Source: Rhodocyclales bacterium
GTDB taxonomy: Bacteria; Pseudomonadota; Gammaproteobacteria; Burkholderiales; Rhodocyclaceae
Direction of reading: 5' to 3'
NCBI GenBank assembly: GCA_028292505.1
Contig: JAQGMF010000040.1
Location: forward strand, 1-45,378
Length of the DNA: 45,378 nucleotides
Shown: one piece after another, positions 1 through 45,378 of the stretch
Layout of the letters: each line of letters opens with the position of its first letter
Position numbering within the stretch: the first letter of the stretch is position 1
Translations under genes and position numbers: made by a program
The notes under the pieces: generated by a model
The model's input: only the letters and a program-made list of their open reading frames with translations
Databases searched by the model: none
Told to the model about the DNA's origin: nothing

Positions 1-59
1 AGACTCAGCTGCTATTTAACTGAGACTCAGCCAAGCTGGGTTAAAAAAGGAAGAACAAA

Positions 60-452
60 ATGCGTCACGGAAGCGGCCTGCGTAAGCTCAACCGTACCAG
101 CAGCCATCGCTTGGCGATGCTGCGCAATATGACCAACTCGCTGCTGCGCCACGAGGTCATCAAGACCACGTTGCCGAAGGCAAAAGAGCTGCGTCGCGTT
201 GTCGAGCCCATCATCACCTTGGGCAAGAAGCCCAGCCTCGCGAATCGTCGTCTGGCATTCGATCGCCTGCGTGACCGCGATATCGTCGGCAAGGTCTTCA
301 ACGAGCTTGGCCCGCGCTTCGCGAGCCGTAACGGTGGTTACCTGCGTATTCTGAAGTGCGGTTTCCGCGTTGGCGACAATGCGCCGATGGCGTACGTCGA
401 GCTGCTGGATCGTCCGGATGGCGATGCTGCTGAAGGTGAAGTGGTCGCGTAA
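60..452 (+). CDS. rplQ: 50S ribosomal protein L17
   Basis: This 130-residue protein is ribosomal protein L17, a component of the large subunit. The N-terminus [17 protein letters not shown] and the run [14 protein letters not shown] are hallmarks of the family, and the length is close to that of E. coli L17 (127 aa). The ATG at 60 follows an AAAGGAAG ribosome binding site at about 47-53. In most bacteria rplQ is the last gene of the alpha operon after rpoA; here the preceding 59 bases do not let me identify an rpoA end. A strong intrinsic terminator follows the stop codon, consistent with rplQ being the last gene of its operon. Confidence 0.98.
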
Positions 453-482
453 GCTATTGTCATACCGCAGTTTGCAGAATTC

Positions 483-510
483 AAAAAGCCCGCACTTGTG
501 CGGGCTTTTT
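483..510 (+). terminator. Rho-independent terminator of rplQ operon
   Basis: A perfect hairpin of AAAAAGCCCGCAC and its complement around a TT loop ends in a run of T. It sits 30 bp after the rplQ stop codon and nothing coding follows for about 500 bp. Confidence 0.93.
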
Positions 511-675
511 GCTTTTGTCATTCCCGCTTCCCGCAGGCATGGTGGGATCAAGGGCAAGGTGGGCGCAGCGAACTGCACTACATGATTGCCCGCGAGCACA
601 CGGTGCAGTTTCACTGCACCCTACGCGACGCCTACTCCGCAAGAAAGAACAGCTACATCCCGCAATGCATGGATT

Positions 676-832
676 GCAGTCCCCCCTGGGGGAGAGGGGG
701 GCTCGTCAGAGCCGGGAGCGGGGGAAGCGTTCGTACATTGATCCCTTTATCTTGAGCTGACCCTGCAGCCACGCTTTCGCTTCTCCCGGCTCTGACGAGC
801 CCCTCCCTGCACGGGGAGGGGACAGCAAGCAC
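676..832. repeat. CCCTCTCC-family inverted repeat, copy 1
   Basis: Two oppositely oriented modules, about 681-730 and 771-832, share the words CTCGTCAGAGCCGGGAG / CTCCCGGCTCTGACGAG and AGCGT / ACGCT. The outer ends are G-rich/C-rich (GGGGGAGAGGGG). Related elements occur at 19159-19295 and 23335-23470, always between genes. This is a dispersed intergenic palindrome of unknown function and could form a long hairpin in RNA. Confidence 0.75.
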
Positions 833-889
833 CGAGAATGACGTCAGCATCGCAGCCCAAATTTGTAGGGTGGCAGTGAGCGCAGTGGC

Positions 890-993
890 GTAGGTCGGAA
901 AAGCGAAGCGCCTTCCGACGTTTGTAGCGCTCTTAAGAGCCATTCATGAGTTGTGGACGCTTCAAACCTCGGAAGGCGCTTCGCTTTTCCGAC

Positions 994-997
<4 letters not shown>
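890..997. repeat. Inverted repeat overlapping uvrA stop codon
   Basis: Arms at 890-916 and 971-997 are perfect 27-bp complements, beginning GTAGGTCGGAAAAGCG on the left. The right arm contains the uvrA TAG stop (994-996, minus strand) and one more base. The 54-bp spacer has no coding signal. It may act as the uvrA 3' hairpin, but it lacks a clear T-tract. Confidence 0.85.
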
Positions 998-3825
<2,828 letters not shown>

Positions 3826-4033
3826 GCTGATCCAGTCCATGAGGCGTGCTGCCAGTCGTGAGTAACCTGTGACTATAACTTTGCCAGCCGTTGCGAACCA
3901 AGTCCTATATTCGGGAGTCGATATACCGGCTGGCCGAATGAGCCAGGCGGCACGAGGCCAGGCGTGCACGTCTGCTAAAATGCCTCGCTTGCCGGTCCGT
4001 GCAGGCCAACCCGATCTTTTCGAATTCAGTGTT

Positions 4034-5407
4034 ATGACGAGCAGCAGTACGTTGCCAGGCCCCGATCGCATGTCCGCCCTTGAGTGGCGCGTAGGCATTT
4101 CGCTCGCCTCTATTTTCGGCTTGCGCATGCTCGGGCTCTTCCTGGTACTGCCAGTATTTTCGGTTTTCGCTGGTGGCCTGCCAGGGGGCGACAACTTTCA
4201 ACTCGTATCGCTGGCCTTCGGTGCTTTCATGCTGGTCCAGGCCTTTCTGTACCTGCCTTTCGGTTTCGCCTCCGATCGTTTTGGACGCAAGCCCGTCATC
4301 GTTCTTGGCTTGTTGCTCTTTGCAGCCGGGGCGCTAATGGCGGCGTGGGCGCCGACCATCTACTGGATGATCGCCGCGCGCGCCTTGCAGGGTATGGGCG
4401 CCGTGTCGGCGGCGGTGACGGCACTGGCCGCCGATCTCACGCGCGAACAACATCGCACCAAGATCATGGCCATGATCGGCTCGACCATCGGCTTGGTATT
4501 CGCGCTGTCGCTGGTTGTCTCTCCTATGCTATATGCATGGATCGGCATGCGCGGCATGTTCCTGTTGATTGCCGTACTGGCACTGCTGGCGATCCCCCTG
4601 CTGCTGCGCGTGGTGCCGAATCCGGTATCGCAAATCGAGCGGCGCGAGCGTGTGCCGGTTTCCGCTGTCCTGAAAGACGGCCAGCTATTGCGCCTGAATT
4701 TCGGCATCTTTGCCTTGCATGTATTGCAGACCGCAATGTTCCTTGTCGTGCCACGCCAGTTGATCGAGCAGCATGGTATTGCGCTGGGGCAACACTGGCA
4801 CGTTTATCTGCCAGTAGTGCTGGGCAGTTTCCTGGTGGCCATTCCCGCCATTGTGCAATCCGAAAGGAAAGGGCGCACCAAGCTGATGTTCGTCGGCAGC
4901 ATTGCCTTGTTGGCGGTATCGCAACTGGGTCTATGGCTCGGCGCGGCGAGTCTGAGCAGCGTGGTGCTAATGCTGTTGCTGTTTTTTGCCGCCTTCAATA
5001 TTCTCGAAGCATCCCTGCCGTCCCTTGTTTCGCGCATTGCACCGGCTAAGGCGAAGGGCACGGCGCTGGGAATTTTCAATACCACACAGGCGCTGGGCGT
5101 TGCCGTGGGGAGTGCCGCTGGGGGCTGGATTGCGGTACATTTGGGCACTCAGTGGATTAGCTGCATGACATTGCTAATGGCCCTGGCGTGGGGATTTCTC
5201 GCACTGGGCATGCAGGTGCCCACCAAGGTGACGCTCAAAACCGTTACGCTGGGCCCCGATGCCGACATGGATGCAATGCGCGAGCAAATAGCCGGACTGC
5301 CCGGCGTCAATGAGGTCGCAGTCGAGCGCGGTATTGCAACACTCAAGATCAACCCTGAGCGCTGGGACGAAAACCGTCTGCAGCGCCTGATTGGAGGAGA
5401 AGCCTGA
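4034..5407 (+). CDS. YajR-like MFS transporter with C-terminal ferredoxin-like domain
   Basis: This is an inner-membrane major facilitator superfamily transporter of about 457 residues with roughly 12 hydrophobic segments. The loop motif [14 protein letters not shown] between helices 2 and 3 is the MFS motif A. After the last helix a soluble tail of about 65 residues ([18 protein letters not shown] onward) resembles the YAM/HMA-like ferredoxin fold of E. coli YajR. The substrate is unknown. I chose the ATG at 4034; the ATG at 4070 (MSALEWR) is an alternative and no ribosome binding site clearly decides. The gene diverges from uvrA and its TGA overlaps the ssb ATG (TGATG). From general knowledge, uvrA / MFS / ssb is a recurring order in Betaproteobacteria. 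Confidence 0.88.
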
Positions 5408-5889
5408 TGGCCTCTGTAAATAAAGTAATTCTCGTCGGCAACCTCGGCAAGGATCCGGAAACGCGCTACGCCCCCAGCGGCGATGCCATTTGCAACATCA
5501 CCATTGCCACCACGGATTCGTGGAAGGACAAGGCCACCGGCGAAAAGAAAGAACAGACCGAATGGCACCGTGTGGTGTTCTTCGGCAAGCTGGCCGAGAT
5601 CGCCGGCCAGTACCTGCGCAAGGGTCGCCCGGTTTATGTCGAAGGCAGCCTGCGCACGCGCAAGTGGCAGGACAAGGACGGGCAGGATCGCTACACCACC
5701 GAGATCCGCGCCGACGTCATGCAGATGCTTGGCGGGCGCGAAGGCGGCGATGCGCCAATGCGTTCCGAGAGCAACGAGCCGACGAGTAGCGGTAACGCTC
5801 GTCCACCGGCGCGCGAAAATCGCAGCCAGGAAACAGCGCCACCTGCAAATGCTTTTGGTGGTGATTTTGACGACGACATTCCGTTCTGA
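5407..5889 (+). CDS. ssb: Single-stranded DNA-binding protein
   Basis: SSB coats single-stranded DNA during replication, recombination and repair. The 160-residue product starts [18 protein letters not shown] and has an OB fold over about residues 1-110. A Gly/Pro/Asn-rich disordered linker follows, and it ends in the acidic tip DFDDDIPF that recruits partner proteins. GGAGGAG at 5394-5400, inside the end of the MFS gene, is its ribosome binding site, and its start overlaps the MFS stop, so translation is probably coupled. Confidence 0.98.
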
Positions 5890-5913
5890 TCGTCTTGAAA
5901 CGGGGCATTGAGG

Positions 5914-6531
5914 ATGAGCGAGTTATCGCAGGGTGGCAAAGCAGCAGAGCGCGAATATTGCAGCACCAGCGAGGCGGCAACGATGCTGGGTGTATCGCTG
6001 GGCACGGTGCAGCAGATGGTCGAGAATGGTCTGCTCGACGCATGGAAGACCACGGGTGGACATCGGCGCATTCGCGTCTCATCGGTCGAGGCCTTTCTAC
6101 GCAAACGGCATAATGGGCCTGCGCCCAGTGTCGGTAACCTGCGTGTGCTGGTCGCCGAAGATGATCTTGTCATGCAAACCCTGTATCAGCGCACGCTGGC
6201 GACCTGGGACTTGCCGATCGAGGTCAAGATCGTCAGCAGCGGTTTCGACGGCTTACTGGAGATCGGTCGCGAAATGCCTGATCTCCTGGTATCCGACTTG
6301 GTCATGCCGGGACTCGACGGCTTTGCGATGATCCGCAAACTGCGCAGCGAACCGCAACTGGCGCATATGGACATCATCGCCGTGACCGGCCTTTCGGCGG
6401 AAGACATCGAGAAGGAAGGTGGTCTGCCGAATGACGTTATCATTTATGGCAAACCGATTCCCTTTCGCGAACTCAAGGGCTACATCCAGGCCAAGCTGGT
6501 GCAGACGCAGCGGCGCAACGTGAAGACTTAG
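5914..6531 (+). CDS. Helix-turn-helix plus receiver domain regulator
   Basis: The 205-residue protein has a MerR/excisionase-like helix-turn-helix at about residues 14-62 (CSTSEAATMLGVSLGTVQQ, then TTGGHRRIR). A CheY-like receiver follows at about 76-200, with acidic pocket E82-D83-D84, phosphoacceptor D128 (LLVSDLVMPG) and a Lys in YGKPIPF. The order is the reverse of classical response regulators, which carry DNA binding at the C-terminus. TTG at 5908 is a possible alternative start. It lies 24 bp after ssb and may be read from the same transcript. No histidine kinase is adjacent, so its partner and targets are unknown. Confidence 0.8.
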   Translation: MSELSQGGKAAEREYCSTSEAATMLGVSLGTVQQMVENGLLDAWKTTGGHRRIRVSSVEAFLRKRHNGPAPSVGNLRVLVAEDDLVMQTLYQRTLATWDLPIEVKIVSSGFDGLLEIGREMPDLLVSDLVMPGLDGFAMIRKLRSEPQLAHMDIIAVTGLSAEDIEKEGGLPNDVIIYGKPIPFRELKGYIQAKLVQTQRRNVKT

Positions 6532-6945
6532 CGGCTGTTCACGTTTTACAAAGTCAAAGGCCTTTACCGCAGAGGCGCGAAGAACGCAGGGGAAAGCAGG
6601 GCTCTGCCTCCTTCGCACACATAGCCTCAACTCAGCCCGTCCTCGGCCAAGAAGCGGCGCTGCGCGCTGGAACGACATCCGTCGCCCTGGCATTTCTCTT
6701 TGCGCCCTCTGCGGTAAGCCGCTATAGGGACAGACACTCTTTCCAAGTGGTATGCGAATGGACTAGACCTTACCAAGGTTCTGTTGTTGACCACTCACGT
6801 TCTCGGCTTCATTGCAAACGACTGGCTGCTCTCGGCCATGAGCGAATGGTCAGGTAGGCCGCCCGAAGCAGCAAACCGCGTGGGCTCGCCGAGCCCACCC
6901 TACTGGCCAAAACGAGAGACTTGTTATTCACACGAACCCTTTTAG
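6532..6945. other. Gene-free stretch with imperfect palindromes
   Basis: No credible coding frame is visible. It contains an imperfect inverted repeat (6564-6583 with 6698-6717, word TTACCGCAGAGG) and a short hairpin GTGGGCTCGCCGAGCCCAC near 6880-6898. The latter lies between two genes that do not point the same way. Confidence 0.6.
6564..6717. repeat. Inverted repeat TTACCGCAGAGG family
   Basis: The left end reads TTACCGCAGAGGCGCGAAG and the right end CTTTGCGCCCTCTGCGGTAA, imperfect complements about 115 bp apart. It resembles the element at 17733-17801 in style (CAGAG words) but not in full sequence. Confidence 0.65.
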
Positions 6946-7707
6946 TTACGGAGCAAGCTTGCCGCCGTTGAGGAGCGCACGGCGCCCTTCATGAGTGAAC
7001 TCAAAGATATAGCCATCTCCGCCTTCACTAAATTTTCTTGTAATTAATTTCCGTTTTTGCAACTCGCCGATATCAAACTCGACTTTAACTTTTGGCTCAG
7101 CAGAGCCCTTCAAAAACTCCTTTTCAGTCACCCGTCCTCCGCGCCCATCGAGATACGCCAGAAGCCCCCGTTGAGCCATATCAAGCGCTTCATCAGACTT
7201 CTCCGACGGCTCACGACCCTGCATACCCAGAGCCTCTTTCTGCGCCAGATCAAGCGCATTAGTGAGGCGGGTAATTTCCGAATTGAGACGATCAATATTT
7301 CCCTCAAACTTACGTTCGCGTTCGAAGTATTCAGTGCGCAGTGCCCTCGACTGCTGCAGCGTCAGCAGCGTCTCCTCCTCAATTTGCTGCTTGCTTTGGT
7401 TCGCTTCTCGACGTCGTTTTAACGTAAATGCGTATGCAATTCTGGCGGGGTATGGATAGCCGAAGACATAGACCAAGGCAGAAAACACCGGATAAAGCAT
7501 TCCACGTAATATCAATGAACGAGTATCCGGAAACGCAACGGTATCAATTAGCCGAAACGTCTGAGAGACGCCTGCAGTCGACAATAGAATCACGAGAAAC
7601 TTGTAATTCCACAAACACCAAGCCACAGCAAAACTGCCCGTCAATGGGCTCGATATGCGTTCTGCAAGGGTCTCTTTCGCGGTTTTCAATAGCTCGTCGA
7701 TTGACAT
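6946..7707 (-). CDS. Predicted membrane protein with coiled coil and C-terminal winged-helix-like domain
   Basis: I do not recognise a characterised family. The 253-residue product opens with an amphipathic stretch ending in ERISSPLTGSFAVAWCLWNY, an N-terminal pattern (SSP...W..WN.KF) I associate with uncharacterised bacterial membrane proteins. Hydrophobic segments lie at about residues 26-46 and 66-90. A charged Gln/Glu/Arg-rich coiled coil follows at about 98-165. The C-terminal part (about 178-250: LLAYLDGRGGRVTEKEF, then ELQKRKLI and FEFTHEGRRALL) looks like a small winged-helix domain. The topology suggests a membrane-anchored protein with a cytoplasmic sensor or effector tail. The gene is isolated and looks less G+C-rich than its neighbours, which hints at acquisition. 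Phage defence or stress sensing are guesses only. Confidence 0.6.
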   Translation of the reverse strand: MSIDELLKTAKETLAERISSPLTGSFAVAWCLWNYKFLVILLSTAGVSQTFRLIDTVAFPDTRSLILRGMLYPVFSALVYVFGYPYPARIAYAFTLKRRREANQSKQQIEEETLLTLQQSRALRTEYFERERKFEGNIDRLNSEITRLTNALDLAQKEALGMQGREPSEKSDEALDMAQRGLLAYLDGRGGRVTEKEFLKGSAEPKVKVEFDIGELQKRKLITRKFSEGGDGYIFEFTHEGRRALLNGGKLAP

Positions 7708-8208
7708 CTATTTTCCTAAATTGGTATCTATACGACATCTCAAGGCGTGTCAGGCGGCCAGATACGTTTTGCGCGGGCAATTGTCTATTTAATCAGATGG
7801 AATGTCCAACGACGCGAGGAACAAGCTCTGCGGTGTAGTAAAAAGGGAAATTGAGCTGCCGTCTCCATGCTTGATAAATCTGGCTGGAGGATCCGCGGTT
7901 AGGGTTGTTACTGCGCGGACCAAATTACCCGACTGAGCGATTGCAGGCACCCAGCTTCAATATTGATGTAACCGGACATGCCCCGGCAGGTCGGGTCATG
8001 CCGGTTATCTCAAACATTGAACGTCCGCTTTTCGCGACACTGACAGACCGCTTGGGGTCAAAAGCGGTCCCAGAAATTTATGGGATCAGCCGGATTTGTC
8101 CGTGTGCGCCAGCGTACCGGGGAGGACCAGCAGTATGCGCACAGCGCTGTGTTGGAAAGATGCTGCGTCTCAAAAGGGCGCGGTGCGCGATAGCCATGCA
8201 TGGCGCAT
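7708..8208. other. No recognisable gene
   Basis: Open frames on the plus strand (for example from 7428 and 7905) show no family resemblance or ribosome binding site and are probably chance. The only structure I see is a palindrome at 7971-8005, arms ACCGGACATGCCCCG and CGGGTCATGCCGGT, with one or two mismatches. Confidence 0.5.
7971..8005. repeat. Imperfect palindrome
   Basis: Arms around a GCAGGT loop pair with one or two mismatches. There is no T-tract, so it does not look like an intrinsic terminator. It may be a degenerate intergenic repeat. Confidence 0.45.
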
Positions 8209-9372
8209 TTAATCCGTCGCAGCCCATCGCATGCGCGCCAACGCTTCCGTGAGCACGCCGCGGCTGCAGCCGAAATTGAGACGCAGAAATCCGGGCGCGC
8301 CGAAATCTGCGCCGTCCGATAACAGAACCCCATGTGCTTCAAAAAAAGCCGTGGGGTTTTGTTTTTTCTCGTTTGCCAGTTCGCGGCAATCCAGCCAGGC
8401 CAGGTAGGTTGCATCGACCGGCGTGGTGCGCACGCCCGGCATTTCGGCGACGGCTTGCATGATGAGCTCGGCATTGCCGCGCAGATAGTCGAGCAGGGCA
8501 AGGCGCCAGTCGTGCGCATCGCGATAGGCCGCTTCGGTCGCCACCAAGCCCATGACATTGGTATGAGGCATGAGGCCATCTGCGACGCGCCGGAAACGCC
8601 GGCGCAAGTTCGCATCGGTAATGATGGCGAAGGCGCTGGAGAGGCCTGGAATGTTCCAGGTCTTGCTCGGCGCCATCAGAGTGATCGTGCGATCGGCGAT
8701 GTCTTCGCCGAGCGATGCCAATGGAATATGCGGTGTGTCGGGATTTAGCACCAGACCGCAGTGAATCTCATCCGAACAGATCAGCATGTCGCGCTCGATG
8801 GCCAGTGCACCAAGATTCAGCAGCTCTTCGCGACTGTAACTGCGGCCAACCGGATTATGTGGATTGCATAGAAGCAGCAGGCGCGTTTCGGGCGTGATGC
8901 ATGCTGACAGATCGTCGAAATCGCATACCCAGCGTTGAGTCGACGCGCTGTCTTCAAGCACCATGTCGCTACGAATCAACTGGCGTTGCGTGTTGCCAGG
9001 CGCGCTCAGAAACGGTGGATACACCGGCGTCAGCGTGGCGACCGCATCGCCCGGAGAGCCTGACAGCAGACATGCCAGATTGAAGCCGCTGACGACTCCC
9101 GGCAGCAACACGATCCAGTCCGGATCGATGCGCCAGCCATGGTCGCGCTGCAGCCCCTCGACGATCGCATCCAGCAGCGAAGGCCAGGGCGCCGCGTAGC
9201 CCATGACGCCGTGCTCCAGCTCCTGGCGCATCGCTGCGAGCACGGCAGGCGGCGCCGCGAAATCCATGTCGGCGACCCACATCGGCAGCACGTCGCGACC
9301 GGCAACGCGTTGCCATTTCACGCTGTGCGAATTGCGGCGGTCAGGCGGTGTATCGAAGTCGTAAGCGGGCAT
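8209..9372 (-). CDS. PatB/MalY-type PLP-dependent C-S lyase or aminotransferase
   Basis: This 387-residue fold-type I PLP enzyme resembles MalY/PatB cystathionine beta-lyases, which cleave C-S bonds and release a thiol, pyruvate and ammonia. Support comes from MWVADMDFAAP near the N-terminus, LLCNPHNPVGRSYS, the DEIHCGLVL segment, and the Schiff-base lysine in TLMAPSKTWNIPGL (K237). The ATG at 9372 gives MPAYDFD, typical for the family; an extension to 9444 lacks similarity. An operator-like palindrome (9448-9471) lies 76 bp upstream, in the divergent region shared with the ABC transporter at 9801. It may therefore belong to the GntR regulon, though its role there is not obvious. The exact reaction cannot be fixed from sequence. 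Confidence 0.85.
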   Translation of the reverse strand: MPAYDFDTPPDRRNSHSVKWQRVAGRDVLPMWVADMDFAAPPAVLAAMRQELEHGVMGYAAPWPSLLDAIVEGLQRDHGWRIDPDWIVLLPGVVSGFNLACLLSGSPGDAVATLTPVYPPFLSAPGNTQRQLIRSDMVLEDSASTQRWVCDFDDLSACITPETRLLLLCNPHNPVGRSYSREELLNLGALAIERDMLICSDEIHCGLVLNPDTPHIPLASLGEDIADRTITLMAPSKTWNIPGLSSAFAIITDANLRRRFRRVADGLMPHTNVMGLVATEAAYRDAHDWRLALLDYLRGNAELIMQAVAEMPGVRTTPVDATYLAWLDCRELANEKKQNPTAFFEAHGVLLSDGADFGAPGFLRLNFGCSRGVLTEALARMRWAATD

Positions 9373-9800
9373 GGTTGCGATTATTTCCACTGAACGCGTA
9401 ATTGTAAGTGGTCGCACGACAGGCATTGCAGGCTGGCACGACATCTGCTTGTATGCATACTAGTATACAAGAGGAAAAGTCATGTTACCTGTGCTCCATC
9501 GCGCACGAGCCATAGATGGCGCCGCAACGGCGGCTGATCCTGGAAAAGTTTTCGGGTCGGCTCAGCGCACGGCCACCACCATGGTGCAGCCACGGCGCGG
9601 CGCTGGTGCAGACATGCTCGCCGTAACCCGCTTTTTCTCTCTGATATTGCGGACCGTCCTGCTCCCTTCACCCCGCACGTTCCTTGCCTATGCAGGTTCG
9701 TGTGTGGAGGGTGGATCGGTGCTGCGCGCGGCGCATAACCGTCTCTGAGCAGGCAAACCCCACGATCGACAAGCCAGAACCACTTTCTACTGGAGAACCC
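9373..9800 (+). other. Divergent control region and long leader
   Basis: After operator A comes AGAGGA and an ATG at 9482 opening an 88-codon frame (9482-9748). Its product resembles nothing I know and has the Arg/Pro-rich look of an out-of-frame translation. Because 14805 has the same operator-AGAGGA-ATG layout in front of a real gene, this frame could be a gene remnant or leader peptide. Otherwise the 300 bp is an untranslated leader for the ABC transporter. I could not match it to a known riboswitch. Confidence 0.4.
9448..9471. promoter_or_regulatory. GntR-type operator, site A
   Basis: Arms CTTGTAT and ATACAAG are separated by 10 bp; the right part also holds TAGTATACAA, matching the GntR pattern TNGTNNACNA. 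It lies between the minus-strand PLP enzyme and the plus-strand ABC transporter. The same core occurs at 14479-14490 and 17965-17980 and in degenerate form at 14767-14794. Binding by the FCD regulator at 16829 is inferred. Confidence 0.7.
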
Positions 9801-10826
9801 ATGAAACCTATCGTTCCGCAACCCACAGAAGTCACTGCAAGCCCGAACCGCCGCCGTCAGTTGCTCGGCGGTGCAGTGGCCGGCGCCGCCCTGGCCGCCA
9901 TTGGCGCCCCAAGCATTGTCAAGGCACAGGCCTCGCCGAAGATTCGCATCGGCTTCTGGCCGGTGGCTTCCGCGCTGCCTTTCTTCGCGGCCATCGAAAA
10001 GGGCTACTTCAAGGAAGCCGGCCTGGATGTGGAGCCGCTCAAGTTCGCGAGTGCGCAGCAGGTCATGGAGGCGATGCTGTCAGGTCGTGCTGAAGGCAGC
10101 TCGAACGGCACGGCTTCGGCGGTGCTGGCCATTGGTGAGATCGCACAGCCAGGCTTGTTCAAGATTTTCTGTACCAATCCGACTAATGCCAAATACATAC
10201 TCGACGAATTTATCGTCGCTAAGGACAGCCCGATCAAGACGCTGGCCGATCTAAAGGGCAAGCGTGTCGCATCCGGACCGGGGATTCAGAACGTGACACT
10301 TGCCAAGGTCATGCTCGAGCGCGCCGGCGCGGGCACTGTCGCGGTCAGCGAGCTGCCGATCGGTCAGCACGTTGCTGCGCTGGCTGCGGGGCAGATCGAT
10401 GCGGCCTACACGCTCGAACCCACCGGCACGGTCGGCCGACTCAACGGCACGACACGCACACTGGAAGTAGGTGTCGTCGCCAAGTACATCCTCGGTGATC
10501 CAATGGCGCCGTGGCATGGCGGCTCCGCCAGTCTGACGACGGAGTTCATCAAGAAGTATCCGGATGTCGCCAAGAAGTACATAGCGGCCTACAAGCGCGG
10601 GGTTGATCTCGTCAAGACCAAGCCTGACGAAGCGCGGCCGTTTCTCAAGGGCTATACCGCCATCGAAGGTCCGCTGACCAGTGAAGTGCCGATGTCGGAT
10701 TACATGTTCTACAACGAGTTCAAGCCGAGCGACATTGCCTACTTCCAGAAGTTTTTCGATCTTTTCTCAGACAAGGGCATCTTCGAAAAACGCGTGCTGA
10801 TCGACTCGATTCTGTACAAGGGATAA
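9801..10826 (+). CDS. NitT/TauT-type ABC transporter substrate-binding protein, Tat-exported
   Basis: This periplasmic binding protein (341 aa) belongs to the NMT1/SsuA/TauA superfamily that binds small anionic, sulfonate or pyrimidine-like ligands. The N-terminus has a twin-arginine-type signal (NRRRQLLGGAVAGAALAA, cleavage likely after IVKAQA). The mature part starts KIRIGFWPVASALPFF and contains the family stretch GYFKEAGLDVEPLKF. The ATG at 9801 follows TGGAGA; an in-frame start at 9684 lies before the signal peptide and has no support. It leads an operon with a permease (3-bp gap) and an ATPase. Position beside operator A suggests control by the GntR protein. The ligand is unknown; a ureide, biuret or pyrimidine-like compound is inferred from context only. 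Confidence 0.88.
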   Translation: MKPIVPQPTEVTASPNRRRQLLGGAVAGAALAAIGAPSIVKAQASPKIRIGFWPVASALPFFAAIEKGYFKEAGLDVEPLKFASAQQVMEAMLSGRAEGSSNGTASAVLAIGEIAQPGLFKIFCTNPTNAKYILDEFIVAKDSPIKTLADLKGKRVASGPGIQNVTLAKVMLERAGAGTVAVSELPIGQHVAALAAGQIDAAYTLEPTGTVGRLNGTTRTLEVGVVAKYILGDPMAPWHGGSASLTTEFIKKYPDVAKKYIAAYKRGVDLVKTKPDEARPFLKGYTAIEGPLTSEVPMSDYMFYNEFKPSDIAYFQKFFDLFSDKGIFEKRVLIDSILYKG

Positions 10827-10829
10827 ATC

Positions 10830-11684
10830 ATGACGGACACGGTTTTGGACAATGCGCCGGCACCGGCGGCGCCTTCCTCCGGCGCCTGGACCGCACCCGC
10901 AGCGATACCTGCGGTGGCGCTTCCCAGAAAATTCGAATGGAATAAATTGCAACCCTTCATCGGCCCGATAGCCTTGTTCATAATCTGGGACCTGGTGGTG
11001 CGTTTCGGGCTCATCAAGGTGGTGCTGCTGCCGACGCCGGCGGCCACCATCGGCAACCTGATCACCGGGCTGGCCGGCGGGCCGCTGCTCACCGACTTTC
11101 TCGTCACGGTGATGCGTACGCTCGAAGCGTTTGTCATAGCGGCGGTGGTCGGCGTGCCGCTCGGCGTTTTACTCGGCAGTAACGAGCGCGCCTATCGCAG
11201 TGTCGAGTTTCTCATCGACTTCTTCCGCTCGACGCCGTCCTCCGCGCTGATTCCGCTGTTCCTTTTGATCTTCGGCGTGTCCGACGTCAACAAGGTTGCT
11301 ATCGCGGCCTTCGGTGCGTTGCTGATCGTGCTGTTCAACAGCGCCTACGGCGTCATCAATGCGCGCAAGCAGCGCGTCATGGCAGCGAAAGTGATGGGCG
11401 CTTCGCGCTGGCAGATATTCAAGGATGTGCTCATCTGGGAAAGCCTGCAGCCGACTTTCGTCGGGCTGCGTTCGGCCGTGTCGATGGCACTTGTGATTGT
11501 CATTGTCGCCGAGATGTTCATTGGTTCCGACAGCGGCCTTGGTCACCGCATCATCGACGCGCAGCAGGTGCTGAATGTCAAAAGCATGTACGCCGCGATC
11601 CTTGCGGCTGGCGCACTCGGTTATGCACTCAACATACTGGCTCTCGTCGTCGAACGACGCATCGTGCACTGGAGCGGGAGATAA
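10830..11684 (+). CDS. NitT/TauT-type ABC transporter permease
   Basis: The 284-residue inner-membrane protein resembles SsuC/TauC permeases. After a proline/alanine-rich N-terminal tail come about six hydrophobic segments. The BPD_transp_1 coupling motif appears as AAKVMGASRWQIFKDVLI followed by ESLQPTFVGL. It starts 3 bp after the binding-protein gene and ends 2 bp before the ATPase gene, so the three are one operon. Confidence 0.92.
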   Translation: MTDTVLDNAPAPAAPSSGAWTAPAAIPAVALPRKFEWNKLQPFIGPIALFIIWDLVVRFGLIKVVLLPTPAATIGNLITGLAGGPLLTDFLVTVMRTLEAFVIAAVVGVPLGVLLGSNERAYRSVEFLIDFFRSTPSSALIPLFLLIFGVSDVNKVAIAAFGALLIVLFNSAYGVINARKQRVMAAKVMGASRWQIFKDVLIWESLQPTFVGLRSAVSMALVIVIVAEMFIGSDSGLGHRIIDAQQVLNVKSMYAAILAAGALGYALNILALVVERRIVHWSGR

Positions 11685-11686
11685 GC

Positions 11687-12505
11687 ATGCGCCCCATCGA
11701 TAACATCGCTGAACTCGAACCGCCGAAGCGGCCCTTCACGCCGGGCCCGGCGGGTACGCACATCACCATTCGCGGTCTCACCAAGTACTTCGCCGGTTGG
11801 CCACTCTACGAGAATTTCGATCTCAATATTCCGAAGCATCAGATCGTTTCGGTATTCGGGCCGAACGGCTGCGGCAAGTCCACGCTGATCAACATGATTG
11901 CTGGATTGATCCCCATCGATTCCGGCGAAATTCTTTTCGATGGCAAATCGCTGGCCGATACGAAGATTGGCTACGTGTTCCAGAACTATCGCGAGGCCAT
12001 GTTTCCGTGGCTGCGCACCATCGACAACATCGCTTATCCCTTGAAGCTGGAAGGCAAGTCGCGCATCGAGATCGACCGGCGCATGGAGCAACTCGTTGCT
12101 TCCTTCGACGTAAAGTTCGATCTCAAGCGCTACCCGTACGAGCTTTCCGGCGGGCAGCAACAGACCGCTTCGATCATGCGCGCCCTCGCGCCCGAGCCGG
12201 AAGTGTTGTTCCTTGATGAACCGTTCTCCGCGCTCGATTTCGAGATGACTTTGTTTATCCGCGAGAAATTGCAGGAGGTATTTCTCGAAACCGGTACGAC
12301 GATGATGCTGGTCTCGCACGACCTGGAAGAGGCTGTCTATCTCGCGGATCAAGTTTTGTTGTTGACCAAGCGGCCCACGCGCGTTGCGGAAATTCTGGAG
12401 TACAAGGATGCGCGCCCGCGTACCGTGGAAACCTTGTCGACGCAAAGTTTTGTCGACATGAAAAAATTGAGCCTGGAGATATTCCAGCGTGAAGTGCGGC
12501 GCTGA
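11687..12505 (+). CDS. NitT/TauT-type ABC transporter ATP-binding protein
   Basis: The 272-residue ATPase energises the importer encoded upstream. Walker A is FGPNGCGKSTLINM, Walker B is VLFLDEPFSALDF and the H-loop is LVSHDLEEAVYLAD. The ABC signature reads LSGGQQQTASIMRAL, where most relatives have LSGGMRQR, so the residues after LSGG are unusual. The gene ends at a cluster of inverted repeats and converges on atzF. Confidence 0.93.
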   Translation: MRPIDNIAELEPPKRPFTPGPAGTHITIRGLTKYFAGWPLYENFDLNIPKHQIVSVFGPNGCGKSTLINMIAGLIPIDSGEILFDGKSLADTKIGYVFQNYREAMFPWLRTIDNIAYPLKLEGKSRIEIDRRMEQLVASFDVKFDLKRYPYELSGGQQQTASIMRALAPEPEVLFLDEPFSALDFEMTLFIREKLQEVFLETGTTMMLVSHDLEEAVYLADQVLLLTKRPTRVAEILEYKDARPRTVETLSTQSFVDMKKLSLEIFQREVRR

Positions 12506-12509
12506 TTGA

Positions 12510-12627
12510 CGTCATTCCTGCGGAGGCGGGAATGACGTTGGGATGTATGAGTAGGGCGGAGTGCAAACTCCGCCATCGCAGTCATCAATCGACAGCGTGG
12601 ATCGGCGGAGTTTGCACTCCGCCCTAC
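12510..12627. repeat. Two inverted repeats between convergent genes
   Basis: The first, 12510-12537, pairs CGTCATTCCTGC with GCGGGAATGACG around GAGG; it belongs to the ATTCCC/GGGAAT family also seen at 17637-17668 and 40208-40288. The second has perfect 24-bp arms at 12551-12574 and 12604-12627 starting GTAGGGCGGAGTGC. They lie between the ABC ATPase and atzF stop codons and may end both transcripts. Confidence 0.85.
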
Positions 12628-12634
12628 GAAGTTG

Positions 12635-14464
12635 TCAGTCGGCAGACCGTTGCATGTAAGCGCGCCAACCGCCAAACCGCGTTATGTCTTCGGCATTCTT
12701 AATCACAAAACCTTCACACAGAAATCCCTTGACGGCCTCGCCATCTTCGAGCAAGAGCGTGCCGATACCAAGTGGTGCCGGAATGCGCGAGACGAAATCG
12801 CCGAACGCGGCGACTGACATTTCCCATACTTCGATAGCGATTGCTGCGCCGTCTTCTTCAACACGTATCAAGCCTGGCTTGGGCGGGACCGTACCGGCCA
12901 GCGCATAGAGGCGGTAATGCGGAGCGGTGTTACAGGCGCGCACGAAGCTCGCTGCGCGCTCACTCAACTCGTGATTGAGCGGCATGCCATTGAGGTGCGC
13001 GCCGACCACGGCAACGCGCACCGTGCCGGCACGCAGAGGCCATTCGAACGGCACGCTGGATGACATAAGTGGATGACCTGTCGCGCCTGCGGGTATGGCA
13101 TTGGCATGATGCAGCTTTTCGGCCAGCGCAGCGATACTGGCGTCCGTCCATGCAGGCGCGAACAAGGTGACGCCAAAGGGCAGATCGTCAGGACGAAATG
13201 CCGCTGGCACAGCGATGGCGCAGAGGTCGAGCAGGTTCGCGAAGTTGGTGTAGTAACCGAGGCGGCTATTGAGCGTGACCGGGTTGGCCTGGATTTCGTC
13301 AACGCGGTAATGCGTCGGCGAGGTCGGCAGGACCAGTACATCCATCGTCGCCCAGATCGACGCGACACGTTTTCTCAGTGCTTCGAGTTTGGTCAGTGCG
13401 CGATGGCTGTCGGCGGCAGAGTAGTTGAGACCTTTGCTGATGACGGCGCGCACGGCTGGATCGAGCGCATCCGGTTGGCTGGCCAGTAAGTCGCCGGCGG
13501 CTTCGAGTCGCTCGGCGACCCATGGGCCGTCATAGAGCAGCGCCGCGGTTTCGGTAAAGGGTGCGAAATCAATGTCGATCAACTCTCCCATGGTGGCAAG
13601 TTGCTTCAGCGTTGTTTCATAAGCCGCAGCGGATAGCGCGTCGCCGAAGAATTCGCGTTGAGCCGGCCGTGGCACACCAATGCGCGGACGTTTCGGCAGA
13701 CCTCGCGGCTGTGCTGCGCGCGACCAGGGATCAGCCATGTCCTGTTCGCCGGCTGCACGCAGCACTTCCCAGGCGTCCCCGGCGGTGAGCGCAAAGACCG
13801 ATACGCAGTCGAGCGAGCGACAGGCCGGGACAACACCCTTGCACGACAGCCAGCCGCGCGTCGGTTTGGCACCGACAATATTATTGAACGCTGCGGGCAC
13901 GCGACCCGAGCCCGCGGTATCGGTTCCGAGCGCGAAGCTGACGCAGCCGGAGGCAACCGTCACGGCAGAACCAGAACTGGAGCCGCCGGAAACGAAATCC
14001 GGATTGAATACGCTGCCCGGCACACCGTAGGGCGAACGGGCGCCGACAAGCCCTGTGGCGAACTGATCGAGATTCGTCTTGCCGATCAGGATCGCACCCG
14101 CATCGAGCAGGCGCTGCACGACCGTTGCGGTCACCGCCGGCGTGTAGGCGAAGGCGGGACAAGCGGCCGTCGTCGGTATTGCGGCCACATCGATGTTGTC
14201 CTTGACGGCAAATGGCACACCATACAGGGGTAGTCCTGCGGGACCCTTTTCGGCCAGCGATGCCGCACGTGCCAGTGCGTCCGCGCGCGGCACGATATGA
14301 ATCCATGCCGTCGGGTCTACGAAATGTTCGAGATGATCGTAAGCCTGGGTGATTACGTCGACCGGAGAAATGCCAGACGCATAGAGCCGGCGGAGTGCTT
14401 CGAGAGAAAGTGCGGGAATCGTGATTGGATGGTCAGGCATATCGGCGGTGATCCTTGGCGTCAT
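12635..14464 (-). CDS. atzF: Allophanate hydrolase
   Basis: Allophanate hydrolase converts allophanate (urea-1-carboxylate) to ammonia and CO2, the last step of cyanuric acid, biuret and some urea pathways. The 609-residue protein matches AtzF (about 605). The amidase-signature domain spans about residues 15-450. Its Lys-cisSer-Ser triad is K88 (PFAVKDN), S162 (SGGSSSGS) and S186 (DTAGSGRVP), with the same spacing as the AtzF triad K91-S165-S189. A C-terminal domain of about 150 residues follows (from VRVAVVGAHLNGMPLN), as in AtzF and DUR1,2. The ATG at 14464 lies 15 bp from operator B; an internal ATG at 14440 is an alternative. It is transcribed away from atzG-atzE-atzH, with operators B and C between them. 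Confidence 0.95.
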   Translation of the reverse strand: MTPRITADMPDHPITIPALSLEALRRLYASGISPVDVITQAYDHLEHFVDPTAWIHIVPRADALARAASLAEKGPAGLPLYGVPFAVKDNIDVAAIPTTAACPAFAYTPAVTATVVQRLLDAGAILIGKTNLDQFATGLVGARSPYGVPGSVFNPDFVSGGSSSGSAVTVASGCVSFALGTDTAGSGRVPAAFNNIVGAKPTRGWLSCKGVVPACRSLDCVSVFALTAGDAWEVLRAAGEQDMADPWSRAAQPRGLPKRPRIGVPRPAQREFFGDALSAAAYETTLKQLATMGELIDIDFAPFTETAALLYDGPWVAERLEAAGDLLASQPDALDPAVRAVISKGLNYSAADSHRALTKLEALRKRVASIWATMDVLVLPTSPTHYRVDEIQANPVTLNSRLGYYTNFANLLDLCAIAVPAAFRPDDLPFGVTLFAPAWTDASIAALAEKLHHANAIPAGATGHPLMSSSVPFEWPLRAGTVRVAVVGAHLNGMPLNHELSERAASFVRACNTAPHYRLYALAGTVPPKPGLIRVEEDGAAIAIEVWEMSVAAFGDFVSRIPAPLGIGTLLLEDGEAVKGFLCEGFVIKNAEDITRFGGWRAYMQRSAD

Positions 14465-14478
14465 GGCACGCACAGATG

Positions 14479-14490
14479 CTTGTATACAAG
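14479..14490. promoter_or_regulatory. GntR-type operator, site B
   Basis: The perfect 12-bp palindrome CTTGTATACAAG is 15 bp upstream of the atzF start codon. A further half site ATTGTATTCC adjoins it. Its position, overlapping the likely promoter or leader of atzF, fits repression by a GntR/FCD protein. Confidence 0.75.
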
Positions 14491-14766
14491 ATTGTATTCC
14501 AGCAAGGGGTATGCCAGTTTCGTTCTGGCCAAAAAATGACGATAAGTATTTGAAAACAAAATTGAAGTGCCGCGTAAAACGAGGGCCGGCGGGATGGTTT
14601 GGCGCTTCACTGCCTTCTTGTAGGGCGGGAGGGCATGCCCTTGCACCGGCGTGGGGCCATGAAGAAGGTCGTGGGTCGCAAGTGCGCCGAGGTCCGTTGC
14701 TTTCTGCGACGGCGCTATCTTTGTGATGATGTTGCGAAAGGCCGCTGAGCCGGTATTGGATCAGAA

Positions 14767-14794
14767 CTTGCATGTAGACAAACATGTATGCAAG
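14767..14794. promoter_or_regulatory. GntR-type operator, site C (degenerate)
   Basis: TTGCAT at 14768-14773 and ATGCAA at 14788-14793 form an inverted repeat; the right half reads ATGTATGCAAG as in site D. It ends 10 bp before the ATG of the atzG-like gene, and AGAGGATGGAG just after it provides the ribosome binding site. Confidence 0.6.
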
Positions 14795-14804
14795 AGGATG
14801 GAGT

Positions 14805-15023
14805 ATGGAACAAGACAAGAATCCCGCGAAGGACCTGAGCAATTCCGGTTCGACCTGGCGCGATTATGCCAATATCGTTTCACACGCGCAGGGCTATCAG
14901 CTTGACGAGGCGCAGCTTGGGCGGGTCGCCGCACAGCTGGAGCTGATCGGCATGGTCGCCGCACCACTGCTTGCCTTGCAGCTACCTGCTGAACTGGAAC
15001 CTGCGCCGGTGTTCCGCCCATGA
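14805..15023 (+). CDS. atzG: AtzG-like small partner of amidase (DUF4089)
   Basis: The 72-residue product resembles AtzG, the small subunit that binds and stabilises AtzE (1-carboxybiuret hydrolase). A helical stretch (ANIVSHAQGYQLDEAQLGRV, then QLELIGMVAAPLLAL) is followed by a Pro/Glu-rich end, PAELEPAPVFRP, like the AtzG tail. I chose the ATG at 14805 because GGATGGAG precedes it; an upstream ATG at 14784 lies inside operator C. Its TGA overlaps the atzE ATG (ATGA), which fits stoichiometric co-translation of a heteromer. Confidence 0.85.
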   Translation: MEQDKNPAKDLSNSGSTWRDYANIVSHAQGYQLDEAQLGRVAAQLELIGMVAAPLLALQLPAELEPAPVFRP

Positions 15024-16444
15024 GTGGAACGCAGTGGGAGCAGATGGCCGCATGGCAGATTGCCGACGCGGTATCGTCCGGCGAAGCGTCGGCACACGAG
15101 ATCGTCAGCCGGGTATTGCAGACCGTGCGCTACCGCGACGCCAATATCAACGCCTATACCGATCTCACCGAACAGCGCGCGCTGGAAGAGGCCGCTGCCA
15201 TTGATGCCAAACGCATACGCGGTGAGACCATGCCGGTGCTGGCCGGCGTGCCATATGCGGTCAAGAATCTGTTCGATGTCGAGGGGCTTGCCACTTTGGC
15301 TGGCGGTCATCGCGGCAGGGCGGGGCCGACGGCGGTCAGCGATGCAACGCTGGTTGCGCGCGCAGCTCAAGCAGGAGCGTGCCTGATCGGCACCCTCAAT
15401 ATGGACGCTTATGCATATGGCTTTACGACCGAGAATAGCTTTCATGGTGTGACGCGCAATCCGCACGATCCGCTGCGTGTCGCGGGCGGTTCTTCGGGTG
15501 GCAGTGGCGCTGCGGTGGCGGCCGACATGTGCGCGTTTTCGCTGGGCTCCGACACCAACGGTTCGATCCGCGTGCCATCGTCATTTTGCGGCGTGTTCGG
15601 TCTCAAGCCGACCTACGGTGGATTGTCGCGCGGCGGCAGCCGGCCTTTCGTGCACAACCTCGATCACGTCGGCCCCTTCGCACGTGGCGCACGCGACCTG
15701 GCGCGTATTTTCGACGCACTGGTCGGTCTCGATGGGCGCGACCCTGCGTGCAGCAGAGACGCCGGACCAAGCGTTGAAGCAGGCGTGCTGCGCGCCACGC
15801 AGGAAGGGCTTGCCGGCCTGCGCGTGGCGCGCCTCAACGGCTACTTCGATCGCTGGGCCGGGCCCGATGCGCGCACCGCGAGCCGGTCCGTCGCCATGAT
15901 GTTCGCCGCGCAGGAAGAACTCGACCTGCCGGATGTAGCGGCTGCGCGCGCTGCCGGATTCGTCATCACCGCCAGCGAATCGGGCGAGTTGTATCGCGGC
16001 GAATTGCAGGCACATTACGAAGACATGGAGCCGCTCAATCGCGATCGCATGCTGGCTGGTAGCTTGCTGCCTGCCACTTGGTACGTGCAGGCGCAACGTT
16101 TCCGTCAACACTTTTACCGGCAGATGATGGCGCTCTTCGAACGCTTCGATCTGCTGGTCGCGCCGGCCACGCCCTGTGTTGCGACCGAAATCGGTCAGCA
16201 ATGGCTGGAGTTGCCCGGCGGACGCGTACCGGCACGGCCCTCTATCGGCCTGTTGACGCAACCGATCTCTTTCATCGGCCTGCCTGTCGTGGCTGTGCCG
16301 CTACCCACGGCGAACGGCATGCCGATCGGCGTGCAGCTCATCGCCGCGCCCGGTCGCGAAGATATCGCGCTCGCCGCCGCCGCAGTGCTCGAAGCCGGCG
16401 GGCACACCTTCACACCACGCCGGAGTGCGAGCCATGAAGATTGA
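15020..16444 (+). CDS. atzE: AtzE-like amidase (1-carboxybiuret hydrolase family)
   Basis: This is an amidase-signature hydrolase of 474 residues, close to AtzE (about 457). AtzE with AtzG deaminates 1-carboxybiuret to 1,3-dicarboxyurea. The catalytic triad is K82 (YAVKNLF), cis-Ser S158 (AGGSSGGS) and nucleophile S182 (TNGSIRVPS), with canonical spacing. Later segments such as LLVAPATPCVATEIGQ and GLPVVAVPLP are typical of the AtzE/GatA-like group. The adjoining atzG and atzH homologues argue for the AtzE assignment rather than a generic amidase. No cyanuric acid hydrolase is in the window, so the natural substrate may differ from 1-carboxybiuret. Confidence 0.88.
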   Translation: MSGTQWEQMAAWQIADAVSSGEASAHEIVSRVLQTVRYRDANINAYTDLTEQRALEEAAAIDAKRIRGETMPVLAGVPYAVKNLFDVEGLATLAGGHRGRAGPTAVSDATLVARAAQAGACLIGTLNMDAYAYGFTTENSFHGVTRNPHDPLRVAGGSSGGSGAAVAADMCAFSLGSDTNGSIRVPSSFCGVFGLKPTYGGLSRGGSRPFVHNLDHVGPFARGARDLARIFDALVGLDGRDPACSRDAGPSVEAGVLRATQEGLAGLRVARLNGYFDRWAGPDARTASRSVAMMFAAQEELDLPDVAAARAAGFVITASESGELYRGELQAHYEDMEPLNRDRMLAGSLLPATWYVQAQRFRQHFYRQMMALFERFDLLVAPATPCVATEIGQQWLELPGGRVPARPSIGLLTQPISFIGLPVVAVPLPTANGMPIGVQLIAAPGREDIALAAAAVLEAGGHTFTPRRSASHED

Positions 16445-16811
16445 CGCGGAAAGGATCTGCGCTGAAGTCGAAGCCGCCTCCGATCGCTATGAGGCGGCGT
16501 TGTTGAGCAACGATCTCGAAACGCTCGACGCCTCGTTTTGGCAGGATGCGCGTGTGCTGCGCGTGAGCGCCAAGGACGAGTTGCAAGGCATCGAAAACAT
16601 CCGTCGTTTTCGCGCTGGCCGCGCGCCTGGTGACGTGGCGCGCGATTACCTGTCGCGACAGATCACCAGCTTTGGCGAACATACCGCGGTGGTCAGCATC
16701 ACCTTTCTGCGCAAGGCCGACCGCCGCGTTGGACGGCAGAGCCAGACATGGGTGCGATTTGACGGAACCTGGCGTATCGTGAGCGCCCACATCAGTTTTC
16801 GCGAGACCTAA
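16434..16811 (+). CDS. atzH: AtzH-like protein (DUF3225, SnoaL/NTF2-like fold)
   Basis: The 125-residue protein matches the AtzH type. In the cyanuric acid pathway AtzH deaminates 1,3-dicarboxyurea to allophanate and so links AtzE to AtzF. Visible features are SNDLETLDASFWQDARVLRV near the N-terminus, ELQGIENIRRFRAGR in the middle, and QTWVRFDGTWRIVSAHIS at the end, a cone-like NTF2 fold pattern. The ATG at 16434 overlaps the end of atzE by 11 bp; GTG at 16425 is an alternative start. It is followed 17 bp later by the regulator gene. Confidence 0.85.
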   Translation: MKIDAERICAEVEAASDRYEAALLSNDLETLDASFWQDARVLRVSAKDELQGIENIRRFRAGRAPGDVARDYLSRQITSFGEHTAVVSITFLRKADRRVGRQSQTWVRFDGTWRIVSAHISFRET

Positions 16812-16828
16812 TCCATGGGCCCGAACGC

Positions 16829-17548
16829 ATGAGCAAAGCAGATGAAGCAGGGGAAGCTGGGGAAGTGCTCAACGAGCCGCAGGTAGGCATCGCCGGATCG
16901 CGCGTTGATCACGTATACAACCGTGTCAAGGAAGACATCTTCGATTTTCGCCTGCTACCCGGCGACCGCTTCACCGAGAGCCAGGTGGCGGATCGCCTGA
17001 AAGTCAGTCGTACCCCTGTGCGCGAGGCGTTATATCGCCTGGAGCGCGAGGGCTACGTCTTCGTGCATTTTCGCAACGGCTGGAGCGTGCGGCCGTTCGA
17101 CTTTGTCATGTTCGAGAATCTCTATGAACTGCGTCTGGTGCTGGAGACAGCCGCCGTGCGCAAGGTCTGCGACGGCCCCGACCTTGCGCGCATCGAAGAG
17201 CTCAAGCAAGTCTGGCTAGTGCCGGATGCAGAGCACGTATCGGACTCGCTGCGCGCCGCCGAGCTCGATGAAGCTTTCCACACCACCATCGTGGATGCCG
17301 CTGACAACCCTGAGATCGCCCGCGTGCATAACGATGTCATCGAGCGGATACGCATCATCCGTCGTCTCGACTTCACGCAGGGCTACCGCGTCGAACGTAC
17401 TTACGAAGAACACGCCAAGATATTGCAGGCCTTGCTGCGCCGCCGAGCCGATGCGGCGTGTTCGCTGTTGAAAGCGCATATCGAAGAGAGCAGGGCCGAA
17501 GTGCGCAAGATCACTATTCATCGCCTGCAGGCGGCGCGGCAGAGCTGA
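16829..17548 (+). CDS. GntR-family transcriptional regulator, FCD domain
   Basis: The 239-residue protein has an N-terminal winged helix (about residues 25-90). It carries the GntR signature LPGDRFTESQVADRLKVSRT followed by PVREALYRLEREG. A C-terminal all-helical FCD ligand domain (about 95-230) shows the metal/ligand pattern ELDEAFH, EEH and LKAHIEES. It is the last gene of the atzG-atzE-atzH operon. It is the obvious candidate to bind the CTTGTAT(A/G)CAAG sites upstream of four units in this island, with a pathway intermediate as the likely inducer. That link is inferred from motif type and location. Confidence 0.92.
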   Translation: MSKADEAGEAGEVLNEPQVGIAGSRVDHVYNRVKEDIFDFRLLPGDRFTESQVADRLKVSRTPVREALYRLEREGYVFVHFRNGWSVRPFDFVMFENLYELRLVLETAAVRKVCDGPDLARIEELKQVWLVPDAEHVSDSLRAAELDEAFHTTIVDAADNPEIARVHNDVIERIRIIRRLDFTQGYRVERTYEEHAKILQALLRRRADAACSLLKAHIEESRAEVRKITIHRLQAARQS

Positions 17549-17732
17549 AGCTTCGTTACGCCATATGGCGCGCCGCGCGCATCGAACAGGCAAAGAGAAG
17601 CAAGACCTGTACTGTTCCCGATCTTCCATACGTCATACGTCATTCCGGTGAAAGCTGGGATGACGGTGTTCGGGCTGATTTGCCTGAAACATGACAAGCC
17701 GTTCGTGGTGCCGAGTCGGCCCTGCAGGCGCT

Positions 17733-17801
17733 CACCACAGAGACACAGAAGACCACGAAGGCTCTCCGCCTTCCTCTGTGGCCCTCTGTGCCTCTGTGGT
17801 G
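17733..17801. repeat. Inverted repeat CACCACAGAG family
   Basis: The left arm starts CACCACAGAGACACAG and the right arm ends CTCTGTGCCTCTGTGGTG; they pair with few mismatches. It sits downstream of the GntR gene and may terminate that operon. Confidence 0.75.
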
Positions 17802-17964
17802 AAAGCTCTTGATTTTGAGCAGCGCAATTACACGCAGCATAAGCTTGGTGCGCAACGCACCGACTGCGTGCCAGGCAAGCGCCCGTTTCTTTTCCTGATC
17901 TACCGCAAACCCCCGCCGATTCTTGCTCTTGGCTGACGCCCTCCTTGTGGCATATGGCTTGCTT

Positions 17965-17980
17965 ATCTTGTATGCAAGAT
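17965..17980. promoter_or_regulatory. GntR-type operator, site D
   Basis: ATCTTGTATGCAAGAT is a near-palindrome with the core CTTGTATGCAAG. It lies 54 bp before the start of the BMP binding-protein gene, in a typical operator position for that operon. Confidence 0.75.
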
Positions 17981-18033
17981 CGTGCACAAGCAGATTCTTC
18001 GTCAACTCAGCGCAATTTCACAGGGGAACTCAC

Positions 18034-19146
18034 ATGGCCGGGCAGAAATTTGATCGTCGCAACTTCCTTAAAATCGCCGCCGCATCGGGCGCACTCGCCG
18101 CGGTATCGAACTCGGCGCTGGCGCAAGGCAAGCCGCTGGTCGTAGGGTTCATTTATGTCGGCGCGCGCGATGACTTCGGTTACAACCAGGCGCATGCGCA
18201 GGCTGCTGCGGCGATGAAGAAGATGCCCGGCATCAAGGTGATAGAAGAAGAGAAGGTGCCCGAGACGATCGCCGTACAGAAGACGATGGAGGCGATGATC
18301 GAACAGGATGGTGCCAGCCTGATCTTCGCGACTTCGTACGGCTACTTCGACCCGCATGTGCTCAAGGTTGCGGTGAAATATCCCAAGGTTTTCTTTGCCC
18401 ATTGCGGCGGCCTGTGGACGGAAGGCAAGCACCCGAAGAACGTTGGCAGCTTCTTCGGTTATATCGACGAATGCGAATATCTAAGTGGCATGATCGCCGC
18501 CAGCGTATCGAAGACCAAGAAGGCCGGCTTCATCGCCGCCAAACCGATTCCGCAGGTGCTACGCAATATCAATTCCTTCACCATGGGCGCGCAATCCGTC
18601 GATCCCGCATTCACGACGCATGTGATTTTCACAGGCGACTGGTCGCTGCCGGTGAAGGAAGCGGAGGCTTCCAACAGCCTCATCGACCAAGGTGCCGATG
18701 TACTCACATGTCATGTTGACGGCCCCAAGGTTGTCGTGGAAACGGCCGAGAAGCGCGGCGTGTTTACGACGGGCTACCACGCCAGCCAGCTTGCGCTTGC
18801 ACCGAAAGGTTATCTGACTGGCGCGGAGTGGGACTGGGTTGCGCCTTACACCACGCTCATCGAGGCGGTGAAGGCTGGCAAGCAGCCGCCTAACTTCCTG
18901 CGCGGCGGCCTGAAGGAAGGCTTCGTGAAGATGTCGCCTTACGGCGCTGCCGTGCCGGCCAAGGCGAAGGCTGCGGCCGATGCCGTGAAGGCCAAGATGG
19001 TGAAGGGCGAGTTCACAATCTTCAAGGGCCCGATCAAGGACAACAAGGGCGCGACCGTCGTGGCGGCCGGCGCATCGCAAGCTCAGCAGGATCCCGTCCT
19101 GGAAGGCATGAACTACCTCGTGGCCGGCGTGGTGGGCAGTATCTAG
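18034..19146 (+). CDS. BMP-family ABC transporter substrate-binding protein, Tat-exported
   Basis: This 370-residue BMP (PnrA-like) binding protein belongs to importers that mostly take up nucleosides or nucleobases. A twin-arginine-type signal (FDRRNFLKIAAASGALAAVS, cleavage after ALA) replaces the lipobox common in Gram-positive members. Family segments include GFIYVGARDDFGYNQAH and GSFFGYIDECEYLSGMIA. The ATG at 18034 follows AGGGGA; an in-frame start at 17923 would place coding sequence across operator D. The permeases and ATPase of the system follow but are separated by repeat elements and by two hydrolase genes, and all point the same way. Confidence 0.9.
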   Translation: MAGQKFDRRNFLKIAAASGALAAVSNSALAQGKPLVVGFIYVGARDDFGYNQAHAQAAAAMKKMPGIKVIEEEKVPETIAVQKTMEAMIEQDGASLIFATSYGYFDPHVLKVAVKYPKVFFAHCGGLWTEGKHPKNVGSFFGYIDECEYLSGMIAASVSKTKKAGFIAAKPIPQVLRNINSFTMGAQSVDPAFTTHVIFTGDWSLPVKEAEASNSLIDQGADVLTCHVDGPKVVVETAEKRGVFTTGYHASQLALAPKGYLTGAEWDWVAPYTTLIEAVKAGKQPPNFLRGGLKEGFVKMSPYGAAVPAKAKAAADAVKAKMVKGEFTIFKGPIKDNKGATVVAAGASQAQQDPVLEGMNYLVAGVVGSI

Positions 19147-19158
19147 GGACGGGTGCAT

Positions 19159-19295
19159 TGCAGTCCCCTCTCCATTAGGGAGAGGGTGCCCCGTCAGGGG
19201 CGGGAGAGGGGAAAGCGTGAATCTATGTACGGTCTCTGGAATACGCCCCTCTCCTGCCGCATCGCGGCACCCTCTCCCGAGGGGGAGGGGGACGG
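19159..19295. repeat. CCCTCTCC-family inverted repeat, copy 2
   Basis: It comprises CCCCTCTCCATTAGGG, then CCGTCAGGGGCGGGAGAGG, a spacer, and the complementary-type end CACCCTCTCCCGAGGG. It shares a 24-bp segment (19231-19254) and a 17-bp segment (19172-19188) with copy 3 at 23335-23470, both in reverse orientation. Lying between the binding protein and the permease genes, it could form a hairpin that lowers downstream expression. Confidence 0.8.
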
Positions 19296-19384
19296 CAGCG
19301 GGAGTCGCTTGGCGGAGCCTTGTCGCCCGTATGATTTGAACGTCATCTTGTCCAGCCTTTGACGTAGCCTATTGAAAGATTCGA

Positions 19385-20503
19385 ATGAACACCACGCTGG
19401 AACGCATCCTTGTCCCCCTTGGTGCAGTCGTAGTTTCGCTGCTGCTGTTTGCCCTCTTCGTGGCACTGGCGGGTTATCCGCCGCTGGATGTTTTCGCGCT
19501 GCTCTACAAGGGCGGGTTTGGTAGCAGTTTTTCCTGGAACAATTCTCTGCAGCGCGCCGCGCCGCTGATTCTCACCGGGCTTGCAGTGGCCATCCCGGCG
19601 CGTGCCGGGCTGGTCATCATTGGTGGCGAAGGCGCAATGGTGCTGGGCGGTCTCGCGGCAGCAATCGTCGGCGTGTGGGGACCGACGCATATTTCGCTGG
19701 TGGCGCAGATCGCCATGCTGTTCTCGGGCGCGTTGATCGGTGCGATCTGGATCGGCCTGTGCGGCTGGATGCGTCATGCGCGCGGCATAAACGAGACGAT
19801 CAGCAGTCTGTTGATGGCCTATATCGGCATCGCCTTACTCAATCATTTCGTCGAAGGTCCGCTCAAGGACCCGAACAGTCTCAACAAGCCATCGACACCG
19901 CCTATTCCCGACGCCAACATGCTCGGGCTGACACCGGGCTTTGACGTGCACATGGGTCTGTTGATCGGCGTGGTCGTGGCACTCATTGCCTGGGCCGTGC
20001 TGCGATTTACGACATTGGGATTTTCGCTCAAGATCGTCGGCGGCAACCCGCGCGCGGCACAGCTCGCCGGGCTGCGTGTAGGGCGCTGGATCATCGGTGC
20101 CTGCGCGGCGGGGGGCGCGGCGGCGGGGCTGTCAGGCGCCATCGAAGTGGCCGCAGTGCACGGCTCGGCCAATGCGTCGCTCATATCGGGCTACGGCAAT
20201 GCCGGTATCCTGATTGCGTTCATGGCGCGTCACAATCCGCTGGCGATCATCCCTGTTGCCGTGCTCATCGGTGGCATTGGCGCAGCAGGCGGCATGCTGC
20301 AACGTCGTCTGGATATGCCGGATGCCACTGTCATTGTGCTGCAAGGCATGGCCTTCATTGCCATCCTCGCCAGCGAAGCGGTGATGGGTAGCCCATGGCG
20401 GCGCATCGCGCAGCGGCTGTGGGGAATCGAACCGGCGACTGCGCCGATCGCGCCCGCGCCAGTCACGGTTGTAGCCAAATCTTCTTCGCTGGAGGTCGCA
20501 TGA
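19385..20503 (+). CDS. BMP-type ABC transporter permease 1
   Basis: The 372-residue inner-membrane permease resembles YufP/NupP-type components of nucleoside ABC importers. It has about nine or ten hydrophobic segments. The core GLAVAIPARAGLVIIGGEGA and the cytoplasmic loop GGNPRAAQLAGLRVGRWIIG are typical of this permease class. It overlaps the second permease by ATGA at 20500-20503. Confidence 0.92.
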   Translation: MNTTLERILVPLGAVVVSLLLFALFVALAGYPPLDVFALLYKGGFGSSFSWNNSLQRAAPLILTGLAVAIPARAGLVIIGGEGAMVLGGLAAAIVGVWGPTHISLVAQIAMLFSGALIGAIWIGLCGWMRHARGINETISSLLMAYIGIALLNHFVEGPLKDPNSLNKPSTPPIPDANMLGLTPGFDVHMGLLIGVVVALIAWAVLRFTTLGFSLKIVGGNPRAAQLAGLRVGRWIIGACAAGGAAAGLSGAIEVAAVHGSANASLISGYGNAGILIAFMARHNPLAIIPVAVLIGGIGAAGGMLQRRLDMPDATVIVLQGMAFIAILASEAVMGSPWRRIAQRLWGIEPATAPIAPAPVTVVAKSSSLEVA

Positions 20504-21435
20504 GCGCCGCTGCAGAATCCCTCGGCTGGCTCGGCGTGCCGCTCGCCGTTTTTGCGGGCGCGATACGCGTGTCGACACCCTTCATGCTGGTGAGTCTGGG
20601 CGAATGCATCACGGAGAAATCCGGGCGCATCAATCTCGGCCTCGAAGGTATCCTGGTGATGGGTGCGATGGCGGCCTATGCTGCTTCGTTTAAAACTGGT
20701 TCGCCGTGGTTCGGTCTATGGGCGGCGGCTGGCGTCGGCGCCATGTTTGGTCTGTTGCATGGCTTGCTATGCAGCCTCAAACGCGTAAATGACATTGCCA
20801 TAGGTATCGCACTGATGCTGTTCGGTACGGGGCTGGCGTTCTTCCTCGGCAAGCCTTACATCCAGCCCAAGGCGCCGAATCTGCCGTCGATCCCGCTCGG
20901 CTTCTGGACCGACAACCCGCAGCTCGCCAATGCGCTTGATGTGAATCCGCTGTTTCCGGCGGGCGTGCTCCTGGCGTTTTTCCTGCATTGGGCATTCCGC
21001 AACACGAGCTGGGGATTGAAGCTGCGCATCGTCGGCGACAGCGCGGATGCGGCGCTGGCGCTCGGCTACAAGATCATCCCCGTGCGCATCGTCGCCACCA
21101 TGTGCGGCGGCGTGCTCGCAGGCCTCGGCGGCGCATTCTTGTCTTTGTATTACCCCGGTAGCTGGAACGAAGCGCTGTCGAGCGGGCAGGGCATCATCGC
21201 TGTGGCCCTGGTCATCTTTGCGCGCTGGCAGCCGCTGCGTTGCGTCGGTGCTGCGCTGCTCTTCGGTGGAGCCGGTGCACTCGGCCCGGCCTTGCAGGCG
21301 GCCGGTGTGTCGGGTGGCTATCACCTGTTCAATGCCGCGCCGTATGTACTGACCTTGCTGATCCTGATCGTGAGTTGCTCGCCGACGCGCAGTTTGCAGG
21401 GCGCGCCCGGTGAACTCTCATTAACGCGCAGTTGA
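20500..21435 (+). CDS. BMP-type ABC transporter permease 2
   Basis: The 311-residue permease resembles YufQ/NupQ. The family signature TPFMLVSLGECITEKSGRIN followed by LGLEGILVMGA is clear, as is the loop IVGDSADAALALGYKI. GGAGG at 20491-20495 and the ATGA overlap fix the start at 20500. It pairs with permease 1 to form the membrane channel. The amidohydrolase genes downstream start 13 bp after it, which ties transport to hydrolysis. Confidence 0.92.
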   Translation: MSAAAESLGWLGVPLAVFAGAIRVSTPFMLVSLGECITEKSGRINLGLEGILVMGAMAAYAASFKTGSPWFGLWAAAGVGAMFGLLHGLLCSLKRVNDIAIGIALMLFGTGLAFFLGKPYIQPKAPNLPSIPLGFWTDNPQLANALDVNPLFPAGVLLAFFLHWAFRNTSWGLKLRIVGDSADAALALGYKIIPVRIVATMCGGVLAGLGGAFLSLYYPGSWNEALSSGQGIIAVALVIFARWQPLRCVGAALLFGGAGALGPALQAAGVSGGYHLFNAAPYVLTLLILIVSCSPTRSLQGAPGELSLTRS

Positions 21436-21448
21436 CGAGGGAAGTGAC

Positions 21449-22450
21449 GTGAGCGGACTCGGCGGTCTCAACAAATCACCCAATGGCATTATCATAGGGC
21501 TGGTGCAGATCCAGAACCCTTGGGTCGTGACGCGCGACGATCTGGCGGCGCAGACGAAGCGCATCGTCGAGCTGGTCGGCAAGGCGCGCCGCAATAATCC
21601 GGCGATGGACCTGGTGGTGTTCCCGGAGTACAGCCTGCATGGTCTGTCGATGGACATCAACCCTGACATCATGTGCTGGTTGGAAGGGCCGGAAGTCAAA
21701 GCGTTCAAGACCGCCTGCGTCGACAACAAGATATGGGGCTGCTTCTCCATCATGGAGTACAACCCGCAAGGCAACCCCTACAACACGGGTCTGATCATCG
21801 ACGACCAGGGCGAGATTCGTCTCAATTACCGCAAGCTGCATCCCTGGGTGCCGGTCGAGCCGTGGGAACCGGGCAATGTTGGTGTGCCGGTGTGCGACGG
21901 GCCGAAGGGCGCGAAGCTGGGGCTGATCATCTGCCACGACGGCATGTTCCCTGAGATGGCGCGCGAGGCGGCCTACAAGGGCGCGGAAATCATCATCCGC
22001 ACGGCAGGCTACACGGCACCTATTCGTCATACATGGAAAATCACCAATCAGACCAACGCTTTTCACAATCTGGCGCAGACAGCGAGTGTGTGTCTGTGTG
22101 GCAGCGACGGTTCGTTCGACTCGATGGGCGAGGGCATGTTCTGTAATTTCGACGGCACAGTGATGGTGGAAGGCAGCCATCGGCCGGACGAAATCATCAC
22201 CTGTGAAATGCGCCCCGATCTCGTACGTGAAGCGCGCATCCACTGGGGCGTGGAAAACAATATCTACCAACTAGGGCATCGCGGCTACGTCGCAGTGAAG
22301 GGCGGTGCACAGGATTGTCCCTATACCTTCATGCACGACATGGTCGCAGGCAAATACGCTTTGCCGTGGGAGGCCGAAGTGATTCACAAGGACGGCACAT
22401 CCTGCGGCTTCGAGCCGCCGAAGCGCCGTTACAGCGGAGAGAAGAAATGA
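21449..22450 (+). CDS. amiF: AmiF-like formamidase (nitrilase superfamily)
   Basis: This 333-residue nitrilase-superfamily amidase closely resembles formamidase AmiF (334 aa in Helicobacter pylori), which hydrolyses formamide to formate and ammonia. The Glu-Lys-Cys triad is E60 (VVFPEYS), K129 (NYRKLHPW) and C162 ([10 protein letters not shown]). Other family stretches are [17 protein letters not shown] and [16 protein letters not shown]. Translation starts at GTG 21449 after GAGGGAAG, and the resulting N-terminus [10 protein letters not shown] aligns with that of AmiF. Its place between a nucleobase-like transporter and biuret hydrolase suggests it acts on an N-formyl or amide intermediate rather than free formamide. 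That is inference. Confidence 0.88.
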
Positions 22451-22472
22451 GAGCAGGAAAGAGAGCAAGAAA

Positions 22473-23162
22473 GTGAGTTTCCTCAAATCACAACCCTACG
22501 CATGGCCGTTTGACGGCGAATTGCGACCCGACAATACGGCGCTGATCGTCATCGACATGCAGGTCGACTTCTGCGGCATCGGCGGATATGTCGATCGCAT
22601 GGGCTACGATATCTCGCTGACGCGTGCACCCATCGAGCCGATCAAGCGGCTGATGGCGACGATGCGTGAGAAAGGCTACTGGATCATCCACACGCGCGAA
22701 GGGCACCGGCCGGACCTCTCGGACCTGCCAGCCAACAAGCGCTGGCGCTCGCGGCAAATCGGGACGGATGGCATTGGCATAGGCGATGACGGGCCGTGCG
22801 GGCGCATCCTGGTGCGTGGCGAACCGGGCTGGGACATCATTCCCGAGCTCGCACCATTGCCGGGCGAAATCATTATCGACAAGCCTGGTAAAGGCTCCTT
22901 CTACGCTACGGACTTGCAACTGGTGCTGCGCTCGCGCGGCATACGCAATCTGCTGATTACCGGTATCACCACCGACGTCTGCGTGCACACGACGATGCGC
23001 GAAGCGAACGATCAGGGCTTCGAGTGTCTGCTGGTAGAAGATTGCTGCGCAGCTACGGATCATGAAAATCATCTCGCCGCGATACGCATGGTGCATATGC
23101 AGGGTGGTGTGTTCGGCGCGACGGCAATGAGCGAGGCGGTGATCGAAGGATTGCCAGCTTAA
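22473..23162 (+). CDS. biuH: Biuret hydrolase-like cysteine hydrolase (isochorismatase fold)
   Basis: The 229-residue isochorismatase-like hydrolase matches the BiuH/RutB group. BiuH cleaves biuret to allophanate and ammonia; RutB cleaves ureidoacrylate. The catalytic Asp-Lys-Cys triad is D32 (MQVDFCG), K137 (IDKPGKGSF) and C170 (TTDVCVHTT), with practically the spacing of the described BiuH triad D36-K142-C175. The segments [19 protein letters not shown] and [11 protein letters not shown] are BiuH-like as I remember that family. Start is GTG 22473 preceded by GGAAAGAG. The product allophanate would feed AtzF encoded 8 kb upstream. Confidence 0.87.
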
Positions 23163-23530
23163 AAAACAGAGCTGAGTTTGTGGTTCTCTCCCCAGAAGGA
23201 GGAACGCTTCGTAGTGATGGGGAAGTGAACAGGGTAGTAGCGCGGGAAGATGGAAAAGGCCCCTGTTCAATTCCTCTCCCGGACCGGAACCTCCTCGCGG
23301 GGAGGGAATTGCAAACACCGACAAGACAAATGTAGTCCCCTCCCCCCTCGGGGGAGGGTGTCCCGTCAGGGACGGGAGAGGGGCGTATTCCAGAGACCAT
23401 CCATTGGCCGACGCTTTCCCCTCTCCCGGGCCCGACGGCCCACCCTCTCCCTAATGGAGAGGGGAAGGCAAGCTGCGTCACCATTTGAGCGTGAAACTGT
23501 CGCGTGCAATATATTACAAGGACATAGACC
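23163..23530. other. Repeat-filled gap between biuH and ATPase gene
   Basis: No gene is visible. Besides repeat copy 3 (23335-23470) the first half (about 23190-23310) has looser C-rich/G-rich inverted words (CTCTCCC, GGGGAGGG), probably a decayed copy of the same family. AAGGA just before 23531 is the ribosome binding site of the next gene. Confidence 0.65.
23335..23470. repeat. CCCTCTCC-family inverted repeat, copy 3
   Basis: This is a reverse-orientation relative of copy 2. 23375-23398 is the exact complement of 19231-19254, and 23441-23457 the exact complement of 19172-19188. It lies inside the transporter operon, between biuH and the ATPase gene. Confidence 0.8.
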
Positions 23531-25090
23531 ATGATTCCCATCGAAGCAGTCCGCCGTGCCACAGGCGCCATGGCGCTCGACGTGCTGCACATGTCCAAGC
23601 ATTTCGGTTCGCTTGCCGCGCTTGATGACGTCTCAATATCCATTCCGGCAGGCAGCTTTCATGCGCTGCTCGGCGAGAACGGGGCGGGCAAGAGCACGCT
23701 GGTGAAATGCCTCGTCGGCTTCTACAAGCAGACTGCCGGCAGTGTGATGATCGATGGCCGCGAGACCGACATCCCGACGCCAACGACGGCGTCCGCGCTG
23801 GGCATTGGCATGGTCTATCAGCACTTCACGCTGGTGCCGTCGATGACGGTTGCGGAGAATCTCGTCGCTGCGCGTGGTGCGCTGCCGTGGAAACTCAACT
23901 GGAAGGCCGAGAAGAAGGCACTGACGGAATTCATGGAAACGGTGCCCTTCAAACTGCCGCTCGATAAGCCCGCTTCTTCGCTCGCTGCAGGCGAGAAGCA
24001 GAAGGTTGAAATCATCAAGCAGCTCTACCTCAAGCGACGTTTCCTGATTCTCGATGAACCAACCTCCGTGCTCACGCCCGACGAAGCCGACGAGGTGCTC
24101 GGCTTCGTTCACGGACTGACGCGTCAACGCACGCTAACGGCCGTAATGATCACGCACAAATTCCGTGAAGTGATGGCTTATGCCGATGCGGTGACGGTAC
24201 TGCGTCGCGGCAAGATGGTCGGCAGTGGACTGGTCAAGGATCTCAGCGTCGACGCCATGGCCGAGATGATGGTCGGCAGCAAGGTCAATACCGGCAAGCA
24301 TCGCGCAGAACGCACCGCTGCCGCGGAAGCCGCGCCACGCCTGCATCTGCAAGGCGTGACAGCGCTTGGCGACAACGGTTTGCCGGCCGTGCATGGGCTG
24401 AGTCTGGCTGTGCGTCCGGGCGAGATACTGGGTATCGCCGGAGTCTCCGGCAATGGACAACGCGAGCTGGCAGAAGTGCTCAACGGCCAACGCACGCTGC
24501 ATGCGGGCAGCATAATGATAAACAATGTCGAGTTCACTGGTTCGCGCCGCGAGCGTGCCGAACTTCGCGTTTTTAGCCTGCCCGAAGAGCCTTTGAAGAA
24601 CGCCTGCGTCGGCCCCGTTTCCGTCGCCGACAATATGGCGCTGCGAAATTTTGACCAGATACCGTTGTCGCGTTTCGGCATCATCAACAGCCGCGCTCTG
24701 CGCGCGCAGGCTACGCGTTTCGTCGAGGCCTTCCGCGTCAAAACCCAGGGCATTGACGCGCCCATCTCATCGCTGTCGGGCGGCAATGTGCAACGCGCTG
24801 TGCTCGCGCGAGAACTCTCCTGGCCCGTTGACGTACTCATCGTCGCCAACCCGGTCTTCGGCCTCGACTTCGCCGCCGTCGCCGAGACACATGCCCGCAT
24901 CATGGGCGCCCGCGCTGCGGGCGCAGCCATCCTGCTGATCAGCGAAGACCTCGACGAACTACTCGAACTCGCCGATCGCATCGCCGTGATCAGCGAAGGC
25001 AAGCTGGTGTACGAAACCGACGCCGAGACCGCCGACGTGCGCACGCTGGGACATTACATGGGCGGCGGGCATCACGCGGAAGCGGCGTGA
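23531..25090 (+). CDS. BMP-type ABC transporter ATP-binding protein, two ABC domains
   Basis: The 519-residue protein fuses two nucleotide-binding domains, as in YufO/NupO and sugar-importer ATPases. Domain 1 (about residues 15-250) has Walker A LLGENGAGKSTLVKC, signature LAAGEKQKVEIIKQL and Walker B FLILDEPTSVL. Domain 2 (about 270-510) has a changed Walker A GVSGNGQREL, signature LSGGNVQRAVLAREL and Walker B VLIVANPVFGLDF. A degenerate second Walker A is normal for this family. It should energise the permeases encoded at 19385 and 20500, though a repeat and two enzyme genes intervene. It converges on cysK. Confidence 0.92.
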   Translation: MIPIEAVRRATGAMALDVLHMSKHFGSLAALDDVSISIPAGSFHALLGENGAGKSTLVKCLVGFYKQTAGSVMIDGRETDIPTPTTASALGIGMVYQHFTLVPSMTVAENLVAARGALPWKLNWKAEKKALTEFMETVPFKLPLDKPASSLAAGEKQKVEIIKQLYLKRRFLILDEPTSVLTPDEADEVLGFVHGLTRQRTLTAVMITHKFREVMAYADAVTVLRRGKMVGSGLVKDLSVDAMAEMMVGSKVNTGKHRAERTAAAEAAPRLHLQGVTALGDNGLPAVHGLSLAVRPGEILGIAGVSGNGQRELAEVLNGQRTLHAGSIMINNVEFTGSRRERAELRVFSLPEEPLKNACVGPVSVADNMALRNFDQIPLSRFGIINSRALRAQATRFVEAFRVKTQGIDAPISSLSGGNVQRAVLARELSWPVDVLIVANPVFGLDFAAVAETHARIMGARAAGAAILLISEDLDELLELADRIAVISEGKLVYETDAETADVRTLGHYMGGGHHAEAA

Positions 25091-25136
25091 CGTCGACCGC
25101 GCTTCAAGCGAAGCGCGTGCGACTATCTCCGCGCGA

Positions 25137-26069
25137 TCAAACCGCCAGATGCTCGTACAGCGCCGTCGACAGATAGCGCTCACCAAAGCTCGGGATGATC
25201 ACCACGGTCGTCTTGCCCTTGTTCTCTGGCCGCCCGGCCACTTGCAGCGCCGCCCAGATTGCGGCGCCTGAGGAGATACCAACGAGCAAGCCTTCTTCGG
25301 TGGCCGCGCGCCGCGCGAGCTCGAAAGTGTTGGCGTTGTTGACGCGGATGACTTCGTCATAAACCTCGGTATTGAGAATGCTCGGTATGAATCCCGCGCC
25401 GATGCCCTGGATCGGGTGTGGCCCGCGTTGGCCGCCAGAGAGCACCGGGCTGGCGTCGGGCTCGACGGCGATGACCTGTACGCCCGGCTTGCGCGACTTG
25501 AGCACTTCACCGACGCCGGTGATGGTGCCGCCTGTACCGATGCCGGCGACGAAGATGTCGACGCTGCCCTCCGTGTCGTGCCAGATTTCTTCCGCCGTGG
25601 TGTTGCGATGGATTTGTGGATTGGCGGGATTGTCGAATTGCTGTGGAATGAAGTAGCGCGCATCGCTGGCAGCGAGTTCGTTGGCGCGCTTGATGGCGCC
25701 GGGCATGCCTTCCGGCCCGGGCGTGAGAATGAGGTCGGCGCCGTAGGCCTTGAGCAGCAGGCGGCGCTCCTTGCTCATCGTTTCCGGCATGACAAATGCA
25801 CATTTGTAGCCGCGCGCCGCGCACACCATGGCCAGGCCGATGCCGGTGTTGCCGGAAGTGGGTTCGAGGATGATGGTATCGGCCTTGATCTTGCCCGCCT
25901 TTTCGGCGGCGTCGATCATGGCCATGGCGATACGGTCCTTGACGCTATGCGCCGGATTGAAGAATTCGAGTTTGGCGAGCACCGTGCCGTCGATGCCGGC
26001 AGTGAGGCGGTTGAGCTTGACGAGCGGGGTGTTGCCGATCAGATCGGTGATGGAATTTGCAATGCGCAT
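25137..26069 (-). CDS. cysK: Cysteine synthase A
   Basis: O-acetylserine (thiol)-lyase makes L-cysteine from O-acetylserine and sulfide with PLP. The 310-residue protein shows the Schiff-base lysine in [15 protein letters not shown] (K44), the substrate loop [13 protein letters not shown] and the PLP-phosphate loop [20 protein letters not shown] precedes the ATG at 26069. It stands alone between the transporter operon and the heptose gene. Confidence 0.96.
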
Positions 26070-26205
26070 GAGGTTCTCCTGTGGAAAGGTGCTGGCGGAG
26101 AGATTCTATGCTTGCCGGAGCCGGGCGTGGTGCAGTTCGCTTCGCTCACTGGCGCCCTACCGACTTGCGAGGATACAGGTAACGCGTGGGTACGCCATGC
26201 CCACC

Positions 26206-26721
26206 CTACAGCGAGCGAATCTTGCCCAGCAACGCCGTGGTCGAACGCGCGTGCTCAAAGGGGATGGAGTGCACGCTGCCGCCCCAACTCATGACCTCGG
26301 CATAGCCGACGATTTTTTCGACGGGCCAGTCGCCGCCTTTGACGAGTACATCAGGCTTGCATTGCAGGATGCGTTCGATGGGGGTGTCTTCGTCGAACCA
26401 GGTGACGACATCGACGCAGCCGAGTGCGGCCATGATGGCAGCGCGGTCGGCGAGGTTGTTGATCGGGCGATCGTCACCCTTGCCGAGGCGTCGGACGGAA
26501 GCGTCGGTGTTGAGCGCGACGATCATGGCGGCGCCAAGGGCGCGTGCCTGGCCGAGATAGGTGACATGGCCGCGGTGCAAGATGTCGAAGCAGCCGTTGG
26601 TGAAGACCAGTGGCCGCGCGATATGATGCTTGCGCAAGTGCTCTACAAGATCTTCGGGCGCGACGATCTTGTCTTCAAACGTCGGTCGTGGATAGCCAGG
26701 TGACAACTTGTCCTCAGGCAC
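26206..26721 (-). CDS. rfaE2: Heptose 1-phosphate adenylyltransferase (stand-alone HldE C-terminal domain)
   Basis: This cytidylyltransferase-fold enzyme activates D-glycero-beta-D-manno-heptose 1-phosphate with ATP to ADP-heptose for LPS core synthesis. The nucleotidyltransferase motif is [20 protein letters not shown]; later motifs are [25 protein letters not shown] and [12 protein letters not shown]. In E. coli this domain is fused to a kinase in HldE; here it is separate, as is usual in Betaproteobacteria. No ATG fits; a GTG at 26721 gives 171 residues and overlaps the stop codon of the upstream diiron gene by 8 bp. A longer frame to 26811 would run inside that gene. Confidence 0.93.
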
Positions 26722-27541
26722 CGGCGTATTGCTTGCGGAAGCGGTTGAGGTCGGTGATCGTTTCGAATTCCTGCTCGAAGAGCATCGACAAGTTGCGCAG
26801 GATGCCGGCAATGACGCGCATTTCCTGGTCCTTGCCGAACATGATCTGCGTATCGAGCCAGCGTTCGAGCCATGCCGGATCGGGCAGGCGCGATTGCACC
26901 GTGTCGTTCGGGAAGAGTTCCTTGTTCACGTGCAGATTGGTTGGGTGCAGCGGCTTGCCGGAGCGTGAGCTGGAAGCCATGAGCACGCCGATCTTGGAGA
27001 AAGCTGCGCGTGCTGCATTGCCGGTCTGCTCGATGGCGCGTTTCATGAACTTCAGATAAGCGCCGCCGTGGCGCGCTTCATCGCGCGAGAGGTGGTCGTA
27101 GATTTTCTTGATGACCGGTTCGGTATGCCAATCGGATGCGCGGCGATACCACTGGGTCAGGCGCACTTCGCCGCAGAAATGCAGCATGAGTGTTTCGAGG
27201 TGCGGGGCGGGTTCGAATTCGAAGCGCACGGCGTGCAGTTCTGCCTCCGTCGGCATGAGTTCTGGACGGAAGCGGCGCAGATATTCCATCAGCACCAGCG
27301 AGTGTTTCTGCTCTTCGTAGAACCAGATCGACATGAAGGCCGAGAAGTCTGAATCGTGCTTGTTGTCGCGCAGGAACATCTCGGTGGCGGGCAGGGCCGA
27401 CCATTCAGTGATGGCATTCATCTTGATGGTGAGTGCCTGCTCTTCAGTCAGCAGCGTGGGATCGAATTCGGCCCAGGGGACGTCCGTAGACATGTTCCAG
27501 CGGGCAGATTCAAGCGATGCGAACAGTTCCGGATAAAGCAT
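26714..27541 (-). CDS. Ferritin-like diiron protein
   Basis: This 275-residue helical protein carries a complete pair of diiron half-sites, E46 with E77-x-x-H80 (YEEQKH) and E125 with E155-x-x-H158 (DEARHGG). That pattern is shared by acyl-ACP desaturases and other ferritin-like oxidases. It may oxidise a lipid or act in oxygen-dependent chemistry; the substrate is unknown. It is co-transcribed with the heptose gene and diverges across about 300 bp from a lipid-modification operon (FAD amine oxidase, DUF1365, Cfa-like). This makes a lipid substrate plausible but unproven. Confidence 0.8.
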
Positions 27542-27839
27542 GTTTGTAGGGGTCTCTCGTTAAGCGGCTTACGCGTTGACTCGCATACGTCGTGCCGCGC
27601 GGCATCACTGCGCCGGCGCACTTGCAGGGCAATATTGTACCTCGCGTGGGAGGGAAAGTAAGAGGCAGCCTGTTCTGCCTGGAGGGCCGTCTGCGGGTTG
27701 GCGAACAATGTGCATCCATGGGCAGGTCTTGCACGTATGCCTTACCGAGAATCTGGATTGCAACAACGGGGCGAGGCCAAGCATGAGGATGGGGGAATTT
27801 CCGGAAGACGCTGGTCCGGCAGGCGCAGGGGAACAGGCC

Positions 27840-29159
27840 ATGCGCATTGCCGTGGTCGGTGCGGGTGTGGCGGGGCTGGGGGCGGCGTGGCTGCTGTCCA
27901 GACGTCATCAGGTGACGTTGTTCGAGGCCGGCAATTACCTGGGCGGCCATGCCAATACGGTCGATGTCACGCTCGAAGGCGTAACGCATCCCGTGGATAC
28001 GGGTTTTCTCGTTTTCAACCGGCGCACCTATCCGAATCTTTGCGGATTATTCCGTGAGCTCGATGTGCCGGTCGCGAAGAGCGAAATGTCCTTCGCGGTC
28101 AGTCTCAAAGCGCCGCATATCGAGTGGGCTGGCACCGATCTGCTATCGCTGTTTGCGCAACGCTCCAATCTCGGGCGCTCCGCTTTCTGGGGCATGCTTT
28201 CGGATATCTTCCGCTTCAATCGCGAGACCACACGTCTGGCGCGCGAGCATGCCGCGCCCGACATGTCGCTCGGCGAATATCTCGATCGCCATCGGTATGG
28301 CGAGGCTTTTCGTTACTGGTACCTCGTGCCGATGGCGGCGGCCATCTGGTCCTGCCCGACGCAGCGCATGCTGGCTTATCCGCTGTCGACCTTCCTGCGG
28401 TTTTGTCACAACCACGGCCTGCTGCAGATATTCGATCGCCCGCAGTGGATGACGGTTGCCAACGGTTCGCGCAGTTACGTGCAGCGTATGGCAGCGAGTT
28501 TGCAGGATATACGTTTGTCATTGCCGGTGCTGTCCGTCGAACGCGATGCCGGCGGGGCAAGCGTGGTCAGCCGTCATGGCGTCGAGCGCTTCGATGCCAT
28601 CATTTTCGCTTGTCATAGCGATCAGGCGCTGCGCATTCTCGACGGCCATGCCTCGCCACTGGAGCGTGCCGTGCTGGGCGCGGTCGGCTACCAACATAAC
28701 CGCGCCGTGTTGCATACCGACACGCGCCTGCTACCACGTCGCGAACGTGCCTGGTCGGCGTGGAACTACATGGCCGGCGAGGGCGCGGCCGATCAGCGGC
28801 CGGTCAGCGTTTCCTACCTGCTCAATCGCTTGCAGCCGATGCCGTTCAAGACACCGCTGGTGTTGTCGCTGAATCCATTCGAGGCGCCTGCAGCCGACAA
28901 GCTGATCCAGACTTTCGAATACGAGCATCCGGTATTCGACCAGGCGGCCATCGACGCGCAGGCGCATCTGCCGATGCTACAAGGGCGCAATCGCACCTGG
29001 TTTTGCGGTGCATGGAGCGGCTATGGCTTTCATGAGGATGGCCTGAAATCGGCGGTGGACGTGGCTGCCACGCTGGGTGTCGTGGCCCCGTGGCGTGCGC
29101 GACCTCTGACACTGACCTCCCTCGGCCACATGACCAACCTGCAGGGAATTCCAGCATGA
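27840..29159 (+). CDS. FAD-dependent amine oxidase-like oxidoreductase
   Basis: The 439-residue flavoprotein begins with the dinucleotide-binding motif AVVGAGVAGLGAAWLLSRR and the following GNYLGGHANTV. It ends with WFCGAWSGYGFHEDGLKSAV, the C-terminal FAD motif of this family. Proteins of this type recur next to DUF1365 and Cfa-like genes and are thought to act on membrane fatty acids. I prefer the ATG at 27840 because AGGGGAA lies just upstream; ATGs at 27783 and 27789 would add about 17-19 residues. Its stop overlaps the next start (ATGA). Confidence 0.85.
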   Translation: MRIAVVGAGVAGLGAAWLLSRRHQVTLFEAGNYLGGHANTVDVTLEGVTHPVDTGFLVFNRRTYPNLCGLFRELDVPVAKSEMSFAVSLKAPHIEWAGTDLLSLFAQRSNLGRSAFWGMLSDIFRFNRETTRLAREHAAPDMSLGEYLDRHRYGEAFRYWYLVPMAAAIWSCPTQRMLAYPLSTFLRFCHNHGLLQIFDRPQWMTVANGSRSYVQRMAASLQDIRLSLPVLSVERDAGGASVVSRHGVERFDAIIFACHSDQALRILDGHASPLERAVLGAVGYQHNRAVLHTDTRLLPRRERAWSAWNYMAGEGAADQRPVSVSYLLNRLQPMPFKTPLVLSLNPFEAPAADKLIQTFEYEHPVFDQAAIDAQAHLPMLQGRNRTWFCGAWSGYGFHEDGLKSAVDVAATLGVVAPWRARPLTLTSLGHMTNLQGIPA

Positions 29160-29932
29160 CGCCGCAGGCCTCCGTCAGTTTTGGTGCAGCGATGCACGCG
29201 CGCCATGCGCCGGTGCGCAACCGTTTCAGCTATGGCTTGTTCACGCTGTGCCTGCCCTTGTCGAAACTGGCCGAACTCCGCTTACCCTTGTTCAGCATCA
29301 ACCGTTTCAACCTGCTGGCATTTCATGAGCGCGACCACGGCGCACGCGATGGTTCGCCCTTGCTGCCGTGGATTCGCGAACTGCTGACGCGCCACGATCT
29401 GGCGCAGGTGGCGGATGGCGAGGTGATGCTCCAGACCTTGCCGCGCCTGTTCGGCTATGTCTTCAATCCGGTGAGTTTCTGGTACTGTCTCGATCATGAC
29501 GGACAGATACGCGCGGTGTTGGCCGAGGTCAATAACACGTTCGGCGGTCATCACAATTACTTGATCGCGCATGCTGACGGGCGTGCCATCGAAAATGACG
29601 ATGTGCTGAGCGCGCGCAAGATATTGCACGTCTCGCCGTTCTTTCCGGTACGTGGCGAATACCGGTTTCGTTTTTCGCAGCACAATGCCTGCCTCGGCGT
29701 GGCGCTCGACTATTACGACGGTGGCATGAAGATGTTGAGCACGCGGCTGTCCGGCCGACCGTTGCCGCTGACGACACGCAATTTGCTGGCGGCCTGGATG
29801 CGTTGTCCGCTGCTGACGCTGGGCGTGATTGCGCGCATACATTGGCAGGCCTTGCGTTTGTTGTTTTTGCGCGTGCCGTTCCTGGGCGCCAGATTGCAAT
29901 CTTCGATGGACGAGCGTGGACGGAGGACATGA
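29156..29932 (+). CDS. DUF1365 family protein
   Basis: This 258-residue protein is DUF1365. Recognisable stretches are RHAPVRNRFSYGLFTLCLPL, LPRLFGYVFNPVSFWYC and KILHVSPFFPVRGEYRFRF. The biochemical role is not settled; the family nearly always accompanies an FAD amine oxidase-like enzyme and a Cfa-like methyltransferase, as here. It overlaps both neighbours by a few bases, so the three are one translationally coupled unit. Confidence 0.9.
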   Translation: MTPQASVSFGAAMHARHAPVRNRFSYGLFTLCLPLSKLAELRLPLFSINRFNLLAFHERDHGARDGSPLLPWIRELLTRHDLAQVADGEVMLQTLPRLFGYVFNPVSFWYCLDHDGQIRAVLAEVNNTFGGHHNYLIAHADGRAIENDDVLSARKILHVSPFFPVRGEYRFRFSQHNACLGVALDYYDGGMKMLSTRLSGRPLPLTTRNLLAAWMRCPLLTLGVIARIHWQALRLLFLRVPFLGARLQSSMDERGRRT

Positions 29933-31143
29933 TGAGTACGCAAACCGCGCAGGTAAACATGGGCCATGCGTCCCTGCCAAGGGCTGCCAGTCTAGTGATC
30001 GGCATGCTAGAGCGTGTCGCGGGCGGCAGCGTCTCGATCGAACTGCCCAATGCGGGCAAGGTTCGTGTTGGCGACGGACAACTCGTCGCGACCCTGATCG
30101 TGCGCGACTGGCGGGTTTTCGAACGCATCATCGGCAAGGGTTCGATAGGCTTTGCCGAATCCTGGATGGAAGGCTTGTGGGAGACCGATCATCTCGCTGC
30201 CTTGCTGACCCTGATGGCCAGAAATCGTTCTGCATTGGAGCGCGCCATTCACGGCAATGTCTTGCGCCTTGTGGCATATCGGCTCTGGCACCGCCTGCGT
30301 GACAACACGCGGCGCGGCAGCAGGAAAAATATCGAAGCCCACTACGATCTCGGCAATGCGTTCTACGGCCTGTGGCTCGACGAGACGATGACCTATTCCA
30401 GTGCGCGCTTTACCGCGCCGGACATGCCGCTGGAGGAAGCGCAGCGTGAGAAATATCGTCGCATCCTGCAGCGCCTGCAACCGCAACCGGGGCAGCGCAT
30501 TCTCGAAGTGGGCTGTGGCTGGGGCGGCTTCGCCGAAGTGGCAGCAACAGAATTCCAATGTCATGTGCATGGTTTGACGCTATCGCCTTCGCAGCTTGCC
30601 TGGGCGCAGCAGCGCGCCGAGCGTGGCGGTTTTACAGATCGCGCTACTTTCGAGTTGCGCGACTATCGCGATATCAGCGGGCAGTTCGATCACATCGTCT
30701 CCATCGAAATGATCGAAGCGGTGGGTGAGGAATACTGGCCGACGTATTTCGCCAAGCTGCATGAATGCGTCGCGCCGAACGGCCGCATCGTGATTCAGGG
30801 CATCACGATTGCGCATTACCTGTTCGCACACTATCGCAATGATGTGGACTTCATTCAGCGCTACATCTTTCCCGGCGGCATGCTGCTGTCACCTCATGTC
30901 CTCAGCGAGCAAGCGCAGCGCGCGGGTCTCAAGCTCGTCGGTGAAGAAGCGTTCGGACTCGATTACGCACGCACGCTTGCCGACTGGATGGCGCGCTTCA
31001 ACAAAGTGCGCGATGCCGTGCTGGCGCAAGGCTTCGACGAACGCTTCGTGCGCATGTGGCAGTTTTATCTTGCGTATTGTGAAGCGGGCTTTCGCGCCGG
31101 TTCGACCGACGTACATCACTTTGAGTTGATGCGAAGCAACTGA
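29932..31143 (+). CDS. cfa: Cyclopropane-fatty-acyl-phospholipid synthase-like methyltransferase
   Basis: This SAM-dependent enzyme of 403 residues is of the Cfa/CmaS type and methylates or cyclopropanates unsaturated acyl chains of membrane lipids. An N-terminal lipid-binding part (about 1-120) precedes the methyltransferase core with SAM motif ILEVGCGWGGFAEVAA and the family segments IEAHYDLGNAFYGLWLDETM and VDFIQRYIFPGGML. GGAGG at 29922-29926 best fits the ATG at 29932; ATG 29929 is possible. Given the partners, the product may be a modified (for example branched or furan-type) fatty acid rather than a simple cyclopropane. Confidence 0.92.
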   Translation: MSTQTAQVNMGHASLPRAASLVIGMLERVAGGSVSIELPNAGKVRVGDGQLVATLIVRDWRVFERIIGKGSIGFAESWMEGLWETDHLAALLTLMARNRSALERAIHGNVLRLVAYRLWHRLRDNTRRGSRKNIEAHYDLGNAFYGLWLDETMTYSSARFTAPDMPLEEAQREKYRRILQRLQPQPGQRILEVGCGWGGFAEVAATEFQCHVHGLTLSPSQLAWAQQRAERGGFTDRATFELRDYRDISGQFDHIVSIEMIEAVGEEYWPTYFAKLHECVAPNGRIVIQGITIAHYLFAHYRNDVDFIQRYIFPGGMLLSPHVLSEQAQRAGLKLVGEEAFGLDYARTLADWMARFNKVRDAVLAQGFDERFVRMWQFYLAYCEAGFRAGSTDVHHFELMRSN

Positions 31144-31443
31144 TGATTCTTTCCTGCGTTGCGTCATGGCGCGCCCGCGCGGACGCGCTCTGCGCTGCCA
31201 AATAGCTTGTTGTTGCCCTTCGCTGTAGTACGCCCGTGACTGCGAGGTTTGCGCGTGCACGTGTCAGTGTGTGACAGCGAAGCTCAGCCTTGTCCTTTTT
31301 GTCTTTGTTTTGGGGTAATCTGCGCTCTTCGCGGGCCAGTGCGGGCCGGTGCAGACCAAATACGGTTTCGGGGCGTTTGGTGCGGCGCTGCTCGTTTCGG
31401 CGAACTGCGCTGTGAGGGTCAGAATGTCGAGAACATACAGAAT

Positions 31444-32085
31444 ATGAATCCGTTCGTCCGCAACATACTTTTGATCGACGACCACGCCTTACTTCAGCAT
31501 GCCTTGTCGGCCATGCTCGAACCGCTACTCTCCGGGGGCGACATCGTATGTGCTGCTTCGGCGCAGGAAGCGGTGGCGGCGTTGCGCGGCGGCAAGCATT
31601 TTCATCTCATTCTCCTCGATCTCAAACTGCCCGATAGCGATGGCCTGCGCCTGCTGACCGTGTTGCGCAAAGAGGCGCCCGGCGTGCCGGTCGCCGTGTT
31701 CTCGGGACAGGATGCGCCGATCTATCGACAACTGGCGCGTGAAGCCGACGTCGATGGCTTCCTCGGCAAGTCGATGGCGCCATCCGCCTTGGTCGACGGC
31801 GTACGCATCTTGCTCGCAGGGCGGCGTTTCTTTGACGATTCGGGTCCCCGTGTCGTCGGCGAATCGCGTTCGCGCCCGCGCCTCAGTCCGAAACAGGAAC
31901 GCGTGCTGTGCTGCCTGATGGAGGGTTTGTCGAACAAGGAAATCGCTATCAAGCTCGACTTGTCTGAGCGTACCGTCAAGATGCATCTGACATCGGTCTA
32001 CCAGGTGCTCGGGGTTGGCACACGCTCGCAAGCCATCCTCGTAGGACAATCGCTTAACCTCTCGATGCCTGCGGAAGATGACTGA
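31444..32085 (+). CDS. LuxR/NarL-type response regulator
   Basis: The 213-residue protein has a receiver domain (about 5-125) with acidic residues D12-D13, phosphoacceptor D59 (LILLDLKLPDSDG) and Lys in FLGKSM. The LuxR helix-turn-helix follows (about 145-200: LSPKQERVLCCLMEGLSNKE, then SERTVKMHLTSVYQVL). I start at ATG 31444; an in-frame GTG-type extension to 31249 shows no domain. It overlaps the histidine kinase gene by 8 bp, making a clear two-component pair. The 300 bp upstream hold nothing else I can identify. Confidence 0.9.
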   Translation: MNPFVRNILLIDDHALLQHALSAMLEPLLSGGDIVCAASAQEAVAALRGGKHFHLILLDLKLPDSDGLRLLTVLRKEAPGVPVAVFSGQDAPIYRQLAREADVDGFLGKSMAPSALVDGVRILLAGRRFFDDSGPRVVGESRSRPRLSPKQERVLCCLMEGLSNKEIAIKLDLSERTVKMHLTSVYQVLGVGTRSQAILVGQSLNLSMPAEDD

Positions 32086-32998
32086 AGGCGCGTTCGCGCC
32101 TTTGCAATTGCGCGCCCGGCGCATCGTTCTTATCGCTGCGGTGCTCTCTGCCGTAGGGCTGCTTTTCAGTATTTCCGCGCCTACCACGTTCAATTTGATG
32201 TGGTTCGTCATCCTCGTTGTGTGCCTCGGCTTGAGCTTCGCGCGCCTGCGCCGGAGCGATTCAAATGCCGAAGGCTTGCAACACGCCGCCACGCCGCCGT
32301 ACACACTGCCTACCGCGCTACAAGACAATGCCAACGCCTTCCTGTCGGCGGCAGGACACGATTTGCGCCAGCCACTACAGGCGATTTCGCTCTACGCGGC
32401 AACGCTGGCGACACATGCCTTGCCCGAAGCATCGAAGCAACTTGTCGGCGGTCTGGAACTCGCAGCGGAAACGCTTTCCGCGCAGTTCGAAGAAGTCATG
32501 GCGATCGCCAAGCTGGAAGCCGGCCGTATACCGCTCGATCCCAAGCCGGTGGCACTCGGGGCGATTCTTGCCAGCACGGTCGCTGTCCATCTCGATGAGG
32601 CTCACGACAAGAGCTTGCATCTGCGTCACGTTGGCTCGCGCTTGCGCGTGTGGGCGGACGAAGCGCTGCTGGCGCGCGCCGTGGACCGGCTCGTCGCGCA
32701 TGCCGTGTTCATTACCGAGCGCGGTGGTGTGCTGGTTGGCTGTCGCCAGCGTGGCGATGAGGTGTGGCTGGAAGTGCGCGATACCAGCGGGGGTATCGCG
32801 CCGGAATTGGCGGGCGAAGTGTTCAAGCCGTTTTCCGGCTATGGTCAGCGCCTGATAGATCGGGGACTGGGCCTGGTACTCGCCGAACGCATCGTCAATC
32901 AACTGGGTGGGACGCTGTCGCTCCGGCCGGTCGCCGGACGCGGCAACGTCTGCACCATCCGCTTGCCGCGATTGACCGGCAACGGAGGACCCCACTGA
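32078..32998 (+). CDS. Sensor histidine kinase with altered N-box
   Basis: The 306-residue kinase has two closely spaced membrane segments (about 15-35 and 39-56), almost no periplasmic sensor, and the phosphoacceptor box AAGHDLRQPLQAISLYA with H94. In the ATPase domain the N-box reads RLVAHAVFITERGG, where the conserved Asn (as in LLSNAIKYT) is His. The G1 box is DTSGGI rather than DTGPGI. The F-box FKPF and G2 box GLGLVLAERIV are intact. Kinase activity may be weakened, and the protein might act mainly as a phosphatase. The partner is the overlapping upstream regulator. Confidence 0.87.
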   Translation: MTEGAFAPLQLRARRIVLIAAVLSAVGLLFSISAPTTFNLMWFVILVVCLGLSFARLRRSDSNAEGLQHAATPPYTLPTALQDNANAFLSAAGHDLRQPLQAISLYAATLATHALPEASKQLVGGLELAAETLSAQFEEVMAIAKLEAGRIPLDPKPVALGAILASTVAVHLDEAHDKSLHLRHVGSRLRVWADEALLARAVDRLVAHAVFITERGGVLVGCRQRGDEVWLEVRDTSGGIAPELAGEVFKPFSGYGQRLIDRGLGLVLAERIVNQLGGTLSLRPVAGRGNVCTIRLPRLTGNGGPH

Positions 32999-33008
32999 AA
33001 CCGTCTCC

Positions 33009-33659
33009 CTAGGGAACCGGCGTCGGTTGTGCTGCGGGCTTCGATTCAACGGCCTTAGGATCGATGCGCCGCATTTCCTCATTGCTGAGCACTTCGAAGA
33101 GATTGACCACTTTCTGCACACCGCTGGTGGTGCGTGCGACGTCCACTGCGATCTTCGCTTCCGCTTCGGTGACCATGCCCATCAGATACACCACACCGAC
33201 TTCGGTGACGACCTTGACGTTATGCCCGGAGATGCCCTGCGTTTCCGGATTGAGCAGGCGCGCCTTGACCTTGGATGTGGTGAGCGTGTCGCCGGCGTGA
33301 TTGCCGACCGACGACGGCCAATTCACCGTGATTTCGTTGAACACCTTGCGCACGTTCTGCGTTTCCGTGGCGATCTTCTCTGCCTGGGTGCGGCTGCCCT
33401 CATCCTTCGTCTGGCCCGTCAGCAACACCCAACGGTTCACCGAGGTTGTCGAAATGCTGGCTCTGTCGCCGAGCTGATCGTTGATCTGGCGCGCAATACG
33501 CACTTCGATCTCGCTGTCTTCGACCTGGGTGCCATAACTGCGGCGATCCAGCGTCGCGGATACGCCAGTGCCCACGCCAGTGGCGATGAGCGGCACACAG
33601 GCTTGCAGGCAGGCCGTACTGGCACAGGCAATCATCAGCGTTCTCAGTTGTCGATTCAT
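33009..33659 (-). CDS. dolP: DolP (YraP)-like lipoprotein with two BON domains
   Basis: The 216-residue protein has a signal peptide ending in a lipobox-like LQAC and two BON domains (about 45-115 and 120-190; GVGTGVSATLDRRSYGTQVE, then KVVTEVGVVYLMGMVTEAEA). DolP is an outer-membrane lipoprotein that supports membrane integrity and BAM function. The tail is Pro/Ala-rich. Its ATG overlaps the diaA stop (TGATG), as in the diaA-dolP order of E. coli. Confidence 0.9.
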   Translation of the reverse strand: MNRQLRTLMIACASTACLQACVPLIATGVGTGVSATLDRRSYGTQVEDSEIEVRIARQINDQLGDRASISTTSVNRWVLLTGQTKDEGSRTQAEKIATETQNVRKVFNEITVNWPSSVGNHAGDTLTTSKVKARLLNPETQGISGHNVKVVTEVGVVYLMGMVTEAEAKIAVDVARTTSGVQKVVNLFEVLSNEEMRRIDPKAVESKPAAQPTPVP

Positions 33660-34252
33660 CAGTTGTCTTCTCCCATCAACAGGCAGTCGATGCCATCGCA
33701 CAAGCAGTGGATGGCGAGGATGTGTACTTCTTGGATACGCGCGCTGCGCTCATGCGGCACGCAGATGTGGATGTCGCCCTCGCGCATAAGTTCCGCTACA
33801 TAGCCGCCGTTGCGCCCTGTCATGGCGACGATGCGCATGTCTCGCTCCTGCGCCGCTTCGATTGCATCCCGAATATTATCGGAACGCCCACTACTCGAAA
33901 TGGCTAGCAGCACATCGCCGGGCTGGGCCAGCGTGTGTATCTGTTTGGCATATATCTGGCGGAACGCATAAATGTTCGCCAGCGCTGTGATCACCGGGCT
34001 ATCGGCGCACAGCGAAATGGCAGCCAACTGCGGACGCTCGCGCTCGAAGCGGCCCATCATCTTGGCCGTGAAGTGGTGCGCGTCGGCGGCGGAGCTACCA
34101 TTGCCGCAGGCCAGAATCTTGCCGCTGCCGAGCAGGCAATTGACCATCAGCTGTGCCGCGTCGGCGATCGGGCCCGCCAGTATTTCGGCGGCCGACAGCT
34201 TGGTGCGCGCGCTTTCCTCGAATTGGCCCGCGATGCGGCTAAGCAAGTCCAC
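33659..34252 (-). CDS. diaA: SIS-domain protein, DiaA-like
   Basis: The 197-residue SIS-fold protein is closest to E. coli DiaA (196 aa), which binds DnaA and times replication initiation; sedoheptulose-7-phosphate isomerase GmhA is the related alternative. Shared stretches are ILACGNGSSAADAHHFTAKM, GDVLLAISSSGRSDNI and ERSARIQEVHILAIHCLCD, all DiaA-like. Start is GTG at 34252. The co-transcribed dolP supports DiaA. The usual neighbours yraN and rsmI are 6.5 kb away in this window. Confidence 0.85.
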   Translation of the reverse strand: MDLLSRIAGQFEESARTKLSAAEILAGPIADAAQLMVNCLLGSGKILACGNGSSAADAHHFTAKMMGRFERERPQLAAISLCADSPVITALANIYAFRQIYAKQIHTLAQPGDVLLAISSSGRSDNIRDAIEAAQERDMRIVAMTGRNGGYVAELMREGDIHICVPHERSARIQEVHILAIHCLCDGIDCLLMGEDN

Positions 34253-34315
34253 CCGGTTACTCCCGATTAAAGAGGAGCGATGTTAGCACGCAGCCGGTAT
34301 TGCCTTCGGATACTG

Positions 34316-35287
34316 TCAGGCAGTCAAGCCGCGCGCTTCATCCAGGCCGAGCATAATGTTCATGCACTGGATGGCCGCACCGGACGCGCCCTTGCCGAGG
34401 TTGTCGAAGCGCGATGCCAGTAATATCTGTTCGTCATTGCCGAAGACAAAGATCTCCGCGCGATTGGTATCGTTGCACGCAGTCGCAGGCAGGAAGCCGT
34501 TTTCCAGAACCGTGTCCGTATCCGTCGGCATGACCTTCACGAAGGTCTCGCCCTCGTAATAGCCAGCAAAGAAAGTCTGCAACTCGCCGGGCGTCATGCG
34601 CCGCGCGAGGGCGGAGGCGGGCAGCGGCACGGCCACGACCAGTCCCTGAGCGAAATTGCCCACGATCGGCGTGAACAGCGGCGCATGCCTGAGGCCCGAT
34701 AGTGCGCGCATTTCCGGCAGATGTTTGTGTGCAAGACCAAGCGCATAAAAGCGCGGGCTCTGCATACTTTCGGGGAGTGTTGCGCCCTGAGCCCCCGGCG
34801 TTTCGTAACTGGCAATCATCTCCTTGCCGCCGCCGCTGTAGCCGGTAATCGAATAAGTCGTGGCGGCGTAATGGGGCGAGACGATGCCGGCGGCGATCAG
34901 CGGATGCATCAGCATAATGAAGCCGCTGGCATGACATCCGGGTATCGCCACTTTCTGCGCATTACGGATGCGCTCGCGCTGACCTGCGTCCAGTTCGGGC
35001 AGGCCGTAGACCCACTCGGGGTTGGTACGATGCGCTGTGCTGGCATCAAGAAAACGCGTGTGCTTGTTGCCGGCAGCGAGCAGTGCGACCGACTCTTTCG
35101 ATGCGGCATCGGGCAGGCACAGGAACACCACGTCGGCGGCGTTGATGTACTCCGCCTTGATATGAGCATCTTTGCGCTGTGCTTCGGGAATCGTGAGGAT
35201 TTCGATCTCTTCACGACCGGCGAGCCGCTCGTCGATTTTCAAACCGGTCGTGCCGTGACGGCCGTCGATGAATATTTTGTAAGTCAT
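34316..35287 (-). CDS. argC: N-acetyl-gamma-glutamyl-phosphate reductase, type 2
   Basis: ArgC reduces N-acetyl-glutamyl phosphate to the semialdehyde in arginine synthesis. The 323-residue product begins MTYKIFIDGRHGTTGLKI (NADP-binding start) and has the catalytic Cys in VAIPGCHASGF (C118). HAPLFTPIVGNFAQGL and LGKGASGAAIQCMNIMLG are also typical of the shorter type 2 family. ATG 35287 is chosen; the frame extends to 35419 without similarity. Confidence 0.95.
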   Translation of the reverse strand: MTYKIFIDGRHGTTGLKIDERLAGREEIEILTIPEAQRKDAHIKAEYINAADVVFLCLPDAASKESVALLAAGNKHTRFLDASTAHRTNPEWVYGLPELDAGQRERIRNAQKVAIPGCHASGFIMLMHPLIAAGIVSPHYAATTYSITGYSGGGKEMIASYETPGAQGATLPESMQSPRFYALGLAHKHLPEMRALSGLRHAPLFTPIVGNFAQGLVVAVPLPASALARRMTPGELQTFFAGYYEGETFVKVMPTDTDTVLENGFLPATACNDTNRAEIFVFGNDEQILLASRFDNLGKGASGAAIQCMNIMLGLDEARGLTA

Positions 35288-35425
35288 GATGCGTTCCAAA
35301 GCAGCCAGCGTTCTTGAGTAAAGGCTAAAACAATATTGTGGAGCCTGATCGTTCGATCTACAACGTCGAATGTAAGGAAAGGGCGAGGTGCCCGGTCTTA
35401 TGCAGTGACAGGCTCGCATGCGACC

Positions 35426-35455
35426 TGCAACAAAGCTGCAGTTGTTTTCGTACTA
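35426..35455 (+). promoter_or_regulatory. Possible ECF-sigma-type promoter of bufferin operon
   Basis: TGCAAC (35426-35431), a 17-bp spacer and CGTACTA (35449-35455) resemble an ECF sigma -35/-10 pair. It lies about 35 bp before the first gene of an operon type often under ECF sigma control. No sigma factor gene is adjacent, so this is tentative. Confidence 0.35.
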
Positions 35456-35488
35456 CATTAGCAATTCAACCTCACAGGAGTATTTCAA

Positions 35489-35743
35489 ATGGACAAGCAA
35501 GCTCTCATTCGCGCCGCCCTGGTTTCCGTCGTGGCACTCGGTGCAGTCGCCCAAACGGCCGTGGCTGCGGACGCGCCAAAGGACAAATGCTTCGGCATTG
35601 CCAAGGCCGGCGCCAATGACTGCGCCTCGGCAAACGGCGCGCATTCGTGTGCCGGTCAGGCAACGAAGGATGGCGAACCGACCGACTGGAAGTATGTCGT
35701 CAAGGGGACGTGTGCAAAGATGGGCGGGAAAACGGCGACCTGA
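35489..35743 (+). CDS. bufA1: Bufferin precursor peptide (DUF2282)
   Basis: This 84-residue precursor has an N-terminal signal peptide ([20 protein letters not shown], cleavage near AVA-AD). The mature part has four Cys, C34, C45, C54 and C75, in the contexts [20 protein letters not shown] and GTCAK. This is the bufferin 1 pattern: ribosomally made peptides in which Cys residues are converted to thiooxazole-type rings by a DUF692 enzyme and which sequester copper in the periplasm. CAGGAG precedes the ATG. The DUF692, DUF2063 and DoxX genes follow on the same strand. Confidence 0.9.
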
Positions 35744-35767
35744 GTGTCTCCCGGATGTCGACTTGAC

Positions 35768-35785
35768 GGGGCACTGTGGTGCCCC
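35768..35785 (+). terminator. Hairpin between bufferin precursor and modification genes
   Basis: GGGGCAC and GTGCCCC pair around TGTG in the 81-bp gap between bufA1 and bufB, followed by a weak T-rich stretch. It may attenuate transcription so that precursor exceeds enzyme. Confidence 0.5.
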
Positions 35786-35824
35786 TCGCTTTGCCTATTT
35801 TGATCGTGCATTTTCGGAGTCCGC

Positions 35825-36685
35825 GTGACGACTTTCGTACCCATTCCTGATGGTGTCGGCATTGGCCTGCGCGCGCCGCACTACGAGCAGGCTCTCGAAA
35901 GCCTGCCACCGCTGGGCTTCCTTGAAGTGCATTCGGAGAATTTCTTCCATGCGGGTGGTGCCGCGATGCACATACTGATGCGGGCGCGTGAGAATTACCC
36001 GCTGAGTCTGCACGGTGTCGGCCTGTCGCTGGCCTCGGCTGACGAACTGGCACAAGCGCATCTCGCCAAGCTGGCGACGCTGGTCGAGCGCACCGAGCCG
36101 GCATTGGTTTCCGAGCACCTCTGTTGGGGAGCCGTTGATGGCGCGCACCTCAACGATCTGTTGCCGTTTCCGTATAGCCGCGAAGCTTTGTCGTTGGTAT
36201 GCGAACGTGTGCAACAGGTGCAGGATCGACTCGGTCGCCGCATTCTCGTCGAAAACCTGTCGTCATATGTGCGCTTTCGCGATGCCGACATGAGTGAGTG
36301 CGAATTCCTCGCCGAACTGGTGCAACGTAGTGGTTGCGGCGTGTTGCTCGATGTGAACAATCTTTACGTCAACGCGCAGAATTTTGGTTTCGATGCACAT
36401 CCGGAAATGCTCGATTTTATGCGACGCCTCCCGGCGAGCGCCATCGGCGAAATTCATCTCGCCGGTCATAGCCAGGGCGAGCTCTGCCTCGTCGATACCC
36501 ATGGCACGCAGGTCTGCGAAGCGGTATGGGCGTTGTATCGCGACGCCATTGCCGCATGCGGCGCGGTGCCGACCCTGATCGAATGGGATACGGATCTGCC
36601 CGCACTCGCAGTACTGCTCGACGAAGCTGCCCATGCGCACAAGATAATGCAAAATGCATGTTCGCGAGAGGCTCTGCATGTCTGA
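35825..36685 (+). CDS. bufB: DUF692 multinuclear iron oxidase (BufB/MbnB family)
   Basis: This 286-residue TIM-barrel protein of the DUF692 family is the core maturase that oxidises Cys residues of a precursor peptide using a multinuclear iron centre. Likely metal-binding stretches are LEVHSENFFHAGG, HGVGLSL, SEHLCWG, LVENLSSYV, LLDVNNLYVNAQN, EIHLAGH and LIEWDTDLP. Start is GTG 35825. Its end overlaps the DUF2063 partner by 8 bp, as expected for a BufB-BufC complex. Confidence 0.93.
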   Translation: MTTFVPIPDGVGIGLRAPHYEQALESLPPLGFLEVHSENFFHAGGAAMHILMRARENYPLSLHGVGLSLASADELAQAHLAKLATLVERTEPALVSEHLCWGAVDGAHLNDLLPFPYSREALSLVCERVQQVQDRLGRRILVENLSSYVRFRDADMSECEFLAELVQRSGCGVLLDVNNLYVNAQNFGFDAHPEMLDFMRRLPASAIGEIHLAGHSQGELCLVDTHGTQVCEAVWALYRDAIAACGAVPTLIEWDTDLPALAVLLDEAAHAHKIMQNACSREALHV

Positions 36686-37457
36686 GTCGTTCCGACTGCG
36701 CCAAGCGCAGCGCGGCTTCGCTGCCGCTGTGCGCAGCAGCGCCGCGCAACAAGACGCATTGCTCCTGCTGGCCGGCGATGCAGCGCGTAACCAGCAATTG
36801 CTGGCGGTATATCGCGGCAATTCGGTAGCCAATGCCGGTAAAGCTTTGCGTCTGGCTTATCCCGTTGTCGAGAGAATTGTCGGTGAAGAATTTTTCGGAG
36901 GATTGTGCCGCGCCTTCTGGCAGGAATGTCCTTCTCGCAGTGGTGACCTGAACGAATACGGTGAAGGTTTCGGCGATTTCCTCGCCAACTTTCCGCATGT
37001 GGCCGAGCTGCCTTATCTCGCAGACGTGGCACGCGTGGAGTGGCTCGTCAGCCGCGCAGCGCACGCGGCCGATCATGTCGCGGCGACGCCGGCACAGCTT
37101 GCGAATATGCCGTTGGAATCTGTCGGTGTGCTGCGTCTCGATCTTCAACCCGGCCTGGCGCTGTTCGCGTCGACATGGCCTGTCGCGACCATATGGCAAC
37201 AGCATCAGACGGACTACGCCGACGAAATCGACATCGATCTGAACAAGGACGAATGCCTGGCGGTGCACCGTGTGGGTTTGCGCGTTGACGTTACTGTGCT
37301 GAGCACTGCAGAACTGGCACTGTGGCGCCAAGCGCAGGCGGGCCAAACACTCGCGGCAATGCTCGAAACCGCTTTTGCCGTCGACGAGTCATTCGATGTA
37401 CAGAGTGCCTTGCAAGCGGGCTTCGCGCACGAATTCATTACTGCACTGCATGCCTGA
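36678..37457 (+). CDS. bufC: DUF2063 partner protein (BufC)
   Basis: The 259-residue protein is the DUF2063 partner that presents the precursor to the DUF692 enzyme. The N-terminal domain contains LLAVYRGNSVANAGKALRLA and YPVVERIVGEEFFGGLCRAF, typical of DUF2063. A less conserved C-terminal part follows. ATG 36678 overlaps the bufB stop. Confidence 0.9.
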   Translation: MSESFRLRQAQRGFAAAVRSSAAQQDALLLLAGDAARNQQLLAVYRGNSVANAGKALRLAYPVVERIVGEEFFGGLCRAFWQECPSRSGDLNEYGEGFGDFLANFPHVAELPYLADVARVEWLVSRAAHAADHVAATPAQLANMPLESVGVLRLDLQPGLALFASTWPVATIWQQHQTDYADEIDIDLNKDECLAVHRVGLRVDVTVLSTAELALWRQAQAGQTLAAMLETAFAVDESFDVQSALQAGFAHEFITALHA

Positions 37458-37493
37458 TTACCGGCTGTGAATCCAAAACCAAGAAAGAAAAAC

Positions 37494-37958
37494 ATGCCTT
37501 TGCTACTTCGCAACATCATGCTGCGCGCCGACAGGCCAATTGCCTGGCTCGAACAGCTGCAGCCGATCATGCTGCTCGCCATTCGCCTCTACATCGGCTG
37601 GATTTTCATCCGTTCCGGCCTAACCAAGATCGATGATTGGGGGACGACGCTGGCGCTGTTCCACGACGAATACCAAGTGCCTCTTCTGCCGCCCGCATTG
37701 GCGGCTGTCATGGGCGCTGCTGGCGAATTGCTGCTGGCGCCCTTGCTGGTGCTTGGCTTTGCAAGCCGGTTTGCGGCGCTGGGCCTGTTCATCGTCAACG
37801 CGATGGCGGTACTGTCATATCCGGCGCTGTTTCAATTCGACTGTCCCGCCGCGATCCAGTCGCATTTTTGCTGGGGAACGCTGATCCTCGTGGTGGCGTT
37901 GTTTGGTCCGGGAGCGATCTCAGCCGATGCTCATTTCAGGAAAATGCTTCGCGCATAG
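37494..37958 (+). CDS. DoxX family membrane protein
   Basis: The 154-residue inner-membrane protein has about four hydrophobic segments and the DoxX pattern RLYIGWIFIRSGLTKIDDW, then GELLLAPLLVLGFASRFAAL. DoxX proteins commonly close bufferin-type operons; their role there is unclear (perhaps redox or respiratory). AAGAAAG precedes ATG 37494; a GTG at 37467 would add nine residues but has no ribosome binding site. The gene ends directly at an inverted repeat. Confidence 0.88.
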   Translation: MPLLLRNIMLRADRPIAWLEQLQPIMLLAIRLYIGWIFIRSGLTKIDDWGTTLALFHDEYQVPLLPPALAAVMGAAGELLLAPLLVLGFASRFAALGLFIVNAMAVLSYPALFQFDCPAAIQSHFCWGTLILVVALFGPGAISADAHFRKMLRA

Positions 37959-37960
37959 TC

Positions 37961-38060
37961 GGTAGGTTGGCGCTGAGCATAGCGAAGCCCAACATTTGCC
38001 GCAGAACACCTGCCAACTGTGTGAAGCGTTGGGCATCGCTTCGCTCAGCGCCAACCTACC
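37961..38060. repeat. Inverted repeat GGTAGGTTGGCGCTGAGC family
   Basis: Arms at 37961-37993 and 38028-38060 are near-complements; the outer 18 bp are perfect. It begins 2 bp after the doxX stop and lies between convergent genes. Confidence 0.85.
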
Positions 38061-38076
38061 TGATTTGCATAAAGCA

Positions 38077-38110
38077 AAAGGCCGCAAGGAGAGTGCTCCT
38101 TGCGGCCTTT
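38077..38110 (-). terminator. Terminator of kduD
   Basis: A perfect 15-bp stem (AAAGGCCGCAAGGAG with its complement) has an AGTG loop. Read on the minus strand it follows the kduD stop by 23 bp and is followed by CTTTTGCTTTA. It may also serve the convergent bufferin operon. Confidence 0.85.
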
Positions 38111-38133
38111 GGTCTTTCTGCTACGTCGTTGGA

Positions 38134-38895
38134 TCAGCGTGCTTGCCAGCCGCCGTCAACGTTGATGATGGTGCCGTTCAGGTAGTCCGATGCGGCGGAA
38201 GCCAGGAATACGGCGGTGCCGCCCAGGTCTTCCGGCTGACCCCAACGGCCGGTCGGGATGCGTTCCAGAATGGCTTTGTTGCGCGCTTCGTCGGCACGGA
38301 TCGGTGCGGTGTTCGCCGTGGCGATGTATCCCGGTGCAATGCCGTTGCAGTTGATGCCCTTGGAGGCCAGCTCGTTGGCGATCAGCTTGGTGATGCCGGC
38401 CAGACCGTGCTTGGAGGCTGTATAGCCCGGCACCAGGATGCCGCCTTGGTAAGACAGCATCGAGCAGATGTTGATGATCTTGCCCGGCGCCTTGCGACCC
38501 AGCACGTGCTTGATGAAGGCTTGCGACAGGAACACCGGCGCGCGTAGATTGATGTTCATGACGAGGTCGAAGTCGGCTTCGGTATGCTCGACGAACGGAG
38601 CGCGACGGATGGCGCCGGCAACGTTGGCCAGGATGTCGAGCTTGCCGGCGGCGGCAACGGCCGCGTCGATGGTACGTTGTGGGGCACCCGCCTCGGTCAG
38701 GTTGCCCTGGATGTAGTGATACTTGGCGCCAGCGGCTTCGAGGCCGGCGATGGTTTCCGGCACCATGGCGCCGAAGTCGGCGACAACGATTTCAGCGCCG
38801 GCTTCAGCCATCTTGATGGCGATGGCGGCGCCGATACCCTGTGCGGCGCCGGTAATGAGGGCGACTTTGCCAGACAGATCGAAAGGATTGCTCAT
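38134..38895 (-). CDS. kduD: 2-deoxy-D-gluconate 3-dehydrogenase / KduD-like SDR
   Basis: This short-chain dehydrogenase of 253 residues is closest to KduD, which reduces 2,5-diketo-3-deoxygluconate to KDG in breakdown of unsaturated uronates. It shows the cofactor motif LITGAAQGIGAAIA, NVAGAIRRAPF, the catalytic Ser in NICSMLSYQGG and YTASKHG (Tyr-x-x-x-Lys). The end GTIINVDGGWQAR also matches KduD. AGGAGA fits the ATG at 38895 better than GTG 38904. It is divergent from kduI, its usual pathway partner. Confidence 0.9.
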   Translation of the reverse strand: MSNPFDLSGKVALITGAAQGIGAAIAIKMAEAGAEIVVADFGAMVPETIAGLEAAGAKYHYIQGNLTEAGAPQRTIDAAVAAAGKLDILANVAGAIRRAPFVEHTEADFDLVMNINLRAPVFLSQAFIKHVLGRKAPGKIINICSMLSYQGGILVPGYTASKHGLAGITKLIANELASKGINCNGIAPGYIATANTAPIRADEARNKAILERIPTGRWGQPEDLGGTAVFLASAASDYLNGTIINVDGGWQAR

Positions 38896-39282
38896 TGCGT
38901 TCACTCTCCTGTGAATTAGGAATCGACTAAAAAATCCGCGCAGGGGGTCGGCGGCAGTATTTTGGTGGCCGATGTTGTCCGGCCATCGGGAAAGGCCGCA
39001 AGTTTAGCCGATACTCGCAGACGCGGCACGCCTGCTGCCGCACTTGTCTGACTCGGGCTTGTCCGTATTGCTGTTGCTTTGACGCACAGCAAGCCGCGGT
39101 GCGGTTGTGCAGGCGGGTGCGTGGCGTCGCCACATGAAACGTTGTGGCTAGTACAATTGGCCGCGAGCCATCTTCCTTTTGGAACGTGACTGTCGCGCAG
39201 ACCAATCGTACACATTCGGTACAAATTCGGTACGAACTTGGTACGAACTCGGCATGAATTCATTCACCGGAGAAATTGTCCC
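38896..39282. other. Divergent kduD-kduI control region
   Basis: No coding frame with support is present. The stretch carries the kduD leader and, next to kduI, a block of 11-bp tandem repeats (39208-39262). I see no classical KdgR box with confidence. Confidence 0.6.
39208..39262 (+). repeat. Five 11-bp tandem repeats upstream of kduI
   Basis: Successive units begin at 39208, 39219, 39230, 39241 and 39252: GTACACATTCG, GTACAAATTCG, GTACGAACTTG, GTACGAACTCG and GCATGAATTCA. The consensus is GTACRAAYTYG, with decay at the ends. The period is about one DNA helix turn, so a protein could bind all units on one face. The block ends 20 bp before the kduI ATG, in operator or leader position. Confidence 0.85.
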
Positions 39283-40137
39283 ATGAGCATCTACCGCCGG
39301 ACGTATTACGCCACCGCCCCCGATTCGATGATCGGTGCCTCCAACCAGCAACTGCGTGACCGTTATCTCTTCACCGAGTTGTTCGGTGCCGATGAAGTGC
39401 GCCTGGATTACTCGCACGTCGAACGCATGGTCGTCGGTGGGGCCGCGCCTGTCTCGAAGAAAGTCTCCCTGCCGGTACAGACCGAACCCGCATCGGCGGT
39501 CGGCAAGCCTTTTCTGGAGCGCCGCGAACTGGGTGCGATCAACGTTGGTGGCGGCAAGGGCGCCATTACCGTAGATGGCCAGCGCTTCGAGATGAATCCG
39601 AAGGATGGCATCTACATCGCAATGGGCAGCGCCGTCGTCGAATTCGAATCGGCCGATGCCGCCAACCCTGCCAAGTTCTACCTGGTCTCCTGCGCGGCGC
39701 ATGCGCGTTACGAAACCAAGCACATCTCCATCGACAAGGCCGTGCCGCTGGAGCGTGGCGCAGCGGAAACGTCGAACGAGCGCACCATCTATCAATACGT
39801 CGTGCCGACCACGGCGCAGTCCTGCCAGTTGTTGCTGGGCCTGACGATTTTGAAGACAGGTTCGGTGTGGAACACCTGCCCACCGCATCTGCACGATCGT
39901 CGTTCCGAAGTGTATTTCTACTTCGACCTCAAGGACGACCAACGCGTCATGCACTTCATGGGAGACCCTGAAGACATGCGTCATCTGGTCATTGCGAAAG
40001 ATGAAGCTGTCATGTCGCCACCGTGGTCGATTCACATGGGCTCGGGCACCAGCAACTATGCCTTCATCTGGGCAATGGCTGGTGAGAACGTCGACTACAC
40101 CGACATGAAGGTGCTGGACATCTGCCAACTGAAGTAA
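39283..40137 (+). CDS. kduI: 5-dehydro-4-deoxy-D-glucuronate isomerase
   Basis: KduI isomerises 5-keto-4-deoxyuronate to 2,5-diketo-3-deoxygluconate, the substrate of KduD. The 284-residue cupin protein begins [20 protein letters not shown] and has the zinc site [16 protein letters not shown] (HxH...E) with a later His in [13 protein letters not shown] lies upstream of ATG 39283. A terminator follows. Together with kduD it indicates use of pectin-, alginate- or glycosaminoglycan-derived uronates, though no lyase or KDG kinase is in the window. Confidence 0.95.
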
Positions 40138-40159
40138 TCACTTTCGCTGCAGGTCGAAC

Positions 40160-40192
40160 AACGCCGGGCCTGCAAGCGCCCGGCGTTCTTGT
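40160..40192 (+). terminator. Terminator of kduI
   Basis: AACGCCGGGC pairs with GCCCGGCGTT; the stem is followed by CTTGTTT. It lies 23 bp after the kduI stop. Confidence 0.85.
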
Positions 40193-40207
40193 TTGGGACT
40201 ATTGGAT

Positions 40208-40288
40208 CGTCATTCCCGCGAAAGCGGGAATCCACTTCTACGTGAGAACTGTGCCGGTAAGTGGATTCCCGCTTTCGCGGGAATGACG
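40208..40288. repeat. dRS3-like inverted repeat pair
   Basis: Perfect 30-bp inverted arms (40208-40237 and 40259-40288) each contain the small palindrome ATTCCCGCGAAAGCGGGAAT. The unit ATTCCC-N8-GGGAAT is the layout of neisserial dRS3 elements. Shorter relatives are at 12510-12537 and 17637-17668. Confidence 0.85.
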
Positions 40289-40302
40289 TTGTCCTTGCGA
40301 TT

Positions 40303-40686
40303 TCACTCGATTGGCAACTCGGCAAACACCTCGATCAATATCCGCTCGCGTGGGTTGGGGTGTTCGCGTAGCTGCGCGATGCGTGCCGACAAGCGCGCGC
40401 CGCGATCCAGTGCGGTGGCAATCGGCGCGCTCTGATCGCGCGGTATGTAACCCAGCACATGCCCCTGCCAATCGATACGCACGGCGAGCGGGTCATATTT
40501 GTTGTCCGCTTCACGCACGAGCGCCAGCGCGTCACCTTCGTGCAACAGCGACCACACATCGCCGCCCTGGTGATAGCCGACGCCCGCAAGCGTCACGGTC
40601 TGCACACGAACGCGCGTCGCCGCACCGGCCGCTGCGCATACTAGTGCGGCAAGAATCAATACGCCGAAAAAGCGGCTTGCAGCCAT
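40303..40686 (-). CDS. Exported HIRAN-domain protein
   Basis: The 127-residue product has a signal peptide (RFFGVLILAALVCAAAGA) and then a HIRAN domain: LAGVGYHQGGDVWSLLHEGD, ALVREADNKYDPLAVRI, VLGYIPRDQSAPIATAL. HIRAN domains bind 3' DNA ends in nuclear and nuclease proteins, so an exported version is unexpected and may have another ligand. The ATG at 40686 makes it overlap yraN by 31 bp. It is the last gene of that minus-strand unit. Confidence 0.8.
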   Translation of the reverse strand: MAASRFFGVLILAALVCAAAGAATRVRVQTVTLAGVGYHQGGDVWSLLHEGDALALVREADNKYDPLAVRIDWQGHVLGYIPRDQSAPIATALDRGARLSARIAQLREHPNPRERILIEVFAELPIE

Positions 40687-41087
40687 TCGATACGTTCCGG
40701 GTTGAGTTCGTCGAGCAGGATGGCATCGAAGCGACAATTGCGATTGGCATAAGCGCGGCCTGCGCCGGCAAGCCAGATACGCGTGGCCAGGATGATGCGG
40801 CGCTGTTTGGTCTGCGTGATACTGGCCGCCGCGCCGCCAAAGTGCGCATGCTGACGCAAACGCACTTCGACAAAGAGTATTGAATTGGCATATTCGGCGA
40901 TCAGATCGATCTCGCCGCCCTTGTAACGCACATTGCGGGCGAGGATGCGCGCACCGTGCTGTTCGAGATGCCGCGCCGCCAGCGCTTCGGCCTGCGCACC
41001 GGGGGAAGCGCCAGACACGGCTTGCCCGCCGCGCGCGCGCAGCAGACAATGCCACACTCTCTGCAACCGGTTTGCCAGTGTCCCCAT
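40656..41087 (-). CDS. yraN: YraN family protein (UPF0102)
   Basis: The 143-residue protein has the nuclease-like core of the UPF0102 family: GGEIDLIAEYANSILFVEVR, then HFGGAAASITQTKQRRII and CRFDAILLDEL. The D-ExV pattern resembles restriction-endonuclease folds; the function is unknown. Its start ATG shares bases with the divergent rsmI ATG (sequence CATG at 41085-41088). One or both proteins may therefore start further downstream. Confidence 0.9.
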   Translation of the reverse strand: MGTLANRLQRVWHCLLRARGGQAVSGASPGAQAEALAARHLEQHGARILARNVRYKGGEIDLIAEYANSILFVEVRLRQHAHFGGAAASITQTKQRRIILATRIWLAGAGRAYANRNCRFDAILLDELNPERIEWLQAAFSAY

Positions 41088-41967
41088 GCTTTCCCAGTCC
41101 GAAGAAAAACCGCTTCACCCGAGTGGCGTACTCCACTCCTCACCGGCATTGTATGTGGTTGCCACGCCGCTCGGAAATCGGCAGGACATGAGCCTGCGCG
41201 CCCTGGCCGTACTGCGCGAGGTCGATCTCGTAGCGGCGGAGGACACGCGTCACAGCCAAAGGCTTTTTGACAGCCACGGTCTCGCGCCGCGCACCTTTGC
41301 ATTGCATGAGCATAACGAGCAGGAAGGCGCGACGCGCATCATCGAACGCTTGGCGCAGGGGCAGCATATTGCGCTGGTCACCGACGCGGGCACGCCGGCG
41401 ATTTCCGATCCCGGTGCGCGTCTCGTTGCGCGTGTGCAGGAAGCGGGATTCGCCGTGATTCCCGTTCCCGGCCCATGTGCCGCCATCGCCGCCTTGTCCG
41501 CTTCTGGCCTGGCCGCCGCGCGCTTTCACTTCGTCGGTTTTCTACCGCCCAAGTCGGCGGCACGGCGCGCAAGCCTTGAAGCAATACGCGTTCTGGATGC
41601 GGCCCTGGTGTTCTACGAAGCGCCGCATCGTGTGCTCGAATGCGTCGAGGATATGGTTACGGTGCTCGAACCCGAGCGCGAGATCGTCGTGTGCCGCGAA
41701 CTCACCAAGATGTTCGAGCAGATCGTGCGCATGCCGATCTCCGCGATACTCGAATGGTTCAAGGCCGACGGCAATCGCCAGCGCGGCGAATTCGTCCTGC
41801 TCGTCGGTCCGCCGCCGGCCAGCGAAGGCATTCCGCCGGAAGCGCAACGCGTGCTCAAACTATTGCTGGAGGAAATGCCCTTGAAGACCGCCGCCAAGCT
41901 GACAGCGGAAATTACCGGGGCGCACAAGAACGCCCTCTACGAACTGGCACTGACATTGAAGGAGTAA
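41086..41967 (+). CDS. rsmI: 16S rRNA 2'-O-methyltransferase RsmI
   Basis: RsmI methylates the 2'-OH of C1402 of 16S rRNA. The 293-residue protein shows [49 protein letters not shown] and [15 protein letters not shown], all diagnostic. From ATG 41086 there are 21 residues before LYVVATP (about 13 in E. coli), so a slightly later start is possible. It is divergent from yraN. Confidence 0.96.
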
Positions 41968-42016
41968 ACTTCGACTTCGACAGCAGCTCGTTCGAGCAGC
42001 AACTTCCGGAAGAAAC

Positions 42017-43066
42017 ATGCAACAAATCACCCTCACCCGTCCTGACGATTGGCATATTCACCTGCGCGATGGCGCCTCTCTTGCGACTACGGTAAGCGAT
42101 GCTGCCCGACAGTTCGCGCGTGCCATCGTCATGCCCAATTTGCGGCCACCCGTTACGACTGTCGAACAGGCTGCCGCCTATCGTCGGCGGATACTTGAAG
42201 CCGTGCCGGCGGATATAAAGTTTGAACCGCTGATGACGTTGTACCTGACTGACAACACGCCGCCCGAGGAGATAGATCAGGCGAAGGCGAGCGGGTTCGT
42301 ACATGCCGTCAAGCTTTATCCGGCGGGCGCGACGACCAATTCGGATGCCGGTGTGACGTCGCTGGAAAAGGTTTCTGCAACGCTGGAGCGCATGCAGAAA
42401 TTGGGACTACCCTTGTTGGTACATGGTGAGGTGACAAATGCTGATGTGGATATCTTTGATCGCGAGCGTGTCTTTATTGATCGCGTATTTTTACCGCTCC
42501 AAAAAACGTTCCCTGGCCTACGCACGGTCTTCGAGCACATCACCACTGCAGAAGCGGCGCAGTTCGTAAGCACGGCAGGCGATAACGTGGCGGCGACCAT
42601 CACCGCCCATCACCTGCTGATGAACCGCAACGCGCTTTTTGTCGGCGGCGTCCGGCCGCATCACTACTGCCTGCCCGTGCTCAAGCGCGAAAAACACCGT
42701 CTGGCGCTTGTTGCGGCGGCAACCTCTGGCAATCCGCGCTTCTTTCTCGGCACCGATTCCGCACCGCACGCCAGGAGCACAAAGGAAGCGGCATGCGGTT
42801 GCGCTGGCTGTTATACCGCCAATGCCGCTATCGAACTCTACGCCGAGGCCTTCGACGCAGCCGGCGCGCTCGACCGGCTCGAAGCCTTTGCCAGCCACCA
42901 CGGCCCCGACTGGTATGGCCTGCCGCGCAATATGCAACGGATTACTCTGACCAGGGAAGACTGGACCGTAGCTTCCGCGCTGGACTACTTGCCGGGCGAT
43001 CCGCTGGTGCCGCTACGCGCCGGCGAGACGATCTCCTGGCGGCTTAAGGGTGTCGAAACGCGATGA
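42017..43066 (+). CDS. pyrC: Dihydroorotase, class II
   Basis: PyrC cyclises carbamoyl aspartate to dihydroorotate in pyrimidine synthesis. The 349-residue protein matches E. coli PyrC. Its zinc ligands are H13, H15 (DDWHIHLRD), carboxylated K99 ([12 protein letters not shown]), H136 (LLVHGEV), H174 (VFEHITT) and D247 (LGTDSAPH), each offset by three from E. coli. It follows rsmI by 49 bp and overlaps the lipoprotein start by ATGA. Confidence 0.98.
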
Positions 43067-43470
43067 GATATCTTGCCTGGCTCTCACTATTGCTGGTCCC
43101 ATTCCTTGCCGGCTGCGAAAACAGCGGTGCTTCTTTCATGGTTGGCGGCGACAAGAATCACTCCATCAGCCTGCTGCGCGAGCAGCGCTGGTTCTGGAGC
43201 GGCGAGGTCGAACAGGTGCTTGTGCCGGCACGTTTTCCGGATTGTCAGCGGCGTGTGCATATTGATCCGGACAGCAAGAATTTCACAGAGATGAAGCTCT
43301 ACCAGAACGACACACGCCTGTTTGTTGCGCAACAGGGGACGCAATGGTGGGCCGTCGGCACCGAAGCTTGCGAGGTACAGAAATTCAAGACGCCGCCCGC
43401 CGATCCCGGCGATCTGGTCGGCAGTTTCCAGCGCAAGGATGGCACGCTGATGTTCGTGCCGGCCAAGTAG
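43063..43470 (+). CDS. Small predicted lipoprotein
   Basis: The 135-residue protein has a lipoprotein signal ([15 protein letters not shown], lipobox LAGC). The mature domain has further Cys and a pattern [15 protein letters not shown]...[10 protein letters not shown] that I do not recognise. It overlaps pyrC by ATGA and is probably co-expressed. The function is unknown. Confidence 0.8.
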
Positions 43471-43484
43471 CGTCATCTGCACCA

Positions 43485-43514
43485 TTAGGCTGCCGCCTCT
43501 CCCGCCCTTATAAT
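43485..43514 (+). promoter_or_regulatory. Promoter of rnpB
   Basis: A perfect -10 box TATAAT lies at 43509-43514, seven bases before the RNA start. A weak -35 candidate TTAGGC is at 43485-43490 with an 18-bp spacer. Confidence 0.75.
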
Positions 43515-43521
43515 CGCGCCG

Positions 43522-43906
43522 GGAAGTTCGCCAGGCAGTCGCGGTGTGTCTTCGGATGCATCGAGGAAAGTCCGGGCCCCGTAGAGCAGGATGCCGGCTA
43601 ACGGCCGGGCGCTATAAGTCGCAAGACCCAAGGCGACGGAAAGTGGAACAGAAAATACACCGCCGATGGCTTGTAAGAGCACAGGTAAGGTTGAAATGGC
43701 GAGGTAAGAGCTCACCGCGGACGTGGCAACACGGACGGCACGCTAAACCCCATCCGGGGCAAGGCCAAATAGGGGTGTAATGACGTGGCTCGCGTCGCAC
43801 CCGGGTAGGCTGCTAGAGCCTCGCAGCAATGCGAGGACCAGAGGAATGACTGCCCCGTAGCCGCAAGGCTGCGCGACAGAACCCGGCTTATCGGCGGACT
43901 TCCCAA
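43522..43906 (+). ncRNA. rnpB: RNase P RNA, bacterial type A
   Basis: This is the catalytic RNA that trims tRNA 5' ends. Universally conserved pieces are in order: GAGGAAAGTCCGGGC, ACAGAAAATACA, GGTAAGAGCTCACCG, GAATGACTG and ACAGAACCCGGCTTAT. The 5' end GGAAGTTCGCC pairs with GGCGGACTTCC at the 3' end (helix P1), which sets the limits. The length of about 385 nt fits type A. Confidence 0.97.
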
Positions 43907-43980
43907 TCTCCGCCAAATCTCATTTCGAACATGTTTTCAGTGCTCGCGGCATAGGGTCCGAGACTTGCGTCTGTCGGTAA

Positions 43981-43999
43981 TGTTCTGTCTGACAGAACA
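43981..43999. promoter_or_regulatory. Perfect palindrome between rnpB and mraZ
   Basis: TGTTCTGTC and GACAGAACA are perfect 9-bp arms around a single T. There is no T-tract after it, so it looks like a protein-binding site rather than a terminator. It lies about 195 bp upstream of mraZ. The spacing is not that of a LexA box. Confidence 0.6.
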
Positions 44000-44084
44000 A
44001 TGTTGCAGTGCTTTCTCCAAACCCCTGTTTTAAAGGGCAATCCGCCTTCTTCTCCGCTTGACCGGCTTTTTCTTTCCATCTAAA

Positions 44085-44129
44085 GTGGTGAGAAGTGGTA
44101 GAAAATGGGTAAAAGTGGATGAAAGGGGC
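44085..44129 (+). promoter_or_regulatory. MraZ operator (10-bp spaced TGG repeats)
   Basis: GTGGT, GTGGT, ATGGG, GTGGA and GGGGC recur at exactly 10-bp steps (44085, 44095, 44105, 44115, 44125). MraZ binds such direct repeats upstream of its own gene to autoregulate the dcw cluster. The block ends 46 bp before the mraZ start. Confidence 0.85.
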
Positions 44130-44174
44130 TTCTCTGTGGGAGAGGTGTTCATCCCGGGCAACGAAAGGGAGTGC

Positions 44175-44624
44175 ATGTTTCAGGGCGCTGCAGCGCTGAG
44201 TCTTGATGCGAAGGGCCGCCTCGGCGTCCCGGCACGGCATCGTGACGCGCTGACGGTGGCCTGTGGCGGGCGTCTGGTGGTGACCGCGCACCCACATCAG
44301 TGCCTGCTGATCTATCCCGAACCCGCTTGGCAACCCATTCGCGCGCAAGTGTTGGCCGCCCCCAGTCTTGATCAGCGTTCGGCAGCAATAAAACGTCTGC
44401 TGGTGGGCAATGCGCGCGACGAGGAAATGGATTCGGCGGGCCGCGTGTTGATCGCGCCTGAGTTGCGCGAGTGGGCGGGATTGGAAAAGCAGATCTGGTT
44501 GGTGGGACTGGGAACCCATTTTGAGTTGTGGTCTGACGCAGGCTGGAAGAAACAGCAGGAAGCAATGCTGGCCTTGTCCTCTTCGTCCGATCTACCACCA
44601 GGGCTGGAGACGCTGACGTTGTGA
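44175..44624 (+). CDS. mraZ: Transcriptional regulator MraZ
   Basis: MraZ is the SpoVT/AbrB-like first gene of the dcw (division and cell wall) cluster. The 149-residue protein has two swapped-hairpin modules with the signatures [15 protein letters not shown] and [26 protein letters not shown] precedes ATG 44175. Its stop overlaps the rsmH GTG start. Confidence 0.97.
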
Positions 44625-45378
44625 GTGCCGAGGCACTGAAGCACGTCACGGTGTTGTTGCAGGAAGCTGTGGAAGCACTGGCAATCAAGCCCGACGGGAC
44701 GTACGTGGATGCGACCTTCGGACGCGGCGGACACAGCCGGGCGATTCTCGCCGCGCTGGGGCCGACGGGGCGCCTGATTGCGTTCGATCGCGATCCGGCA
44801 GCGGTGGTGGCAAGCAAGGTCGCAGTTGAGTTTCGCGGCGATAGCCGATTCACGCTAGTGCACGAACCGTTTTCGGCACTGGACACGGAGTTGAGCGCCT
44901 TGGGTGTGGGCAAGGTCGATGGGGTTTTGATGGATATCGGTGTGTCGTCGCCACAACTGGACGATCCCGAGCGAGGAATGAGTTTCCGTTTCGATGCGCC
45001 GCTGGACATGCGCATGGACACGACGAGGGGCGAGTCCGTCTCGCAATGGCTGGCACGGGCAACCGTCGCCGAAATCACAACAGTGGTGAGGGATTACGGT
45101 GAAGAACGGTTTGCTTATGCGATTGCAAAGGCGATTGACGCTGCTCGGACGGGGGGCGCTATTGCTACCACAGGACAACTTGCCGCGCTCGTGGAGAAGG
45201 CCGTCCGCACACGCGAGCTGGGTCAGCACCCGGCGACGCGCACGTTCCAGGCTCTACGGATTTTCATCAACCGGGAGCTCGAGGAACTTTCGCTGACTTT
45301 GCCGCAGGCAGTTTCGCGGCTCGATGAGGGAGGACGTCTGGTGGTGATCGCCTTCCATTCGCTGGAAGACCGCATCGT
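44621..45378 (+). CDS. rsmH: 16S rRNA m4C1402 methyltransferase RsmH (5' part)
   Basis: RsmH N4-methylates C1402 of 16S rRNA, the same nucleotide that RsmI modifies. The start GTG 44621 ([20 protein letters not shown]) overlaps the mraZ TGA. The SAM-binding motif is [50 protein letters not shown] and [10 protein letters not shown] are diagnostic. The gene runs off the window end after about 252 codons of an expected 310 or so. Confidence 0.96.

Follow-up and report, generated by a model that had tools for sequence, protein, structure and literature searches.

A candidate triuret/biuret nitrogen-scavenging regulon with a shared operator in a Rhodocyclales bacterium

Introduction

A contig of a Rhodocyclales bacterium (JAQGMF010000040.1, assembly GCA_028292505.1), analysed over its positions 1 to 45,378 (henceforth the window), carries homologues of atzF, atzG-atzE-atzH and biuH together with two ABC importers, which raises the question of what nitrogen compound this set serves and whether its units answer to a single regulator. 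A triuret pathway, TrtA-(TrtB)-BiuH-AtzF, is described for Herbaspirillum sp. BH-1 and Rhizobium leguminosarum 3841 (PMC7948467), and published work gives carboxybiuret as the product of TrtA and as a substrate of AtzEG. For beta-proteobacterial clusters of atzF, ABC importer genes and atzGEH, the part of PMC6219798 consulted states that the function is unknown, and it leaves open the role of atzGEH clusters that lack atzD.

Results

Gene families were scored against NCBIfam model cut-offs and Pfam cut-offs, and matches to proteins of solved structure were compared (bit scores against cut-offs where given). The island comprises the following genes:

9801..10826, + strand: NMT1/THI5-type substrate-binding protein (PF09084; twin-Arg leader by eye only)
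10830..11684, + strand: ABC permease, TauC/SsuC type
11687..12505, + strand: ABC ATPase, TauB type
12635..14464, - strand: AtzF, allophanate hydrolase (TIGR02713, 801.6 vs cut-off 511.05)
14805..15023, + strand: AtzG, small subunit (PF13318; below the HpxX model cut-off, 25.2 vs 70)
15020..16444, + strand: AtzE, amidase of the 1-carboxybiuret hydrolase family (NF006631, 633.8 vs 461; best solved match AtzE 6c62, 473 bits)
16434..16811, + strand: AtzH-like NTF2-fold protein (Pfam cut-off passed; HpxZ model 138.6 vs 135)
16829..17548, + strand: GntR/FCD regulator (PF00392, GntR; PF07729, FCD)
18034..19146, + strand: BMP-family substrate-binding protein (Pfam BMP and Tat signal; best solved match AtzT)
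19385..20503, + strand: ABC permease A (PF02653)
20500..21435, + strand: ABC permease B (start codon by eye)
21449..22450, + strand: AmiF-type formamidase (568.6 vs cut-off 406)
22473..23162, + strand: BiuH, biuret hydrolase (own equivalog, 411.5 vs 370)
23531..25090, + strand: ABC ATPase of the BMP importer (Pfam)

These scores bear out the families that a first-pass annotation had assigned to atzF, atzG-atzE-atzH, biuH, the AmiF-like formamidase and the GntR/FCD gene, whose product has an N-terminal GntR and a C-terminal FCD domain by Pfam. The same annotation had given both importers Tat-type binding proteins, which Pfam upholds for the BMP protein, while the twin-Arg motif of the NMT1-type protein was seen by eye only. 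BiuH and AtzF of the triuret/biuret pathway are encoded here and pass their model cut-offs.

Palindromic, operator-like sites lie upstream of four units, each paired with a sigma-54-like promoter pattern. The latter were scored against a -24/-12 consensus that we take to be GG and GC at fixed spacing:

9434..9448, + strand: sigma-54-like promoter TGGCACGACATCTGC towards the NMT1-type importer (10/11 positions)
9448..9471, no strand: operator of the NMT1-importer unit, CTAGTATACAAG at 9460 (1 mismatch) with a weaker copy at 9448; also in G001
14479..14502, no strand: operator before atzF, exact CTTGTATACAAG at 14479 with a weaker copy at 14491
14502..14516, - strand: sigma-54-like promoter TGGCATACCCCTTGC towards atzF (11/11)
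14757..14771, + strand: weaker sigma-54-like promoter TGGATCAGAACTTGC towards atzG (9/11)
14771..14794, no strand: operator before atzG, CATGTATGCAAG at 14783 (1 mismatch) with a weaker copy at 14771
17948..17962, + strand: sigma-54-like promoter TGGCATATGGCTTGC towards the BMP importer (11/11)
17967..17978, no strand: operator before the BMP importer, exact CTTGTATGCAAG

By frequency these palindromes hardly stand out: at up to three mismatches the window holds 49 matches against a shuffle mean of 34.7, a mildly high count reached by 2 of 100 shuffles, and at one mismatch the genome shows no excess (9 forward and 6 reverse, against 8 and 8 for a reversed-pattern control). Exact matches occur at two places genome-wide, both inside the island, and it is for this reason, together with the recurrence of the sites before the same genes in relatives, that we take the operator-like sites as real. 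The best sites are those at 9460, 14479, 14783 and 17967; the earlier positions 9448 and 14767 give way to 9460 and 14783, since the strong sites have weaker copies 12 bp away (9448 and 14771). The 12-bp doubling itself did not hold up as a firm feature: another match of 8/12 or better occurs at -12 for 8/32 sites, but the sigma-54 -12 element contributes to the same signal. Seven further non-trtA places in the one-mismatch genome scan were rejected as regulon members, having no set gene adjoining; six (on C1, C10, C16, C22 twice and C43) fall inside open frames of 175-909 codons and the seventh, on C44, does not. The one lead was an NMT1-type match of 25%, some 4 kb from the C43 place.

A sigma-54 -24/-12 pattern lies just upstream of 32/32 scored non-trtA operators, compared with a mean of 0.55/48 (maximum 3) among random 48-mers; this scoring left out G001 and took six of the 80 named loci, picked for having a one-mismatch site, while two others with such a site (L138 and L164) were left out. 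Operators of trtA had no such pattern (0/2 in one scoring, 0/3 in another). Before first genes the pattern occurred in 17/23 cases with a GntR orthologue and 8/19 without. The genome encodes two proteins with a sigma-54 DNA-binding domain as well as NtrC, which scores above its model cut-off. NtrC enhancers were rejected, as the window holds 8 NtrC-type matches where 9.0 are expected by chance; three (9573, 14643 and 17857) lie near promoters, which is suggestive only.

Conservation was assessed in 399 genomes, relatives at the order level drawn from a larger group, and in a named set consisting of the best 80 loci from a scan of genome contigs; the end of a contig truncates several of the loci. 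An operator with at most one mismatch lies upstream of a set gene in 14/20 loci with a GntR orthologue and 3/29 without (orthologues at a 50% identity limit set after the data were seen; G000 and G001 left out here and in the permutation test), whereas the best of 119 permuted palindromes reached 2/20. Among the best 80 named loci the counts were 7/13 and 1/67, the two sets not being independent, since L138 is almost surely G012 (same sites). Operators are thus conserved with the gene set in relatives, recurring before the same genes; the lack of conservation that the first-pass annotation had named as refuting its reading was not seen.

These counts bear on an alternative in which a different regulator uses this operator, or the island GntR protein is an activator instead of a repressor. 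Binding of GntR to these sites is predicted, and the palindrome core also lies near a different GntR-type gene in enterobacterial hpx loci. We nevertheless consider this alternative unlikely: the sites track this GntR orthologue, they lie -1 to 18 bp downstream of the -12 element, where a bound protein would block, and among eight loci whose best regulator match is a 34-39% paralogue, four carry a GTTGTATACAA(C/G) site instead.

The PLP C-S lyase-like gene, whose product passes the C-S lyase PatB model (432.9 vs 340), had been counted in the regulon, a membership we reject. It lies near the set in just 3/51 loci, all from close relatives (G000, G001 and G012), its copy in G012 has no operator beside it, and no sigma-54 pattern was seen towards it in the flank examined. 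As the pattern at 9434-9448 faces the importer, we assign the site at 9448-9471 to the importer unit.

We then asked where the pathway begins. A TrtA-type gene is absent from the window and does not lie beside biuH in this genome; it is found on another contig (C51) and has an island-type operator about 55 bp upstream. Its product matches TrtA best among solved proteins (277.9 bits vs 243.4 for BiuH), stays below the BiuH model cut-off (273.4 vs 370) and, at the positions that PMC7948467 gives as discriminating, has the residues of TrtA. The genome is therefore predicted to encode a TrtA-type triuret hydrolase, and the first enzyme of the island is predicted to lie elsewhere in the genome and not to be missing. 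An operator precedes trtA in G000 and G001, is diverged in G012, and occurs once in G117 on a separate contig. While trtA and biuH are on separate contigs in G000 and G001, they are clustered in other relatives.

Cyanuric acid hydrolase, which the first-pass annotation had called missing, is absent from the window and present in the genome: AtzD is encoded on C51 (70691-71767), outside any operon with AtzG, AtzE, AtzH and AtzF, and scores 517.8 against its equivalog cut-off of 360, with a solved match to cyanuric acid hydrolase of 426 bits against 285 for barbiturase. Since the enzyme is encoded, the earlier deduction that the substrate is not cyanuric acid does not follow. Alternatively, the set might supply the later steps of cyanuric acid breakdown with this AtzD as main feeder, in line with the coupling of AtzD with AtzGEHF in Pseudomonas ADP. 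Against this, atzD sits beside a LysR gene and NMT1-type importer genes of its own and has no operator in the stretch fetched, whereas trtA has one; with PF09663 proteins in 20/51 AtzE genomes and TrtA-type neighbours in 17/51 AtzE loci, we regard such a main role for AtzD as highly improbable.

In those 17 loci trtA, biuH, atzE and the BMP importer genes often form a single run, and AtzF is present in 27/51 AtzE loci. Relatives such as Caenimonas koreensis and Pseudorhodoferax hold the window's genes and trtA in a single stretch. Co-occurrence of AtzE with a TrtA-type or PF09663 protein stood at 8/10 vs 5/91 relatives. In 9/51 AtzE genomes a TrtA-type protein and AtzF occur and BiuH does not (residue signatures were read in five of these; the other four were assigned by 52-76% identity to TrtA), which suggests a biuret-independent route in such genomes. 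A TrtA/BiuH-type match at 1e-40 is absent from 17/51 AtzE genomes, and 11/51 have neither this nor a PF09663 protein; the AtzGEH core can therefore have a use where both feeders are lacking. In two loci (L044 and L115) an AtzH homologue lies in TrtA/BiuH/AtzF clusters where AtzEG was not seen, and there it might serve as a carboxybiuret decarboxylase.

AtzG-AtzE-AtzH could also be an oxalurate module of the HpxXYZ kind, for purine breakdown, lying beside unrelated biuret genes. AtzE cannot be told from HpxY by sequence alone, which leaves its substrate unfixed: Klebsiella HpxY nests within the AtzE tree and shares 56% identity with the window AtzE (ADP AtzE, 53%), and AtzH passes the HpxZ model. 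An allantoicase gene in the trtA neighbourhood also favours this reading. Yet AtzG does not reach the HpxX model, no HpxW-type protein was found among the 15 island genes, and oxalurate yields no substrate for AtzF, which, like TrtA, accompanies AtzE at the frequencies given above. We hold an oxalurate module to be very unlikely.

Discussion

We propose, with a probability of roughly three in four, that the island makes up most of a regulon for scavenging nitrogen from triuret and biuret, with trtA elsewhere in the genome, and that its units are switched on through sigma-54 and repressed by the GntR/FCD protein. The first-pass view is supported in that the genes form a nitrogen-scavenging set leading to allophanate, with a single type of operator and a single GntR regulator; what changes is the substrate. 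Triuret/biuret is the best-supported candidate because trtA carries the same operator here and shares a stretch with the set in many relatives.

In the proposed pathway the BMP importer would take up triuret or biuret, and TrtA would cut triuret, giving 1-carboxybiuret and ammonia. The steps from carboxybiuret through 1,3-dicarboxyurea to allophanate would fall to AtzEG and AtzH; biuret would arise when carboxybiuret loses CO2, to be converted by BiuH to allophanate, and AtzF would release the last ammonia. Cyanuric acid could join these lower steps through AtzD. Control would need two keys, sigma-54 for nitrogen shortage and GntR for substrate, the predicted repressor holding the units off until a pathway intermediate appears; the effector may be a small carboxylated one. 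As the operators begin a few bases past the -12 element, near the expected transcription start, GntR bound there would stand in the way of the sigma-54 polymerase. More tentatively, and at somewhat less than even odds, AtzG-AtzE-AtzH may at root be a triuret set that leads to allophanate without passing through biuret and is gated by sigma-54 and a dedicated GntR repressor, from which the herbicide-linked cyanuric acid operon came later through pairing with AtzD in place of TrtA.

The Herbaspirillum and Rhizobium pathway shares TrtA-type and BiuH proteins and AtzF with the island, and a BMP-type importer in similar clusters; in the present genome, by contrast, trtA sits on a different contig, carboxybiuret would have a second outlet through AtzGEH, and the units are marked by a GntR operator together with a sigma-54 pattern. 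With atzDGEHF of Pseudomonas sp. ADP (pADP-1; PMC6219798, in the part consulted) the island shares AtzGEH and AtzF, and its BMP protein's best solved match, AtzT, is an atrazine periplasmic binding protein. Unlike that system, the island lacks AtzD, has a GntR gene in place of the LysR gene, and comes with BiuH and TrtA. For the beta-proteobacterial atzF/ABC/atzGEH clusters, the present analysis adds a tie to TrtA/BiuH as well as the sigma-54 patterns and the common operator. Enterobacterial HpxWXYZ oxalurate clusters contain homologues of the amidase, the small subunit and the AtzH-like protein but differ in having hpxW as a partner; among the best 80 named loci 43 have an hpxW match, one of them (L201) with trtA as well. 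Nitrifier trtA-trtB-biuH-atzF-bmpA clusters resemble the island in trtA, biuH, atzF and a nucleoside-type importer, and a figure legend shows a GntR gene, whereas AtzGEH, operator and sigma-54 control are not described in the part of the source consulted (PMC12625717). Literature titles and abstract openings disclosed no regulon linking GntR, sigma-54 or AtzEG/AtzH to triuret, biuret or allophanate.

Many atzGEH clusters are tied to TrtA by lying in one stretch with it, by the operator they have in common and, in 9/51 genomes, by the lack of BiuH, which makes the role of atzGEH without atzD directly testable, and in named, cultured organisms. Triuret is both an impurity of urea fertiliser and a product of uric acid oxidation (PMC7948467, in the part consulted); if our reading is true, it would be a nitrogen source under its own two-key control, by nitrogen shortage and by substrate.

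A predicted triuret hydrolase gene lies outside the island

Every gene attributed to the nitrogen-scavenging island is present in the window as an open frame. The curated NCBIfam cut-offs are exceeded by AtzF, AtzE, BiuH, the formamidase and the PatB-type lyase, and those of Pfam by the AtzG, AtzH, GntR, FCD, BMP and NMT1 domains. The top solved-structure match of AtzE is AtzE 6c62, while BiuH scores 392 bits against R. leguminosarum BiuH, 343 against another biuret hydrolase (6xjm) and 222 against TrtA (6xix). By eye, and with a numbering offset of 3, AtzH keeps all nine pocket residues described in PMC6219798. Repeat-like intergenic stretches, also seen by eye, separate units at 12503-12640, 17600-17800 and 19155-19300.

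The source genome encodes a BiuH paralogue on another contig (C51:57997-58665, minus strand), and a 1-mismatch operator at C51:58720-58731 precedes its start by ~55 bp. Among solved structures the paralogue matches the triuret hydrolase TrtA best (277.9 bits, against 243.4 for BiuH); its score of 273.4 falls short of the BiuH model cut-off of 370, which the window BiuH exceeds. At the discriminating positions given in PMC7948467 (F35, N41, E160, Y187, I205 and A134), an alignment read by eye shows TrtA residues in the paralogue and the alternative set in the window BiuH. Across the fetched loci, F/N/E occupies the first three positions in 37/42 TrtA-labelled proteins (the other five have E at the third, the first motif being unread) and Y/Y/D in 31/33 BiuH-labelled ones, the exceptions being two from Salipiger. 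The trtA site is identical in the related genome G001, diverged in G012 (CTTGAATACAAG), and also found upstream of a separate trtA in G117, whose second TrtA-labelled gene (52%) has none.

The surroundings of trtA (locus L023, C51:49000-68000) hold purine/ureide-type genes: allantoicase, an FCD-GntR, two BMP binding proteins, a deaminase and DUF1989. On contig C47 (locus L024, 4064-9208) lie a third isochorismatase-like hydrolase, 42% identical to BiuH, an amidase and a BMP-type importer, with a TIR-domain gene nearby.

The operator tracks the GntR orthologue

The palindromes that the first-pass annotation placed at 9448, 14479, 17965 and 14767 are real, although a pattern search moved some of them and showed 9448 to be a weaker copy.

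Operator-like sites in the window
9460, operator-like site
14479, operator-like site
14783, operator-like site
17967, operator-like site
9448, weaker copy, 12 bp from a strong site
14491, weaker copy, 12 bp from a strong site
14771, weaker copy, 12 bp from a strong site

Loose counts say little on their own: the window holds 49 sites at up to three mismatches against 34.7 expected, and genome-wide 1-mismatch counts equal the reversed-pattern control, with no excess. Exact matches occur at two places in the whole genome, both inside the island.

In relatives the operator is conserved with the gene set and follows the GntR orthologue (50% identity or more). At up to one mismatch, a site precedes a set gene in 14/20 loci with the orthologue versus 3/29 without; at two mismatches, 19/20 loci with it have one. 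Sites anywhere in the locus gave 14/20 versus 4/29, and 2/20 loci was the highest value among 119 permuted palindromes. Among the loci with organism names (the best 80 of a longer list), the counts were 7/13 versus 1/67 at up to one mismatch and 11/13 versus 4/67 at two. Sites also mark set genes lying apart from AtzE, namely BMP and a second atzF in G267 (one mismatch), trtA in G117 (one) and BMP in G155 (two). The BMP clusters that lie apart in G195, G239 and G412 (the last cut before BMP) lack sites, and no GntR orthologue was seen at the AtzE loci of these genomes. G008, which gave no AtzE match at 1e-60, carries the orthologue, biuH, trtA and atzF, and a site upstream of BMP.

Four loci (L075, L081, L083 and L095) carry a 35-39% GntR paralogue with sites GTTGTATACAAC or GTTGTATACAAG, possibly a shift in operator specificity. 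Many enterobacterial hpx loci (L155-L191) have sites with a TTGTATACAA core downstream of the AtzE homologue, at a distance of 3-5 kb and in several loci adjoining a distant GntR-type gene.

A sigma-54 pattern precedes the non-trtA operators

The flanks revealed TGGCACG-N4-TTGC-like letters directly preceding the operators. Scored with GG and GC fixed and a threshold of 9 of 11 positions, all 32 non-trtA operators carry this sigma-54 pattern pointing to a set gene, at a gap of -1 to 18 bp; random 48-mers from the same loci met the threshold at a mean of 0.55 in 48 (maximum 3). Neither of the two trtA operators reaches it, and trtA of G117 has a weak pattern by eye. The pattern occurs within 260 bp of the first genes in 17/23 cases with the GntR orthologue, 8/19 without and 1.3% of random stretches. 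The whole-window count does not exceed chance (6 vs 5.2); the sigma-54 claim rests on position and conservation. The source genome encodes two proteins with a sigma-54 DNA-binding domain and one NtrC above cut-off. The gap between the -12 element and the operator is unevenly spread, clustering at 4, 7, 10-11 and 14-15 bp.

A possible route from triuret that bypasses biuret

AtzE is present in 10/101 relatives (1e-60) and 46/399 genomes of the order (1e-100), a combined sample of 51 genomes whose AtzE loci include atzF (27/51), the GntR orthologue (22/51), trtA (17/51), biuH (14/51) and amiF (6/51). Several share the order BMP-permease-permease-(amiF)-biuH-ATPase-trtA followed by atzE-atzH, some with gntR. 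Single stretches holding atzF, the NMT1 importer, atzE, the BMP importer, biuH, trtA and gntR occur in Caenimonas koreensis DSM 17982 (L185) and Pseudorhodoferax sp. Leaf267 (L175), and a Sulfitobacter plasmid has the BMP-permease-permease-amiF-biuH-ATPase order of the window with a TrtA-type gene next. Among the best 80 named loci of the longer list, 11 have trtA and 43 match hpxW, an oxalurate-cluster gene, both together only in L201.

Carboxybiuret is the product of both TrtA and the cyanuric acid hydrolase AtzD, according to PMC7948467. In nine of the 51 AtzE genomes the search found TrtA-type but no BiuH-type proteins (G012, G024, G117, G238, G248, G269, G328, G395 and G397), and all nine have an AtzF match (1e-100), which suggests a route that does without biuret. 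Among the 101 relatives, TrtA/BiuH-type matches occur in 6/10 genomes with AtzE versus 5/91 without, PF09663 (AtzD-type) in 5/10 versus 1/91, and either in 8/10 versus 5/91 (Fisher p = 2.6e-7, kinship ignored). Speaking against this, TrtA/BiuH-type matches are absent from 17/51 AtzE genomes and PF09663 also from 11 of those 17; thus the AtzGEH core has other uses too.

L212 (Rhabdaerophilum sp. SD176) unites trtA, biuH, an AtzD-type gene, the BMP importer and atzE. In L044 (Ideonella dechloratans) and L115 (G008), TrtA-BiuH-AtzF clusters include an AtzH homologue, with no AtzE match within the fetched stretch; there the AtzH homologue may itself work on carboxybiuret.

Cyanuric acid and the history of AtzE

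The first-pass annotation had considered cyanuric acid hydrolase missing and the substrate not to be cyanuric acid. Its genes, operator-type sites and regulon-like set with a conserved operator stand; the absence does not hold at genome level, for AtzD is encoded at C51:70691-71767, next to LysR and NMT1-importer genes. Cyanuric acid could therefore enter the same lower pathway. The 14 kb stretch retrieved with atzD contains no site at up to two mismatches.

In a 56-row AtzE tree, trtA-linked rows spread over several separate groups and Klebsiella HpxY falls inside the AtzE family. AtzE of Pseudomonas ADP shares a group (100/100) with a P. putida row linked to atzD and with G108; the G108 locus carries trtA, biuH and gntR. 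The tree is consistent with, though no proof of, an acquisition of AtzGEH by the cyanuric acid operon from a triuret-type cluster. We tentatively suggest, at somewhat below even odds and tempered by the 11/51 AtzE genomes with neither feeder enzyme, that AtzG-AtzE-AtzH is at root a triuret set, a biuret-independent route gated by sigma-54 and GntR, and that the cyanuric acid operon arose later with AtzD replacing TrtA.

A probable regulon for triuret and biuret scavenging

The best explanation, to which we give roughly a three-in-four probability, is a triuret/biuret scavenging regulon with trtA on another contig, a predicted sigma-54 on-switch and predicted repression by GntR. The genes, sites, positions and conservation are the established part of this mechanism. 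Nitrogen shortage would signal via sigma-54, and GntR would block near the transcription start until released by binding an intermediate. Carboxybiuret would be converted by AtzEG-AtzH to allophanate for AtzF or, having lost CO2, would reach allophanate and AtzF through BiuH.
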